Below, in pieces: positions 1 through 64,000 of a stretch of DNA of 64,000 bases. The position numbers and the translations under genes were made by a program. Position 1 is the stretch's first letter. Every line of letters begins with the position of its first letter. Source of the stretch: Streptomyces peucetius (GTDB lineage: Bacteria; Actinomycetota; Actinomycetes; Streptomycetales; Streptomycetaceae); assembly GCF_025854275.1 (NCBI RefSeq), contig NZ_CP107567.1, positions 2,542,001 through 2,606,000 of the forward strand. Reading direction: 5' to 3'. A model generated the notes under the pieces. It made no database searches, was not told the DNA's origin, and saw only the letters and a list, made by a program, of their open reading frames with translations.

Positions 1-938
1 CCGTCGTCGTTGGCGACGGAGAGGGTGTTGGGGAGCAGGACCGTGGTGCCCTGCCCGGTGGTGGCGTTGTCGACGAGAAGGGCGGTGGAGGTGCCCTCCT
101 TCTTGGTGTTGTGCAGATGCACCACGATGACGTCGCGCTTCTGCGGTCCGGCCGCCGTGCCGCTCTTGGTGTCGGAGCTGGACAGACCGGGCAGCTTGCC
201 GGCGTACCAGAGGTAACCGACGCCGCCGACGAGCACGAGCGCGAGCGTGACCAGGAGGGCGACGACGCGGTGACGACCGCGGCGTTTGGCCTCCTCGCGC
301 CGCTCCGAGCGGCTCTCGGTGAACTTCAGCCAGTCGATGACGTCTTCAGAGTCCTCGTCGGGCTCCTCGATGAACGAGAACTGCTCGGTCCGGTAGGGGC
401 GTTCCGTGCCGCTCTCCGGCCGGCGCTGCCCCGGCACCGCGGTCGGCTCGGCAGCCGCCGCCGGGGCGGGACGCCGCGGAGCCTGCGGGGGCTGCTGCTC
501 CTGGTGGTGCTGCTGCGGGGGCTGCGCGGACTGCTGCTGCGGGATGTTCCACTGCCCGGTGGTGTCGACGGCGGGCTGGGTCCCGGTGTCGTAGCCGTAA
601 CCGGCCTGGCTGCCGTACGGGTCGTACTGCCCGGCCGGCTGCTGGGGCGCGTACTGGTCGTAGCCGTACCCGTCCGGCCGGCCGTATCCCGGCTGCGCGC
701 CGTATCCCTGTTCCCCGACGTAGCCCTGTTCCCCGCCGTAGCCCTGGTCGGCGGCATGCCCCTGCCCGAGGTCGTGGCCCTGCGGGGCCTGGCCGCCGTG
801 CTGCTGAGTGTGGCCGTCCTGCTGCTGTGCGTAGGGGTCGTACTGCTGGGGCTGCTGATAGACCGGCTGCCCGTACTCGTCGTAGCCGACGATCTGCGGC
901 TGGTAGTACGGGTCGTACGGATTCTGCTGGTCGTTCAA
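1..938 (-). CDS. LCP/LytR-family cell-wall protein, N-terminal part (runs off left edge)
   Basis: Only the N-terminal 312 residues are in the window; the C-terminus lies beyond base 1. The start is a TTG at 936-938 preceded by a GGAGAGGGG-type ribosome site, 19 bases after the nadD stop. Residues 1 to about 150 are cytoplasmic low-complexity Pro/Gln/Tyr/Gly sequence, followed by a charged stretch with several basic residues. One membrane span sits near residues 222-243. An extracytoplasmic domain then begins (KRDVIVVHLHNTKKEG). This layout is that of Streptomyces LytR-CpsA-Psr-like proteins, which attach glycopolymers to peptidoglycan. From memory, the S. coelicolor gene next to nadD (SCO2578) was linked to wall polymer attachment, which would suit the polymer island at 8-25 kb. 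The family call rests on layout, synteny and the partial domain; the catalytic residues are not visible. Confidence 0.7.
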   Translation of the reverse strand, partial: MNDQQNPYDPYYQPQIVGYDEYGQPVYQQPQQYDPYAQQQDGHTQQHGGQAPQGHDLGQGHAADQGYGGEQGYVGEQGYGAQPGYGRPDGYGYDQYAPQQPAGQYDPYGSQAGYGYDTGTQPAVDTTGQWNIPQQQSAQPPQQHHQEQQPPQAPRRPAPAAAAEPTAVPGQRRPESGTERPYRTEQFSFIEEPDEDSEDVIDWLKFTESRSERREEAKRRGRHRVVALLVTLALVLVGGVGYLWYAGKLPGLSSSDTKSGTAAGPQKRDVIVVHLHNTKKEGTSTALLVDNATTGQGTTVLLPNTLSVANDD

Positions 939-957
939 CGGTGCCCCTCTCCGCGGC

Positions 958-1593
958 TCAGTCGCCGCGGTACAGCTGGCGCTTGTCGATGTAGCGCACC
1001 ACACCGTCCGGCACCAGGTACCAGACCGGGTCCCCCTGGGCGACCCGCTTCCGGCAGTCGGTCGACGAGATCGCCAGAGCCGGCACCTCCACCAGGGAGA
1101 CCCCGCCCTCGGGCAGCCCGTCGTCCGTCAGGTCATGGCCCGGCCGGGTCACCCCGATGAAGTGGGCGAGTGAGAACAGTTCCTCGGCGTTCCGCCAGCC
1201 GAGGATCTGGGAAAGCGCGTCGGCCCCCGTGATGAAGTACAGGTCCGAGTCCTCGTTGAGGGCATGCAGGTCCCGCAGCGTGTCGATCGTGTACGTCGGG
1301 CCGCCGCGGTCGATGTCGATCCGGCTCACCGAGAACTGCGGGTTCGACGCCGTGGCGATGACCGTCATCAGATAGCGGTCCTCGGCCGGGGACACGTTCT
1401 TGTGGCTCTTCTGCCACGGCTGCCCGGTCGGTACGAACACCACCTCGTCGAGGTGGAAGAGGGCGGCCACCTCGCTGGCGGCCACCAGGTGTCCGTGGTG
1501 GATCGGGTCGAATGTCCCGCCCATCACGCCGAGTCGGCGCTTGCCCGCACCGGAGCCGGTGCCGGAGCCCGCGGCCGCTATCTGCTCTCCCAT
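958..1593 (-). CDS. nadD: nicotinate-nucleotide adenylyltransferase NadD
   Basis: Adenylates nicotinate mononucleotide to deamido-NAD in NAD biosynthesis (cytoplasm). The 211-aa product has the nucleotidyltransferase signature [11 protein letters not shown] at residues 25-35 and the second motif ISSTDCRKR near the C-terminus, as expected for the HxGH adenylyltransferase superfamily. ATG 1591-1593 gives the usual family length; the reading frame stays open further upstream but that part is non-homologous Arg-rich sequence over the intergenic region. The LCP gene follows 19 bases downstream on the same strand, so the two are probably cotranscribed. Confidence 0.95.
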
Positions 1594-1631
1594 GCGTGCA
1601 GAGCCTACTGGCACCGGGCGCCGGCCACGGC

Positions 1632-1793
1632 TCAGCGGTCGCGGTTGAAGCGGGTGGTGATCCACAGCAGCAGCATCAGCGCGACGAAGGCGCCGATGCC
1701 AGTGACGTACGGGTTGAGGCTTGCGTGGTTGCCGCCGTGCTCGGCGCCTTCGGCGAGAGTGACCAGGTTGGCGGCGGTGCCGGTGAGGCTCAT
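1632..1793 (-). CDS. small conserved one-span membrane protein (53 aa)
   Basis: A 53-codon gene read from ATG 1791-1793, ending 38 bases before nadD. The product has a polar N-terminal half containing a Glu-Gly-Ala-Glu-His stretch, one hydrophobic helix at about residues 30-46 ([16 protein letters not shown]) and a short basic tail ending NRDR, so the C-terminus is probably cytoplasmic. It fills the space between nadD and the divergent M48 gene, in the position of a small hypothetical protein that I remember from Streptomyces genomes. Function is unknown; same strand and spacing suggest cotranscription with nadD. Confidence 0.6.
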
Positions 1794-2014
1794 CTTCAAC
1801 AGAACCTATCGATCGGGAACGGGAGCGGAGACTTCGCGCACATCGTATGCGGGCCGTCCGGGCACGCTCACGCCGACTCAGTCGTTGTGCATCCGCAGAC
1901 GCCGTCACAGGGGTATCCGGAGTTGTCCACAGGCCCCACCGTGCCGCGGCCCCAGCACCTACGCTGGTGTCCGTCAGGGGGACGAGCGAGGACTCGCACG
2001 ACACAGGGGGCACG

Positions 2015-3115
2015 ATGACCAACAGCCACGAGCAGGTTCCGAGCAGGCAGCGCAGGCGCTTCCCGGGGATCTCCTCACGCGCGTACGAACACCCCGCGGA
2101 CCGCTCGGCGCTCGTCGCGCTGCGCAGGCTCAGCGGCTTCGACACCGTCTTCAAGACGCTCAGCGCGCTGCTTCCGGAGCGGAGCTTGCGACTGCTGTTC
2201 CTCTCCGACTCGGTCCGGGTGAGCGACGCCCAGTTCGCACACCTCAACGACATGCTGCGCGACGCCTGCTACATCCTGGACCTGGAAAAGGTCCCCGCGA
2301 TGTATGTGACGCAGGATCCCCGTCCCAACGCCATGTGCATCGGCCTGGACGAGCCGATCATCGTCCTCACCACCGGGCTCGTGGAGCTCCTCGACGAGGA
2401 GGAGATGCGCGCGGTCGTGGGCCACGAGGTGGGCCACGCCCTCTCGGGCCACTCCGTCTACCGCACGGTTCTGCTCTTCCTCACCAGCCTGGCGTTGAAG
2501 GTGGCCTGGATCCCGCTGGGCAATGTGGCGATCATGGCGATCGTCACGGCGCTGCGCGAGTGGTTCCGCAAGTCGGAGCTGTCCGCCGACCGGGCGGGGC
2601 TGCTGGTGGGCCAGGACCTGCAGGCGTCGATGCGCGGGCTGATGAAGATCGCCGGCGGCAACCACCTGCACGAGATGAACGTGGACGCGTTCCTCAAGCA
2701 GGCGGAGGAGTACGAGGCCGGTGGCGACCTGCGCGACTCGGTGCTGAAGATTCTGAACGTGCTTCCCCGCTCCCACCCGTTCACCACGGTGCGCGCCGCC
2801 GAGCTGAAGCTGTGGGCGGAGAGCCGCGACCACCAGCGGATCATGGACGGCCACTACCCGCGCCGTGACGAGGACAAGGACACCTCGGTGAGCGACTCCT
2901 TCCGTGAGTCCGCCTCGCATTACGCCGACTCGGTGCGTACCAGCAAGGATCCGCTGATGAAGCTGGTCGGCGACATAGCGGGCGGCGCCGGAGACCTCGG
3001 CGGCAAGCTGCGGGACAAGTTCATGGGCAACGGCGGCGCGGGCAACGGCACGGGCGCGGCAGCGGGAGGCACTGCTGACGGTGGCTCTGCGGGCGGTGCT
3101 CAGGGCGAGGGCTGA
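2015..3115 (+). CDS. M48-family zinc metallopeptidase (HtpX-like)
   Basis: A 366-aa membrane-associated peptidase. The zinc-binding HEVGH motif is at residues 137-141 and the third ligand is probably the Glu of SELSADRAG near residue 188. Two hydrophobic segments (about residues 148-178) follow the active helix, as in HtpX/M48 proteins. The C-terminal 60 residues are Gly/Ala-rich low complexity. ATG 2015 was chosen because AGGGGG at 2005-2010 is well spaced before it; the frame is open further upstream but without family similarity. It is divergent from the nadD group and overlaps the next gene tail-to-tail by 16 bases. Probable role is membrane-protein quality control, inferred from the family. 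Confidence 0.85.
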
Positions 3116-4179
3116 GCACCAGGGGCGAGCGATCCGCACAGCGCCGCGTTGGGCCGGCCCGTCGCGTACGGGTCGGTCGCGGCCGGGCCGCCGGAGTCCG
3201 GCCGCTGCCCGGCCAGCAGCGGACGCAGGACGCCCGACGCTTCGGCGGAGCAGGACTGGGGCCCGGCCTGCACATGGCTGGACCGCACCTCCAGGCGGTG
3301 GTGCGACACGTCCTCCCGGTCGACGCGGAACAGCAGCTCGCGGCGGACGGTGAAGAGCGAGGCCTCGCCGGAGGCCGGCCGCCCGACGCCGTCGGCCCGC
3401 CGCAGCGCGTAGACGAAGGTGTGGACGGAGGTGATCTCGAGCGTGCCCGGCGTTGGCTCCAGCACCTCCAGCGTGCCCCGTACCCGCACCTCGGGGTCGG
3501 CCAGCGCGACCTTCGCCGGGTCGAAGCGCACCAGCCAGCCGATCGCCGCGTGACGGCCGTCGGCGGCCGGTGAGGTGACGCTCCGGTCGAATTGCGCCAT
3601 CTGGTCCGGGTGCAGCAGCAGGCGCACGGGCTGCGCGGTGTCCCCGGTGAGGACGTCCGGGTCGAGCGAGGACGCCACCAGGTAGTCCTTGACCGTCGTC
3701 AGCGCCGTCATCACCTGTCCCTCGGTGAAGTGCTGGGTCCGGCGGACCGGGGGCATGGTGATCCCGGCGGCGCCGGCGCGGAACTGTTCCGCCGGGCTGC
3801 GCGCGTACAGCTCGGCGGGGGTTCCGCCCGGCACGGGGCCCGGCGGCGCGAGCGGGACCACCGTGATGCGCAGCCGCTCCGCCTTCCTGTCGGGAGCGGG
3901 CTGATAGGGGTGCCGTACGCCGAGGAAGACCGCGGTGCCGAAGGCGATGACGACCAGGAGGACGAGCACCAGGATCTGTGCGGGTGCCCGCTTGGTGTTC
4001 CAGGCGGGCAGGGACCGTACGGCGGGCGCGTGCTCGCCCATCCGCTCCGCGGCGGAGAACTCCTGGACGCGGGCAGCGCGGACGAAGGACTCGTCGAAGA
4101 CGACCGATCCGTACTCGTCCTCTCCACCGCCGGGGAGCCCCTCGGGAGTCCCCTCGGGCGGGTCTCCACGCCCAGCCAT
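3100..4179 (-). CDS. one-span membrane protein of unknown function, paralogue of the 4302-4919 gene
   Basis: A 359-aa product. An acidic N-terminal region contains DEYGSVVFDESFVRAARVQE, a single membrane span lies at about residues 65-85 (ILVLVLLVVIAFGTAVFLGV), and a roughly 270-aa extracytoplasmic region follows with no fold that I recognise. The next gene shares the block V-FDE-FVRAA--HE/QE---ER around the same position, so the two are paralogues. ATG 4177-4179 was chosen because both paralogues have CTACCCTGAA just before the start; an in-frame extension to 4251 lacks this. The 3' end overlaps the convergent M48 gene. Conserved in Streptomyces as far as I recall; function unknown. Confidence 0.75.
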   Translation of the reverse strand: MAGRGDPPEGTPEGLPGGGEDEYGSVVFDESFVRAARVQEFSAAERMGEHAPAVRSLPAWNTKRAPAQILVLVLLVVIAFGTAVFLGVRHPYQPAPDRKAERLRITVVPLAPPGPVPGGTPAELYARSPAEQFRAGAAGITMPPVRRTQHFTEGQVMTALTTVKDYLVASSLDPDVLTGDTAQPVRLLLHPDQMAQFDRSVTSPAADGRHAAIGWLVRFDPAKVALADPEVRVRGTLEVLEPTPGTLEITSVHTFVYALRRADGVGRPASGEASLFTVRRELLFRVDREDVSHHRLEVRSSHVQAGPQSCSAEASGVLRPLLAGQRPDSGGPAATDPYATGRPNAALCGSLAPGAQPSP

Positions 4180-4301
4180 ACTTTCAGGGTAGGTCCGGCG
4201 GATGAACCATAAACGCCCTGGTACACGACAACTTCGACGAGTTCTCACCAAGTTGCGCGCCCGCCGCTCCGGGGTTACGAGCGGGTTCGCGCGGCCGCCG
4301 C

Positions 4302-4919
4302 TCAGCGGGCGGGCGGGGCCGTGGAGACCCGTGAGGGAGAGCGCTCGAAGGGGGTTGCGGGGCCGCTGCCGTGTCCGCTGACGGTGGCGCCCGTCGGGGG
4401 CGCGTCGACACCCGTCCGCGCGGGCTGCGGCACCGGGTCCCGGCGGTTGTTGTCGGAGGCACCGCGGTAGACGGCCGTGAAGGCGAGGGCGACCATCCCG
4501 ATGCCCATCAGCAGGGCCAGGATCCAGGCCACGGGCCGGTGCCAGCGCGTGCTGCCCCGGTAGGGACGCAGGGCGCCGCCGTGCGGTCCGTAGGGTCCGG
4601 CCCAGTCGCCGTCGGGGCCGCTGTCGTCGTCCTCGTACTCTTCGTCGTGGTCGTGACCGCGGCGGCGGTGCCCAGTGGTGTGAAGGTCGTCGTCGGCCGC
4701 GTGTCCCCGCAGGCCCGAGCGGGCCGCGTCGGCCTCCGCGCGCGCCTCGGCCGCAGCGAGCAGACGCTCCACCGCGGTCGGTTCGTGGATCTTGGCGGCC
4801 CGTACGAAGTCCTCATCGAACACCACGGTGGCGAAGTCCTCGTCCGCGCCTCCGCGGTCGACAGAGTCCTCGGGGTCCCCGCCGTCCTGGAACGGCTTGC
4901 CCCCCACGTCGTCCGGCAC
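4302..4919 (-). CDS. one-span membrane protein of unknown function, paralogue of the 3100-4179 gene
   Basis: A 205-aa product starting at GTG 4917-4919, with CTACCCTGAA immediately upstream as in its paralogue. The acidic N-terminal half carries the shared block VVFDEDFVRAAKIHEP and a His/Asp/Glu-rich linker. A membrane span follows at about residues 133-152 (VAWILALLMGIGMVALAFTA), then a short Pro/Thr-rich outer tail. A frame extension to 4988 is possible but lacks the conserved start context. Downstream of proA on the same strand. The function is unknown; the shared cytoplasmic motif suggests that both proteins contact the same partner, which is inference. Confidence 0.7.
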   Translation of the reverse strand: MPDDVGGKPFQDGGDPEDSVDRGGADEDFATVVFDEDFVRAAKIHEPTAVERLLAAAEARAEADAARSGLRGHAADDDLHTTGHRRRGHDHDEEYEDDDSGPDGDWAGPYGPHGGALRPYRGSTRWHRPVAWILALLMGIGMVALAFTAVYRGASDNNRRDPVPQPARTGVDAPPTGATVSGHGSGPATPFERSPSRVSTAPPAR

Positions 4920-4954
4920 GCCTTCAGGGTAGACCGGGGGGACCGGTTTGGGCA

Positions 4955-4974
4955 GGGAGAGCGCAAACTCTCCC
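4955..4974 (-). terminator. possible terminator after proA
   Basis: A 7-bp perfect stem (GGGAGAG/CTCTCCC) with a 6-base loop lies 36 bases past the proA stop. A weaker hairpin is at 4988-5002. No T-run follows, which is common for Streptomyces terminators. Confidence 0.35.
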
Positions 4975-5009
4975 CGCCCGGGTGACACGGGGCAGAGCCC
5001 CGCTGACGG

Positions 5010-6302
5010 TCACCGTGTGTGGCCGTCGCCCGTCACGATGTACTTCGTGGAAGTCAGCTCCGGCAGCCCCATCGGGCCGCGCGCGTGCAGCTTCTGCGTC
5101 GAGATCCCGATCTCGGCGCCGAAACCGAACTGCCCACCGTCGGTGAAACGCGTGGACGCGTTCACGGCGACCGTAGTGGAGTCCACCAGCTGGGTGAAGC
5201 GCCGGGCCGCGGCCTGCGAGGTCGTGACGATCGCCTCGGTGTGCCCCGAGGACCAGAGCCGGATGTGGGCGACGGCCGACTCCAGCGACTCGACGACGGC
5301 TGCCGCGATGTCGTACGAGAGGTACTCCGTCTCCCAGTCCTCTGCGGTGGCGGGCACGATCGTCGCCTTGGTGGCGTCCGCGTACTCGACGACACGCTCG
5401 TCGCCGTGCACGGTCACCCCCGCGTCGGCGAGGGCGTCCAGGGCGCGGGGCAGGAAGGCGGCCGCGATGTCCTTGTGGACGAGCAGCGTCTCCGCGGCGT
5501 TGCAGACGCTCGGACGCTGGGCCTTGGAGTTGAGCAGGATCTCCACGGCCATGTCGATGTCGGTCTCCGCGTCCACGTAGACGTGGCAGTTCCCGGTGCC
5601 CGTCTCGATGACGGGCACGGTGGACTCCTCGACGACCGTGCGGATCAGGGAGGCGCCGCCCCGCGGGATCAGTACGTCGACCATGCCGCGGGCCCGCATC
5701 AGCTCCCGTACAGAGTCCCGGCTCTCGCCGGGCACCAGCTGCACGGCGTCGGCGGGCAGACCGGAGCCGCCGACCGCGTCCCGCAGCACCCGCACCAGGG
5801 CGGTGTTGGAGGAGTACGCGGAGGACGAGCCGCGCAGCAGCACCGCGTTGCCCGACTTCAGGCACAGTGCGGCGGCGTCCACGGTGACGTTCGGCCGGGC
5901 CTCGTAGATGATGCCGACGACACCGAGCGGAACGCGCACCTGCCGCAGGTCGATGCCGTTGGGCAGGGTCCCGCCGCGCACGACCTCGCCGACCGGGTCC
6001 GGCAGCGCGGCGACGTCACGCACATCGGCCGCGATAACCCGCACCCGTTCGGGGGTGAGCGTGAGCCGGTCGATGATGGCCTCGCTGGTCCCCGCCTCGC
6101 GGGCGCGGGCGACGTCCTCGGCGTTGGCCTCGACGATCTCGCTCGTGCGGACCTCGAGGGCGTCCGCCATCGCCAGCAGCGCGTCGTCCTTGGCCGACCT
6201 CGGCAGTGGCGCGAGGTCGGCGGCGGCGGCGCGGGCCCGGTAGGCCGCCTGGGCGACCGGGGACATGTTGTCGTACGGCGAGACCGAAGAGAGCGACGTC
6301 AT
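5010..6302 (-). CDS. proA: gamma-glutamyl phosphate reductase ProA
   Basis: Second step of proline synthesis: NADPH reduction of glutamyl-5-phosphate to the semialdehyde. The 430-aa length is normal for the family. An aldehyde-dehydrogenase-like fold is visible, with [15 protein letters not shown] in the N-terminal half and the catalytic Cys in [11 protein letters not shown] near residue 268. ATG 6300-6302 begins the conserved N-terminus ([13 protein letters not shown]); longer in-frame readings run antisense into other sequence. It lies downstream of proB with one unrelated gene between them. Confidence 0.97.
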
Positions 6303-6394
6303 ATGTGCAGCGTAATGCGCCGTTGGCGGGCATCCGGCACGTATCCCGCAGTACGAGACGGCCGGGACCGGCCCGCGGCCGGCCCCCGGGCCGG

Positions 6395-7057
6395 TCAGAA
6401 GGGGTGCACCCCCACGCGGGCGGCGGGCGGCGGGCCGTAGCCCTCGGCGACGCGCTGGTGATAGGTCTGCCGGTCGATGACCTCCAGACCGACGATCTCC
6501 CACGGCGGCAGCTTGGCCGTGGACCGGTGCTCGCCCCACAGCCTGAGCGCGACGGCGGCCGCGTCGTGCAGGTCGCGCGCCTCCTCCCAGTAGCGGATCT
6601 CGGCATGGTCGCCCGCGTACCGGCTGGTGAGGAGGAAGGGATGGTCGTGGGCCAGTTGCTCGAGGCCCCGGCGGACGTCCGTCAGCGGGGCCTCGGGGCC
6701 GGAGACGCTGAGCGTGACGTGCCACAGGCGGGAAAGCACCCGCTCCTCGTCGCCGCCCGCCGGCCGCGGCCCGGCGGCCGGGCCGCGGCCCCCGGCCCCG
6801 GCCGTACCACCGCCGGACTCGCCGGGGGCCTCGCGGCGCACGGCGCCGACCGCGTCGGCCGGTCCGTCAGCGGCCCCGGCGGCGCGTTCTTCCGCGGTGC
6901 GCTCGCCGAGCCCGTCGCAGCCTCCGTCGCCGGGTCCCTCTCCGAAGTCGGCGCCCGCCCCGACGCTGGTCAGGGCCCGCTCCTCGCCCACCGCCCGGCG
7001 GGCGTGGGGCAGCCTCCCGTTCCCTCGGGGCGCATCCCCTGGGCGCGCTCGTCTCAC
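6395..7057 (-). CDS. conserved hypothetical protein between proB and proA
   Basis: A 220-aa product from GTG 7055-7057, supported by GGGAGG seven bases upstream. The first half is Arg/Gly/Ala/Glu-rich low complexity and poorly constrained. The second half ([20 protein letters not shown] onward, about 105 aa) looks like a compact alpha/beta domain with a Trp/Tyr-rich centre ([15 protein letters not shown]) and ends in GVHPF. I do not recognise the family. It separates proB from proA, as I recall for other Streptomyces, so it may be cotranscribed with them. A later start that keeps only the compact domain is also possible. Confidence 0.6.
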
Positions 7058-7205
7058 CGGCGGCCTCCCTGTTGCTGCGTCATGCTTCGTGGTGCTTGGT
7101 CGTCGAGCCGGTCTCCGTCCCCCGCAACAAAGTTGACCAGCCCACGGCGGGCCGTGGGGCGGTTTTGGTAAAGGTCTGTGCCGGAGGGCGGGACTTTCCG
7201 CCTTT

Positions 7206-8327
7206 TCAGGACTGGAGGACGACGAGATCGTCCCTGTGTACGACTTCCCGCTCGTACTCGGGACCGAGGTCCTTCGCCAGCTCCTTGGTGGAGCGCCCGA
7301 GCAGTTGCGGGATCTCCTTGGCGTCGAAGTTGACCAGTCCGCGGGCCACCGCCCGGCCGGCGAGGTCACGCAGCTCCACCGGGTCGCCGGCGCTGAACTC
7401 GCCGTCCACGGCGGCGATGCCGGCGGGCAGCAGCGACTTCCTGCCCACCACCACGGCCCGTACGGCTCCGTCGTCGAGCGTCAGGGAGCCCTGCGGGGCC
7501 GAGGCGTGCGCCAGCCACAGGAGACGGTCGGCCGACCGACGGCCGGTGGCGTGGAAGTACGTGCCCGTCGCGCGGCCGGAGAGGGCGTCGGCCGCACGGC
7601 TCGCCGAGGTGAGGACCACGGGCACACCGGCGGCGGCGGCGATCCTGGCCGCCTCGACCTTGGTGACCATGCCGCCTGTGCCGACGCCCGCCTTGCCCGC
7701 GCTGCCGATCTGCACATGGGCGATGTCCTCGGGGCCGTGCACCTCGTCGATGCGGGAGCTGCCGGGCACGGACGGGTCCCCGTCGTAGAGGCCGTCGACG
7801 TCCGAGAGCAGGACCAGCAGGTCGGCCCGTACGAGGTGGGCGACGAGGGCGGCGAGCCGGTCGTTGTCGCCGAAGCGGATCTCGTCGGTGGCGACGGTGT
7901 CGTTCTCGTTGACGACCGGGACCGCGCCCATGGCGAGCAGCTGGTCCAGGGTCCGGTAGGCGTTGCGGTAGTGGGCGCGGCGGCTGGTGTCGTCGCCGGT
8001 GAGCAGCACCTGACCGACGCGGACGCCGTAGCGGGCGAAGGAGGCCGTGTAACGGGCGACGAGCAGCCCCTGGCCGACGCTGGCGGCGGCCTGCTGGCGC
8101 GCCAGGTCCTTGGGGCGGCGGGCCAGGCCCAGCGGTGCCAGTCCGGCGGCGATGGCGCCCGAGGAGACGAGCACTATCTCCTTCTCGCCGCCGCTGCGGA
8201 TCTTGGCGAGGACGTCGACGAGGGCGTCCACCCGGTCCGCGTCGAGCCCGCCGGCGGCGGTGGTCAGGGACGACGAGCCGACCTTGACGACGATCCTGCA
8301 GGCCTTGGTGACCTGCTCCCTCGCCAC
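7206..8327 (-). CDS. proB: glutamate 5-kinase ProB
   Basis: First step of proline synthesis: phosphorylation of glutamate. The 373-aa product has an amino-acid-kinase domain (RIVVKVGSSSLTT near the start, VSSGAIAAG, VVNENDTVATDEIRFGDND) at residues 1 to about 260 and a C-terminal PUA domain, the usual two-domain layout. GTG 8325-8327 was chosen because CAGGAG lies just upstream and it gives the family length. The frame continues to a GTG at 8448-8450, which would add 41 Pro/Ala/Gln-rich residues without a ribosome site. In many actinobacteria obg precedes proB directly; here 16 kb of wall-polymer genes separate them. Confidence 0.95.
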   Translation of the reverse strand: MAREQVTKACRIVVKVGSSSLTTAAGGLDADRVDALVDVLAKIRSGGEKEIVLVSSGAIAAGLAPLGLARRPKDLARQQAAASVGQGLLVARYTASFARYGVRVGQVLLTGDDTSRRAHYRNAYRTLDQLLAMGAVPVVNENDTVATDEIRFGDNDRLAALVAHLVRADLLVLLSDVDGLYDGDPSVPGSSRIDEVHGPEDIAHVQIGSAGKAGVGTGGMVTKVEAARIAAAAGVPVVLTSASRAADALSGRATGTYFHATGRRSADRLLWLAHASAPQGSLTLDDGAVRAVVVGRKSLLPAGIAAVDGEFSAGDPVELRDLAGRAVARGLVNFDAKEIPQLLGRSTKELAKDLGPEYEREVVHRDDLVVLQS

Positions 8328-8671
8328 GGCCGGCGCTCCTGTTGCCGGCCGCGGGTTGCCCGGACCCCGCGGGACCGGGTGCCCTGCCGGGTGCTCCGCC
8401 GTCCGCTGCTCCGCAGCCTGTCCTGCCACGCTCTGCCTCGCCTCTGTCACAAGGCCGAATGTATGCCAGCACCCTCACCGCATGCGCGCCTGTTCCGTTC
8501 GCTGGACAGCGGACGCGACCCACCGGACCAGCTTGCAATCCACTCGAACCGGACAGCCGCTACTGTGCTGGATGGGCGGTGGCCCCGGCCCCGCAGCGGC
8601 CCGTGCACGCGTCGGCCCCCGCCTGCGAGTCCGGTTCCCACACGAGTTCCCACACGAGACGGGGCACAGCT
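8328..8671. other. divergent intergenic region proB / glycosyltransferase
   Basis: 344 bases between two divergent genes. It must hold promoters for both, but I cannot assign -10/-35 boxes with confidence. A possible TACTGT -10 element lies at 8561-8566. The left 120 bases stay open in the proB frame (see proB). Confidence 0.4.
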
Positions 8672-10747
8672 GTGTCGGTCAAAGTGAGCGTCGTCATCCC
8701 GGTTTACAACCCCGGGAAATACATCGACCCCTGCATCGACTCCTTGCTCGGCCAGACCCTTCCCGCACAGGACTTCGAGGTGCTGTTCGTCGACGACGGG
8801 TCCACCGACGACACGCCGGAGCGCCTCGACGCACTGGCCGCACGTCACCCACACTTCCGGGTGATCCACATCCCGAACTCCGGCTGGCCCGGCAAGCCAC
8901 GGAACATCGGGGTCGCCGAGGCGCGGGGCGAGTACGTCCAGTTCCTCGACCAGGACGACCACCTCGGCACGGACGCACTGCGCCGCCTCTACGCCATGGG
9001 GCACCGCAACGGCTCGGACATCGTCATCGGCAAGGTGGCCAGCAACTTCCGCGGCGTGCCCCACGGAGTCTTCCGTACGAACCGCGAGAAGTGCACGCTG
9101 CGCAACGCTCCGCTGTACGACAGCCTCACGCCGCACAAGATGTTCCGCACCGAGTTCCTGCGCGAGCACGGCATCGCCTATCCCGAGGGCAAGCGCCGGC
9201 TCGAGGACCAGCTGTACATGATGAAGGCGTACTTCCCCGCCGAGGTCGTCTCGATCCTCGGCACGTACACCTGCTACCACTACTCGAAGCGTGACGACGG
9301 GAAGAACGCGGGGTCGGCCAAGCTCGTCCCCGCGGGCTACTACGCGAACCTCCGCGAGGTTCTCGACGTCGTGGTCGCCAACACCGAGCCGGGCCCCTTC
9401 CGGGACCGGGTGCTGCGCCGCTTCTACCGCGTGGAGATGCTGGGACGCCTCAGTGAACCGGCGGTGCTGAAGTACGACGCCGACTACCTGCGCGAGATGG
9501 TGGACGCCGTGCGGCCCCTCGCCCTGGAGTTCATGGGCGACTCCGTGCACGACGGGATGGGTCCGCTGCTGCGCATGCGGTCGACCCTGCTCCGCGACGG
9601 CGACGGGGAAGGCCTCGTCCGCCTCGCGCGCCTCGCCTCCTCCATCAAGGGAGCCGTCCGGCTGGAGGACCTGGCGTGGGAGGCCGGGGGCGACCGGATC
9701 GAGGTCCGTCTCGCCGCGCGGTTCGTGCACGGCGAACAGCGAGTTCCGCTCAAGCTGCTGCGGCGCGACGGACGGCTGTACCTGCACCCGGACGTCACCG
9801 TCGGCTTCGTGCCCGCAGGTGCGCTCGTCGAGATCACCGACGACCTCGAAGGGTTCAGGGCCGAACTGGCGTTGCGCGACCGTGAGAAGGCGGTCGAGTG
9901 GTCCTGCCCGACGCGACTCGAGACGCGGGTCGAGGAGCTGGACGAGGAGGGCGAGACATGCGAGCTCGTGCTCCGTGGCACGGGCCGGCTGGTACCCGAG
10001 AGCGGAGGCAAGGGCTACAGCGGCCTCCCGCGTGGCTTCTGGGACGCCTGGGTCTCGGTCCGCGGCCTCGGCCTCGTGCGAAAGGTGCGGCTGGGCCACG
10101 ACCGGGCGGAGCACGTCGACGGCATGATGCTGCCCGCGCTGGTGTCCTCACCGCCCCGCCCGGTGATCCCCTACTTCACCAACCCGCACAGCAATCTCAC
10201 CCTCGATGTCGCTCGCCGCGGGAAGAAGGTCGGCCCGCACCTCGAAGGGCGTCCCGTACTGCGCATGCCGGGACGGAAACCCCAGCTGCGGCTGGATCTG
10301 GTCACCACCACCGCCACCGGTCCGGCCGCGGTGGAGCTCGTCCTGAGCAAGTTGTCCGAGGCCACTGATCCGGAGGAGGTCGCCGAGACGTCGGTGGTGC
10401 ACTCGTGCGCGAGCACCCTGCGCCCCGCGCAGAGCCGTGCGCATCTGGAGGTGCCGGCACGGATGGAGGGCGCTCCTGCGGGCACCTGGCAGCTCGGGGT
10501 GCGGCTCGACGGTGACAAGGCCCGCGCACTGCAGCTGTGCACTGCCGACGTGGACGACACCGGCCGTGTCCGACTGGACGACGAACTCCCCGTGCCGGAC
10601 CACCAGCTGATGCGCAAGCTCGCCTCGGCACGCCGCAGAGCAAGGCTGCGGCGTGCCGTACGCGCCGTCGTGGGCCCGGTCGTCCGGCGCCTGCCGCCCG
10701 CCGGGCGCAAGAAGCTGCGCCGGCTGGCGTCACGTGTCCTCGGCTGA
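8672..10747 (+). CDS. TarS-like GT2 glycosyltransferase with C-terminal beta domains
   Basis: A 691-aa enzyme probably adding a sugar to a teichoic-acid-like polymer. The N-terminal 320 residues form a GT-A fold: KVSVVIPVYNPGKYI, FVDDGSTDDTPERLD, SGWPGKPRNIGVAEARG, the metal-binding LDQDD and the catalytic-base type motif RRLEDQLYMMKAY. The block HGVFRTNREK...DSLTPHKMFRTEF strongly resembles S. aureus TarS. The rest holds about 350 residues of beta-rich domains with PYFTNPHSNLTLDV, shared with the minus-strand paralogue at 11401-13404, and a basic tail. The start is GTG 8672 directly before the conserved domain; its ribosome site is weak. It is the only plus-strand gene of the island. The donor sugar is unknown; dTDP-rhamnose made next door is one candidate. 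Confidence 0.85.
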   Translation: MSVKVSVVIPVYNPGKYIDPCIDSLLGQTLPAQDFEVLFVDDGSTDDTPERLDALAARHPHFRVIHIPNSGWPGKPRNIGVAEARGEYVQFLDQDDHLGTDALRRLYAMGHRNGSDIVIGKVASNFRGVPHGVFRTNREKCTLRNAPLYDSLTPHKMFRTEFLREHGIAYPEGKRRLEDQLYMMKAYFPAEVVSILGTYTCYHYSKRDDGKNAGSAKLVPAGYYANLREVLDVVVANTEPGPFRDRVLRRFYRVEMLGRLSEPAVLKYDADYLREMVDAVRPLALEFMGDSVHDGMGPLLRMRSTLLRDGDGEGLVRLARLASSIKGAVRLEDLAWEAGGDRIEVRLAARFVHGEQRVPLKLLRRDGRLYLHPDVTVGFVPAGALVEITDDLEGFRAELALRDREKAVEWSCPTRLETRVEELDEEGETCELVLRGTGRLVPESGGKGYSGLPRGFWDAWVSVRGLGLVRKVRLGHDRAEHVDGMMLPALVSSPPRPVIPYFTNPHSNLTLDVARRGKKVGPHLEGRPVLRMPGRKPQLRLDLVTTTATGPAAVELVLSKLSEATDPEEVAETSVVHSCASTLRPAQSRAHLEVPARMEGAPAGTWQLGVRLDGDKARALQLCTADVDDTGRVRLDDELPVPDHQLMRKLASARRRARLRRAVRAVVGPVVRRLPPAGRKKLRRLASRVLG

Positions 10748-10772
10748 GGCGCCCGCTTCGCCGGTCCGCTGA

Positions 10773-11369
10773 TCAGCGGGTGCGCAGCTGCTCGCGGAAG
10801 GAGACGCAGTCCGCATAGGAGGGCAGCAGGCCCTGCCGCTCGGCCTCCGCCAGTGACGGAGCCTGCTCGTCCTTCGGCGAGAGCAGCGGCTGGACGTCGG
10901 CCGGCCAGGCGATGCCGAGATCCGGATCGAGCGGGTGGATCCCGTGCTCGCGTTCGGGTGCGTAGCCCTCTGAGCACAGGTAGACGACGGTGGCATCGTC
11001 GGTGAGAGCCAGGAAAGCGTGGCCGAGGCCCTCGGACAGATAGACGGCGTGGTGCTTCTCGTCGTCCAGCCGGACGATCTCCCACTGCTTGTAGGTGGGG
11101 GAGCCGGTGCGGATGTCGACGATGACGTCCAGCACGGCGCCGCGTACGCACTTCACGTACTTGGCCTGGCTCGGCGGCACGTCGGCGAAGTGGATGCCGC
11201 GCAGGGTGCCGCGCCGGGAGACGGAGCAGTTGGCCTGGACGAGGCTGAGGTCCTGGCCGGTGGCCTCGCGGAAGTCGTTGCCCCGGAACCACTCGTGGAA
11301 GCTGCCCCGATCGTCGGGGAACACCTTCGGCTCGTGCACCCAGGCGCCTTCGATGGACAGAGGTCGCAT
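10773..11369 (-). CDS. rmlC: dTDP-4-dehydrorhamnose 3,5-epimerase-like protein (RmlC family)
   Basis: A 198-aa cupin epimerase. RmlC landmarks present are FPDDRGSFHEWF, the catalytic-His block GTLRGIHF, KYVKCVRGAVLDVIVDIRTG, GLGHAFLAL, and YAPEREHGIHPLDPDLGIAW with the catalytic Tyr. It would convert dTDP-4-keto-6-deoxyglucose to the 4-keto-rhamnose form, completing the Rml pathway with rmlA, rmlB and rmlD at 14.4-17.4 kb. Start ATG 11367-11369, with GGAAAG eight bases upstream. It sits downstream of the TarS-like gene on the same strand, away from the other rml genes. Some RmlC relatives epimerise only one carbon in deoxysugar pathways, so the exact product is not certain. Confidence 0.85.
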   Translation of the reverse strand: MRPLSIEGAWVHEPKVFPDDRGSFHEWFRGNDFREATGQDLSLVQANCSVSRRGTLRGIHFADVPPSQAKYVKCVRGAVLDVIVDIRTGSPTYKQWEIVRLDDEKHHAVYLSEGLGHAFLALTDDATVVYLCSEGYAPEREHGIHPLDPDLGIAWPADVQPLLSPKDEQAPSLAEAERQGLLPSYADCVSFREQLRTR

Positions 11370-11400
11370 GTTTGTCGCTTTCCGTTCTTGCTCGCGTTGG

Positions 11401-13404
11401 TTACTTCGACAGGGCGCGGCGGACGCGCCCGGCCACGCGGCGCAGCAGGGACCGGTTGGAGGCCTTCGCCGCCGCGGCCTTCGCTGCCGCGGCCTTGGCC
11501 GCCTTGATCTCGGCGGCGGCCTCGGCCGCGTGCCGGACCCGGGGAGCCCCGTCGGAGTCGACGCCGAGCACAAGAGGAAGAGCGGTCCAGCGGGGCACAC
11601 CCCGCTTGGCGGACGGCAGACCGAGTTCGATGCGCTGCTGGGCGCCAGCGGTCAGCTCGGGCGGCAGGAGTGCGGAGAGGACGGTTCCGTCCGGGCCGGC
11701 CGACAGGGTCGCCGCGGTCTCGAAGGCAGCGGCGCCGCCCGATGCCTTGTAGCGGAGCGACGCCTGCTCCTCGCCGGTCACCGCCAGCCGCAGCGGCAGT
11801 TCGATCCGGCCGTCGGACAGCACGGCGTCCTTGGCGGTGATCGGGGCGACGTCCCGGTCGAACTTGCTCGTGGCGTGGTCGACGTCGAGAGAGAGGTTGC
11901 TGTGGGGCTCGGTCCAGTACGGCAGGACCAGGCGCCGCGGCGAACCGCTGAGGGCGCCCTCGCGCCCGTCCTCCACGTCGTCCGCGCGCAGCGCCCCGAG
12001 GCGCGTCTCCTTCGTCCAACCGCAGGAGGTGATCCGTATGAGCACGTCCCAGATCCCGGCCCCGAGCGGGGCGCCGTTGGCGGCGCCCTCGATGTCGACC
12101 GACGACTTCGCCATCAGCACCGAGCGGAAGGTGCCGTCCGTGTCCGGCAGCCGCTCACGGGTGAACTCGACGGGCTGGAAGAACTCGGCCGCGGTGGCGC
12201 GCTCGCGCACCACGAGGTCGACCTTCGCCCGGTCGAGGGTGGCCAGGGGCTCGACGCCCGTCTCCTTGACCGTCGCCAGGGTGCTGTCCGACAGCGGCAG
12301 GTTCAGCATGTCCTTGCCGTTCACCGTACGGAAGGTCATCGGCCGGCCGTCGACCTCGTACTCGGCGGTGAAGGCGACCTGGAGCTCTCCGTCCTCCCAG
12401 GCCAGGCTCTCCAGCAGACCGGTCGGCTTGATCCCCGCCTCCCAGCGGGCGAGCTCCTCGACCTCGGCGAGGCGGTCGGCGGCGATGAGCGCGGCGACCA
12501 GCTGCTGAATCGGCTGCATTCCCGCCGCGACACCCGGGCCGAAGCGCTCCGTGACCACCGAGTGGATCTCGGCGAACAGCTCCTTGCGGTAGTCCTCCGG
12601 CAGGGCCAGCAGACGCTTGCCGCGCAGCCGCTCCACCATTTCGTTGCGCAGCCACCGGCGGAACAGCTTGTCGCGCAGCGGACCGGGCTCGGTGTGGCGC
12701 TCGACGACGTCGAGGGCCTCGCGGAGGTTCTTGAAGTAGCCGACCGGGTCGAAGCGCTGGAAGCCGGCGTTGGACGCGTCCTCACGCTTGACGTGGTAGT
12801 AGCACAGGTAGTCGCTGAGGACGGCGACGTTGGACGCCCGCAGGTACGCCTCGGCGACGAAGACGTGGTCCTCGAGACGGCGGCGGCCCTCCATGAAGCG
12901 AAGCTTGCTGCTGTCGAGGAAGTCCTTGCGGACCATCTTGTGCGGGGTCAGGCTGTCGATCAGCGGGGCGTTCTCGACGGAGGCCCGCGGCCGGTTCACA
13001 CGGAACAGCTCCAGCGGCACGGGGCGGCCCTTGCCGGCCATCTTGCCGATCACGACGTCGGCCTTGTTGACGACGCCGTACTCGTACATGCGCTCCAGGG
13101 CTTCGTCCCCGAGCCAGTCGTCGTTGTCGACGAACATCACGTACTCGCCGCGTGCGGCCTCGATGCCGACATTGCGAGGCTTGCCGGACCAGCCGGATCC
13201 CTCCTGGTGGATCACGTGCATGTGCGGGTGCTCGGCCGCGAGCCGGTCGAGCCGCTCAGGGGTTCCGTCGGTCGAGCCGTCGTTGACGAAGATGGCTTCG
13301 TACTCGTCGTCCGGCAGGCTCTGCCGCAGCAGCGATGCTATGCAGTCCTCTATGTACTCGCCGGGGTTGTAGACGGGAATGACCACACTGACCTTGACCG
13401 ACAT
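11401..13404 (-). CDS. TarS-like GT2 glycosyltransferase, paralogue of the 8672-10747 gene
   Basis: A 667-aa product with the same plan as its plus-strand paralogue: GT-A domain (SVKVSVVIPVYNPGEYI, FVNDGSTDGTPERLD, SGWSGKPRNVGIEAARG, VDNDD, RRLEDHVFVAEAY) followed by beta-rich domains (PYWTEPHSNLSLDVD) and a C-terminal Ala/Lys-rich helix ending RRALSK. In S. aureus TarS this layout gives a poly(ribitol phosphate) GlcNAc transferase that trimerises through its C-terminal domains. ATG 13402-13404 has GGGAG seven bases upstream. It is 31 bases upstream of the rmlC-like gene. Donor sugar unknown; rhamnose or an amino sugar are both possible. Confidence 0.87.
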   Translation of the reverse strand: MSVKVSVVIPVYNPGEYIEDCIASLLRQSLPDDEYEAIFVNDGSTDGTPERLDRLAAEHPHMHVIHQEGSGWSGKPRNVGIEAARGEYVMFVDNDDWLGDEALERMYEYGVVNKADVVIGKMAGKGRPVPLELFRVNRPRASVENAPLIDSLTPHKMVRKDFLDSSKLRFMEGRRRLEDHVFVAEAYLRASNVAVLSDYLCYYHVKREDASNAGFQRFDPVGYFKNLREALDVVERHTEPGPLRDKLFRRWLRNEMVERLRGKRLLALPEDYRKELFAEIHSVVTERFGPGVAAGMQPIQQLVAALIAADRLAEVEELARWEAGIKPTGLLESLAWEDGELQVAFTAEYEVDGRPMTFRTVNGKDMLNLPLSDSTLATVKETGVEPLATLDRAKVDLVVRERATAAEFFQPVEFTRERLPDTDGTFRSVLMAKSSVDIEGAANGAPLGAGIWDVLIRITSCGWTKETRLGALRADDVEDGREGALSGSPRRLVLPYWTEPHSNLSLDVDHATSKFDRDVAPITAKDAVLSDGRIELPLRLAVTGEEQASLRYKASGGAAAFETAATLSAGPDGTVLSALLPPELTAGAQQRIELGLPSAKRGVPRWTALPLVLGVDSDGAPRVRHAAEAAAEIKAAKAAAAKAAAAKASNRSLLRRVAGRVRRALSK

Positions 13405-13505
13405 GCAGAAGCTCCCAATGACCTCACAAAGCTCCGGCATCCTGCTTTGCGGGAGCATGAATGGGACAGACTACCTGCCCCGCGAAGACCCGTTCTCTAT
13501 GGGCG

Positions 13506-13536
13506 CAGGCAGCCGCCGGACCGCGGCGGCTGCCTG
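13506..13536 (-). terminator. hairpin terminator after the methyltransferase gene
   Basis: Perfect 12-bp GC-rich stem (13506-13517 with 13525-13536) and a 7-base loop, 18 bases past the stop of the 13554-14348 gene. There is no T-run. Confidence 0.55.
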
Positions 13537-13553
13537 GAGAGCGGCTAGATCGG

Positions 13554-14348
13554 CTAAGAGGCCGAGCCGGGGATCCGGGCGCGCAGCCCGGACAAGGCGG
13601 ACCTGGGCCGGCGGAGATTCCGGGCACGCACCAGGTCGGACCAGAAGGACGCCTCGAGGAACGCCTCGGGCTGCACCGCCTTCTTGCGGACCAGGACCTC
13701 CTCGGGGACGTCCTGGGGGTCGGGGACGACGTACTCCTTGATGATGTCGTCGTACGACCGCTTGAGCACGGTGTTCTCCGGGTCCGCGCCGAAGATCACG
13801 ACGACACCGGTGGGCTGGGTGTCCACCTCGACCACCACGAGGTCGGGGCGGTACCGGCGCAGCACCGTCGCGACCTTGTAGACGTCACCGGTCCAGGCAC
13901 CGGTGTGCCGGTCACGGGCTGCCTCGTCGACGTTGCGAGGCAGCATGTCGTCGAGAACGATCACGCTCGACCAGCGGGAATACTCCTCGACGTTCATGAA
14001 ATCGCGCAGCGCGAACTCGAAAAGATGCATGCCGTCGATGAACGCCAGCTCGAGCTTGGGATCGGCGCCCATCAGGTTGAACGGATCCTTGCGGGCGAGC
14101 GCGCGGAACGGATTGCGGCCGTTGCGCAGGTGCAGCAGGGGATCCCGGCGCGCGAAGAAGTCGTCACTCGTGGCCCTGACGAGGTGAACGTCACAGCTGA
14201 GTTCCGTGACGACCCGGAATGCCGGGTCGACCGCGACGGAGGGAACTCGGGAGAGGGTCAGGCTGCGTCCGTCGTTGACCCCGATCTCCAGGTAGTTCCG
14301 GGGCTTGTAGACGCGGTGCAGCTGACGCAGAAAACCGTGGCGGTCCAC
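13554..14348 (-). CDS. class I SAM-dependent methyltransferase
   Basis: A 264-aa product. The SAM-binding motif YLEIGVNDGRSL is at residues 19-30, followed by VAVDPAFRV (motif II) and LELAFIDGMHLFEFALRDF (motif IV region), then VIVLDDMLPRN. This is the pattern of small sugar- or polymer-modifying class I methyltransferases. The start is GTG 14346-14348. It lies inside the wall-polymer island, 33 bases beyond the end of rmlD, with a strong palindrome in between. Likely target is a sugar residue of the polymer (for example O-methylation), inferred from context only. Confidence 0.75.
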   Translation of the reverse strand: MDRHGFLRQLHRVYKPRNYLEIGVNDGRSLTLSRVPSVAVDPAFRVVTELSCDVHLVRATSDDFFARRDPLLHLRNGRNPFRALARKDPFNLMGADPKLELAFIDGMHLFEFALRDFMNVEEYSRWSSVIVLDDMLPRNVDEAARDRHTGAWTGDVYKVATVLRRYRPDLVVVEVDTQPTGVVVIFGADPENTVLKRSYDDIIKEYVVPDPQDVPEEVLVRKKAVQPEAFLEASFWSDLVRARNLRRPRSALSGLRARIPGSAS

Positions 14349-14360
14349 TTCGGGGTTGCC

Positions 14361-14397
14361 CTTCGCTGGGAATCAACTTGATTGATTCCCAGCGAAG
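14361..14397 (-). terminator. perfect 16-bp inverted repeat between rmlD and the methyltransferase
   Basis: CTTCGCTGGGAATCAA pairs perfectly with its complement at 14382-14397 around a 5-base loop. It starts 34 bases after the rmlD stop and ends just before the methyltransferase GTG, so it may end or attenuate rml transcription. It has no T-tract. It is less GC-rich than the other hairpins here, and a protein-binding operator is also possible. Confidence 0.6.
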
Positions 14398-14430
14398 TTA
14401 GCCGGTACGTGGCCTGCCGGTAAACATCTA

Positions 14431-15336
14431 CTAGCGGGTAATGTCGGGCGTGTCGCCCCCGCGCTCCGCCGCGACCAGTGAGGGGAACGCCTCTGCGAGC
14501 GCCTCGCGCCAGTCGCGGATGGGTTCGATGCCCGTGTCCCGCCATCCCTCGTGGCCCAGCACGCTGTACGAGGGCCGGGGTGCGGGCCGGACGAAGGCCG
14601 CGCTGGTCGTCGGGCGCACCCGCTCGGGGTCCGCGCCCAGCAGCCGGAAGATCTCCCGGGTGAACCCGAACCAGGTCGTCTCACCACTGCTGGTGCCGTG
14701 GTGGACGCCCGCCTTGACGGTGCCCGCCAGCGCGCCCCGGCCGAGCCGGACCAGCCGGTCGGCGAGATCGGCGGTCCAGGTGGGCTGGCCCCGCTGGTCG
14801 TCAACGACGTCGAGGGTGTCCTTGACGGCTTCCAGCTTGATCATGGTGCGGACGAAGTTGCCACCGCCCGCGCCGTACAGCCACGCCGTGCGGACCACGT
14901 GGCCCGTGTCCGGGAGCACGTCCAGCACGGCCTGCTCGCCCGCCAGCTTGGTGCGCCCGTAGGCGCTGCGCGGGCCGGTGGGGGCCTCCTCGGCGTAGGG
15001 CTCGGTCCCGTCGCCGGCGAAGACGTAGTCCGTGGAGACGTGGAGCAGTACCGCCCCTGCCTCCTTGCAGGCCTCGGCGAGCACCCGGGGGCCGGTGCCG
15101 TTGACCGCGAGGGCCGCTTCCTCCTGGCTCTCCGCGCCGTCGACATCCGTCCAAGCGGCGCAGTTGACGACGGCGACCGGCCGGTGCGCGGCCATGGCCG
15201 CGCGGACCGACTCCGGGTCGGTGATGTCCAGGTCGGCCCGGCCGGCGCCGACGGCCTCGATGCCGTCGGCCGCCAGCCGCTCCAGGACGTCAGGGGCCAG
15301 CATGCCGCCGGCACCGGTCACGAGCCATACGCTCAC
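14431..15336 (-). CDS. rmlD: dTDP-4-dehydrorhamnose reductase RmlD
   Basis: Last step to dTDP-L-rhamnose. The 301-aa SDR has the NAD(P) motif TGAGGMLAPDV at the N-terminus, VVNCAAWTDVDGAE, STDYVFAGD and the YGRTK catalytic Tyr/Lys pair, all typical of RmlD. GTG 15334-15336 overlaps the rmlB stop by four bases (GTGA), showing translational coupling; an upstream in-frame start at 15390 would lie within rmlB and lacks similarity. Third gene of the rmlA-rmlB-rmlD run. Confidence 0.94.
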   Translation of the reverse strand: MSVWLVTGAGGMLAPDVLERLAADGIEAVGAGRADLDITDPESVRAAMAAHRPVAVVNCAAWTDVDGAESQEEAALAVNGTGPRVLAEACKEAGAVLLHVSTDYVFAGDGTEPYAEEAPTGPRSAYGRTKLAGEQAVLDVLPDTGHVVRTAWLYGAGGGNFVRTMIKLEAVKDTLDVVDDQRGQPTWTADLADRLVRLGRGALAGTVKAGVHHGTSSGETTWFGFTREIFRLLGADPERVRPTTSAAFVRPAPRPSYSVLGHEGWRDTGIEPIRDWREALAEAFPSLVAAERGGDTPDITR

Positions 15337-16319
15337 AGCGCCGCACGCTCCTTCAGGGGCTCCCACCAGGCGCGGTTGTCGCGGTACCACTGGACCGTCT
15401 CCGCGAGGCCCTTGGCGAAGTCCTTGCGGGGCTCGTAGCCGAGCTCCTCACGGATCTTGGCGCAGTCGACCGAGTAACGGCGGTCGTGGCCCTTGCGGTC
15501 GGTGACGTACTCGACGCTGGTGTCCCAGTCGGCCCCGCACGCCTCGAGCAGCAGCCCGGTGAGCTCCTTGTTGGAGAGCTCGGTGCCGCCGCCGATGTTG
15601 TAGACCTCGCCCGCGCGGCCCTTGGTGCGGACCAGCTCGATGCCCTGGACGTGGTCGTCGATGTGCAGCCAGTCGCGCACGTTGCCGCCGTCGCCGTACA
15701 GCGGGACCTTCTTGCCGTCCAGCAGGTTCGTGATGAACAGCGGGATGACCTTCTCGGGGAAGTGGTGGTGCCCGTAGTTGTTGGAGCACCGGGTCACCCG
15801 CACGTCCAGCCCGTGGGTGCGGTGGTACGACAGGGCGATCAGGTCGCTGGACGCCTTGGCGGAGGAGTACGGGGAGTTGGGCTCCAGCGGGTGCGTCTCA
15901 GGCCAGGAACCCTCGTCGATCGAGCCGTAGACCTCGTCGGTGGAGATGTGCACGAAGGTCTTGACGCCCGCGCGGTGCGCGGCGTCGATCAGCGTGTGGG
16001 TGCCCACCACGTTGGTACGGACGAACTCGGCGCCGCCGTCGATGGACCGGTCCACGTGCGACTCGGCCGCGAAGTGCACCACCTGGTCGTGCTCGGCCAT
16101 GAGCTTGCCGACGAGCTCGGGGTCGCAGATGTCGCCCTGCACGAAGGAGAAGCCGGGGTGGTCGCGGACCTCGTCGAGGTTGGCCGGGTTGCCCGCGTAC
16201 GTCAGCTTGTCCAGCACGGTGACGGCGATGTCACCGGGGCCCTCGGGGCCGAGGACGGTACGGACGTAGTGGGAGCCGATGAAGCCGGCGCCGCCGGTCA
16301 CCAGGATCTTCGTGGTCAT
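15333..16319 (-). CDS. rmlB: dTDP-glucose 4,6-dehydratase RmlB
   Basis: Second step of deoxysugar synthesis: dTDP-glucose to dTDP-4-keto-6-deoxyglucose. 328 aa, extended SDR with GGAGFIGSHYVR at the N-terminus, HFAAESHVDRSI, the STDEVYG signature and the YSSAKASSD catalytic Tyr/Lys. ATG 16317-16319 overlaps the rmlA stop by four bases (ATGA). It is part of a tightly coupled rmlA-rmlB-rmlD operon. Confidence 0.97.
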   Translation of the reverse strand: MTTKILVTGGAGFIGSHYVRTVLGPEGPGDIAVTVLDKLTYAGNPANLDEVRDHPGFSFVQGDICDPELVGKLMAEHDQVVHFAAESHVDRSIDGGAEFVRTNVVGTHTLIDAAHRAGVKTFVHISTDEVYGSIDEGSWPETHPLEPNSPYSSAKASSDLIALSYHRTHGLDVRVTRCSNNYGHHHFPEKVIPLFITNLLDGKKVPLYGDGGNVRDWLHIDDHVQGIELVRTKGRAGEVYNIGGGTELSNKELTGLLLEACGADWDTSVEYVTDRKGHDRRYSVDCAKIREELGYEPRKDFAKGLAETVQWYRDNRAWWEPLKERAAL

Positions 16320-17383
16320 GAGGAGATCTGCACCTTGCTGTGGTCACCGAGCACGAGCCGGTGGGCGGACGGGTTACGGGGAGCGGGCGTGACTTGGACG
16401 TCACGGCCGATGAGGGACGCCTCCACACGGCGCACGCCGGTGATCGAGGCGCCGCGCAGCACGATCGAGTACTCGATCTCGCTGTCCTCGATCCGGCAGC
16501 CCTCGGAGACCGAGGTGAACGGGCCGACGTAGGCGTCGCTGATCACGGTGCCGGCACCGATGATCGCAGGGCCGACGATCCGGCTGCCGCTGACCTTGGC
16601 ACCCGCCTCGATCCGCACCCGGCCGATGATCTCGCTGCTCTCGTCGACCGTACCCTCGGCGACGGGCTCGACGCCCTCCAGCACCGAGCGGTTGACCTCC
16701 AGCATGTCGGTGACGTTGCCGGTGTCCTTCCAGTAGCCCGCGATCGTCGTGGAGCGGACGTCGCGCTGCTGATCGATGAGCCACTGGATGGCGTGCGTGA
16801 TCTCCAGCTCACCGCGCCAGGACGGCTCGATGGAGCGCACCGCTTCGTGAATGGCTGGCGTGAACAGGTAGACGCCGACCAGGGCGAGGTCGCTCTTGGG
16901 CTGCTTCGGCTTCTCCTCGAGCCCTACGACGCGCCCGGTGCCGTCCAGCTCGGCGACACCGAAAGAGGTCGGGTTGGGGACCTTGGTGAGAAGGATCTGG
17001 GCGTCCGGGCGCTCGGCGCGGAACTCGTCGACCAGACCGCTGATGCCGCCGACGATGAAGTTGTCGCCGAGGTACATCACGAAGTCGTCGTCGCCGAGGA
17101 AGTCCTGGGCGATCAGCACGGCGTGCGCGAGACCGAGCGGCTGGTCCTGCGGGATGTACGTGACCTTGATCCCGAACTGGGAACCGTCGCCGACGGCTTC
17201 GCGGATCTCTTCGGCGGTGTCGCCCACGATCACGCCGACCTCGGTGATCCCGGCCTCGGCGATCGCCTCCAGGCCGTAGAACAGCACCGGCTTGTTTGCG
17301 ACGGGCACCAGCTGCTTGGCCGAGGTGTGCGTGATGGGGCGCAGACGTGTGCCCGCTCCACCGGAGAGTACGAGTGCCTTCAC
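16316..17383 (-). CDS. rmlA: glucose-1-phosphate thymidylyltransferase RmlA, long form
   Basis: Makes dTDP-glucose from dTTP and glucose-1-phosphate. The N-terminus MKALVLSGGAGTRLRP is the nucleotidyltransferase signature. At 355 aa it is the long form, with a C-terminal left-handed beta-helix-like part (GRVRIEAGAKVSGSRIVGPA), as in StrD-type enzymes of antibiotic deoxysugar pathways; classic short RmlA is about 290 aa. GTG 17381-17383 has GAGGA eight bases upstream. First gene of the rml operon, 70 bases downstream of the third glycosyltransferase. Confidence 0.95.
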   Translation of the reverse strand: MKALVLSGGAGTRLRPITHTSAKQLVPVANKPVLFYGLEAIAEAGITEVGVIVGDTAEEIREAVGDGSQFGIKVTYIPQDQPLGLAHAVLIAQDFLGDDDFVMYLGDNFIVGGISGLVDEFRAERPDAQILLTKVPNPTSFGVAELDGTGRVVGLEEKPKQPKSDLALVGVYLFTPAIHEAVRSIEPSWRGELEITHAIQWLIDQQRDVRSTTIAGYWKDTGNVTDMLEVNRSVLEGVEPVAEGTVDESSEIIGRVRIEAGAKVSGSRIVGPAIIGAGTVISDAYVGPFTSVSEGCRIEDSEIEYSIVLRGASITGVRRVEASLIGRDVQVTPAPRNPSAHRLVLGDHSKVQISS

Positions 17384-17453
17384 GATTTCTGTCCTCGATT
17401 GGGGGTTTGTTTCCCGAGCGGCTATCGCTCCGGCCGCTCGATTTTACCCAATG

Positions 17454-18686
17454 TCAAGCTTGCCCCGCCGACCGCGGGTGCCGTTCGGCGCGCAGCTTCC
17501 GCAGGCGTCTGCGCGACCAGCGCACGGTTCGCCGGACAAGTGAAGGAACAGTGTTCGGCGGCAGCACACGCACACTGCCCGACCAGTCCGGCACAGTGAT
17601 CTCGTAGGCGGACCGGGGGATGCCGCTCTGTTTGTTCCCGAAGTGCGGATACGCGAGGTACAGCCTGCGCCCGCGCCCCTCGGTCACCACCCTCGGGACC
17701 TGCTTGGTCCGGACGAATTCGAGCACGTCCACCAGGACGTCGAGGCGGCCCGCCGCCACACAGGCGAGCACCAGCCGCTCCCCGACCTTGATCCGGTCCG
17801 CGACGCTCTTGGACCAGTACTTGATGACGGGGGCCGCCAACTCCAGTTTGTGCCGCCGCACTTCCTCCGTCTCCTTGAGCAGCACGGGGCCGAACTGCTG
17901 CAGCAGCCCGACGGTGAACGGCCGCAGAAGCAGCTGGTCCCGCTTCGGTCCGGCCGGTTCGAGCCGGACGATCAGCTCCGTCAGTGCCGTGATGGCCGCG
18001 AAGCGGGGCGGATAACTGCCCCTGCGGGTCGCGTGCTTTCCGTCGTCCCTGGCGACGAGGTGGTAGCAGTCGTAGTCCGCCACGACCGAGACACCGTTCC
18101 CCTGCAGATACGCCTCCATGGTGAACAGCGCGTCCTCGCCGGTGGGGAGCGTCTCGTCGAATTCGAGACCCAGCCGGGACAGCAGCTCGCGCCGGAACAG
18201 CTTCTGCGCGCTCAGCGCGAAGATGACGCGCGAGGAGTACACGTCCACCCGCTCCTCGGTACGCGCGAACATCGAGGTCCCGACCTTGCGGCCGACCCCC
18301 TTGAGGCGGCCGAGGACCACGTCGGTGCCGGCCCGGTCCGCCATCGCGACCAGGCGTTCCAGCGCCTCGTCGCCGAAGAAGTCGTCGGCGTCGAGGAAGA
18401 AGACGAACCGGCCCCGGGCCAGCCGAAGACCTACGTTGCGGGGGCCGCTGGGACCGCCCGAGTTGGCCTGGTGGATCACCCGGGTCGGCACTTTCGAACG
18501 GGCGGCGAACTCGTCCAGGTACTCACCGGTTCCGTCGGTCGAGCCGTCGTCGACGGCGACGATCTCGATCCGGTCGGCGCCCAGGGTCTGGCTCTCCACC
18601 GACTCCAGGCAACGGATGAGATAGGGCATGGCTTCGTAAGCGCCGACCACGACGGTGACGTCGGGCACGAAAGGTTTGTCGTTCAT
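17454..18686 (-). CDS. TarS-like GT2 glycosyltransferase, short form
   Basis: A 410-aa enzyme with only the GT-A catalytic part of the TarS plan: VTVVVGAYEAMPYLIRCLES, VDDGSTDGTGEYLD, SGGPSGPRNVGLRLARG, the metal site LDADD, and LPTGEDALFTMEAYL in the catalytic-base position. The large C-terminal beta domains of the two other TarS-like proteins are missing; instead it ends in an Arg-rich tail. ATG 18684-18686 with GGAG six bases upstream was chosen. The frame stays open upstream through the C/G-tract at 18779-18860, where it would encode poly-Gly, which is not credible protein. Probable role is adding one of the sugars of the wall polymer. Confidence 0.85.
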   Translation of the reverse strand: MNDKPFVPDVTVVVGAYEAMPYLIRCLESVESQTLGADRIEIVAVDDGSTDGTGEYLDEFAARSKVPTRVIHQANSGGPSGPRNVGLRLARGRFVFFLDADDFFGDEALERLVAMADRAGTDVVLGRLKGVGRKVGTSMFARTEERVDVYSSRVIFALSAQKLFRRELLSRLGLEFDETLPTGEDALFTMEAYLQGNGVSVVADYDCYHLVARDDGKHATRRGSYPPRFAAITALTELIVRLEPAGPKRDQLLLRPFTVGLLQQFGPVLLKETEEVRRHKLELAAPVIKYWSKSVADRIKVGERLVLACVAAGRLDVLVDVLEFVRTKQVPRVVTEGRGRRLYLAYPHFGNKQSGIPRSAYEITVPDWSGSVRVLPPNTVPSLVRRTVRWSRRRLRKLRAERHPRSAGQA

Positions 18687-18778
18687 CGACTCCAAGACAA
18701 CCGGAGTCGTGCCCAGGTTGCCCGGAACGACACAACCCGTATGGATCTGTTCGCACATGCAGTTCGACCCGGCGGCCG

Positions 18779-18860
18779 CCCCCCCCCCCCCCCCCCGCCC
18801 CCCCGGCCCCCCCCCCCCCCCCCCGCCGCCCGCCCCCCCCCCCCCCCGGGGGCGCCCCCC
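18779..18860. repeat. extreme C-homopolymer tract upstream of the short TarS-like gene
   Basis: An almost pure C stretch on the plus strand. C-runs of 18 (18779-18796), 7 (18798-18804), 18 (18807-18824) and 15 (18833-18847) are broken by single or double Gs, then a G-rich and C-rich tail follows to 18860. It begins 93 bases upstream of the 18686 start codon and ends 22 bases after the previous gene. On the transcribed strand it would be four long G-runs. No other place in the window has anything similar. It may be an assembly artefact; see findings. Confidence 0.9.
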
Positions 18861-18882
18861 GCCGGGTCGGACGATTCTGCGG

Positions 18883-20961
18883 TCAGCCGCCCACGGGCGT
18901 GTCGTTGCGGCCGGGCGTCTGCTCCGTCTCGGCCATCCGCTTCTCGACACCCACGTTGCGGGCCTGCGACTTCGCGGCCAGGCTCTGCACAGCGGCGTCG
19001 AACTGCTCCATCGACGTCGGCTCGTCCGGCCCGAGCAGGTACTCCTTGAGCACGCGGCGCTCCTCGGCGAGGGCGTCCGCGGCGGGGTCGGCGACGGCGG
19101 CGAGCAGCTCGTCGAGCTCCTCCGCGCTGTTGGAGAGGATCACCGCGGCCCGTACCGCCGTGTTCTGCCGCTTGAACTCGTCCTCGCCGAGGCCGGCCGA
19201 GTCGGTGACCGCGTACGGCTTGCCGCTGGCGATGAAGTCCGACACGACACTGGAGATGTCGGAGACCATGGCGTCCGACTCGTTGAAGCAGTCGTACAGC
19301 CGCGGAGCCGGCCCGGTGATGACCTTGTGCTCCCACCAGCCGAAGGAACGCCAGTACGCCGTGTTCCACTCGTCCCGCAGCCGGGCCGTCTCCGCCTCGC
19401 GCGCCGGGTCCGGCAGCGAGTCACGGGAGACCTCCGCCTCGTCCCGGCCTTCTCCGGCGCCGCCGGACAGCTCCGCCAGCCGGGCCTCGATGCGCTGCAG
19501 CTCGGCAGCCGCCTCCGTCTGCTCCGCGAGGTGCGAGGAGGCTTCCTTCGCCCAGCGGGGTTCGGCGGCGCGCGCTGCCGCGGCCTTCTCGATCATCGCG
19601 ACGATCCGGTCGTGGGCGGCCTTGGCCTTGACGCTCCGGGTGCCGGTGAAGGGGTGGGGCTTGTAGACGACCCGCACCGGCTCCGGTGCCTCGAGGAGCT
19701 TCCTGACGATGTTCTCGCCCGCCAGCAGCAGGGAGGTGTTGCCGGGGTTGTCGTCCCAGCCCTCCCAGGTGGGCGCGTAGAGCACGGTCGGGATGGGGTT
19801 CCCGGTCCTCGAGTTGCCCGTCTTGATGGGGGCGAGCTGGGGGCGGCCCACCTCGACGATGTCCTCGCTGCGCACACCGACGTCGGCCAGCGCGTACCGG
19901 TCGCGTCCCGCGCGGCCGGCGGTCCACACCTCGTCGTAGGCCTTGCTGAACGGGTTGACGCTGGCGAGCTTGTCGCTGTCGCCGTGGCCGATGAAGACGT
20001 GCTTCATGGTCGGCACACGGAGCATGTGGATGTTCTTGCCGACGTTGGCGGCGTACAGCGCGACCCGCACGGAGGACAGGTCCAGGTTCATCAGATGCAC
20101 ACTGCCCGGCACGCACACCACCGGCACCGACGTCGGGCCGAGCTGGGGCACGATGTTGCGTTCACGCAGGAAGATGACCGGCCGGCCCTCGAGCTGGGAC
20201 ATCGTCTCCAGCCACATGTTGACCTGGTAGGCGGAGTCGGCCGAACCGGAGAAGTACATCATCACGGTCGGCTTGTAGTCGGTCAGCCATGCGTCGATGC
20301 CCTCGAGGACCTTTTCCGGCGGCGGCACCAGCTTGCTGGGCCGCAGATGCGGCATCAGCAGGAACACATACCCGACGGCGAGGGCGAGGGTGAGCCCCAG
20401 ACCCGCGTAGGCGAACCAGGGGGTGTCGGCCTCGATCGCGGCCAGCACACCCAGCAGGGCGAACACGTCCAGGTGGAGCATCTTCTCCGCGGGCCGGTCG
20501 AGCAGCCGCCGCGGAGGCGCGTCGGGGATGCGTACGTACCCCGAGAGATCGATGTTGCGGGTGACGACCGGCAGCTTGCGACGCAGCCGGAGCAGCATGA
20601 CCATCGCACCGTGCGGCGCCTGGAGGCCGTAGAAGGCCAGCAGACAGGCGACGGTCACATAGAAGACCATCTGGTCCGCGAGCCCCGTCCGGGCCATCAG
20701 CAGAACGAGCAGCAGCTGGCGCACCAGGAACCTGATCGACAGACCCGCGCGCACCTTGGCGAGACGATTGACCAGATAGCTGGAGCGCTGGTGCAGAAAC
20801 CGGTCGGACAGGTAGGTCACTGCCACGGCCACCGCGAAGAACCAGAGGTTGGGAATTATCGCGGCGAGCATGACGCATGGGAATCCCAGCACCAGAAGAA
20901 GTGCGGCTGCCAGCTCGGATCCGCTACCCACGCGAGCCAAGCGAATGGCTTTCGAAATCAC
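18883..20961 (-). CDS. membrane-anchored CDP-glycerol/ribitol glycerophosphotransferase (TagF/TarL family)
   Basis: A 692-aa putative teichoic-acid polymerase. Residues 1 to about 190 carry several hydrophobic helices (AAALLLVLGFPCVMLAAIIP and others), unusual for TagF. The Glyphos_transf domain follows: PTVLYAPTWEG, VYKPHPFTG with the catalytic-type His, then YDCFNESDAMVSDISSVVSD and DFIASGKPYAVTD near the end. Residues about 455-525 form a Glu/Ala-rich helical insert. GTG 20959-20961 was chosen (AGGAG upstream, conserved-looking MISKAIRLARV); the frame opens a little further to 21003. It lies downstream of the CDP-ribitol synthase, so ribitol phosphate is the likely unit. Confidence 0.85.
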   Translation of the reverse strand: MISKAIRLARVGSGSELAAALLLVLGFPCVMLAAIIPNLWFFAVAVAVTYLSDRFLHQRSSYLVNRLAKVRAGLSIRFLVRQLLLVLLMARTGLADQMVFYVTVACLLAFYGLQAPHGAMVMLLRLRRKLPVVTRNIDLSGYVRIPDAPPRRLLDRPAEKMLHLDVFALLGVLAAIEADTPWFAYAGLGLTLALAVGYVFLLMPHLRPSKLVPPPEKVLEGIDAWLTDYKPTVMMYFSGSADSAYQVNMWLETMSQLEGRPVIFLRERNIVPQLGPTSVPVVCVPGSVHLMNLDLSSVRVALYAANVGKNIHMLRVPTMKHVFIGHGDSDKLASVNPFSKAYDEVWTAGRAGRDRYALADVGVRSEDIVEVGRPQLAPIKTGNSRTGNPIPTVLYAPTWEGWDDNPGNTSLLLAGENIVRKLLEAPEPVRVVYKPHPFTGTRSVKAKAAHDRIVAMIEKAAAARAAEPRWAKEASSHLAEQTEAAAELQRIEARLAELSGGAGEGRDEAEVSRDSLPDPAREAETARLRDEWNTAYWRSFGWWEHKVITGPAPRLYDCFNESDAMVSDISSVVSDFIASGKPYAVTDSAGLGEDEFKRQNTAVRAAVILSNSAEELDELLAAVADPAADALAEERRVLKEYLLGPDEPTSMEQFDAAVQSLAAKSQARNVGVEKRMAETEQTPGRNDTPVGG

Positions 20962-21098
20962 GAAGCACCTGCTCCTGGGGGTACCGACGGTTTTGCCTTG
21001 CAAAGAAGATGTGAAGGCGAGGCTTCACGAACTCGGGCCTCCGCAGTGCGCGAAAGGCGGCAACTACAGAGGCCCAGAGAATTGATTGTCAGGAATTA

Positions 21099-22598
21099 TT
21101 ACACATCTTCCTGGCGGTCCAGCACGGAGGCCAGGGCCTGCTCGAAGCCGGACGCCTCGGAAGCCCCACGGGTGGGATCCTGCTGGCGGACGTCGATGAC
21201 GTGCCCGGTCAGCTCGGAGAGCAGCACGTCGAGCGAGGTCCGCGCGACAGCCTCCGACGACAGCAGGGAACCGGCCGGCTCGTCGCCGAACGCCTTGGTG
21301 CGCATGGGAGTCGCGGTGCGCTCCGGGTTCACGCAGTTCACCCGGATGCCGTCGGCGGCCCACTCGTCCGACAGTGCCTGGGTGAGATTCACCATCGCGG
21401 CCTTCGTGGAGGAGTACAGGCTGTACTCGGCGCGGCCGCGGGTGTAGCTGCTGGAGGTGTAGAGCAGCAGCTGCCCCTGGGTCTCCGCGAGGTACTTGTG
21501 CGACGCCCGGGCGATCTGAACGGGCGCCAGGTAATTGACGTTCAGCGCTTCCTGGATGGCCGCGTTGTCCGTCTCCGCGAGCTTTCCGATGCGCAGCACG
21601 CCCGCGGTGTTGATCACGTAGTCGATGCGGCCGCTCTCGGCGTACGCCGTGGAGAGGGCCTCGTCGACGTGCTCCGGGTTCTCGACGTGCGTGCCCGTGG
21701 TGGAACGGCCCAGCGCGTACACCTTGGCGCCGTAGGACTCGGCGAGCTTCGCGATGTCGGCGCCGATCCCGTAGGAGCCGCCGAAGACGACGAGGGTCTT
21801 GCCGGCGAGCAGTTCGCGGTAGGCGGCCGCGTCGGCCTGGCGCGGAGCCGCGGTGGAGGCCAGCTGGAAGAGCTTGTCCGCGATGAAGACGTCGACCGGC
21901 TGGGTGACCTTCATGTTGTACTCGTCGCCCGCGACGACGTAGATCGGCACGTCGGGCAGGTACTTCAGCACGACCGAGCAGTCGTCGGTGGCCTGGAAGT
22001 TCGGGTCGCCGGCGGCGACCTCGTACGCCCTGCGGATCGTGGACAGCTTGAACGCCTGGGGCGTCTGGCCGCGGCGCAGCCGGGAGCGGTCCGGGACGTC
22101 GGTGATGAACTCGCCGTCCTCGCCGTGCGTCCGGGTCACGATGATCGTGTCCGCGGAGGGGATGGCGACGTCGACGGCCTGGTAGCGGTCGAGCGCGTCG
22201 ACGCAGTCCTTGATGACCCGTTCGGAGAGCAGCGGGCGCACGGCGTCGTGGAACAGGACGTTGCGGTCCTCGCCCTCGGCCAGGCCCTCACCCAGTGCCG
22301 CGATGGCCCGCTCGGTGGTCTCGTTGCGCGTCGAGCCGCCCTCGATGACCTTGACGACCTTGGTCAGCCCGGCCTTGGCGACGATCTTCTCGACGTCCGG
22401 CACGTACCCGGGGGCCATCAGCACCATGACGTCGTCGATCGAGTCGGCCCGCTCGAAGATCGACAGTGTGTGCTCGATGACAGCCTTGCCTGCGATCTTC
22501 AGCAGCTGCTTGGGGATGGACAGACCCACGCGCTGACCGGTTCCACCGGCGAGCACGACTGCTGTGGTTCGGGGTTTGGCTATGTGCTGCACAGACAC
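21099..22598 (-). CDS. bifunctional CDP-ribitol synthase: cytidylyltransferase + ribulose-5-P reductase (TarI-TarJ type fusion)
   Basis: A 499-aa fusion. Residues 1 to about 245 are an IspD/TarI cytidylyltransferase (TAVVLAGGTGQRVGLSIPKQ, FHDAVRPLLSERVI, RRGQTPQAFKL). Residues about 260-499 are a short-chain dehydrogenase (TLVVFGGSYGIGADIAKL, VINTAGVLRIG, YSLYSSTKAAM with catalytic Tyr/Lys). The same order occurs in Haemophilus Bcs1/Acs1, which reduces ribulose-5-phosphate and makes CDP-ribitol; in S. aureus these are separate TarJ (a different dehydrogenase type) and TarI. GTG 22596-22598 has AAGGTAGG upstream. The AT-richer gap of 137 bases downstream separates it from the polymerase. Confidence 0.9.
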   Translation of the reverse strand: MSVQHIAKPRTTAVVLAGGTGQRVGLSIPKQLLKIAGKAVIEHTLSIFERADSIDDVMVLMAPGYVPDVEKIVAKAGLTKVVKVIEGGSTRNETTERAIAALGEGLAEGEDRNVLFHDAVRPLLSERVIKDCVDALDRYQAVDVAIPSADTIIVTRTHGEDGEFITDVPDRSRLRRGQTPQAFKLSTIRRAYEVAAGDPNFQATDDCSVVLKYLPDVPIYVVAGDEYNMKVTQPVDVFIADKLFQLASTAAPRQADAAAYRELLAGKTLVVFGGSYGIGADIAKLAESYGAKVYALGRSTTGTHVENPEHVDEALSTAYAESGRIDYVINTAGVLRIGKLAETDNAAIQEALNVNYLAPVQIARASHKYLAETQGQLLLYTSSSYTRGRAEYSLYSSTKAAMVNLTQALSDEWAADGIRVNCVNPERTATPMRTKAFGDEPAGSLLSSEAVARTSLDVLLSELTGHVIDVRQQDPTRGASEASGFEQALASVLDRQEDV

Positions 22599-22798
22599 AG
22601 ACGACCTACCTTGCGAGGGCTGGGGAACAAAACTGATGGTTGCACCCTCCGTTACCGAACCGCAAGGCGGGTGACGCCCGTGCAACCGCTCCGATAAACC
22701 TCCTGTTCACCGGTGATCAGGGGAATTGACCCGACCCGACGGCAACCCCGACGTGATCGACACCACACATCTGAGTGGCATGAATCACCCTGAGCGGG

Positions 22799-24829
22799 TC
22801 ATGGGAGGTCGACAACGTTCAGCGCCAGGTCGTTGGTGAGGGTGTAGTAGACCCGCACCCGCACCTTGGGCCGCGGTCTGCGCAGGAGCCGCTTGGCCAT
22901 GGCCCGCGCGAGACTCTCCGTCCGCCTCTTGGCGATGACGCTCTGCGGATAGACGAAGACGTCCTTCTTCTGCACCACATCGTCCAGCACCCGGCCCATT
23001 TTCACCGGCTTCTCATCCGGCGCGTAACGCACATAGGCGTCCCACACGTCGTGCGGGGTGGTCTGCGAGGCGGCGGGCACGGACGAGGAGAAGGTGAAAC
23101 GGAAACCCCTGGTGCCCCGCCGCTCACCGGTGAAGGTGATCTCGTCCTTCGGCCTGCCGCGGCGGCGCAGCACGAGCACCGGCGCACCGGAGGCAGCGGC
23201 CCGGCCGTGAAGGGTGCCGGCCAGGGTCACCCGCGTGCCGTCCACCTCGACGACGTCGGCCTCCGCGTGGACCGGCCGCGACCAGGCCCGCAGCATCAGG
23301 GCTCCGCCCTTGGCGGTGTCCTTGTACGGGATCAGGTTGCGGACGGTCTCGTCGGGCGCGAGCCGTCCGGCGACGCCGACAGCGCCGCGCTGGTCGACGG
23401 TCCGTGCGGTGACACGTCCGCGCACACCGGAGTCCACCAGCTCCACATAGGCGTTCCACAGCCCCTCCGCGAACGCCGCGTCGGCCGGGACCTTCACGCC
23501 CCCGGCGGCGTCGAAGTCGAAGGTCCGCGCACCGTCGGCGTCGTCGGTGCGCGTGCAAACCAGGCGCACACCGCCCCGGGCCCCCTTCGGCAGCGGGGCG
23601 GCGAGCGTGAGGCTGAGGGAGCCGTCCGGCTCGACCACGCAGTCCGCGGCGGGGTTGATCCCGGGGAGCTCCGTCCGTCGTGCGGCCTGCGCGGCGAGTT
23701 CGCCGAAGAGCGTCTCGTACTGCTTGGTGACGACCGCGGGATCGAACCGGCGGGCGTTGCGCACGGCTGCCGCGCCCATCCGTCTGCGCAGGTCCTCGTC
23801 CTCGATCAGCCGCAGCAGTGCGGCGGCGACGGCGTCCGTGTCGCCCACCGGCACCAGGATTCCGTCCTCGCCGTCGCGGATGATCTCGCGCGGCCCGTAG
23901 TCGCAGTCCGTGCTGACCATGGGCACGCCGCAGCGCATCGCCTCCACCACGGTCATACCGAAGGACTCGTGGCGTGAAGTGGACGCCGCGACGGCACCCT
24001 TGACCCACTCCGGCTCGATCGGCGAACGCGGACCCATGAGATAGGCGCTGTTGTAGAGGCCGAGTGCGTCGATCCGCGCCCGCAGCCTCTCCCGCTGGTC
24101 ACCGGAGCCGTAGATGCGCAGCACCCAGTCGGGGTGGACGGCGACGACCTTCGCGAACGCATCGAGGAGCACGTGGTACTGCTTCCCCGCGGCCAGCCGG
24201 CCGGCGGCGACGATCGTCCTGCCCGCCGTGTCGGACGGGGCGACGGGCGGCTCCGGGACGCTGTTCGGGATGGCGAGGACCCTGGTGGTCGGCAGCGGCG
24301 TCTTCTCCCGCCACACCGCCGCGTCGCCCTCGGAGACGGTGACGAACGCGTCGACGGCGTCGAGGTGTTCGTACATCTCCTCGCGCAGCGCCGCACTGTG
24401 GTGATGGTGCGTCATGTGCTCCTGCCCGATCCGTACGGCGGTGGGAGCGGCGAACCGGGCGACGTACGCGGTGAGACCGGGCCGGGTTCCGATGACGACG
24501 TCCGCGTCGCAGACGGCGTAGTGCTCGCGGACCCGTTCGTCGGTGAGCCTGCTGTACTCCTTGTAGCGCGCCTCGGCGCGGGGGAAGACCGTGGCGGGCT
24601 CGCTGAAACGGGGGTCCCCGCGGTCGCTCGCCGGGGAGTCCTTGCGGATGTCGAGCAGCGGTACGACGGTGATGCGCGGGTCGATGGCGAAGGCCGCCTC
24701 GTCGCGGTGGCGGAAGACGGACACGATCTCGACCTCGTGGCGGTTCGCCAGCTCCTCGGCCAGATTCAGCGTCGTGCGGATGGTGCCGCCGATGCCGTAA
24801 ATGGTGTGGATGAGGAAAGAGATCTTCAT
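22799..24829 (-). CDS. GT4-family glycosyltransferase with C-terminal beta domain
   Basis: A 676-aa product. Residues 1 to about 385 are a GT-B retaining glycosyltransferase: MKISFLIHTIYGIGGTIRTT at the N-terminus, IVAAGRLAAGKQYHVLLDAF, and the nucleotide-sugar EX7E site in RHESFGMTVVEAMRCG. Residues about 400-676 are beta-rich, ending VRVYYTLTNDLALNVVDLP, which resembles the PHSNLTLDV-type blocks in the two long TarS-like proteins, so all three may share a polymer-binding or oligomerisation domain. ATG 24827-24829 has GGAG five bases upstream. It is the first gene of the minus-strand island and is probably cotranscribed with the CDP-ribitol synthase 200 bases downstream. Confidence 0.85.
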   Translation of the reverse strand: MKISFLIHTIYGIGGTIRTTLNLAEELANRHEVEIVSVFRHRDEAAFAIDPRITVVPLLDIRKDSPASDRGDPRFSEPATVFPRAEARYKEYSRLTDERVREHYAVCDADVVIGTRPGLTAYVARFAAPTAVRIGQEHMTHHHHSAALREEMYEHLDAVDAFVTVSEGDAAVWREKTPLPTTRVLAIPNSVPEPPVAPSDTAGRTIVAAGRLAAGKQYHVLLDAFAKVVAVHPDWVLRIYGSGDQRERLRARIDALGLYNSAYLMGPRSPIEPEWVKGAVAASTSRHESFGMTVVEAMRCGVPMVSTDCDYGPREIIRDGEDGILVPVGDTDAVAAALLRLIEDEDLRRRMGAAAVRNARRFDPAVVTKQYETLFGELAAQAARRTELPGINPAADCVVEPDGSLSLTLAAPLPKGARGGVRLVCTRTDDADGARTFDFDAAGGVKVPADAAFAEGLWNAYVELVDSGVRGRVTARTVDQRGAVGVAGRLAPDETVRNLIPYKDTAKGGALMLRAWSRPVHAEADVVEVDGTRVTLAGTLHGRAAASGAPVLVLRRRGRPKDEITFTGERRGTRGFRFTFSSSVPAASQTTPHDVWDAYVRYAPDEKPVKMGRVLDDVVQKKDVFVYPQSVIAKRRTESLARAMAKRLLRRPRPKVRVRVYYTLTNDLALNVVDLP

Positions 24830-24973
24830 CTGCGCTCCGTTCGGTTCCCCTCCGGGACGAAGGGGACGTGCATCACATCGATTTTGCCCTTCCGGTCTTG
24901 ATTTTCACCATTGATGCCCTTTCGGCCCGCCTTCACCCGGGGAGACGGAGAAGCGACGCAGAGGGTTGCGTAC

Positions 24974-25008
24974 GAAATCGGCCCGGAGACGGTCTCCGGG
25001 CCGATTTC
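24974..25008 (-). terminator. terminator of obg
   Basis: Perfect 16-bp stem GAAATCGGCCCGGAGA (24974-24989) with its complement at 24993-25008 and a 3-base loop, 45 bases past the obg stop. It separates the core obg operon from the wall-polymer island. Confidence 0.8.
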
Positions 25009-25052
25009 AGGGGAACGACCGTATGAATCCGGCCATGGTCCCGTACGGAAGG

Positions 25053-26489
25053 CTAGAAGGGGTCGAAGCCCTCGTACTCCTTCAGGGCCTCGTCGCGCTC
25101 CGCGTCGCGGTCCCGCCGTCGCTGTGCCGCCGGACGCGGCGCCTCGAAGCGGTGGTCCTCGCCGCGGCGGCCCAGCATCTCCGCACCCGCCATGACCGTC
25201 GGCTCCCAGTCGAAGACGACCGCGTTGTCCTCGGGGCCGATGGCCACGCCGTCGCCCGCGCGGGCACCGGCCTTCATCAGCTCCTCCTCGACACCGAGGC
25301 GGGCCAGCCGGTCGGCGAGGTAGCCGACGGCCTCGTCGTTGTTGAAGTCCGTCTGGCGCACCCAGCGCTCCGGCTTCTCGCCGCGCACGCGGAAGAGGCC
25401 CTCCTCCTCCTGCCGGACCGTGAAGCCGGCGTCGTCGACCGCCTTGGGGCGGATGACGATCCGGGTCGCCTCCTCCACCGGCCTGGCCGCCCTCGCCTCC
25501 GCGACGATCTCGGCGAGCGCGAAGGACAGCTCCTTGAGGCCCTTGTGCGCCACCGCCGACACCTCGAACACGCGGTAGCCGCGCGCTTCGAGGTCCGGGC
25601 GGATCATGTCCGCGAGGTCCTGGCCGTCCGGGATGTCGACCTTGTTGAGCACGACGATGCGCGGCCGGTCCTCCAGGCCGCCGTACTGCCGCAGCTCCTC
25701 CTCGATGACGTCGAGGTCGGAGACCGGGTCCCGGTCGGACTCCAGCGTCGCGGTGTCCAGGACGTGCACCAGCACCGAGCAGCGCTCGACGTGGCGCAGG
25801 AACTCCAGACCCAGCCCGCGGCCCTGGCTGGCGCCGGGGATCAGCCCGGGGACGTCCGCGACGGTGTACACGGTCGAGCCCGCTGTGACGACGCCGAGGT
25901 TCGGCACGAGCGTGGTGAAGGGGTAGTCCGCGATCTTCGGCTTGGCGGCGCTGAGCACGGAGATCAGCGACGACTTGCCGGCGCTCGGGTAGCCGACGAG
26001 CGCGACGTCGGCGACGGTCTTGAGCTCCAGCACCACGTCCCCGGCCTGCCCGGGCACGCCGAGCAGCGCGAATCCGGGGGCCTTGCGGCGCGCGGACGCG
26101 AGCGCCGCGTTGCCGAGGCCGCCGCGGCCGCCCTCCGCCGCCACATAGGTGGTGCCCTGGCCGACCATGTCGGCGAGGACGTTGCCCTGGTTGTCGAGGA
26201 CGACGGTGCCGTCGGGGACCGGCAGGACCAGGTCCTGGCCGTCCTTGCCGGAGCGGTTGCCGCCCTCGCCGGGCTTGCCGTTGGTGGCCTTGCGGTGCGG
26301 GCTGTGGTGGTAGTCCAGAAGCGTGGTGACCGACTGGTCGACGACCAGGATCACATCGCCGCCGCGGCCGCCGTTGCCGCCGTCGGGGCCGCCGAGCGGC
26401 TTGAACTTCTCTCGGTGCACGGAGGCACAGCCGTGCCCTCCGTTACCCGCGGCGACGTGCAGCTCGACGCGGTCCACGAAGGTGGTCAT
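25053..26489 (-). CDS. obgE: GTPase Obg/CgtA
   Basis: Essential ribosome-associated GTPase; in Streptomyces it also affects sporulation onset (from the literature, as I recall it). 478 aa in three domains. The Gly-rich Obg fold covers residues 1-158 ([30 protein letters not shown]). The G domain has GYPSAGKSS at about 166-174, the DVPG box ([12 protein letters not shown]) and VLNKVDIPD. The C-terminal OCT domain contains [20 protein letters not shown] and is followed by a charged tail. ATG 26487-26489 has GGAGG seven bases upstream. Downstream of rplU-rpmA in the usual order. Confidence 0.97.
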
Positions 26490-26553
26490 GGAAGTGCCTC
26501 CAGTGATGACGGGGGTCGTACGTACGTAAATGTCTGTCTCTCAACACACGAAA

Positions 26554-26590
26554 GGCGGACCCGCTTCCCGTACGGGAAGTGAGGTCCGCC
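26554..26590 (-). terminator. hairpin between rpmA and obg
   Basis: Compound stem: outer GGCGGACC/GGTCCGCC (26554-26561 with 26583-26590) around an inner palindrome CTTCCCGTACGGGAAG (26564-26579). It starts 19 bases after the rpmA stop and could partly terminate the ribosomal-protein message before obg. Confidence 0.6.
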
Positions 26591-26608
26591 CCTCGGATGC
26601 GTTTCCGG

Positions 26609-26863
26609 TCAGGCGACCGGAACGATGTTCACGACCTTGCGGCCACGGTGGGAACCGAACTCCACCGCACCCGGCTGGAGCGCGAACAGCGTGTCGTCGC
26701 CGCCGCGGCCGACGCCGGTGCCGGGGTGGAAGTGGGTGCCGCGCTGGCGGACCAGGATCTCACCCGCGAGGACGACCTGACCGCCGAAGCGCTTCACGCC
26801 GAGCCGCTGGGCATTGGAGTCGCGACCGTTCCGGGTGGACGATGCGCCCTTCTTGTGTGCCAT
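26609..26863 (-). CDS. rpmA: 50S ribosomal protein L27
   Basis: An 84-aa basic protein beginning [20 protein letters not shown], with the L27 signature [20 protein letters not shown]. It binds near the peptidyl-transferase centre of the 50S subunit. It does not carry the N-terminal extension seen in Firmicutes. ATG 26861-26863 follows GAGGAG closely. It is 14 bases downstream of rplU. Confidence 0.98.
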
Positions 26864-26877
26864 CTCTCCTCAGTCCC

Positions 26878-27198
26878 TTACTTCGCAGCCGTGGGGATGC
26901 CGGTGACCTTGATCGCCGTGTACTGCTGACGGTGACCCTGGCGGCGGCGGTAGCCGGTCTTGTTCTTGTAGCGAAGGATGTCGATCTTCGCGCCCTTGTG
27001 GTGGTCCACGACCTCGGCCGTGACCTTGATACCGGCCAGCACCCACGGGTCACTGGTCACGGCGTCGCCGTCGACAACGAGCAGGGTCGAGAGCTCGACC
27101 GTGTCGCCAACCTGGGCAGTGGAAATCTTGTCAACCTCAACGATGTCGCCGACAGCAACCTTGTGCTGGCGACCACCGCTGCGCACGATGGCGTACAC
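26878..27198 (-). CDS. rplU: 50S ribosomal protein L21
   Basis: A 106-aa protein starting at GTG 27196-27198 ([18 protein letters not shown]), with the L21 signature [17 protein letters not shown] near the C-terminus. It binds 23S rRNA. A purine-rich GAGAGAGAGA lies just upstream. The frame is open to 27381, but the upstream part is Pro/Arg-rich and not L21. First gene of the rplU-rpmA-obg operon. Confidence 0.97.
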
Positions 27199-27693
27199 GC
27201 GGATCTCTCTCTCGCTCGGAACGAAACCCCTGATGCCAGCCGCTCCAACGGGCCGGGGCCCGTGTGATCCGAATGGACGAGCGGCCTCTCCCGGCGGGCC
27301 GGGAGGGAGGTGCTCAGAGGTGGGCGCATATAAGGAAACACGCCGAGGGACAAGGTTACGGACCGCGCCCCGGCGGGTCAAACCGGCCCTGCCCGCACCG
27401 CAGGAGGCCCGGTCACACCCGGCCCCCGGACCCCGTCAGCGCGCGTCGTGGGATCCACCCCGACGGTCACCGATCGTCCACATCGTCAGCACTCGGGGTT
27501 CCTGTCCGCCCTTGGTCCCGCAGGGGATCGCGGTCCGCCACCGCGCGGGCCGCAGGCCGCCCCCTCGCCGACCGGCTCGAGCCGGATGTCGAGTGCACCC
27601 ACCGGGAACCACCGGCGGACGCCGTCGGCCTCGGGTTCGAGGCTCAGCACCTCGCCCTCGCCGACCCGATGGAGCACCTCCGCGACTGAAACG
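27199..27693. other. rplU leader and intergenic region
   Basis: About 500 bases between rplU and the rne terminator. It must contain the rplU-rpmA promoter and leader; I cannot place its boxes. A minus-strand frame at 27486-27677 (63 codons, from a GTG, with RRWFPVGALDIRLEPVGEG) has some protein-like character, but its ribosome site abuts the start and it has no known domain, so I do not call it a gene. Confidence 0.4.
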
Positions 27694-27736
27694 CCACCGG
27701 CGGTGGGCCCCTCCCTCAGGGGCTCACCGCCGGTGG
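27694..27736 (-). terminator. terminator of rne
   Basis: 12-bp perfect outer stem CCACCGGCGGTG/CACCGCCGGTGG with an inner GCCCCT/AGGGGC stem, 11 bases past the rne stop. Confidence 0.8.
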
Positions 27737-27747
27737 TGCTGCTGGTC

Positions 27748-30700
27748 CTACGCCTCCGACGTACTCGACGAGATGCCCGGAGCCGACGTCTGCTCGGCGG
27801 CGACGGCCTTCTTGGAGGCCTTCTTCGCCGTCGTCTTCTTCGCAGTCGTCTTCTTCGCAGTCGTCTTCTTGGCCGCGGTCTTCTTCGCCGCCGCCTTCTT
27901 CGCAGTGGCCTTCTTGGCGGTCTTGCGGGCCGCCTTCTTGGCCGCCGGGGCCGGAGCCTCGGTCTCCTCGGCCTTCGAGGCCTCCGCCTCAGGCTCCGCC
28001 GCCTTGGGCTCGGCAGCCTTCGGCTCGGTGGCGACCACGACGACCGCGGCCTCCTCGGCGCCCGACGGCGAACCGGCGGGAGCCGTCACCTTGCGGGTCA
28101 CCCGGCGGCGCGCACGCGGCGGGGCCGCGACCGGCGCCTCCTCGGCGGCGGGGGCCGCCACCGGCTCGGGCTGCGGCTCGGCCGGCGCGGTGACGGTCGT
28201 CTCCACGACGGTCGGCTCGGACGTCACGGGCGGGCCCGCCGGAGCGGACACCTTCCGCGTCGCCCTGCGGCGGGTACGGCCCGCGGGGGCCGCCTCCTGA
28301 GCCGGCGCGGCCGGCTCAGGCTCGGCCACCGGCTCGACGGGCGCGGGAGTCGCGGCCGGCACCTCGACGGCCTGCGGCTCCGCGGCCTTCGGCGCGCCGG
28401 CCGGGGCCGACACCTTGCGGGTGGCCCGGCGGCGGCCACGGATGGGCGTACCTCCCGTGCCCTTGGGGCCACGGGGGAGGGTCGCTGCCGCCTCGGCCTC
28501 CGCCGCGCTGCTGTACAGCTCCTCGTCCGGAACGAACTCCGGCTCGGCGAGCGCCACCGGCGCCGCCACCTCGGCGGCGACCTCGGCCTCGGTCTCGGTC
28601 TCCGTGCCCGTGATCTCCGGCTGCGGCTCCGCCTGCTCCTGCGCGCCGCCACGGCCGCGCTTCTTCGAGCGCTTGCCGCCGCCACCGCCGCCGACGGACG
28701 TCGGCTGCTCCATGTGCACGATCACGCCGCGCCCGTTGCAGTGGACACAGGTCTCGGAGAAGGACTCCAGCAGGCCCTGGCCGACCCGCTTACGGGTCAT
28801 CTGGACCAGACCCAACGACGTCACCTCGGCGACCTGGTGCTTGGTGCGGTCGCGGCCCAGGCACTCCAGGAGCCGCCGCATGACCAGGTCCCGGTTGGAC
28901 TCCAGCACCATGTCGATGAAGTCGACGACGACGATGCCGCCCAGGTCGCGCAGCCGCAGCTGTCGCACGATCTCCTCGGCCGCCTCCAGGTTGTTCCTGG
29001 TGACGGTCTCCTCGAGGTTGCCGCCCTGACCGGTGAACTTCCCGGTGTTGACGTCGACCACGATCATGGCCTCGGTCTTGTCGATCACCAGCGAGCCGCC
29101 GCTCGGCAGCCAGACCTTGCGGTCCAGCGCCTTCATCAGCTGTTCGTCGATCCGGTGGACCGCGAAGACGTCGGTCTCGCTGGTCCAGCGCTGCAGCCGG
29201 TCGGCGAGGTCGGGCGCCACGTGCGACACGTAGCCGTGGATGGTCTCCCACGCCTCGTCACCGCTGACGACGACCTTGGAGAAGTCCTCGTTGAAGATGT
29301 CGCGGACGACCCGGACGGTCATGTCCGGCTCGCCGTAGAGCAGCGTCGGCGCGTTGCCGTTCTTCGCCTTCTTCTGGATGTCCTCCCACTGGGCCTGCAG
29401 ACGCTCGACGTCGCGGCGCAGCTCGTCCTCGCTCGCTCCCTCGGCGGCGGTGCGCACGATGACGCCCGCGTCCTCGGGAACGATCTTCTTGAGGATGGTC
29501 TTCAGCCGGGCGCGCTCGGTGTCGGGCAGCTTGCGGCTGATGCCGGTCATCGAGCCCTCGGGCACGTAGACCAGGTAGCGGCCGGGCAGGGACACCTGGC
29601 TGGTGAGGCGGGCGCCCTTGTGGCCGATCGGGTCCTTGGTCACCTGGACGAGGACCGACTGGCCGGACTTGAGGGCGGCCTCGATACGGCGCGGACCACC
29701 CGCCATGCCCAGGGCCTCGAAGTTCACCTCACCGGCGTACAGGACCGCGTTGCGGCCCTTGCCGATGTCGACGAACGCGGCCTCCATGGACGGCAGGACG
29801 TTCTGGACCTTGCCCAGGTAGACGTTGCCGACGTAGCTGGTGGCCTGCTCCTTGTTGACGTAGTGCTCGACGAGCACGTTGTCCTCGAGGACGCCGATCT
29901 GGGTGCGCTCACCGCTCTGGCGGACGACCATCACCCGCTCGACGGCCTCACGGCGCGCCAGGAACTCGGCCTCCGTGATGATCGGCACCCGGCGGCGGCC
30001 CTGCTCGCGGCCTTCGCGGCGGCGCTGCTTCTTCGCCTCCAGGCGGGTCGAGCCCTTGATGGACTGGACCTCGTCCGCGCCTGAACCGGCCTCTTCCTTC
30101 TTACGGGGCTCGCGGACCTTGACGACCGTGCGCTCGGGGTCGTCGGTGCCCGTCTCGGCCTCCGTGCCGGCGCCGTCACCGCTGCGACGGCGGCGACGAC
30201 GACGGCGACGGCTGCTGCTGGTGCCGGCGGCCGACGGGGTCTCGGTCTCGTCCTCGTCCTCTTCCTCGCCCTCTTCGTGGGCGGCCTCGGTCTCGGCGCC
30301 GGTCTCCTCGGCGCGCTCCTCCGCGGTCTCGTCCGCCTCGGCGGTCTCACCACGGCGGCGGCGACGGCCTCCGCGACGGCGACGGCGCGACGGACGGTCC
30401 TCGTACTCGTCCTGCTCCTCGCCCTCCGCGGCCTCCGCCTGCTCGGGCTCCGCCTCTTCCTCGGCCGGGGCGGCCTCTGCGGCGGGCGCCTCGACGGGCT
30501 CCGCGGGCTCGCCGCGACGGCGGCGACGACGACGGCCTGCCGGCTCGGGCGCGGCCGCCTCGACGTGCTCCTCTTCCTCCTGCGGCTCCGGCTCGCCCGC
30601 AGCGGCGGCAGCCGCGGCGGCGGCCGTCTCCGGAGTCTGGAACATCGGCTCGGTGAAGACGGGCGCCTGGAAGGTGGGCACGGCCGGCCGTGCGGCGCGA

Positions 30701-31935
30701 CCGCCACGGGCGGACGTCTCCTCGGCCTCCTCGGCGGGCTGCGCGGTGAACTGCGGCGAGGCCGCGCGGCGGCGCGTACGGCCACGGGTCGCGGCCTTCT
30801 CCGCGGCGGCGACCTCTGTCCCTTCGGCGGCGATCTGGGCGACGGCGCTCTCGGGCAGGCTCTCGCCCGCGTCTGCCGCGTCCTCGTCGGCCGCCTTGGG
30901 CGCGCCTGCGGCGGCGGTGGCCTTACGGGCGGCCCGGCGGCGGGTGCGCGGGGCGGGCGCCTCCTCCTCTTCGGCCTCGGCAGGCTCGGCGGCGACGGCC
31001 TCGGCCTCGGCGGGCTGGACCTCGTCGGCGCCGGTCCTGGGGGCACCGGCGGGCGCGGAAGCACGTCGGCGCGTGCGGCGGCGCGCGGGCGCCTCCTCGG
31101 CGGCCGCGGCTTCGGGCTCTTCGCTGACAGCGGCCACTGCGGCCTCCTCCTCGTCGGCCTCGGTGACCTCGGCCTCGATGACCGGCTCGGTGACCTCGGG
31201 CGCGACGGCCTTCGGCGCACCGGCCGGGGCGGACGCGCGGCGACGGGTGCGGCGGGTGGCTGCAGTCTCCGTCGTGGCGGCTGCGGGGGTCTCTTCGGCG
31301 GGCGCGGCGACTTCGCCGGCCTCGGCCTCGGCGGCTTCCGCGACCTGCGGCGAACCGGCCGGAGCCGTCGCCTTCCGCGTCGCACGACGACGGGCACGCG
31401 GCGCAGGCACCTCTTCGGCAGCCTCCTCCGCAACCGCCTCGGACGCCGCCGACTCCACGGTCCCGGCGGCAGCCGGCGCACCCGCAGGAGCGGACGCCCG
31501 GCGACGACGGCGCGGCGCGGCAGCCTCAGCGGCAACCGGCTCACCGGCCTCAGCAGCCTCCGCCTCGGCGGCCTCCGCCACCTGCGGCGAACCGGCCGGA
31601 GCCGTCGCCTTCCGCGTCGCACGACGACGGGCACGCGGCGCTTCGGTCACGGCCTGCGCCACCTGGGCCGCCTCTGCGGCATCGGGCTCGGCGGATGCCT
31701 CGTCGGCAGCGTCGCCGGAGCCCTCCACCACGGCGCCCACTGCGGCGACGGCCGGGATCACGGCCTCGGCGGCCTGCACCTGGTCTGCGCTCTCCGCGGC
31801 CTCGGCCGTCTGCGGCGCGCCCGCCGGACGCGACGCGGCGCGGCGCCTGCGGCGCGGCGGCAGCGTGTCGCTGGGGCTGTTGTTGTTGTCTTCGTTGTTG
31901 TTACCGGCGGTGCCGGTTTCGTTCGGCTCGAGCAT
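27748..31935 (-). CDS. rne: ribonuclease E/G (RNase ES type) with repeat-rich flanks
   Basis: Endoribonuclease for mRNA decay and rRNA/tRNA processing. At 1395 aa it is long. The catalytic core is central, about residues 680-1070: S1 domain (ATSYVGNVYLGKVQNVLPSM), metal-binding blocks AMIVVDVNTGKFTG and VVVDFIDM, and the Zn-link CVHC near 1065. The first 650 residues are Ala/Glu-rich with repeated basic motifs of the RRRATRKATAPAGSP type and a pure Arg run. The last 320 residues repeat the same motif and end in a histone-H1-like Lys/Ala/Thr tail (AKKAARKTAKKATAKKAAAK). Central catalytic placement with disordered arms on both sides is the actinobacterial pattern. ATG 31933-31935 has GGGAG ten bases upstream. 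Confidence 0.95.
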   Translation of the reverse strand: MLEPNETGTAGNNNEDNNNSPSDTLPPRRRRRAASRPAGAPQTAEAAESADQVQAAEAVIPAVAAVGAVVEGSGDAADEASAEPDAAEAAQVAQAVTEAPRARRRATRKATAPAGSPQVAEAAEAEAAEAGEPVAAEAAAPRRRRRASAPAGAPAAAGTVESAASEAVAEEAAEEVPAPRARRRATRKATAPAGSPQVAEAAEAEAGEVAAPAEETPAAATTETAATRRTRRRASAPAGAPKAVAPEVTEPVIEAEVTEADEEEAAVAAVSEEPEAAAAEEAPARRRTRRRASAPAGAPRTGADEVQPAEAEAVAAEPAEAEEEEAPAPRTRRRAARKATAAAGAPKAADEDAADAGESLPESAVAQIAAEGTEVAAAEKAATRGRTRRRAASPQFTAQPAEEAEETSARGGRAARPAVPTFQAPVFTEPMFQTPETAAAAAAAAAGEPEPQEEEEHVEAAAPEPAGRRRRRRRGEPAEPVEAPAAEAAPAEEEAEPEQAEAAEGEEQDEYEDRPSRRRRRGGRRRRRGETAEADETAEERAEETGAETEAAHEEGEEEDEDETETPSAAGTSSSRRRRRRRRRSGDGAGTEAETGTDDPERTVVKVREPRKKEEAGSGADEVQSIKGSTRLEAKKQRRREGREQGRRRVPIITEAEFLARREAVERVMVVRQSGERTQIGVLEDNVLVEHYVNKEQATSYVGNVYLGKVQNVLPSMEAAFVDIGKGRNAVLYAGEVNFEALGMAGGPRRIEAALKSGQSVLVQVTKDPIGHKGARLTSQVSLPGRYLVYVPEGSMTGISRKLPDTERARLKTILKKIVPEDAGVIVRTAAEGASEDELRRDVERLQAQWEDIQKKAKNGNAPTLLYGEPDMTVRVVRDIFNEDFSKVVVSGDEAWETIHGYVSHVAPDLADRLQRWTSETDVFAVHRIDEQLMKALDRKVWLPSGGSLVIDKTEAMIVVDVNTGKFTGQGGNLEETVTRNNLEAAEEIVRQLRLRDLGGIVVVDFIDMVLESNRDLVMRRLLECLGRDRTKHQVAEVTSLGLVQMTRKRVGQGLLESFSETCVHCNGRGVIVHMEQPTSVGGGGGGKRSKKRGRGGAQEQAEPQPEITGTETETEAEVAAEVAAPVALAEPEFVPDEELYSSAAEAEAAATLPRGPKGTGGTPIRGRRRATRKVSAPAGAPKAAEPQAVEVPAATPAPVEPVAEPEPAAPAQEAAPAGRTRRRATRKVSAPAGPPVTSEPTVVETTVTAPAEPQPEPVAAPAAEEAPVAAPPRARRRVTRKVTAPAGSPSGAEEAAVVVVATEPKAAEPKAAEPEAEASKAEETEAPAPAAKKAARKTAKKATAKKAAAKKTAAKKTTAKKTTAKKTTAKKASKKAVAAEQTSAPGISSSTSEA

Positions 31936-32167
31936 GCGGGCGGTTCTCCCGTCACGCTCCCGGGCGCCGCGCCTGGTCCGGTCCGGCCGCGGCCCGCGTG
32001 ATGTGCGCGGTGCCGCCGTCCGGGGCGCGGGCGCCGCACGGGAGCTGATGTCTGGCTCGCCGGTTCCGTACGCGATGTACGCACGGCCTGGCGAAAGTCT
32101 CCTGTGTCATCGCGCGGCCCGACCCTGGTGGCTCCCGAGTGCAAGAGCCGCGCTACGACGACCGTCC

Positions 32168-32947
32168 TTACGCGGCGGGACCTTCCGGCGCCGTCGCAGA
32201 AGCGGTCCCGGCGGCCGTGGATGGAACGGCCGGGGCTGCCTCGCGGTCGGGCGCGAGCGGGTCGGTCACCGTGCCGGACTCCTCGTCGAAGAGCCCCTGC
32301 GCCAGCCTGGTCACCGCTGCGGGGACCGGCGGCGCCAGGTCGGCCACAGCTCGGAGACCGGACAGGACGTCGTCGGGTCGCACGGCAGGTGTCACGTGCC
32401 GAACAACCAGGCGCAGTATCGCACAGGGCCCGTCCCCGCTCCTATCGGACGCCGCGTGGCCGGCCTCGAGGCCGGCCACGGCGCCGCGTGCGTCGAACGT
32501 GCGCATGCCGTTCTTCGTCTTCCGCTGGACCTCGACGGTCTCCGCGGCGAGGAAGGCGGCCACGGCACTCTCGGCGTCCCGGGGCTCGACACCCTCCAGA
32601 CGCAGCTCCCACACGGAGGCGGTGAGCCGGTCGGCGAGCCCGGAGGTCCGGGCCTCGACGGCGTCGGTGATGTCGAGACCGGCCGGCAGCGACTCGTCGA
32701 GCAGCTCGCGCAGCTTGTCCGGGTCGCGCCGGTCGGTGAGGGCGATCTCCAGGTATTCGGCCTCGCTGCCCGTGCCGGTGGGGGCGGCATTGGCGTACGA
32801 CACCTTGGGGTGCGGGGTGAAGCCCGCCGAGTACGCCATGGGCACCTCGGCGCGCCGCAGCGCCCGCTCGAAGGCGCGCTGGAAGTCACGGTGGCTGGTG
32901 AACCGGAGGCGGCCGCGCTTGGTGTAGCGCAGTCGGATGCGCTGCAC
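32168..32947 (-). CDS. TIGR03936-type radical-SAM-associated protein (DUF2344)
   Basis: A 259-aa product beginning QRIRLRYTKRGRLRFTSHRD, with RAEVPMAYSAGFTPHPKVSY, the DUF2344 hallmark. In many bacteria this domain is the C-terminal part of, or the gene next to, the TIGR03960 radical-SAM protein; that partner is here at 39416-41341. The C-terminal 60 residues are Pro/Ala-rich. GTG 32945-32947 is the simplest start, but the frame continues as GKRQPEGPPPAPA to a CTG at 32987-32989 that has AGGAG exactly eight bases upstream, so translation may begin 14 codons earlier. Function probably RNA modification, not proven. Confidence 0.88.
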   Translation of the reverse strand: MQRIRLRYTKRGRLRFTSHRDFQRAFERALRRAEVPMAYSAGFTPHPKVSYANAAPTGTGSEAEYLEIALTDRRDPDKLRELLDESLPAGLDITDAVEARTSGLADRLTASVWELRLEGVEPRDAESAVAAFLAAETVEVQRKTKNGMRTFDARGAVAGLEAGHAASDRSGDGPCAILRLVVRHVTPAVRPDDVLSGLRAVADLAPPVPAAVTRLAQGLFDEESGTVTDPLAPDREAAPAVPSTAAGTASATAPEGPAA

Positions 32948-33070
32948 CGCAGGTGCGGGCGGCGGGCCTTCGGGCTGTCGCTTGCCCAGTGGTTCTTCTC
33001 CTCGGTGTGGAGCGGGCGCGGGTGGCGCGCCGCCCTCAACGTGTGGGGTGCTCCCCGGGGGCCGACCGGT

Positions 33071-34249
33071 TCACCCCTGCTTGTGCAGGGAGATCTCGGG
33101 CTCGGCCGCCGCGCCGGGAACGGTCTGTGTTTGTTGTCTGCCACCCAGGTTACGCGCCTGACCGGCCGTACCCACCACGGGCTGCGGCTCGCGGGGCGTG
33201 CCGATCAGCGCCCGCCAGGCGTCGCGCCGTGCCCGGCGCACTGTTTCCCGGGCCGACGCGAGCGCCGCCCGGGTAGCACGGCCGGCCTGCACGGCGGCCT
33301 CGGCGACCGGCCGCCACACGGCGTCGCGCACGAAGTGCCCGACGGGCGTGCACACACTGCGGTGGAACCAGCGCGCCGGGCGGCCCACCAGGTTCCACGC
33401 GAGCCACTTCAGGCCGCGGCCGACCGCACGCGAGATGTAGCCGGCGATCCGCCAGGCCACGGCGAGCGCCGCCGCGATCTCACGGCCGACGGGGGCGAGG
33501 ACGTACCGGTACAGCCACACCACGGGGACCACCAGCAGCGTCCGCACGAGCCATACGAAGCCCCGGCCGAGGGCGTGCAGGAGCCAGGCGATGCCGTGGC
33601 CGAGCGGGGTCAGCAGCTGCCGGTACACCCACACCACGGGCACCACCAGTACGTACGTCACCACCGGCACCACCACATACCGCCACAGCGCCACCCACGG
33701 CCAGTAGAACAACGCCTTGCCGAGCCAGGTCAGCACGGCCGCGAGCCCGTGGCCGAGCGGGGTGAGGAGCGTGCGACCGATCCACCGCGCCGGCGCGAGA
33801 AGCAAGTGCTCCACGAGCCAGGCGATGCCGTGGCCGAGCGGGGTCAGCAACTGGCGGTACACCCACACCACGGGCACCACCAGCCCGCACGTCACCACCG
33901 GCACCACCACATACCGCCACAGCGCCACCCACGGCCAGTAGAACAACGCCTTGGCAATCACGGTGGCCACCCACCCCACGGCACGCGCCACAGGGTTGAT
34001 CACCTTCTCGAAGACCCAGGCCAGCGCCCGCCCGAGCGGTCTCAGCAGCACCCGATCCACGGCCCGGCCGCACAGGACGAGGACGTCCCACACCATCCGC
34101 ACGGGGACGACGACGAGCAGCACCACGACGCGCACCGGGATCCGGACGACCTGAGCAAGGCAGCCGTCGCCCGGCTCGTAGTCCTTCGGGGCCATGTGCG
34201 CGCCGTGGCGCTGCGGGGCGGTCCCCTGCGACGGCTTCTCCAAGTCCAT
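33071..34249 (-). CDS. membrane protein built of duplicated ~75-residue segments
   Basis: A 392-aa product. Two nearly identical blocks (KALFYWPWVALWRYVVVPVV followed by VVPVVWVYRQLLTPLGHGIAWL) lie about 75 residues apart, and shorter variants of TPLGHG, PVVWLYRYVLAPVG and RPLGRALAWV flank them. Each unit has a hydrophobic helix followed by a Trp/Arg-rich amphipathic stretch. The C-terminal 110 residues are basic and Ala-rich. ATG 34247-34249 is the first start; ATG 34195 (MAPKDYEPGDG) is an equally good alternative, and neither has a clear ribosome site. I do not recognise the function. It lies between the DUF2344 gene and the glucarate remnants. Confidence 0.7.
   Translation of the reverse strand: MDLEKPSQGTAPQRHGAHMAPKDYEPGDGCLAQVVRIPVRVVVLLVVVPVRMVWDVLVLCGRAVDRVLLRPLGRALAWVFEKVINPVARAVGWVATVIAKALFYWPWVALWRYVVVPVVTCGLVVPVVWVYRQLLTPLGHGIAWLVEHLLLAPARWIGRTLLTPLGHGLAAVLTWLGKALFYWPWVALWRYVVVPVVTYVLVVPVVWVYRQLLTPLGHGIAWLLHALGRGFVWLVRTLLVVPVVWLYRYVLAPVGREIAAALAVAWRIAGYISRAVGRGLKWLAWNLVGRPARWFHRSVCTPVGHFVRDAVWRPVAEAAVQAGRATRAALASARETVRRARRDAWRALIGTPREPQPVVGTAGQARNLGGRQQTQTVPGAAAEPEISLHKQG
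33597..33960 (-). repeat. ~130-bp imperfect direct repeat within the membrane protein gene
   Basis: The stretch at about 33591-33720 is repeated at about 33822-33951 with only a handful of differences (for example CAGCAGCTGC versus CAGCAACTGG). It encodes the duplicated YWPWVALWRYVVVPVV and YRQLLTPLGHGIAWL segments. The identity at DNA level is higher than protein selection needs, so it points to a recent duplication or gene conversion. Confidence 0.8.
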
Positions 34250-34288
34250 GACAGAGATGACGCGGCGGAGACCTGTTCGGATCCATTA

Positions 34289-35942
<1,654 letters not shown>

Positions 35943-35946
35943 GGCG

Positions 35947-36585
35947 TCAGACCGCCTTCCTGACGAGGTCGGCCAGTTCCGCGGTCTCGGTTTCGGTGAG
36001 GTCGGTCAGCGGCGTGCGGACCGGCCCCGCGGGGTGGCCTACGACCCTCATGCCGGCCTTGACGATGCTGACCGCGTAGCCGGGGCGGCGGCTGCGGAGC
36101 GCGCAGTACGGCAGGACGAAGTCGTTCAGGCGCCGGCGGACCCCGGCGCTGTCGTGCGCGCGCACCGCTTCGTAGAAGTCGAGGGCGAACTGCGGCAGGA
36201 AGTTGAAGACGGCGGACGAGTAGGTGCTGACGCCGAGCTCCAGATAGGGCACCGCGAACATCTCGGCGGTGGGCAGTCCGCCGACGTAGACGAGACGGTC
36301 GCCGAGCCGGGCGTGGATCCGCGTCATCAGCTCCAGGTCGCCGACGCCGTCCTTGAAGCCGATGAGGTTGGGGCAGGAGTCGGCGAGCTCCGCGACCGTG
36401 CTGTCGTCGTAGACGGCATCGGCCCGGCTGTAGACGATGACGCCGAGACGGGTCGCCCGGCACACGGCCTTCACATGCGCGGCAAGTCCCTCCTGCGACG
36501 CCTCCGTCAGATAGGGAGGCAGCAGGAGGATCGCGTCGGCGCCGTCGTTCTCGGCCTGCCGGGCGAGTTCCACGGCGGTGGCTCG
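35947..36585 (-). pseudogene. 5-dehydro-4-deoxyglucarate dehydratase, 5'-truncated
   Basis: The C-terminal two thirds of a DapA-fold dehydratase/decarboxylase. Family sequence begins at [20 protein letters not shown] and continues through [12 protein letters not shown] (catalytic Tyr), [13 protein letters not shown] (Schiff-base Lys) and [10 protein letters not shown] to the stop at 35947. The first roughly 100 residues, including the substrate-carboxylate loop, are absent. At 36583-36591 the homology stops and sequence from the 3' half of an opposite-strand LysR gene begins, so no proper start remains. It would have converted 5-keto-4-deoxyglucarate to alpha-ketoglutaric semialdehyde. Four bases from the dehydrogenase start. 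Confidence 0.85.
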
Positions 36586-36586
36586 C

Positions 36587-36870
36587 CGGTGGAGGCGCGC
36601 TACTTCCACGAACTCCTGATCAGCGTCTTCCGCGCGGCCCGGATCACCCCGGTCTTCTCCCAGTACCTCAGCCAGGTCCACAGCATCCTGGCACTGGTCA
36701 ACGGCGGCTGGGGAGTGGCGCTGGTGCCCGAGACCGCTGCCCTGCTGCGCTACGCCGGCGTCGTCTTCCGACCCGTACGGCTGAGCGCCCCGGCCCCCGT
36801 CGAGCTCACGCTCGCGTGGCGGACCAACAACCACAACCCCGCCCTGAGCGCTCTCCTCGAACATCTGTGA
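36587..36870 (+). pseudogene. LysR-family regulator, C-terminal remnant
   Basis: About 94 codons of a LysR effector-binding domain ([54 protein letters not shown]) ending at a normal stop. The DNA-binding half and the first part of the effector domain are missing. The left boundary is the junction with the oppositely oriented dehydratase remnant. In an intact cluster the two genes would be divergent with their 5' ends adjacent, so one deletion removes both 5' parts. It was presumably the glucarate-responsive regulator of the cluster (inference). Confidence 0.8.
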
Positions 36871-37095
36871 GGCCCATAGGAGGCCTCGCCGTCCGATTCC
36901 TTTTCGGCATCACAGGATACGAAACAAGTGTTGGACCTGTATCCGTGCGTCTCCCAGCTTCCTCTGTAGCGAGAGTCCGCCGGAGCCTCACCAGGGGCAG
37001 GTGCTCCTTCCGGCGACAACATTCACCTCTTGCCCTGGTCCGTCGAGGACCGGGTTGAGCCGCACCCGCAGGTGCCTGAGGAGAAGGGGCGCTCC

Positions 37096-38007
37096 ATGCC
37101 CTCCGCTCGTGACACCCCCACTGCCTCCCCCCTGGACAGTGCCGTCACCAAAGTCTTCCGCCGTGTGGTACCCCTCTTCATCGTCATGCTGGTCTGCAAT
37201 CAGCTGAACCGCTCCAACATCGGATACGCCCAGGTCCATCTGGAGGCGGACGTCGGCATCGGCGCCGCCGCCTACGGATTCGGCGCCGGCCCGTTCTTCG
37301 TCGCGTACGCCATCTTCGAACTCCCCAGCAACGTACTGATGGAGCGCTACGGCCCCAAGGTCTGGCTGACCCGCATCATGGTCAGCTGGGGCCTGGTGTC
37401 CGCAGCGATGGCGTTCGTCAACGGCCCCGTCATGTTCTACGTGCTGCGCTTCCTGCTCGGGGTGGCGGAAGCGGGCTTCTTCCCCGCCAGCATCTTCTAT
37501 TTCTCCCGCTGGCTGCCCGGGTCGCACCGGGGCCGCGCCACCGCCATGTTCGTCGCCGGATCCTCCATCGCCGCCGCGATCTCCGGCCCGGTCTCCGGGC
37601 CTCTGCTCTCACTCGACGGAGCGGGCGGGATCACGGGCTGGCAGTGGCTGTTCGGCATCGAGGGCATGCTGTCCGTCGTCGTGGGCTGCGTCGCCTACCG
37701 CCTGCTCGACTCGAAGATCAAGGACGCCCGCTGGCTGAGCGGTGCCGAACAGCGGGCTCTGACCGACAGCGTGGAACGCGAGGACGAGGCCAGGCGCCGC
37801 GAGGCCGGCGCCGGGGCGGGAACCACGTCCCGCTGGAAGCTCCTGCTCAACCCCCAGGTGCTGGTCTTCTGCGGCATCTACCCCCCGCCCCCCGTCCGGC
37901 GACCTGACGGCCCTGGCCCCGAGACACCGCACCCGCCTCCCGTCCCGGGACCGGCCACGCCGTCGCTCCTCCCCCGCCCCGTACCTCCGACCCAAGGACT
38001 CCCATGA
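37096..38007 (+). pseudogene. MFS sugar-acid transporter, second half deleted
   Basis: Begins well: GAGGAGAAGGGG just upstream of ATG 37096, then a typical anion:cation symporter N-terminus (VPLFIVMLVCNQLNRSNIGY, FELPSNVLMERYGPKVWLTR) with about six membrane helices up to LLLNPQVLVFCGIY near 37880. From there the sequence turns into Pro-rich non-MFS codons at CTACCCCCCGCCCCCCG. In another frame [10 protein letters not shown] looks like an MFS C-terminal tail. So about half the transporter, roughly 150-170 residues, is missing, and the present frame ends at a TGA overlapping the gudD ATG. It would have imported glucarate or galactarate; not expected to function. Confidence 0.8.
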
Positions 38008-39350
38008 GCGCCGCGCCCCTCGGCACCCCCCAGCCAGTCGTCACTTCGATGCGCGTCATCCCCGTCGCGGGCCAGGACAGCATGCTGCTGAACCTCAGCG
38101 GCGCCCACGCCCCCTACTTCACCCGTAATCTCGTCGTCCTGACCGACTCCGAGGGGCGCACCGGGGTGGGCGAGGTCCCTGGTGGCGAGAAGATCCGCTC
38201 CACGCTGCAGGAGGCCGAGGACCTGGTGGCCGGGCAGCCCCTCGGCCAGTACCACGCGGTCCTGCGCGCGGTCCGCGAGCGCTTCGGGGACCGGGACACC
38301 GGCGGGCGGGGCTCGCAGACCTTCGACCTGCGGATCACGGTGCATGCCGTCACCGCCCTGGAGTCCGCCCTGCTCGACCTTCTCGGACAGCATCTGGGTG
38401 TGCCCGTGAGCGCGCTGCTGGGTGAGGGGCGGCAGCGGGACCGCGTGCCTGTGCTCGGCTACCTCTTCTACATCGGCGACCGCGGGCGCACCGACCTGCC
38501 CTACCGCAGCGAGCCGGACGCCCAGGACGACTGGCTGCGACTGCGGAACGAGGAGGCGCTCACCCCCGCCGCTGTCGTCGCCCTCGCGGAGGCTGCCCAG
38601 CGGCGTTACGGGTTCCAGGACTTCAAGCTCAAGGGTGGTGTCCTGGAGGGCCGGCAGGAGGCCGAGGCGGTCCGGGCCCTCGCCGAGCGCTTCCCCGGGG
38701 CCCGGATCACGCTGGACCCCAACGGCGCCTGGCCGGTGGAGGAAGCCGTCGCGCTGGGCCGCGAGCTGGCCGGCGTCCTCGCCTACGCGGAGGACCCGTG
38801 CGGCCCGGAGGGCGGCTACTCCGGCCGCGAGACGATGGCCGAGTTCCGGCGCGCCACCGGGCTGCGGACCGCCACCAACATGATCGCCACCGACTGGCGG
38901 CAGCTCAGCCACGCCGTTCGCGCCGACGCGGTCGACATCCCGCTGGCCGACCCCCACTTCTGGACCATGCAGGGCTCCGTACGGGTCGCCCAGCTCTGCG
39001 AGGCGTGGGGGCTGACCTGGGGCTCGCACTCCAACAACCACTTCGACGTGTCGCTGGCCATGTTCACCCATGTCGCCGCCGCGGCCCCCGGTGAGATCAC
39101 GGCCATCGACACCCACTGGATCTGGCAGGACGGCCAGCGGCTCACCACCGAACCCTTCGAGATCAGAGACGGCATGCTCGATGTGCCCGTATGCCCGGGT
39201 CTGGGCGTCACTCTCGACATGGAGCAGGTGGAGGCGGCCCACGAGCTCTACCGCAGCCTGGGGCTCGGGTCCCGGGACGACGCGACCGCCATGCGTCACC
39301 TGGTGCCCGGCTGGGAGTTCGACAGCAAGCGGCCCGCGCTGGTGCGGTGA
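38004..39350 (+). CDS. gudD: glucarate dehydratase
   Basis: Enolase-superfamily enzyme that dehydrates D-glucarate (and L-idarate) to 5-keto-4-deoxyglucarate. 448 aa, the usual length. Signature blocks are intact: catalytic-base Lys in [11 protein letters not shown], metal ligands [19 protein letters not shown] and [10 protein letters not shown], and the second base in [18 protein letters not shown] 38004 has AAGGA five bases upstream. It is the only glucarate gene here that looks intact; the downstream dehydratase, dehydrogenase, transporter and regulator are all damaged, so it is probably without a working pathway unless copies exist elsewhere. Confidence 0.95.
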
Positions 39351-39355
39351 GCACG

Positions 39356-39399
39356 GGAAAGGGCCCGGCCGCAGGTTTCCCCACGGCCGGGCCCTTTCC
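39356..39399. terminator. bidirectional terminator between gudD and the radical-SAM gene
   Basis: Perfect 16-bp stem GGAAAGGGCCCGGCCG (39356-39371) with its complement at 39384-39399 and a 12-base loop, between two convergent genes. Confidence 0.85.
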
Positions 39400-39415
39400 G
39401 GTTGTCCCGGCGGCG

Positions 39416-41341
39416 CTACTTCACGACGGTCAGCGGGAGCAGCTTCTTGCCCGTCGGGCCGACCTGGATGTGGGTGTCCATCTGCGGGCACACGCCGCAG
39501 TCGAAGCACGGCGTCCAGCGGCAGTCCTCGACCTCGGTCTCGTCGAGGGCGTCCTGCCAGTCCTCCCAGAGCCAGTCCTTGTCGAGACCGGAGTCCAGGT
39601 GGTCCCAGGGCAGGACCTCCTCGTACGTGCGCTCACGGGTCGTGTACCAGTCGACGTCGACGCCGAAGTCCGGCAGCGTCTTCTCGGCGCACGCCATCCA
39701 GCGGTCGTACGAGAAGTGCTCGCGCCAGCCGTCGAAGCGGCCGCCGTCCTCGTACACGGCGCGGATGACCGCGCCGACACGGCGGTCGCCGCGCGAGAGC
39801 AGGCCCTCGACGATGCCGGGCTTGCCGTCGTGGTAGCGGAAGCCGATCGAGCGGCCGTACTTCTTGTCGCCGCGGATCTTGTCGCGCAGCTTCTCCAGGC
39901 GCGCGTCGGTCTCCTCGGCGCTCAGCTGCGGCGCCCACTGGAACGGGGTGTGCGGCTTGGGCACGAACCCGCCGATGGACACCGTGCAGCGGATGTCGTT
40001 CTGTCCGGAGACCTTGCGGCCCTCGGCGATGACCTTGACGGCCATGTCGCCGATCTGGAGGACGTCCTCGTCGGTCTCCGTCGGCAGACCGCACATGAAG
40101 TACAGCTTCACCTGCCGCCAGCCGTTGCCGTACGCGGTGGAGACCGTACGGATCAGGTCCTCCTCCGAGACCATCTTGTTGATGACCTTGCGCATGCGCT
40201 CGGAGCCGCCCTCGGGGGCGAAGGTCAGGCCGGAGCGGCGGCCGTTCCTGGTGAGCTCGTTGGCGAGATCGACGTTGAACGCGTCGACCCGCGTCGACGG
40301 CAGGGAGAGACCGATCTTGTCCTCCTCGTACCGGTCGGCCAGGCCCTTCGCGATGTCGCCGATCTCGCTGTGGTCCGCGGAGGACAGCGACAGCAGGCCG
40401 ACCTCCTCGAAGCCGGTCGCCTTGAGACCCTTGTCGACCATGTCGCCGATGCCGGTGATGCTTCGCTCCCGCACGGGGCGCGTGATCATGCCGGCCTGGC
40501 AGAAACGGCAGCCGCGGGTGCAGCCGCGGAAGATCTCGACGGACATCCGCTCGTGGACGGTCTCCGCGAGCGGGACCAGCGGCTGCTTCGGGTAGGGCCA
40601 CTCGTCGAGGTCCATGACGGTGTGCTTGGACACTCGCCACGGCACACCCGACTTGTTGGGCACGACGCGGCCGATGCGGCCGTCGGGCAGGTACTCCACG
40701 TCGTAGAAGCGCGGCACGTACACGTTGCCGGTCTTCGCGAGACGGAACAGGACCTCCTCGCGCCCGCCCGGGCGGCCCTCCGCCTTCCAGGCGCGGATGA
40801 TCTCGGTCATGTCGAGAACGGCCTGCTCGCCGTCGCCGATGACCGCGCAGTCGATGAAGTCCGCGATCGGCTCGGGGTTGAACGCGGCGTGACCGCCGGC
40901 CAGCACGATCGGATGATCGACCGTGCGGTCCCTGGACTCCAGCGGGATGCCCGCGAGGTCCAGCGCCGTGAGCATGTTGGTGTAGCCGAGCTCGGTGGAG
41001 AAGCTGAGCCCGAACACGTCGAACGCGCCGACGGGCCGGTGGCTGTCCACGGTGAACTGCGGCACCTTGTGCTCGCGCATCAGTTCCTCGAGGTCCGGCC
41101 ACACGCTGTAGGTGCGCTCCGCGAGCACGCCCTCGCGTTCGTTCAGCACCTCGTAGAGGATCATGACGCCCTGGTTGGGCAGACCGACCTCGTAGGCGTC
41201 CGGGTACATGAGGGCCCAGCGCACGTCGCAGGACTCCCAGGGCTTGACGGTGGAGTTCAGCTCACCGCCGACGTACTGGATGGGCTTCTGCACATGCGGA
41301 AGCAGCGCTTCGAGCTGTGGGAAGACCGACTCGGCAGACAT
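39416..41341 (-). CDS. TIGR03960 family B12-binding-type radical SAM protein
   Basis: A 641-aa radical-SAM enzyme. The iron-sulphur motif CTRGCRFCQAG (CxxxCxxC) is near residues 276-286, after an N-terminal domain resembling cobalamin-binding folds (LMYPDAYEVGLPNQG, VLAGGHAAFNPEPIADF). The C-terminus has a Cys-rich patch (CRWTPCFDCGVCPQMDTH). In other genomes it is followed by, or fused to, the DUF2344 domain, found here 6.5 kb away at 32168-32947 because the membrane protein and glucarate genes lie between. The substrate is unproven; tRNA modification is often suggested. ATG 41339-41341. Confidence 0.93.
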   Translation of the reverse strand: MSAESVFPQLEALLPHVQKPIQYVGGELNSTVKPWESCDVRWALMYPDAYEVGLPNQGVMILYEVLNEREGVLAERTYSVWPDLEELMREHKVPQFTVDSHRPVGAFDVFGLSFSTELGYTNMLTALDLAGIPLESRDRTVDHPIVLAGGHAAFNPEPIADFIDCAVIGDGEQAVLDMTEIIRAWKAEGRPGGREEVLFRLAKTGNVYVPRFYDVEYLPDGRIGRVVPNKSGVPWRVSKHTVMDLDEWPYPKQPLVPLAETVHERMSVEIFRGCTRGCRFCQAGMITRPVRERSITGIGDMVDKGLKATGFEEVGLLSLSSADHSEIGDIAKGLADRYEEDKIGLSLPSTRVDAFNVDLANELTRNGRRSGLTFAPEGGSERMRKVINKMVSEEDLIRTVSTAYGNGWRQVKLYFMCGLPTETDEDVLQIGDMAVKVIAEGRKVSGQNDIRCTVSIGGFVPKPHTPFQWAPQLSAEETDARLEKLRDKIRGDKKYGRSIGFRYHDGKPGIVEGLLSRGDRRVGAVIRAVYEDGGRFDGWREHFSYDRWMACAEKTLPDFGVDVDWYTTRERTYEEVLPWDHLDSGLDKDWLWEDWQDALDETEVEDCRWTPCFDCGVCPQMDTHIQVGPTGKKLLPLTVVK

Positions 41342-41392
41342 GGAAACCTATCTGGGCTGACAAGGGGGCGACTCTCAAGCGTACCCGCCCGC

Positions 41393-42910
41393 TCAGCCGT
41401 CCAGCGCCGCCCTGATCCCGGGGGCCGAGGCCTCGTCCCACACCGCCGGCAGCTCCGCCTCGCGTTGCGCCGCGCGGGCCTCCTCCCTGCCGAACAGCAA
41501 CCCCCAGACGAAGGCGCTCTCGCCCGCCGCGTGGGCCCGGACCGCGAGCTCCCGCAGGGCTTCCCGTGCGACGACGCTGTCCTGGTGGTCGCCGAGGACC
41601 TTCTGCACCGCCTTCATGCGCTTCCCGAAGCGCTTCGCCGCCCCGCCGAGCGCGGGCCGCGCCACCTCGGCCGCGTACCGGGCGCGTTTGGCGGCCTTGC
41701 GGGCGTCGTGCATGGCGAGGTCCCGCTCCTCACCGGCGGGCAGCGACAGGGCCTTGTCCATCCGGGCGGCCAGCCGGTCGTACTCCTTGAGCACCGCCTT
41801 GGCGAGCACGGCACCGGGCGCCCGGCCGGCGGCCTTCAGCAACGGCGGTTCGGCGCGCAGCGCGTCCAGCGAGTCGAGCAGCGCCAGGTAGCGGTCGCTG
41901 TCGAGCGCGGCGACCGCGGTGCTTCGCGCCCCCGCCGCTCCGGCGACGGACCACTGCCGCAGCCGGGCGGCGACCGGGCCGAGCAGCAGCGTCCCCGGTA
42001 CGGCGTCGACCCGGCCGCGCAGCCGCTCGGCGAGCACCTCCTGGTCACGGGCGACGCCCAGCTCCCCCGCGAGCCACTTGAGCTCGTCGATCACCGGCTG
42101 TGTGGCTTCGCGGTCGAGGACCTTGCGGTACGTCCGCAGTGCACTGCGCAGCCGCCGGGTGGCGACCCGCATCTGGTGCACGGTGTCGGGCAGGTCGCGG
42201 CGCACGCCTGCGTCGTACGCGACAATCGCGGCCGTCTGCTCGCTCACGTAGGCGAGCACTTGGTCGCCCGCCGTACGGGACCCGGACGGCTCCGGCGGGC
42301 GCGCCGGGCCGGCGCCGGTCTCGGTCAGCGCCCTGGCGAGCTTCGACGGCGCGGCTGCCGCGCGCACCCCGGCCTTGCGGAGCCGCTTGTCGACGGCGTC
42401 GAGGAAGGCGGGGTCGCCGCCGTCCGCCAGCTCCACCTCGATCTCGTCCCACTGTGCGGTGCCCTCGCCGCCGTCGAGCCGCTCGGCGACCACGGCGTCC
42501 CGGCTGAGCTCGGCGAGGAGCGTGCTGTCGGCGTCGACGAGATGGTGCACGTCCCGGGAGGACAGCAGCCGCACGACGGGGGCGAGGTCCTCGTTGCGGG
42601 TGTACGCCCGCACCAGGGCGGCCAGGCCGGCCGGCACCTCGTCGGACAGCGGTGCGGTGATCTCGTCCCGTACCCCGGGCGACACCGGAAGCTTCAGATG
42701 CCACCCGGCGTCCGCGCCGCCGGTCCTGCGGCGCAGTGTGATGGACGCGGCGGCCAGCCGCAGGCCGGGCGTGTCGTAGTACACGGCGTCCAGCTCGGCG
42801 ACCCCCTTCCCCACGACGTCGGCCACACCGGGCACTTCTCTCAGGTCGGGCATCGGGGAGTCGGGGGTGGCTTCGTACTTACGCTCGATCTCGCGCTTGG
42901 TGTCCGCCAT
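41393..42910 (-). CDS. CYTH-CHAD domain protein
   Basis: A 505-aa two-domain protein. The N-terminal CYTH triphosphate-tunnel domain has the ExExK motif at residues 7-11 (REIERKYE), followed by LDAVYYDTPGLRL and ITLRRRTGG. The C-terminal CHAD domain is helical and His-rich (VHQMRVATRRLRSALRTYRK, MHDARKAAKRARYAAE), a fold that binds polyphosphate. Likely a polyphosphate- or triphosphate-handling protein. ATG 42908-42910 starts the CYTH domain; an open frame continues upstream as antisense sequence over rodA. It lies between rodA and the radical-SAM gene on the same strand. Confidence 0.92.
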   Translation of the reverse strand: MADTKREIERKYEATPDSPMPDLREVPGVADVVGKGVAELDAVYYDTPGLRLAAASITLRRRTGGADAGWHLKLPVSPGVRDEITAPLSDEVPAGLAALVRAYTRNEDLAPVVRLLSSRDVHHLVDADSTLLAELSRDAVVAERLDGGEGTAQWDEIEVELADGGDPAFLDAVDKRLRKAGVRAAAAPSKLARALTETGAGPARPPEPSGSRTAGDQVLAYVSEQTAAIVAYDAGVRRDLPDTVHQMRVATRRLRSALRTYRKVLDREATQPVIDELKWLAGELGVARDQEVLAERLRGRVDAVPGTLLLGPVAARLRQWSVAGAAGARSTAVAALDSDRYLALLDSLDALRAEPPLLKAAGRAPGAVLAKAVLKEYDRLAARMDKALSLPAGEERDLAMHDARKAAKRARYAAEVARPALGGAAKRFGKRMKAVQKVLGDHQDSVVAREALRELAVRAHAAGESAFVWGLLFGREEARAAQREAELPAVWDEASAPGIRAALDG

Positions 42911-43041
42911 GTCTTCGAATCTAGCCCGCCGGCCCCGCGGGCGGCAGTCCGCCGAACGCTGGCGGTCCGGCGCGCGCGGCGACCGGGCGGCGCGCTCCGA
43001 AAGGGCGACGGCCCGGGCCGGGAACGCCGCCCGCCTGAGGG

Positions 43042-44241
43042 CTATGCGCTGACCGGCCGCTGGACCCGGATGGACTGCAGCAGCCCGATCGCGATCCACA
43101 CCGCGAACATCGACGTGCCTCCGTACGACACGAACGGCAGCGGCAGGCCCGCGACCGGCATGATGCCGAGGGTCATGCCGATGTTCTCGAACGACTGGAA
43201 GGCGAACCAGGCGATTATCCCGGCGGCCACGATCGTGCCGTACAGCTCCGTCGTCTCGCGTGCGATCCGGCACGCGCGCCACAGCACCACACCCAGCAGG
43301 GCGATGATCAGCCCCGCCCCCAGGAAACCGAGCTCCTCGCCGGCGACGGTGAAGATGAAGTCGGTCTGCTGTTCGGGCACGAACTGGCCCGTGGTCTGGT
43401 GGCCGTTGAACAGACCCTCGCCATACAGCCCGCCGGAGCCGATCGCGATCCGCGCCTGGTTGGTGTTGTAACCGACGCCGGAGGGGTCGAGTTCGGGGTT
43501 GGCGAAGGCGGCGAAGCGGTTGAGCTGGTACTCGTCGAGCAGTCCGAGCGCGGCGACCGCCGCCGCGCCCAGCGCGCCGGCGCCGATGAGTCCGAACACC
43601 CAGCGGTTGGACGCGCCGGAGGCGAGCAGCACGCCGAGGACGATCACCACCATGACCATGACCGAGCCCAGGTCCGGCATCATCATGACGATGACCATCG
43701 GCACGACGGCGAGCACCAGGGCCTTGGCGACGGTGCGGTGGTCGGGATGCACCTGGTCGCCGGCGTCGACCCGGGCCGCGAGCAGCATCGCCATCCCGAT
43801 GATGATCGTGATCTTCACGAACTCGGAGGGCTGCAGGGAGAATCCGCCACCGAGCTGGATCCATGCGTGCGCGCCGTTGATGGTGGCGCCCAGCGGGGTG
43901 AGGACGAGCAGCACGAGCACCACGGACAGCCCGTACAACACCGGGACCGCGCCCCGCAGGGTGCGGTGTCCGAGCCAGATCGTGCCGATCATCAGCACGA
44001 CGCCGATGCCGGTGTTGAGCAGGTGGCGGACGAGGAAGTAGTACGGGTCGCCCTGGTTGAGCTCGGTGCGCCCGCGGGTCGCGGACCACACCAGCAGGGC
44101 GCCGAGCAGGGACAGCGCGATCGAGGAGAACAGAATCGGCCAGTCGAGTCTGCGCACCACCGAGTCACGGGCGGTGAGCCTGCTCCACAACCCGCCGCGT
44201 TCGGGTCCGTACCCGGAGACGGAGAAGCCGCCGGTGGTCAT
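43042..44241 (-). CDS. rodA: SEDS peptidoglycan polymerase RodA
   Basis: A 399-aa polytopic membrane protein of the RodA/FtsW family, polymerising lipid II with the PBP2 partner encoded just upstream. Features include LDWPILFSSIALSLLGALLV (first helix), GATINGAHAWIQLGGGFSLQ, QPSEFVKITII, the catalytic-loop region with ARIAIGSGGLYGEGLFNG and the C-terminal signature GLPLPFVSYGGTSMFAVW. S. coelicolor sfr occupies this position. ATG 44239-44241, three bases from the mrdA stop, so coupled to it. Last gene of the mreB-mreC-mreD-mrdA-rodA operon. Confidence 0.96.
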   Translation of the reverse strand: MTTGGFSVSGYGPERGGLWSRLTARDSVVRRLDWPILFSSIALSLLGALLVWSATRGRTELNQGDPYYFLVRHLLNTGIGVVLMIGTIWLGHRTLRGAVPVLYGLSVVLVLLVLTPLGATINGAHAWIQLGGGFSLQPSEFVKITIIIGMAMLLAARVDAGDQVHPDHRTVAKALVLAVVPMVIVMMMPDLGSVMVMVVIVLGVLLASGASNRWVFGLIGAGALGAAAVAALGLLDEYQLNRFAAFANPELDPSGVGYNTNQARIAIGSGGLYGEGLFNGHQTTGQFVPEQQTDFIFTVAGEELGFLGAGLIIALLGVVLWRACRIARETTELYGTIVAAGIIAWFAFQSFENIGMTLGIMPVAGLPLPFVSYGGTSMFAVWIAIGLLQSIRVQRPVSA

Positions 44242-44244
44242 GGC

Positions 44245-46410
44245 TCAGTCCCTCCGCGCGGGCGGGCCCGCAAGCACTTGTTCGGTGTCCTTCGGCTTCG
44301 GAGGCACGTAGGGCTTGATCTCCGGGGTCTCGATCGAGCCGTCCGGAAGGATCTTGGGCAGCCTCTTCTGCGGCTCGGGGAGCAGGGCCCGCTTCAGGTC
44401 CTGGTTGCCCTCCTCGTCGAGCCCGTACATCGCTTCGTAGATGTTGCGCACGGCGGGACCGGAGGCACCGGAGCCGGTACCACCCTGGGAGATCGTCATG
44501 ACGATCGTGTAGTCGTCGGTGTAGGTGGCGAACCACGAGGTGGTCTGCTTGCCGTAGACCTGCGCGGTGCCGGTCTTGGCCCGCATCGGGATCTTGTCCT
44601 GCGGCCAGCCGCCGAACCGCCAGGAGGCGGTGCCGCCGGGCCCGACGACGGAGCGCAGGCCCTTGTCGAGGTCCTTGATGGTCTCTGCCTTTATGGGCAG
44701 CTTGCCGTGGGACTTGGGCTCGATCTCCTCGATCCGCTTGCCGTCGGGGCTGATGACGGCCTTGCCGACGATCGGGTCGTAGAGGGTGCCGCCGTTGCTG
44801 ATGGCCGCGTACGCGGTCGCCATCTGGATGGGGGTGACGAGGACGTCTCCCTGGCCGATGGCGAAGTTGATGCTGTCGTAGGCGTGGAGCTTGTTGCCTT
44901 CGAGGCAGCTCTCGTAGGCGATCTGCTCGACGTACGAGCCGCCCTTCTTGCCCTGCTTGCACCAGGCGTCCTTGTTGGCCTCCCAGAACTCCTGCTTCCA
45001 CTCCCGGTCGGGGATCCGGCCGGTGACCTCGTTCGGCAGGTCGATGCCGGTCCTCGAACCGAGTCCGAAGTCGTGGGCGGTCCGGTAGAACCAGTCCTTG
45101 GTGTCCTTCTTGGGCGTGATGCCGCCGTCCCGCTTCCACTCCTCGTGGCCCAGGCGGTAGAAGACGGTGTTGCAGGAGTACTTGAGCGCCTCGCCGAGGG
45201 TGATGGGGCCGTGTCCCTGGGACTCGAAGTTGGCGAAGCTGCGGCTGCCGATGCTGTAGGAGCTGCTGCAGTTGTAGCGGTCGTCGAAGGGGTGGCCGCC
45301 CCGGACCGCCGCGCTCGCCGACACCACCTTGAAGATGGAGCCGGGGGCGGCCTGCCCCTGGATCGCCCGGTTGAGCAACGGGAAGTTGGAGTCCTTGCCG
45401 GTCAGCTTGGCGTAGTCCTTGCCGGAGATGCCGCCGACCCAGGCGTTGGGGTCGTAGTCCGGCTGGGAAGCCATGGCGACGACCCTGCCGGTCTTGGACT
45501 CCATGACGACGACGGCGCCGGCGTCGGCCTCGTACGGGCGGCCGGTGACCTTGTCGGTCTCTTTGCGTGCGGTCTTCATCGCCTGGTGGAGCTCGTACTC
45601 GGCGACGGCCTGGACGCGGGCGTCGATGCTGGTCACGAGGTGGGAGCCGGGCACGCCCGGGTCCGCCTCGCTCTGGCCCATGACCCGGCCGAGCTTGTCC
45701 ACCTCGTACGAGGTGACCCCCGCCTTGCCGCGCAGTGCCTTGTCGTAGCTGCGCTCCAGGCCCGAACGGCCGACCTGGTCGGAGCGCAGATAGGGCGAGG
45801 CACTGTCCTTGGCCTTCTGGATCTCCTCGTCGGTGACGGGGGACAGATAGCCGAGTACCTGCGCGGTCCGTGCCTTGCCGGGCGCCGGGTAGCGGCGGAC
45901 GGCGGTGGGCTCCGCGGTGATGCCGGGGAAGTCCTCCGCCTGTTCGCGGATCTTCAGCGCCTGCTGGGTGGTGGCCTCGTCGGTGACCGGGATCGGCTGG
46001 TACGGGGAGCCGTTCCAGCAGGGCTGGGGTGTCTGCGAGTCGCAGAGCCGCACCTTGTCCATGACGTCCTTCGGCTTCATGCCGAGGACGCCTGCGAGCC
46101 GGGTGAGGACGGCCTTGCCGTCGTCCTTCATCTTCATCAGCTCGGTGCGGGAGGCGGAAACCACGAGGCGGGTCTCGTTGTCGGCGAGCGGCACACCGCG
46201 GGCGTCGAGGATCGAGCCGCGGACGGCGGGCTGGACGACCCGCTGCACATGGTTGCTCTTCGCCTCGTCGGTGTACTCCTCACCGTTGCGGATCTGGAGG
46301 TACCAGAGACGGCCACCGAGGGTGAAGAGGAGAGAGAAGACGAGTACCTGGATGATGACGAGCCGGATCTGGACCCGGGGGGTCCGCCCGGTCTCCGGAA
46401 TGTTGCTCAC
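44245..46410 (-). CDS. mrdA: penicillin-binding protein 2 (class B transpeptidase)
   Basis: A 721-aa class B PBP. One N-terminal membrane anchor (VQIRLVIIQVLVFSLLFTLG) is followed by the dimerisation domain (RGSILDARGVPLADNETR) and the transpeptidase domain with SxxK at about residue 358 (APGSIFK), SxN in KYSCNTVFY near 413, and KTG in RAKTGTAQVYGK near 609. An insertion rich in Lys/Trp/Cys lies after the SxN block. The Pro-rich C-terminus ends PPARRD. GTG 46408-46410 has GAGGGGG upstream. Partner of RodA in lateral or spore wall synthesis. Confidence 0.96.
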   Translation of the reverse strand: MSNIPETGRTPRVQIRLVIIQVLVFSLLFTLGGRLWYLQIRNGEEYTDEAKSNHVQRVVQPAVRGSILDARGVPLADNETRLVVSASRTELMKMKDDGKAVLTRLAGVLGMKPKDVMDKVRLCDSQTPQPCWNGSPYQPIPVTDEATTQQALKIREQAEDFPGITAEPTAVRRYPAPGKARTAQVLGYLSPVTDEEIQKAKDSASPYLRSDQVGRSGLERSYDKALRGKAGVTSYEVDKLGRVMGQSEADPGVPGSHLVTSIDARVQAVAEYELHQAMKTARKETDKVTGRPYEADAGAVVVMESKTGRVVAMASQPDYDPNAWVGGISGKDYAKLTGKDSNFPLLNRAIQGQAAPGSIFKVVSASAAVRGGHPFDDRYNCSSSYSIGSRSFANFESQGHGPITLGEALKYSCNTVFYRLGHEEWKRDGGITPKKDTKDWFYRTAHDFGLGSRTGIDLPNEVTGRIPDREWKQEFWEANKDAWCKQGKKGGSYVEQIAYESCLEGNKLHAYDSINFAIGQGDVLVTPIQMATAYAAISNGGTLYDPIVGKAVISPDGKRIEEIEPKSHGKLPIKAETIKDLDKGLRSVVGPGGTASWRFGGWPQDKIPMRAKTGTAQVYGKQTTSWFATYTDDYTIVMTISQGGTGSGASGPAVRNIYEAMYGLDEEGNQDLKRALLPEPQKRLPKILPDGSIETPEIKPYVPPKPKDTEQVLAGPPARRD

Positions 46411-46426
46411 GCCGCTGCCCCCTCGG

Positions 46427-47098
46427 TCACAGTCGCTTCACTCCCTTGATGCGGCCGGCCCGTGCGGCGCGGGTCTTCGCCGCCTTGAGCCGCAGGCCGC
46501 CGCGCTGACTGCCGATGCGCAGTCCGGTGCCCGAGACGAGCCAGCCGGCGGCCACGTCCGTGCCACCGGAACCGGGACTCTCGGCGAGCGGATCGTTGTC
46601 GCTGCGTCTGGCGAGCCACATGATCAGCGGGACCGTGAACGGCGCGAGGATCAGGTCGTAGACCACGGCCGTGAACAACAGGCCGGTCAGGCCCACGTGA
46701 CGGGCGGCGGTGTCGCCCACGAGGGCGCCGACCAGCGCGTACAGCAGGGTGGAGCCGATGGCCGCCGCGACGACCACGGCCATCGGTCCCGTGGCCGACC
46801 GCAGCGGCTTGCCGTTCTCCGGGCGGACCAGGCCGGCGAGATAGCCGATGACGCACAGCACGAGGGCGTAGCGGCCGGCGGCGTGGTCGGCGGGCGGGGC
46901 GAGGTCGGCGAGCAGCCCGGCGCCGAACCCGATGAACGCGCCGGCCACATGCCCGTACACCATCGCCAGTCCGAGCACCGTGAGGAGCATCAGGTCGGGC
47001 ACGGCACCGGGGAGTTGGAGCCGGGAGAGGACGGAGACCTGGAGGACGAGGGCGACCACGACCAGTGCCGTGGAGAGCAGCATCCGGTTGAAACGCAT
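46427..47098 (-). CDS. mreD: rod-shape-determining protein MreD
   Basis: A 223-aa membrane protein with five to six helices (ALVVVALVLQVSVLSRLQLP, DLMLLTVLGLAMVYGHVAG) and a 60-residue basic cytoplasmic tail, longer than in many bacteria. ATG 47096-47098 with AGGAG ten bases upstream. It lies 13 bases after mreC and 16 before mrdA, in one operon; a part of the MreBCD elongation complex used in Streptomyces for spore-wall integrity. Confidence 0.93.
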   Translation of the reverse strand: MRFNRMLLSTALVVVALVLQVSVLSRLQLPGAVPDLMLLTVLGLAMVYGHVAGAFIGFGAGLLADLAPPADHAAGRYALVLCVIGYLAGLVRPENGKPLRSATGPMAVVVAAAIGSTLLYALVGALVGDTAARHVGLTGLLFTAVVYDLILAPFTVPLIMWLARRSDNDPLAESPGSGGTDVAAGWLVSGTGLRIGSQRGGLRLKAAKTRAARAGRIKGVKRL

Positions 47099-47111
47099 GA
47101 CGGATCAGCTC

Positions 47112-48152
47112 CTACTCGTCGTCGTTCTGGCCTGTGGCGTCGCCGCCGTCGCCCGCGCCGGGATCAAGGCCGCCGTCCTGCGGCTGCCCGTCCTGCGCCT
47201 GGCCGTTGTCCTGCGCCTGACCGTCGCCCTCGGGCGGGGTCGCCCCCGGGGTGACCGTCACCGTGACCGTGGGCGTGGGCCGCGGTGCGGCCGGCTTCGG
47301 CGGGAGGACGGTGTCGCGCGGATCGGCACGCGGGGCCTGGACGACGACACCGACGATGTCGAGCTTGCTGAAGCCGACGTAAGGGCGCACGTAGACGTTA
47401 CGGGTGAGGTCACCACGGGCGGGGTCCACCCGGACGACCTCGCCGACCGGGACACCCGGCACGAACGGCTTGTTGCCCTGCGACCCGAAGGTGACGAGCC
47501 GGTCGCCGTTCTTGACCTTCGACTTGCCGTTGAGGAGCTGGACCAGCAGCGGCCGGTCGCCCTGGCCGGTCGCGAAGCCCAGTTCGTCGGTCTTCTCCAT
47601 GCGCGTGCCGACGGTGAAGTCCGGGTCGTTGGCGAGCAGCACGGTCGAGGTGTTCGGGCCGACAGTGGTCACCCGGCCGACGAGCCCGTCGTTGTTGATG
47701 ACGGTCATGTCCCGCTGGACGCCGTCGTCGGAACCGATGTCGATGGTCACCGTCCACGAGAAGCCCTGGGCGGCTCCTATGGCGATGACCTCCGCACCCT
47801 TGATGCCGTACTGCCCGGCGGCGGCCGTTCTGATCAGGCCGTCCAGCTGGCGCAGTCTGCTCTCCCTGCGCTCGTCGCTGCCGAGCCGCTGCTTCAGCTG
47901 CGCGTTCTCGAGCTCGAGCTGCTTGATGCGGTCGTGACGGTCACCGGAGCCCCGGACCGCCCCGATCGCGTTGCCGATCGGATCGACGGCCGCCGCGACA
48001 CCGTTCTCGACGGGGCCGAAGACCGACGCCGCGGCCTGTCGGGCACCGTCGACCGGTGACTCCTCACCGCCGCGGATGTCCACCGTGATCAAGGCGAACG
48101 CGATGGCGATCAACAGCACCAGGAGCAGCCGGCTCTCCTTTGTGTCCCTCAC
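47112..48152 (-). CDS. mreC: rod-shape-determining protein MreC
   Basis: A 346-aa bitopic protein. The N-terminal anchor is LLLVLLIAIAFALITVDIRG, followed by a coiled coil (HDRIKQLELENAQLKQRLGS) and the beta-barrel periplasmic-type domain (VIAIGAAQGFSWTVTIDIGS, GDRLVTFGSQGNKPFVPGVP). The C-terminal 80 residues are Pro/Asp/Gln/Gly-rich with TVTVTVTPGATPP. GTG 48150-48152 starts the family N-terminus; an open frame upstream to 48521 is not MreC. It recruits and organises the elongation PBPs. Confidence 0.94.
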   Translation of the reverse strand: MRDTKESRLLLVLLIAIAFALITVDIRGGEESPVDGARQAAASVFGPVENGVAAAVDPIGNAIGAVRGSGDRHDRIKQLELENAQLKQRLGSDERRESRLRQLDGLIRTAAAGQYGIKGAEVIAIGAAQGFSWTVTIDIGSDDGVQRDMTVINNDGLVGRVTTVGPNTSTVLLANDPDFTVGTRMEKTDELGFATGQGDRPLLVQLLNGKSKVKNGDRLVTFGSQGNKPFVPGVPVGEVVRVDPARGDLTRNVYVRPYVGFSKLDIVGVVVQAPRADPRDTVLPPKPAAPRPTPTVTVTVTPGATPPEGDGQAQDNGQAQDGQPQDGGLDPGAGDGGDATGQNDDE

Positions 48153-48301
48153 GTGCGGCGGCCGTGCCTTCCTCGTAGGAATGGTCGTGTCGTGTGGAGC
48201 AACGATCCTTCCGCCTCTAACGGGGCGGGGAGGACCCCATGTGGGGGCTGCCGACCCCCGTACGGCGCATGGTCCGACCGTCTGCCGACCGGTCCGGCCT
48301 G

Positions 48302-49333
48302 CTAACGACGCGGCTGGGCGTCCAGCACCTGCTGGAGCGCCTCGAATTCCTCGACGCACTTGCCGGATCCCAGCGCCACCGAGTCCAGCGGGTCCTCCGC
48401 GATGTGGATCGGCATGCCCGTCTCGCGGCGCAGCCGCTCGTCCAGGCCGCGCAGCAGCGCGCCGCCGCCGGTGAGGACGATGCCCCGGTCCATGACATCG
48501 CCGGACAGCTCGGGGGGGCACTTGTCGAGCGTGGTCTTCACGGCGTCGACGATCGCGTTCACCGGTTCCTCGATGGCCTTGCGGACCTCGGCGGCCGAGA
48601 TGACCACGGTCTTGGGCAGACCGGACACGAGGTCGCGGCCGCGGATCTCGGTGTGCTCCTCCTTGTCCATCTCGTACGCGGAGCCGATGGTGATCTTGAT
48701 GCTCTCGGCGGTCCGCTCACCGAGGAGGAGCGAGTACTCCTTCTTGATGTGCTGGATGATCGCGTTGTCCAGTTCGTCGCCGGCGACACGGATGGACTGT
48801 GCCGTGACGATTCCTCCGAGGGAGATCACGGCGACCTCGGTGGTGCCGCCGCCGATGTCGACGACCATGTTGCCGGTGGCCTCGTGGACGGGGAGTCCGG
48901 AGCCGATGGCGGCGGCCATGGGCTCTTCGATGATGTGCACCTGCCGCGCACCCGCCTGCGTCGACGCCTCGATGACGGCGCGGCGCTCGACCCCGGTGAT
49001 GCCGGAGGGCACGCAGACCACGACACGGGGCCGGGCGAGGTACCGGCGCTTGTGGATCTTCAGGATGAAGTAGCGGAGCATCCGCTCGGTGATCTCGAAG
49101 TCGGCGATCACGCCGTCCTTCAGCGGCCGGACGGCAACGATGTTGCCCGGAGTCCGGCCGATCATCTTCTTCGCCTCGGCGCCGACCGCGAGAATGCCGC
49201 CCGTGTTGGTGTTGATGGCGACGACGGACGGCTCGTTGAGAACGATCCCCCGGCCTCTGACGTACACCAGCGTGTTGGCGGTCCCGAGGTCGACAGCCAT
49301 GTCACGGCCGATGAACGACATGTTGTTCCCCAT
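48302..49333 (-). CDS. mreB: actin-like cytoskeletal protein MreB
   Basis: A 343-aa actin homologue: phosphate-1 motif [20 protein letters not shown], phosphate-2 [18 protein letters not shown] and adenosine motif [18 protein letters not shown]. In Streptomyces MreB acts mainly in sporulation septa and spore-wall thickening. The first ATG 49331-49333 ([12 protein letters not shown]) is taken; ATG 49319-49321 is an alternative. First gene of the mre operon, preceded by a 397-base gap. Confidence 0.97.
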
Positions 49334-49730
49334 GAGGATGCGTCTGGCCTTCCCAAATCGAGCGTTGATGGCTTTTCAGGATGGCGAGGTGGGTGCGTGT
49401 GGCGTGGAGGCTTACATCGTAGTGCCGCCTGCAGCGACACCGCGCGGTGGTCCACCTCTTGTTTATGGTGACGATGCGTTGAGGCGATGCGTTCCCGCAA
49501 TGCCCGTGCGTATGCCGAAGGGCGACCGAAATTCCATCGGTCGCCCCAGGGCAAGGCCCTGTACGGGCTATCTGTGAGGATCCGTCCGCCGGCGTAGTCT
49601 CCCCTGCCGCATGCCCGAGGGCTGCGGGGAGAGACACCGTGACCGGGAGCCGTCCGGACGAAGGCGGCGAAAGCCCGAGGCCGGAAAGGAACGCCCGGAA
49701 GGCCTTGGGGGCCGTATGACTGATGCCCAG
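49334..49730. other. mreB upstream / ndk downstream region
   Basis: 397 bases without a credible gene. It holds the mreB promoter (boxes not assignable by eye) and the ndk terminator at 49520-49546. Confidence 0.5.
49520..49546 (-). terminator. probable ndk terminator
   Basis: Perfect 10-bp stem GGGCGACCGA/TCGGTCGCCC with a 7-base AT-rich loop, about 185 bases past the ndk stop and about 190 before mreB. Confidence 0.6.
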
Positions 49731-50144
49731 TCAGGAAAGGCCGGGGAAGAAAATCTTCAGTTCCCGAATGGCGGACTCCTCGGAGTCCGAGGCGTGGATC
49801 AGATTCTCCCGGACGATTGTGCCGAAGTCGCCCCGAATGGACCCGGGGGCGGCCGCGATCGGGTCCGTCGGACCCGCCAGTTGGCGTACACCCTCGATGA
49901 CACGCTCACCGTCGACGACCATCACGACGACCGGACCGGACAGCATGAACTCCACCAGCGGCTCGTAGAACGGCCGGCCGACGTGCTCGGCGTAGTGCTG
50001 CTCCAGGGTGGCGCGGTCGAGCTGCCGCAGCTCCAGCGCGGCGATCTTCCAGTCGGCCTTGCGTTCGATGCGGCCGATGACCTCGCCCACGAGTCCGCGA
50101 CGGACAGTGTCCGGCTTGAGCAGGACGAGGGTGCGCTGAGTCAT
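49731..50144 (-). CDS. ndk: nucleoside diphosphate kinase
   Basis: A 137-aa enzyme balancing NTP pools by phosphate transfer through an active-site His, here in ENLIHASDS near residue 117. The N-terminus TQRTLVLLKPDTVRRGLVGE and GPVVVMVVDGERVIEGVRQL are family blocks. ATG 50142-50144 has AAGGAG upstream. Confidence 0.97.
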   Translation of the reverse strand: MTQRTLVLLKPDTVRRGLVGEVIGRIERKADWKIAALELRQLDRATLEQHYAEHVGRPFYEPLVEFMLSGPVVVMVVDGERVIEGVRQLAGPTDPIAAAPGSIRGDFGTIVRENLIHASDSEESAIRELKIFFPGLS

Positions 50145-50250
50145 GGTGTGCGGCTCCTTGCAGGCCAGGAAGTAAGCGGTTGGGGCGAGGTTACCGGGTG
50201 TGACGCCCGGGCGGTCACCCGCCCCGGGGCCCGGCGACCGCCCGCCCCGC

Positions 50251-50604
50251 CTATGGCGTCCCGGAGCCCGCCTCGGCCTGCGCCGCCCACTTCGCCTTCG
50301 CCTCGTCGACCTTGCGGCCGAAGTGGACCGACGCCCACCACAGACCGGCGAAGAGCACTCCCAGGAAGAACATCGCCGGCACCACGAAACCGCTGGCGAT
50401 CAGCGCGATCTGCAGCGCCCAGCCGAGCTGCACACCACCGGGCCGGGTGATCATGCCGCACAGCAGCAGCGACAGCAGCATCAGGACGCCGCAGACCGTC
50501 CAGACCGCCGCCATGGACACGTCGTCCGACTTCATCGCGACCAGACCGGCGAAGCCGATCACGAAGAACTCGCCGATCAGGGTCGATGCACAGAGCGTAC
50601 GCAC
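50251..50604 (-). CDS. DUF4233 membrane protein
   Basis: A 117-aa protein with four hydrophobic helices (GEFFVIGFAGLVAM, VWTVCGVLMLLSLLLCGMIT, GWALQIALIASGFVVPAMFF, GVLFAGLWWASVHFG) and a charged C-terminal tail. In actinobacteria this family sits directly after folC, as here. GTG 50602-50604 is seven bases after the folC stop, with AAGGG upstream, so translation is likely coupled. Function unknown. Confidence 0.85.
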   Translation of the reverse strand: MRTLCASTLIGEFFVIGFAGLVAMKSDDVSMAAVWTVCGVLMLLSLLLCGMITRPGGVQLGWALQIALIASGFVVPAMFFLGVLFAGLWWASVHFGRKVDEAKAKWAAQAEAGSGTP

Positions 50605-50611
50605 GTCGATG

Positions 50612-52147
50612 TCAGCCCTTCCCCAGCAGCAGCCGGGCCTCGCCGACCGTGATCACCGAACCGGTCACCAGCACACCCGCGCCGGCGAACTCGGACTCCT
50701 CCTCGGCGAGCGTGATCGCCGCCTCCAGCGCGTCGTCCAGCCTCGGCTCGACAACCACGCGCTCGTCGCCGAAGACCTCCACGGCGACGGCGGCGAGCTC
50801 GTCCGCGTCCATCGCGCGGTGGCTGGAGTTCTGCGTCACCACGATCTCCGCGAAGATCGGCTCGAACGCCTCGAGGAAGCCGCGGACGTCCTTGTCACCG
50901 CTGGCTCCCACCACGCCGATGAGGCGCGAGAAGCCGAACGACTCCGTGACGGCGGCCGCCGCCGCCCGCGCGCCGGCCGGATTGTGCGCGGCGTCCAGCA
51001 CGACGGTGGGACTGCGGCGCACGACCTCCAGACGGCCGGGCGAGGACACGGCGGCGAACGCCGTACGAATCGTGTCCACGTCCAGGGTGCGGGACTCCGC
51101 CGCGCCCACGCCGAAGAACGCCTCCACCGCGGCGAGCGCCACCGCGGCATTGTGCGCCTGGTGCGCGCCGTAGAGCGGGAGGAAGATCTGGTCGTACTCG
51201 CCGCCCAGGCCGCGCAGCGTCAGCAACTGCCCGCCGACCGCGACCTCGCGCGAGGCCACACCGAACTCCATGCCCTCGCGGGCGACGGTCGCGTCGAGCT
51301 CGACGGCCTTCTTCAGCATCACCTGCGCGGCGTCGACCGGCTGCTGCGCCAGCACGACCGTCGCGCCCTGCTTGATGATCCCGGCCTTCTCCACCGCGAT
51401 CTCGGCGGGTGTGGAGCCCAGCCGGTCGGTGTGGTCGAGGTCGATGGGGGTGACCACGGCGACCGAGCCGTCGATCACGTTCGTCGCGTCCCAGCTGCCG
51501 CCCATGCCGACCTCGACGACCGCCACGTCCACCGGCGCGTCGGCGAAGGCGGCGTACGCCATGCCGGTGAGCACCTCGAAGAAGGAGAGCCGGTAGTCCT
51601 GGCTCGCGTCGACCATCTCGACGTACGGCTTGATGTCGCGGTAGGTCTCGATGAACCGCTCCGCCCCGATGGGCGCGCCGTCCAGGCTGATCCGCTCGGT
51701 GACCGACTGCACGTGCGGCGAGGTGTACCGGCCGGTGCGCAGGTCGAACGCGGAGAGCAGGGCCTCGATCATCCGGGCCGTGGACGTCTTGCCGTTCGTC
51801 CCCGTGATGTGGATCGACGGGTACGCGCGCTGGGGCTCGCCCAGCACGTCCATCAGCGCCTCGATCCGGGCGACGGAGGGCTCCAGCTTCGTCTCGCCCC
51901 AGCGCGTCGCCAGATCGGCCTCGACCTCGCGCAGCGCCTTGTCCACCTCCGGGTCCGCGGGCCGGGCCGGCACATGATCGGCCTGCGGCGTCCCGGCCTG
52001 CGTACGCAGCGTGCGGCTGCCGGCCTCGATCACCGCCAGGTCGGGATCGCGGTCGGTCTCCGCGTCGACGATCTTGTCGAAGGTGTCGGACTCGTCGGAC
52101 GCGTCGTAGGGGTCGGACTCGTCGAAGGGATCGGGGTGCTCGCTCAC
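50612..52147 (-). CDS. folC: folylpolyglutamate synthase / dihydrofolate synthase FolC
   Basis: A 511-aa Mur-ligase-type enzyme adding glutamate to folates. The P-loop ITGTNGKTSTARM is near residue 115, SPHVQSVTERISLDG and VAVVEVGMGGSWDATNV follow, with VVLDAAHNPAGARAAAAAV in the C-terminal domain. The first 80 residues are an Asp/Glu/Ser-rich actinobacterial extension (DPFDESDPYDASDESD). GTG 52145-52147. It lies between valS and the DUF4233 gene on the same strand. Confidence 0.95.
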   Translation of the reverse strand: MSEHPDPFDESDPYDASDESDTFDKIVDAETDRDPDLAVIEAGSRTLRTQAGTPQADHVPARPADPEVDKALREVEADLATRWGETKLEPSVARIEALMDVLGEPQRAYPSIHITGTNGKTSTARMIEALLSAFDLRTGRYTSPHVQSVTERISLDGAPIGAERFIETYRDIKPYVEMVDASQDYRLSFFEVLTGMAYAAFADAPVDVAVVEVGMGGSWDATNVIDGSVAVVTPIDLDHTDRLGSTPAEIAVEKAGIIKQGATVVLAQQPVDAAQVMLKKAVELDATVAREGMEFGVASREVAVGGQLLTLRGLGGEYDQIFLPLYGAHQAHNAAVALAAVEAFFGVGAAESRTLDVDTIRTAFAAVSSPGRLEVVRRSPTVVLDAAHNPAGARAAAAAVTESFGFSRLIGVVGASGDKDVRGFLEAFEPIFAEIVVTQNSSHRAMDADELAAVAVEVFGDERVVVEPRLDDALEAAITLAEEESEFAGAGVLVTGSVITVGEARLLLGKG

Positions 52148-52184
52148 GGGTCCAGTCTACGGACGGCCACCGACGGAGACGGCC

Positions 52185-52212
52185 GAGGCCCCGGGGGCTC
52201 CCCCGGGGCCTC
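52185..52212 (-). terminator. terminator after valS
   Basis: 12-bp stem GAGGCCCCGGGG/CCCCGGGGCCTC with a 4-base loop in the 128-base gap between valS and folC. Confidence 0.7.
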
Positions 52213-52275
52213 GTCCGCTGCTGCTCGTCGGCTCCCGGTCCGATCGGCTCCCGAACGGACCGGCTCGCGGGCGGA

Positions 52276-54897
52276 TCAGCTCGCGGGCAGATTGCCGAGC
52301 TGGCTGTTGATCCGCGCGATGTCCTCCTCGGCCTTGGCGAGCCGGGTCCGGATCTTGTCGACCACCTGGTCCGGTGCCTTGGCGAGGAACGCCTCGTTGC
52401 CGAGCTTGGCGGTCGCCTGCGCGACCTCCTTCTGCGCCGCGCCCAGGTCCTTCGTCAGACGCTTGCGCTCCGCCTCGACGTCGATCGTGCCGGACAGGTC
52501 GAGCGCGACGGTCGCGCCGGCGACCGGCAGGGAGGCGGTGGCGTGGAAGCCCTCGCCCTCCGGCTGGAGGCGCAGCAGCTGACGGATCGCGGGCTCGTGC
52601 GGGGCGAGCGCCGTGCCGTCCAGGGTGAGCCGGGCCGGGACCTTCTGGCCGGGCTGGAGCCCCTGGTCGCTGCGGAAGCGGCGGACCTCGGTGACGACCC
52701 GCTGGACCAGCTCGATCTCGCGCTCCGCGGCCTCGTCGCGGAACCCGCTGTCGGTCGGCCAGTCGGCGATGACCAGCGACTCCCCGCCGGTCAGCGTCGT
52801 CCACAGCGTGTCGGTGACGAACGGGACGACCGGGTGCAGCAGTCGCAGCATCACGTCCAGGACCTCGCCGAGGACCCGGCCGGACACCTTCGCCTGCTCG
52901 CCGCCCGCGAAGAACGTCGTCTTGGACAGCTCGACGTACCAGTCGAAGACCTCGTCCCAGGCGAAGTGGAACAGCGCCTCGGACAGCTTGGCGAACTGGA
53001 AGTCCTCGTAGTTCGCGTCCACCTCCGCGACCGTCTTGTTCAGCCGCGACAGGATCCAGCGGTCGGTGGAGGACATCTCCTCGGGCGAGGGCAGCGGGCC
53101 CTCGACGGTGGCGCCGTTCATCAGCGCGAAGCGGGTGGCGTTCCAGATCTTGTTCGCGAAGTTCCGCGAGCCCTGGACCCAGTCCTCGCCGATCGGGACG
53201 TCGACACCCGGGTTGGCGCCGCGCGCCAGGGTGAAGCGCAGGGCGTCTGAGCCGTACTTGTCCATCCAGTCCAGCGGGTTGACCGCGTTGCCGAAGGACT
53301 TGGACATCTTCTTGCCGAACTGGTCGCGGACCATGCCGTGCAGGGCGATGGTGTGGAACGGCGGCGTGCCGTCCATCGCGTACAGCCCGAACATCATCAT
53401 CCGGGCGACCCAGAAGAAGAGGATGTCGTAGCCGGTGACCAGGACGGAGTTCGGATAGAACTTCGCGAGGCTCTCGGTCTGCTCGGGCCAGCCGAGCGTG
53501 GAGAACGGCCACAGGCCGGAGGAGAACCAGGTGTCGAGGACATCGGTCTCCTGGTGCCAGCCCTCGCCCGTGGGCGGCTGCTCGTCGGGGCCGACGCAGA
53601 CGATCTCGCCGTTCGGTCCGTACCAGACCGGGATGCGGTGACCCCACCACAGCTGCCGCGAGATGCACCAGTCGTGGAGGTTGTCGACCCAGTCGAAGTA
53701 CCGCTTCTCCATCTCCTGCGGGTGGATCTTGACCCGGCCGTCGCGGACGGCGTCCCCCGCTGCCTTCGCCAGCGGGCCGACCTTGACCCACCACTGCAGG
53801 GACAGACGCGGCTCGATGGTGGTCTTGCAGCGCGAGCAGTGGCCGACGGAGTGGACGTACGGGCGCTTCTCGGCGACGATCCGGCCCTCGGCGCGCAGGG
53901 CGCCGACGATGGCGCTGCGCGCCTCCAGCCGGTCCAGGCCCTCGAACGGGCCGTGAGCCGTGATGACGGCCCGCTCGTCCATGACGGCGATCGACGGCAG
54001 GTCGTGCCGCTGCCCGATCTCGAAGTCGTTCGGGTCGTGGGCGGGCGTCACCTTGACGGCTCCGGTGCCGAACTCCGGGTCGACATGCGTGTCCGCGACG
54101 ACGGGGATCGTACGGTCGGTCAGCGGCAGCTTGATCCGCTTGCCGACCAGGTGCCGGTAGCGCTCGTCGTCGGGGTGGACGGCGACGGCGGTGTCACCGA
54201 GCATCGTCTCGGCACGGGTCGTGGCGACGACGATGGTCTCGTCGCCCTCGCCGTACCGCATGGAGACGAGCTCACCGTCGTCGTCCTGGTACTCCACCTC
54301 GATGTCCGAGATGGCGGTCAGACAGCGGGGGCACCAGTTGATGATGCGCTCGGCGCGGTAGATCAGCTCGTCGTCGTAGAGCTTCTTGAAGATGGTCTGG
54401 ACGGCCTGCGACAGACCCTCGTCCATGGTGAAGCGCTCACGCGACCAGGCGACGCCGTCGCCGAGGCGGCGCATCTGGCCGGAGATCTGTCCGCCCGACT
54501 CGCCCTTCCACCGCCAGACCCGCTCGATGAACGCCTCACGGCCCAGATCGTGGCGGGACTTGCCCTCCTTGCCGAGCTCGCGCTCGACGACGTTCTGGGT
54601 GGCGATACCGGCGTGGTCCATGCCCGGCTGCCACAGCGTCTCGTGACCCTGCATCCGCTTGCGGCGGGTGAGGGCGTCGATCAGCGTGTGCTCGAAGGCG
54701 TGGCCCAGGTGGAGGCTGCCCGTGACGTTCGGCGGCGGAATGACGACCGTGAACGGAGGCTTGTCGCTCTTCGCGTCCGCCTCGAAGTAACCCCGTTCTA
54801 CCCAGCGCTCGTACAGCGGCCCCTCTACCTCGGCCGGCGCGTACTGGGTCGGCAGTTCGGAAGGGGGCGCTGTCTGCTGCTGAGTGTTCTCGGTCAC
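52276..54897 (-). CDS. valS: valyl-tRNA synthetase
   Basis: An 873-aa class I synthetase. HIGH-type motif [15 protein letters not shown] is near residues 51-65, editing-domain blocks [14 protein letters not shown] and [13 protein letters not shown] follow, KMSKS ([14 protein letters not shown]) is near 529, and the C-terminus ends in the coiled-coil tRNA-binding arm ([20 protein letters not shown]). GTG 54895-54897. No T-box leader was seen in the 137-base divergent gap upstream. Confidence 0.97.
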
Positions 54898-55034
54898 CGG
54901 GCCAGTTTAGAGGTGTCACAGCGCCGTACTGAAACCCGATTCTTCGGTAACGGTGTGGCCCCCGCCGCCCCCGGGGACGCGGGCTTGGGCCAGGATGTCC
55001 GCAACACATAAACATCACGAGGGGAACACCCGTA

Positions 55035-56009
55035 ATGAGCTACAACCAGCCGGGCCCGTACGGCGGGCAGCAGCCGCAGCAGCCCGGACCGTACGGCCAG
55101 CCGGGGCCCTACGGCCAGCAGCCGCAGGGCCAGCCGGGCCCTTACGGCCAGCAGCCGCAGGCCCCGCAGCCCGGTTACGGGTACCCGCAGCAGGCGCCGC
55201 AGGGCGTCCCGCAGCAGCAGCCGTACGGCTACCCCCAGCAGCCCGGCCAGCCCGGCCCCTACGGTCAGCAGCCGCAGTACGGCGCGCAGCAGCCGGGCGG
55301 CTACCCGCCCCCGCCGCCGGCCCAGGGTGGCGGCGGCAAGAAGACCGGCCTCATCATCGGCGCCGCGGTCGTGGCGGTCGCCGTGCTCGCCGGCGGCGGT
55401 TACTTCCTCCTGGGCGGCGGTGGCGGCCTGGAGGACGACGGCCCGCACAAGCTGACGACGCCAGCGACGGTCCTCAAGGACTACAACCGCATGGGTGAGG
55501 ATCAGAAGCCCGCGAAGGCGGACGACGACCTGGCCAAGCAGCTCGCGGTCGCGGGGGTGACCGACGCGATGTCGGTCGGCACCGGCTACGCGGTCCTCGA
55601 CCCCGGCAAGCTGGATTCGAGCGATCCGGACTCCTTCGCCAAGATGCAGCAGGCGAAGGCACTTTCCTACAACGGCCTCTACGGCAAGATCTCCGACCCG
55701 GAGAGGGCCCTGGACACGTTCTTCGCGGCGTTGAAGGCCGAGGCCGACAAGGACGGTTCCCCGTCCGCCTTCGTCGGTTCCCCCGAATCCGTCGAGCCCG
55801 ACGGCCTCGACGGGGCGCTGATGAAGTGCCAGATGGTCGAAGGCACCAACGCCGAAACGAAGGAGAAGGTCTCTCAGGCGATGTGCGTCTGGGCGGACTA
55901 CAGCACCATCGCGGTGGTCCTGGCCAAGGACAAGGGCGTCGGCAAGGGGATCGACGAGACGGCGTCGATCGCGGCGAAAGTCCGCAACGAGGTCCGCGTC
56001 AAGGCCTGA
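55035..56009 (+). CDS. Pro/Gln/Tyr-rich membrane-anchored protein of unknown function
   Basis: A 324-aa protein. The first 105 residues are repeats of GPYGQQPQ and GYPQQP type, followed by one membrane span (TGLIIGAAVVAVAVLAGGGY, about 108-128) and a 200-residue extracytoplasmic domain with two Cys residues (MKCQMVEG, QAMCVWADYS) that could pair. This layout is common among Streptomyces surface proteins of unknown function. ATG 55035 has GAGGGG upstream. It is divergent from valS and convergent with clpX. Confidence 0.8.
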   Translation: MSYNQPGPYGGQQPQQPGPYGQPGPYGQQPQGQPGPYGQQPQAPQPGYGYPQQAPQGVPQQQPYGYPQQPGQPGPYGQQPQYGAQQPGGYPPPPPAQGGGGKKTGLIIGAAVVAVAVLAGGGYFLLGGGGGLEDDGPHKLTTPATVLKDYNRMGEDQKPAKADDDLAKQLAVAGVTDAMSVGTGYAVLDPGKLDSSDPDSFAKMQQAKALSYNGLYGKISDPERALDTFFAALKAEADKDGSPSAFVGSPESVEPDGLDGALMKCQMVEGTNAETKEKVSQAMCVWADYSTIAVVLAKDKGVGKGIDETASIAAKVRNEVRVKA

Positions 56010-56023
56010 CGGCCGACCACAGC

Positions 56024-56058
56024 GAAGGGGTGCCCGGTCAGTGACCGGGCACCCCTTC
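56024..56058. terminator. bidirectional terminator between the 55035-56009 gene and clpX
   Basis: A near-continuous palindrome: GAAGGGGTGCCCGGTCA pairs with TGACCGGGCACCCCTTC, a stem of up to 17 bp, in the gap between convergent genes. Confidence 0.85.
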
Positions 56059-56077
56059 CGCGTTCACGCGGCGAGCG

Positions 56078-57367
<1,290 letters not shown>

Positions 57368-57462
57368 GAGGTGCTTCCCCAATCGCCTGGGAGCGGCTTG
57401 GTTCAGCCGGCTCCTGGTGCCTCATATTCGACGGTACCTTGCCGAGCCCTCCGTTCGGGCCC

Positions 57463-57504
57463 CCCTTGGCGCGGTTCACACATTGTCGTGTACCGCGCCA
57501 AGGG
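57463..57504 (-). terminator. hairpin between clpP2 and clpX
   Basis: 13-bp perfect stem CCCTTGGCGCGGT/ACCGCGCCAAGGG with a 16-base loop, 12 bases past the clpP2 stop. It suggests that clpX has its own promoter in the remaining 95 bases. Confidence 0.75.
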
Positions 57505-57516
57505 CCGTCGTACCGG

Positions 57517-58176
57517 TCAGGCGGCCGCTCCGGCCGTGCTCTTACGGGTGGAGACGATCTGGTCCACCAGGCCGTACTCGAGCGCGCCGTCGGCGGTGAG
57601 GATCTTGTCCCGCTCGATGTCGTCCCGGATCTTCTCCAGCGGCGTGGTGGAGTGCTTGGCCAGCATCTCCTCCAGTTGCTCACGCATGCGCAGGATCTCG
57701 TTGGCCGCGATCTCCAGGTCGGAGAGCTGCTCGCGGCCGGTCTGCGACGACGGCTGGTGGATCAGGACGCGCGCGTGCGGCAGGGCCATCCGCTTGCCGG
57801 GGGTGCCGGCGGCGAGCAGCACGGCCGCGGCGGAGGCCGCCTGCCCCATGCAGACCGTCTGGATGTCCGGCTTCACGAACTGCATGGTGTCGTAGATCGC
57901 GGTCAGCGCGGTGAAGGAGCCACCGGGGCTGTTGATGTAGATCGAGATGTCACGGTCCGGGTCCATCGACTCCAGGCACAGCAGCTGCGCCATCACGTCG
58001 TTGGCGGAGGCGTCGTCGATCTGCACGCCGAGGAAGATCACGCGCTCCTCGAAGAGCTTCGCGTACGGGTCGTACTCACGCACGCCCTGGGAGGTGCGCT
58101 CGACGAAACGCGGGACGACGTAGCGGCTGTCCGGCTGGGGGCCGGTGTAGAGACCGCTCGCGGAGAAGTTGCTCAT
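57517..58176 (-). CDS. clpP2: ClpP2 protease subunit
   Basis: A 219-aa serine peptidase subunit with triad Ser115 ([11 protein letters not shown]), His140 (VLIHQPSS) and probably Asp190 (IERDK). The N-terminal [20 protein letters not shown] is typical of the second subunit in actinobacterial clpP1P2 pairs. ATG 58174-58176 (MSNFSAS) was chosen because GGTGA is seven bases upstream; in-frame ATG 58191 and GTG 58188 are alternatives. It lies 62 bases downstream of clpP1 in one operon. Confidence 0.95.
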
Positions 58177-58238
58177 GTGGGTGTTCACCATCCTGGTGGC
58201 GTTCTGCGGGCTCGGGCGGGGGCTCGGTGCGGTGCGGC

Positions 58239-58856
58239 TCAGGCGCCGGTGCCGCCACCGCCCGGGACGCCCGAGGCGGCGGAGATGATCTCGTCGATGA
58301 GGCCGTATTCCTTGGCCTCGTCGGCGGTGAACCAGCGGTCGCGGTCGCCGTCGCGGATGATCGTCTCGACGGTCTGGCCGGAGTGCTGGGCGGTGATCTC
58401 CGCCATGCGCTTCTTCGTACGGAGCAGGTACTCGGCCTGGATCTTGATGTCCGAGGCGGTGCCGCCGAGGCCGGCCGAACCCTGGTGCATGAGGATGTCG
58501 GTGTTCGGCAGCGCGAACCGCTTGCCGGGGGCACCGCCGGTCAGCAGGAACTGGCCCATGGAGGCGGCCATGCCCATGCCGATCGTCACCACGTCGTTCG
58601 GGATGTACTGCATGGTGTCGTAGACCGCCATGCCGGCCGTCACCGAACCACCGGGGCTGTTGATGTAGAGGTAGATGTCCTTGTCCGGGTCCGCGGCAAG
58701 GAGCAGCATCTGCGCGGTGATCTTGTTGGCGATGTCGTCGTCGACCTGCTGGCCCAGGAAGATGATGCGTTCGCCGAGCAGCCGGCTGTAGACCTGGTCG
58801 CCGAGGCCACCACCGATGGAGGGCTCGCCGGCGGCTGTAGGCATCAGATTCGTCAC
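58239..58856 (-). CDS. clpP1: ClpP1 protease subunit
   Basis: A 205-aa serine peptidase subunit. Triad Ser99 ([10 protein letters not shown]), His124 ([10 protein letters not shown]) and probably Asp173 (GDRDRW). [20 protein letters not shown] is the family block. GTG 58854-58856 with AGGTGG close upstream; ATG 58844 (MPTAAG) is an alternative. Together with ClpP2 it forms the major house-keeping Clp peptidase, which acts in Streptomyces differentiation. A ClgR-type box lies about 130 bases upstream. Confidence 0.96.
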
Positions 58857-59160
58857 GTATCCACCTGCTCGTCTCTGACGGCTTCGGCCGTCTCAGCGTC
58901 TTCGTACCGGGGGCGGGGACTCCCCTGCCCTCGTATTCATGGACCCTAACGCGCAGGTCGGACAGAGCCATCCCGCTTCCCGAACTGTTCGCTCGGAGCG
59001 CAAGGTCCACGCCGCCTCCCGGCCCGCCCCGCGCCGGGGCGTCCCACGCCGACGGGCCGCGCCGGCGGGCCCGGGACGGGCCTGGCAGAGGGCGGGAGTA
59101 CGCGTACGGGCTCCGGGCGCACGGTGGCGTCCGGAGCCCGTAGCAGGGTCAGCGCGAGGC
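58857..59160. other. clpP1 promoter region / tig downstream region
   Basis: 304 bases with no gene. It contains the clpP1 promoter with the ClgR-type box at 58987-59000. Near 59110-59145 there is CGGGCTCCGGGCG and CCGGAGCCCG, a probable stem of the tig terminator. Confidence 0.5.
58987..59000. promoter_or_regulatory. ClgR-type operator upstream of clpP1
   Basis: GTTCGC-TCGGA-GCG fits the ClgR consensus GTTCGC-N5-GCG as I remember it from S. lividans and other actinobacteria, and lies 131 bases upstream of the clpP1 start. ClgR activates clpP1 transcription when the Clp system is limiting. Confidence 0.75.
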
Positions 59161-60549
59161 TCAGGCCTCGGTCTTCTCCTCGCCGTCACCCTCGACGGCG
59201 GCCTCGACCGTCTCGGCGGCGGTCTCGGTCTCGTCCTCTTCGTCCTCGAGGTCGACGGCCTCACCGTTGGTGTCGACGACCTTGGCGGCCTCGACGACCA
59301 CGGCCAGCGCCTTGCCGCGGGCGACCTCGCCGACGAGCATCGGCACCTGGCCGCCCTCGACGACGGCCTGGGCGAACTGGTCCGGGCTCATGCCGGAGGA
59401 CTGCGCACGCCGCATGAGGTGCTCGGTGAGCTCCTCCTGGTTGACGTTCAGCTTCTCCTTGTTGACCAGCTCGTCCAGGACGAACTGGGTCTTGATGCCC
59501 TTGACCGCCTGCTCCTTGGTCTCGGCATCGAACTCTTCCTCGGTCTTGCCCTGGATCTCCAGGTACTTGGCGAGGTCGAGGCCCATCTGGCCCAGCTGGT
59601 GGTTGACCAGGTTGTGCTTGCGCGTGTTGACCTCGTCCTCGAGCAGCTTCTCGGGGACGGGGACGTCGACCAGCTCGAGCAGCTTCTCCAGGACGCGCTC
59701 CTGGGCCTGCGTGGCCTGGTCGTACTGCTTCATGTTCGCGAGGCGCTTGCGGCTGTCGGCCTTCAGCTCCTCGAGGGTGTCGAACTCGCTCGCCATCTGG
59801 GCGAAGTCGTCGTCCAGCTCGGGGAGCTCCTTGGCCGCCACGGCGGTGACCTTGACGGTGACCTCGGCGTCCTTGCCCTCGGCGGAGCCGCCCTTCAGCT
59901 GCGAGGTGAAGGTGGCCTCGCCGCCGGCCTCCAGGCCGGTGACGGCCTCGTCGATGCCGTCGAGGAGCTCGCCGGAACCGATCGTGTACGAGACACCCTC
60001 GGCGACACCGTCGGGCAGGACCTCGCCGTCGACCTTGGCCTCGAGGTCGATCGTGACGACGTCACCGTCGGCGGCGGCGCGCTCGACCGGGTTGGTGGAG
60101 GAGAAGCGCTCACGCAGCTGCTCCACCGACTTGTCGACGTCCTCGTCGGTGACCTCGACGGCGTCGACCGTGACCTCGATGCCGGAGTAGTCCGGGATCG
60201 TGATCTCGGGGCGGACGTCCACCTCGGCGGTGAAGGCCAGCGTCTCGCCGTCCTTCAGCTCGGTGATGTCCACCTCGGGCTGGCCGAGCGGGTTCAGCTC
60301 GGCCTCGTTGACCGCCTCGGTGTAGAGCTTGGGAAGCGCGTCGTTGACCGCCTCCTCCAGCACCGCACCCCGGCCGAACCGCTGGTCGATCACTCGGGCA
60401 GGGATCTTGCCCTTACGGAAGCCCTTGACCGTGACCTGCTGGTTGATCTTCTTGTACGCCGCGTCGAGGCTGTCCTTGAGCTCCTCGAAGGGCACCTCGA
60501 CAGTGAGCCGAACCCGGGTCGGGTTCAGGGTCTCCACGGCGCTCTTCAC
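59161..60549 (-). CDS. tig: trigger factor
   Basis: A 462-aa ribosome-bound chaperone. The N-terminal ribosome-binding block [20 protein letters not shown] contains the GFRxGK signature; the central FKBP-like domain ([18 protein letters not shown]) and the helical C-terminal domain follow; the last 35 residues are an acidic Glu/Asp/Thr tail typical of actinobacteria. GTG 60547-60549 has AAGGAG upstream. It precedes clpP1-clpP2-clpX on the same strand. Confidence 0.97.
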
Positions 60550-60701
60550 GGTTCGGTCTCCTTGGTGGCTGACATCTTGGGTACTGCTGGCGCCGGACTC
60601 GGCGATTCAGCGGATCGGGCCCGGCACATCAGACACACGGGCACGCAGCTTGCATAGTAACGGCAAGCGGGAGGCGCCTCACAACGCGATCTTGCTGGTG
60701 G

Positions 60702-60775
60702 TCGGGGTGGCCGGATTCGAACCGACGACCTTCCGCTCCCAAAGCGGACGCGCTACCAAGCTGCGCCACACCCCG
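60702..60775 (-). tRNA. tRNA-Pro(TGG)
   Basis: On the minus strand the 74-base sequence folds as a cloverleaf: acceptor CGGGGTG/CACCCCG, anticodon arm TCCGCTTTGGGAGCGGA with TGG, T-arm containing GGTTCGAATCC and discriminator A at 60702. CCA is not encoded. It lies 150 bases upstream of tig. Confidence 0.95.
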
Positions 60776-60915
60776 TCGGTGCGAACCGTAGGGTACATGC
60801 CCGGCGGGCGGGCACCGCGCCTTTTACGGCGTGACGAACGGGGTGTGCGTCGAGCGCCCCGGACCCGCTACGATGCTTCTCGTGCCGCGGCCCACGTGAC
60901 CTGCGGTGCGAGCTT

Positions 60916-60989
60916 GCGGGCGTAGCTCAATGGTAGAGCCCTAGTCTTCCAAACTAGCTACGCGGGTTCGATTCCCGTCGCCCGCTCCA
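60916..60989 (+). tRNA. tRNA-Gly(TCC), CCA encoded
   Basis: Acceptor GCGGGCG/CGCCCGC, anticodon stem CTAGT/ACTAG with loop CTTCCAA giving TCC, T-arm GGGTTCGATTCCC. Body 60916-60986, then an encoded CCA at 60987-60989. Confidence 0.95.
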
Positions 60990-60996
60990 CACGGCT

Positions 60997-61035
60997 CAGG
61001 GCCAGGTGGGAGGTTCATCCTCCGACCTGGCCCTG
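60997..61035 (+). terminator. terminator of tRNA-Gly
   Basis: A stem of about 16 bp with one mismatch (CAGGGCCAGGTGGGAGG with CCTCCGACCTGGCCCTG) and a short AT-rich loop, 8 bases past the CCA. Confidence 0.75.
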
Positions 61036-61151
61036 ATGCGTTGCGCGCGAGCCGTCTCCTGATCGTCGCGATCGTCGCGACGCCGCGGAGCGTCTGCGGG
61101 TCGTCCGCGGGGCGATCGGCGCCGGGCGGGTCGCCGGCGTCGCGACCGCCC

Positions 61152-61346
61152 TCAGAAGCTGATCTGGTTGATCGTCTCGGCTATCGAGTTCATGAATCTC
61201 TCGATCGACGGAGCCATGCCCGTCGAGGCGAGGAAGAAGCCGAAGAGGGCCGCCACGATGGCGGGTCCCGCCTTGATGGAGCCGCCGCGGATCAGCACCA
61301 CGAGGACGATCGCCAACAGAAGCACCACTGACAGTGAAATGGCCAC
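61152..61346 (-). CDS. small two-span membrane protein (64 aa)
   Basis: A 64-aa product with two hydrophobic helices (SLSVVLLLAIVLVVLIRGG and AIVAALFGFFLASTGMAP) joined by a short basic loop, and a polar tail ending INQISF. GTG 61344-61346 is the first possible start because an in-frame TGA lies two codons upstream. Proteins of this size and pattern occur next to conjugative or phage-like loci and also alone in Streptomyces; nothing else here supports a mobile element. Function unknown. Confidence 0.7.
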   Translation of the reverse strand: MAISLSVVLLLAIVLVVLIRGGSIKAGPAIVAALFGFFLASTGMAPSIERFMNSIAETINQISF

Positions 61347-61769
61347 AACTGATCACACCCTCGGTCGGTCCGCCTTGCCGGCCCGGGAGCGCGCGGCCCA
61401 GCACACTCCCGCCCCGCACCATCGTGCCATCAACCCCCTTGCCCCTGCTGCCCCGTGGCGAATCGTCGTGGACAAGATCACGCCACCCCGGATGCGGGAG
61501 CACGAGGACGGCGGCACACCGGCGGAGCCGACCGGGTGAAACACGAGAAGGAATTCCCTGTGATCGTTTCACTGTCCCCACACTTCACGCACGAGAAATT
61601 CGAAGTTGTTCCGTGAGGTAATTCACGCCGCCGCAGAGCGAGGACGATTTGCCCTGTTCAAGGGGGATCTATCGGGTCATACTTCCTCCTCGGCGAGGGC
61701 GTTGGATTCGAATGGGCCAGCTGTACAGCGCTTTTTGCGCATCGAATAGGTGCGGCTAGGGTGCCTTGA
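61347..61769. other. intergenic region before the acyltransferase
   Basis: 423 bases, the right half notably AT-richer than the surroundings (around 61540-61770). It holds the divergent promoters of the small membrane protein and the acyltransferase; no gene, repeat or RNA was recognised. Confidence 0.5.
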
Positions 61770-62933
61770 ATGTTCCACGCTGCGCATGGATACGAGAGGG
61801 CTTCCGGACCTGAGGTCAAGGAGCCCGGGACCACCCCCGAGAACCGGGTGGCGACCGCTGTCGCCCCGGCCACGAGTGACCTGAAGTCCGCCGCTCGGGC
61901 GGCTGGGAAGGCCACCGGCCGGGACGCCTACTTCGACAACGCGAAGTATCTGGCCATCGTGCTGGTGGCGGTGGCGCACGCCTGGGAGCCGGTCATGGAG
62001 GGCAGCAGGGCAACGCGTGCCCTGTACATGGTGATCTACACCTTCCACATGCCGGCCTTCATCATCATCTCCGGATACTTCTCCCGGAGTTACCGGGGCA
62101 AGCCCCATCAGCTGAGAAGACTGCTCACCGGCATCGCTCTGCCGTACGTCGTCTTCGAGGTGGCCTACTCGCTGTTCGCCCGGTACGCCGATGATCCGTC
62201 GAAGCCGATCAGCCTGCTCGACCCGTTCTATCTGACCTGGTTCCTGGCCGCGTTGTTCGTCTGGCGGCTGACCACGCCGCTGTGGCAGACCGTGCGGTGG
62301 CCGATGTCCATCGCGCTCGCCATCTGTGTGCTGGCGTCGCTCACCCCGGACATCGGGGCGGACTTCAACCTCGCGCGGGTACTGCAGTTCCTGCCGTTCT
62401 TCGTGCTGGGCCTGTGTCTGAAGCCGGAGCACTTCCAGATGCTGCGGCGGCGCGAAGTACGGCTGCTCGCCGTGCCCGTCATCGCCGGGGCGCTGCTCTT
62501 CGCGTACTGGGCGGCGCCCCGCGTCAACCTGAGCTGGTTCTACCGCTCCCGCAGCGTGCAGGAGCGCGGCTGGCCGTGGTGGTCGGGGCTGGTCGTGGTC
62601 CTCGTGCTCCTCGCGTGCGCGCTGGTGCTGAGCGCCGCGTTCCTCGCGCTGGTGCCGGCCCGCCGGGCCTGGTTCACGATGCTGGGCGCCGGGACCATCT
62701 GCGGCTACCTGCTGCACGGCTTCGCCGTCAGGGCCGGTGACTACTCGGGCCTGTTCGAGAGTCAGGAGTGGCTCGGCGGTCCGGCGGGCCTGGTGGTGCT
62801 GACACTGGCCACGGCCGGCATGGTGACCCTGATGTGTACGCCACCGGTGCGCCGTGCCCTGCGGTTCGTCACGGAGCCCGATATGAAGTGGGCGTTCCGC
62901 CAGGACCCCGCCGAACGGGGCCCGCGCCGCTGA
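61770..62933 (+). CDS. polytopic acyltransferase (fucose 4-O-acetylase-like, AT3 family)
   Basis: A 387-aa membrane enzyme with about ten helices. The family motifs are DAYFDNAKYLAIVLVAVAHA (with the active His) and YTFHMPAFIIISGYFSRSY, as in fucose-4-O-acetylase and similar exopolysaccharide O-acetyltransferases. The first 50 residues are a polar cytoplasmic extension. ATG 61770 has AGGG upstream. It probably acetylates a surface glycan; the teichoic-acid-like polymer from the 8-25 kb island is a possible substrate (inference). Confidence 0.85.
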   Translation: MFHAAHGYERASGPEVKEPGTTPENRVATAVAPATSDLKSAARAAGKATGRDAYFDNAKYLAIVLVAVAHAWEPVMEGSRATRALYMVIYTFHMPAFIIISGYFSRSYRGKPHQLRRLLTGIALPYVVFEVAYSLFARYADDPSKPISLLDPFYLTWFLAALFVWRLTTPLWQTVRWPMSIALAICVLASLTPDIGADFNLARVLQFLPFFVLGLCLKPEHFQMLRRREVRLLAVPVIAGALLFAYWAAPRVNLSWFYRSRSVQERGWPWWSGLVVVLVLLACALVLSAAFLALVPARRAWFTMLGAGTICGYLLHGFAVRAGDYSGLFESQEWLGGPAGLVVLTLATAGMVTLMCTPPVRRALRFVTEPDMKWAFRQDPAERGPRR

Positions 62934-63046
62934 GCACCCGCCCGGACCCGCTCCGGCCGACGGTCGGGTCGGCGAGTCCGCTCCGGCCGGCGGCCGGGTC
63001 GGCAGGTCCGCTCCGGCCGGTGGTCTTACGGGCGCAGGAGCCCGCT
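62934..63046. repeat. three imperfect ~30-bp tandem repeats
   Basis: The unit (G/A)GTCCGCTCCGGCCGGCGG, preceded by GGGTCGGC, occurs three times between about 62945 and 63028 with small changes. It sits between convergent genes. It has no obvious hairpin role beyond GC richness. Confidence 0.6.
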
Positions 63047-63502
63047 CTAGTCGGCGGTCAGGCCCAGCAGTTCGCGGGTCCTGGCGTACTTGGCGGCCAG
63101 CCTGCCGCGCGTCGCCCCGTCGAGCAGGGCGAGGCGCGCGGGGTCGGCGTTGTGGGCCAGGTCGGCCTGCTTGACCAGCAGCGCGCCGGGCGTGTCCAGG
63201 ATGCGCCGCGTGTACGCCTCGAGGTCCTCGTCCTCCCCTTTGGTGAGGGCGAGGACCATGTCCTTCACGGACTGCGGCAGTGCGGCGCCTTCGAGCCACG
63301 CACGGCTGAGCACACCGTCCTCGACCGTGTCGTGCAGCCAGCCCGCGGCGATCTGCTCGTCGCTCCCGCCCCGGGCGCGCACGCCCTCGGCGACGGCCGC
63401 GATGTGCTCCGCGTACGGGCGGCCCGCCTTGTCCCGCTGCGCCGCGTGCGCCTCGCGGGCGATCGCCTCGACCTCGGCCAGGGTCAGCATCTGCTCCGGC
63501 AT
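63047..63502 (-). CDS. HD-domain phosphohydrolase resembling (p)ppGpp hydrolases
   Basis: A 151-aa single-domain protein with the HD metal ligands His19, His57-Asp58 (WLHDTVEDG) and Asp114 (VKQADLAHN). The pattern HAAQRDKAGRPYAEH...LHDTVED...ADLAHN is that of RelA/SpoT HD domains and small alarmone hydrolases (Mesh1 type). There is no synthetase domain. It could hydrolyse (p)ppGpp or a related nucleotide; activity is inferred from motifs. ATG 63500-63502. Convergent with the acyltransferase. Confidence 0.85.
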   Translation of the reverse strand: MPEQMLTLAEVEAIAREAHAAQRDKAGRPYAEHIAAVAEGVRARGGSDEQIAAGWLHDTVEDGVLSRAWLEGAALPQSVKDMVLALTKGEDEDLEAYTRRILDTPGALLVKQADLAHNADPARLALLDGATRGRLAAKYARTRELLGLTAD

Positions 63503-63543
63503 GGGACGACTCTACGCGTCCTGCGCGCTCGGTCGCGGCTGTC

Positions 63544-64000
63544 TCACACCTGGCGGCACAGCAGCAGCAGCGCGCGGTCGTCGTTGACGTCCTTGGCGAC
63601 CGCCTCGATCAGATGCCAGGCCGCGCCCTCGAACCCCGAGGCCACATAACGGTCGGCCTCGCCGGAGAGCCGGTCGATGCCCTCGCTGATGTCACGGCCG
63701 GACGCCTCGACCAGGCCGTCGGTGAAGAGCATCAGCACGTCGCCGGGGCGCAGGGAGCCCTTGACCGGGTCGAACTGTGCCTGGTCGTAGACGCCGAGGA
63801 GCGGGCCCTCCGCGCCCTTCTCCTCCCAGCGCCCGCTGCCCGCGTGAAGCTGGAGTGCGGGCAGATGCCCTGCGGAGAACAGCTCGTAGTCGCCCGAGTC
63901 GAGGTCGAGCACGAGATGGATGGACGTGGCGAAGCCCTCGTCCCAGTCCTGCCGCAGCAGATAGCCGTTGGCCGCGGGCAGGAAGCCGTGCGGCGGCAGC
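63544..64000 (-). CDS. PP2C/SpoIIE-type phosphatase, C-terminal part (runs off right edge)
   Basis: The last 151 codons of a PPM-family serine phosphatase. LDLDSGDYELFSAGHLPALQL and RPGDVLMLFTDGLVEASGRD are the SpoIIE/RsbU signature blocks with metal-binding Asp, followed by DVNDDRALLLLCR near the end. The N-terminus, where Streptomyces proteins often carry PAS or GAF sensor domains, lies beyond base 64000. Likely controls an anti-anti-sigma factor, judged from the family. Confidence 0.88.
   Translation of the reverse strand, partial: LPPHGFLPAANGYLLRQDWDEGFATSIHLVLDLDSGDYELFSAGHLPALQLHAGSGRWEEKGAEGPLLGVYDQAQFDPVKGSLRPGDVLMLFTDGLVEASGRDISEGIDRLSGEADRYVASGFEGAAWHLIEAVAKDVNDDRALLLLCRQV

What the first reader, a model, noticed from the sequence alone, without database searches (positions are those of the whole stretch)
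8672..24829. Ribitol-type teichoic-acid island with a full dTDP-rhamnose set and three TarS-like transferases
Between proB and obg lie a fused cytidylyltransferase-SDR (CDP-ribitol synthase), a TagF/TarL-type polymerase, three TarS-like GT2 enzymes, a GT4 enzyme, a methyltransferase and rmlA, rmlB, rmlC, rmlD. The set predicts a ribitol-phosphate polymer decorated with several sugars, possibly including methylated or rhamnosyl groups. The LCP-like gene at the left edge could attach it. No linkage-unit (TagO/TagA) or export (TagG/TagH) genes are here, so those must be elsewhere.
Basis: partly seen in the sequence, partly recalled or inferred. Interest (0 to 1): 0.72.

Follow-up and report, generated by a model that had tools for sequence, protein, structure and literature searches.

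The report
Streptomyces wall-polymer locus with rhamnose module
This stretch of a Streptomyces chromosome holds genes for a known kind of ribitol-based cell-wall polymer, together with a transferable set of genes that probably decorates it with rhamnose, perhaps methylated.

Summary
In detail: the named genes are there, at the stated coordinates. The locus kind is known: in S. griseus a TarIJ and a TagF gene beside L21/L27 belong to an NMR-proven ribitol wall teichoic acid locus with variable decoration genes, whose product is an umbrella-toxin receptor (PMC13274773). Added here: (1) in 392 Streptomyces genomes the CDP-ribitol synthase (CRS) is in 178 of 178 with the TagF-like protein of this class (TarLm class A), 15 of 130 with only weaker TarLm matches, 0 of 84 with none, so TarLm is very likely the CDP-ribitol user; (2) rmlABCD, a methyltransferase (MT) and a TarS-like GT2 behave as one module: 21 of 65 intervals carry rmlABCD, 20 of these 21 also MT, and 44 carry none of it; copies lie elsewhere in other genomes, and MT is in 85 of 392 genomes, all with class-A TarLm; (3) this strain combines two rml-linked TarS types that none of the 65 intervals combines. 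Best reading: RmlT-like rhamnosylation of polyribitol phosphate, possibly O-methylated. No sugar or enzyme was tested. Export and linkage-unit candidates lie elsewhere in the genome. New variant of a known kind.

The parts
7206..8450 (-). proB (AA_kinase + PUA), left boundary
8672..10747 (+). tarS1: GT2 with TarS linker and a ~360-aa C-terminal region; rhamnosyltransferase candidate of the tarS1 clade
   Evidence: Pfam; PDB TarS-type 5tz8 155.6 bits, 8bz4 145.9; tree
10773..11369 (-). rmlC, dTDP-4-dehydrorhamnose 3,5-epimerase; the only RmlC family member found in the genome
11401..13404 (-). tarS2: GT2 with TarS linker; best rhamnosyltransferase candidate; rmlC lies directly behind tarS2 in the 5 members of its clade
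   Evidence: Pfam; PDB 8bz4 150.9 bits against 131.9 for 5tze
13554..14348 (-). MT: class I SAM methyltransferase (Methyltransf_24-like), invariant IDGMH and DD motifs; proposed O-methylation of the rhamnose
14431..15336 (-). rmlD, dTDP-4-dehydrorhamnose reductase
15333..16319 (-). rmlB, dTDP-glucose 4,6-dehydratase
16316..17383 (-). rmlA (long form), glucose-1-phosphate thymidylyltransferase
17454..18686 (-). GT2c: short TarS-like GT2, in 57 of 65 fully seen intervals, with or without rml
18883..20961 (-). TarLm: six predicted N-terminal helices plus a GT-B-like region with a remote Glyphos_transf (PF04464) match; proposed polyribitol-phosphate polymerase
21099..22598 (-). CRS: IspD/TarI-type cytidylyltransferase fused to an SDR, proposed CDP-ribitol synthase (TarIJ type)
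22799..24829 (-). GT4 (catalytic half also matches TarM) with a ~300-aa C-terminal extension; accessory, in 17 of 65 intervals
25053..26489 (-). obg, right boundary

Best explanation
This is the Streptomyces ribitol wall-teichoic-acid locus carrying a rhamnose-type decoration module. CRS reduces ribulose-5-phosphate and makes CDP-ribitol; TarLm polymerises it as ribitol phosphate on a lipid-linked primer whose linkage unit and ABC export are made elsewhere in the genome; GT2c and the GT4 add sugars also used by strains without rml; RmlABCD make dTDP-L-rhamnose, tarS2 and/or tarS1 transfer rhamnose to the ribitol, and MT O-methylates that sugar or its precursor. The rml-MT-TarS set is a self-contained module gained, lost and exchanged between strains, so it would change the surface type seen by umbrella-toxin lectins and perhaps phages. 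Shown here: gene content, near all-or-none linkage, co-occurrence, mosaicism. Inferred: every enzymatic step, the sugar, the methyl target and the receptor role.
For: A TarIJ-TagF pair beside L21/L27 marks the S. griseus locus, where ribitol WTA is shown by NMR. CRS N-half matches a ribitol-5-P cytidylyltransferase best. In 392 Streptomyces genomes CRS is in 178 of 178 with class-A TarLm, 15 of 130 with weaker matches only, 0 of 84 with none. Of 65 fully visible obg-proB intervals (homologues above 55% identity counted), 21 hold rmlABCD; 20 of these 21 also hold MT and 20 hold tarS1 or tarS2; 44 hold none of these. MT is in 85 of 392 genomes, all 85 with class-A TarLm. In 25 fetched MT neighbourhoods (of 91 matches) a TarS-like GT2 is within 5.5 kb in 24 and rmlABD in 20. 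The genome has one RmlC, here. tarS2's closest solved relative is 8bz4 (Listeria RmlT by recall), 150.9 bits against 131.9 for the TarS entry, while GT2c prefers TarS, 142.9 against 91.8. Precedent: Listeria rmlT and rmlACBD are required for WTA rhamnose (passages). Mosaicism against S. xantholiticus. Export and linkage candidates.
Against: No wall chemistry was available for this strain. TarLm is only remotely TagF-like: profile comparison with this genome's own three TagF-domain proteins gives 1.1% probability, no credible PDB sequence hit, a modest model with pLDDT 67 and no Foldseek hit at E <= 0.001. Those three TagF-domain proteins, next to an ABC exporter 0.4 Mb away, could be the polymerases. 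tarS1 scores TarS above 8bz4, so it may transfer another sugar. Methyl groups are known on other sugars of Streptomyces wall polymers (3-O-methylglucose in S. antibioticus WTA; a methyl group in the S. coelicolor polymer), so MT need not act on rhamnose. Co-occurrence figures are not corrected for relatedness, and class A is defined by a printed E-value of 0; on an obg tree the cassette needs only 5 changes, 3 forced. rmlABD are missing near MT in 5 of 25 loci (L102, L104, L109, L118, L121), and L104 has MT alone.
Confidence: 0.7

Rival explanations
1. The rml-MT-TarS genes build a separate rhamnose-containing chain (teichuronic-like) attached to one ribitol of the teichoic acid, as UtrC is proposed to start in S. 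griseus, rather than single side sugars.
For: In S. griseus and S. antibioticus a TarS-like enzyme is needed for a teichuronic-like chain on ribitol; three GT2 and a GT4 are enough for a chain.
Against: No uronic-acid or amino-sugar pathway gene was recognised among the interval's scanned genes. Among homologues of the window's own transferases, nearly all of the 24 module loci with one show a single TarS-like gene beside MT, which suits a one-sugar decoration; other kinds of transferase would not have been seen there.
Confidence: 0.2
2. TarLm is not the ribitol-phosphate polymerase but a membrane accessory or a primase; polymerisation is done by the TagF-type enzymes of the 2.975-2.989 Mb cluster.
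For: Three strong PF04464 proteins beside an ABC-2 permease and ATPase; TarLm match is remote.
Against: CRS tracks class-A TarLm, 178 of 178, and falls to 15 of 130 when only weaker matches are present; all 27 aligned TarLm proteins match PF04464, and no other family matches more than one. Whether the distal cluster tracks CRS as well was not tested.
Confidence: 0.2
3. The rml genes feed a natural product or another glycan, and their place next to the wall locus is incidental.
For: dTDP-rhamnose is used in many Streptomyces secondary metabolites (recalled).
Against: No secondary-metabolite enzyme recognised in the interval; the same set with a TarS-like transferase recurs away from this locus; MT only in class-A TarLm genomes.
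Confidence: 0.08

Closest known systems
Streptomyces griseus / S. antibioticus WTA-TUA locus (SGR_4956 TarIJ, SGR_4957 TagF, utr genes; PMC13274773)
   Same: TarIJ and TagF genes near L21/L27; ribitol-phosphate backbone by NMR; TarS-like decoration enzymes; variable accessory genes
   Different: Utr genes make amino-uronic sugars; rhamnose, dTDP and methyltransferase are not words of that paper's main text; here the accessory set is rmlABCD-MT-TarS inside obg-proB. Its supplement and figures were not seen
Listeria monocytogenes rmlT-rmlACBD (PMC4441387)
   Same: dTDP-rhamnose genes with a GT-A transferase, required for rhamnose on a teichoic acid; absent from some serogroups
   Different: Its five-gene operon is rmlT and rmlACBD, without methyltransferase or CDP-ribitol/polymerase genes; similarity of tarS1/tarS2 is seen only through 8bz4, recalled to be RmlT
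S. aureus TarS / TarP / TarM
   Same: GT2 plus TarS linker domain (tarS1, tarS2, GT2c) and a GT4 whose catalytic half matches TarM among others
   Different: Donor sugars unknown here; two of the GT2 enzymes are tied to rml genes
TagF/TarL (PF04464)
   Same: Remote PF04464 match in 27 of 27 aligned TarLm proteins; GT-B-like model
   Different: Six N-terminal predicted helices; profile comparison with this genome's TagF-domain proteins not significant
S. coelicolor SCO2578-SCO2592 / PdtA, PDP polymer (PMC7831098, PMC3937824)
   Same: Wall-polymer genes, probably the same chromosomal region (by position, not aligned)
   Different: PdtA was tied to poly(diglycosyl phosphate), which has no ribitol

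Membership tests
Streptomyces ribitol WTA locus (S. griseus type) | TarIJ (CRS) and TagF-like (TarLm) genes together next to obg and L21/L27 | tested here: met
   equivalence to SGR_4956/4957 is by description and position, the S. griseus proteins were not aligned; L27 and L21 of the window were placed from ORF positions, not scanned
Streptomyces ribitol WTA locus (S. griseus type) | 1,5-linked ribitol phosphate in the wall | not testable with these tools
   needs NMR
Listeria RmlT-type WTA rhamnosylation | complete rmlABCD next to a GT-A (GT2) transferase related to WTA transferases | tested here: met
   gene content only:
Listeria RmlT-type WTA rhamnosylation | WTA rhamnose lost on deletion of the transferase or of rml | not testable with these tools
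   needs mutants
TarS family GT2 | GT2 domain followed by TarS linker (PF22181) | tested here: met
   127.3 and 121.6 bits for tarS2 and tarS1, 35.7 for GT2c, cut-off 27
TarS family GT2 | transfer of GlcNAc to polyribitol phosphate | not testable with these tools
   donor unknown
TagF/TarL polymerases (PF04464) | full-length Glyphos_transf domain | tested here: inconclusive
   match over the cut-off but best stretch only residues 392-458; hhalign 1.1%; TagF listed by Foldseek at ranks 22 and 24 with E about 0.06
TagF/TarL polymerases (PF04464) | CDP-polyol phosphotransferase activity | not testable with these tools
   indirect only: CRS in 178 of 178 class-A genomes
Bifunctional CDP-ribitol synthase (Bcs1/TarIJ type) | ribitol-5-P cytidylyltransferase fused to an SDR reductase | tested here: met
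   domains; nearest models and structures; activity not tested
CDP-alcohol phosphotransferases (TarLm N-domain, considered) | signature D-x2-D-G-x2-A-R-x8-9-G-x3-D-x3-D (recalled) | tested here: not met

The most novel reading that the evidence does not exclude
TarLm is the first recognised example of a separate family of membrane-embedded polyribitol-phosphate polymerases: a degenerate CDP-alcohol-phosphotransferase-like membrane domain fused to a divergent GT-B domain, co-inherited with CDP-ribitol synthase; and onto its product a self-contained, transferable 'O-methylrhamnose' module is docked, making the obg locus a serotype-switch locus that lets Streptomyces change its receptor for umbrella toxins and phages.
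Probability: 0.25. Interest if true: 0.62.

Novelty: new variant of a known kind. Interest (0 to 1): 0.42.

Why it matters
Streptomyces wall polymers have recently been shown to be receptors of umbrella toxins, and their diversity is proposed to be driven by that conflict (PMC13274773). A discrete rml-MT-TarS module, present in some strains, absent in others and found at several chromosomal places, gives a named, testable unit of that diversity, and predicts a rhamnose (perhaps O-methylrhamnose) glycoform of ribitol teichoic acid that can be checked by NMR and by binding of UmbA lectins. The tight CRS-TarLm pairing also points to the enzyme that should make polyribitol phosphate in the genus.

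Tried and rejected
Sequence search for solved relatives of TarLm gave nothing or only chance-level ribosomal proteins at E 0.055 and worse; profile comparison with this genome's TagF-domain proteins was not significant. The structure model was modest; Foldseek gave no hit at E <= 0.001; the VIA list showed many GT-B folds (TagF not among its top 50) and a helical-bundle match that I treat as a lead only. No solved relative of MT by sequence (one chance-level match); its structure job had not finished at the last poll. A shared C-terminal domain between the GT4 and the TarS-like enzymes could not be established (21% and 5% probability). Chance or a misread frame was rejected by codon-position G+C and conservation. 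Paper searches aimed at rhamnose teichoic acid in Streptomyces or actinomycetes (10 of 10 listed; 12 of 29; 12 of 34) showed no such work by title and abstract start; the library lacks most subscription journals, where older wall-chemistry papers are. That PDB 8bz4 is Listeria RmlT, and 5tz8/5tze TarS, is recalled; one search did not confirm the first. Interval counts come from the 80 relatives nearest to this TarLm, so they are not a genus frequency; 15 of the 80 were dropped because obg or proB was not visible, and homologues at 55% identity or less were not counted. The 25 MT neighbourhoods (of 91 matches) were taken mainly in listing order, not at random. Alignment A1 used 26 of the 80 loci plus the window.
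Full report
1. What is there. The interval 8672-24829 holds eleven genes between proB (7206-8450-) and obg (25053-26489-). rmlA, rmlB, rmlC and rmlD each pass an NCBIfam equivalog cut-off. CRS is an IspD-type cytidylyltransferase fused to a short-chain dehydrogenase. In the PDB its first half scores 125.5 bits with 4jis and 117.5 with 6xhp, both named ribitol-5-phosphate cytidylyltransferase; 3f1c (119.3) and 2vsh (107.5) bear the name of the MEP enzyme, as do 1vgz and 1vgw (96) and 2xwl (81). NCBIfam's ribitol model is passed (167 against 166 bits); its ispD model scores 169.8 but stays under its cut-off of 181.3. tarS1 and tarS2 carry strong TarS linker domains, GT2c a weak one. MT matches Methyltransf_24 in 15 of 15 aligned members at E <= 0.01, the window copy just under the family's cut-off, with invariant IDGMH and DD motifs. 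That such motifs are typical of metal-dependent sugar O-methyltransferases is recalled, not tested.

2. The rest of the genome. The genome is a single 8.05 Mb contig. RmlC has one member in it, here. IspD-family members are three: one at 3.64 Mb (presumably the MEP enzyme), CRS, and a weak one at 3.19 Mb. The TarS linker has four hits, three here and a weak one at 2.985 Mb. A second cluster at 2.975-2.989 Mb has three proteins with strong TagF domains, at least two of them also with GT2 domains, near an ABC-2 permease and an ABC ATPase, a good candidate for export. TagO-type (PF00953) has two hits, at 5.41 and 1.99 Mb, one of them presumably MraY; TagA/WecG-type has two, at 7.94 and 5.57 Mb.

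3. Known locus. PMC13274773 (sections 8, 9 and 45 read whole, passages elsewhere) names TarIJ (SGR_4956) and TagF (SGR_4957) near L21/L27 (SGR_4953, 4954) in S. griseus, reports ribitol-phosphate teichoic acid by NMR in S. griseus and S. antibioticus, and shows that TarS-like UtrC is needed for a teichuronic-like chain on ribitol that is an umbrella-toxin receptor. It reports variable accessory genes in these loci. Rhamnose, dTDP and methyltransferase are not words of its main text; it does report some 3-O-methylated glucose in S. antibioticus. PMC3937824 and PMC7831098 (passages) describe S. coelicolor SCO2578 and SCO2589-SCO2592 as wall-polymer genes and tie PdtA (SCO2578) to a different polymer, so the left-edge LytR_C gene (window up to 1004) cannot be assigned to the ribitol polymer by position.

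4. Core and accessory. One scan of named genomes with TarLm confirmed 316 relatives; the 80 kept are all titled Streptomyces. In 65 of these 80 both obg and proB are visible (homologues above 55% identity counted). CRS and TarLm are in 65 of 65 (TarLm by selection), GT2c in 57, GT4 in 17. rmlABCD are in 21; MT is in 20 of these 21 and tarS1 or tarS2 in 20 of 21; the other 44 have no MT, no tarS1/tarS2 and no full rml set. None of the 65 has both tarS1 and tarS2, as this window does. On an obg tree of 66 rows the cassette needs 5 changes, 3 of them forced by well-supported branches, against 18.7 for shuffled labels: it follows lineage in part.

5. Co-occurrence. Across 392 Streptomyces genomes TarLm is found in 308: 178 with a printed E of 0 (class A) and 130 only with weaker matches, 1e-146 to 3e-236 (class B). 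CRS is in 178 of 178 class A, 15 of 130 class B, 0 of 84 with neither. MT is in 85 of 392, all of them class A (Fisher 4e-36, not corrected for relatedness). In a phylum sample TarLm reached E <= 1e-10 in 20 of 396 genomes, 10 of them Streptomyces.

6. A module that moves. The 85 genomes hold 91 MT matches. 24 score above 500 bits; by my reading, 21 of these 24 lie within about 11 kb of TarLm. I fetched 25 of the 91 neighbourhoods, 5 from the strong and 20 from the weaker group: a TarS-like GT2 lies within 5.5 kb of MT in 24 of 25, rmlABD in 20, rmlC at least in part in 20. In L100, L101 and L103 the module sits on the far side of obg from CRS and TarLm. Of the 20 weaker-group stretches 19 show neither CRS nor TarLm, and L107 only a 43% TarLm paralogue; in G009, for example, MT is at 9.05 Mb and TarLm at 3.29 Mb. 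rmlABD are missing in L102, L104, L109, L118 and L121, and L104 is a lone MT. The steadiest partner of MT is thus a TarS-like transferase, then the rml genes.

7. Mosaicism of this strain. Against its nearest relative in the set, S. xantholiticus (L004), identity is 93% over 13581-27505, then breaks on both sides: tarS2-rmlC has no close colinear partner (64% at best), tarS1 is 75%, and beyond 27505 L004 has two further TarS-like genes. The window's rmlC is 88% and 87% identical to the rmlC next to tarS2 in L037 and L025 but 77% to L004's. In a quick tree of 113 GT2 rows tarS2 groups with four others (L025, L037, L064, L069), all with rmlC directly behind; tarS1 is in a clade of 23 and GT2c in a clade of 69.

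8. Which enzyme moves rhamnose. tarS2 is closest to PDB 8bz4 (150.9 bits; 5tze 131.9). I recall 8bz4 to be Listeria RmlT and 5tz8/5tze to be TarS. tarS1 scores 5tz8 155.6 and 8bz4 145.9; GT2c scores 5tze 142.9 and 8bz4 91.8. PMC4441387 (passages) shows that rmlACBD and rmlT are needed for rhamnose on Listeria teichoic acid. I therefore favour tarS2, then tarS1, as rhamnosyltransferase.

10. Verdict. The locus kind was described in a 2025 paper; the rhamnose module, its close linkage with a methyltransferase and its several places in the chromosome did not show up in the papers I could search (listings only). New variant of a known kind.

Noticed in passing
window 43042-49333: A RodA/FtsW, PBP and MreB set lies about 17 kb from obg, so cell-wall synthesis genes neighbour the wall-polymer locus.
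   Followed up: partly
window 37030-39350: An MFS transporter and an enolase-superfamily (MR_MLE_C) gene stand on the + strand among mostly minus-strand genes.
   Followed up: no
L085 7650-11135: A 1161-aa protein joins a GT2 domain, a weak TarS linker and a full TagF domain; two further TagF-domain proteins lie nearby.
   Followed up: partly
L058, L059, L070, L071, L083 (starting about 12.3-14.1 kb): A second, inverted TarLm paralogue (42-44% identical) lies before proB in several species; such copies score like class B (G067, 670 bits), a class mostly without CRS, and may use another polyol.
   Followed up: partly
L004 1-3484: Two extra TarS-like genes lie on the far side of obg in S. xantholiticus where this window's similarity to it ends.
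   Followed up: partly
L121 (G358): MT beside a TarS-like gene without rml genes, in a genome that has another MT copy near TarLm.
   Followed up: no
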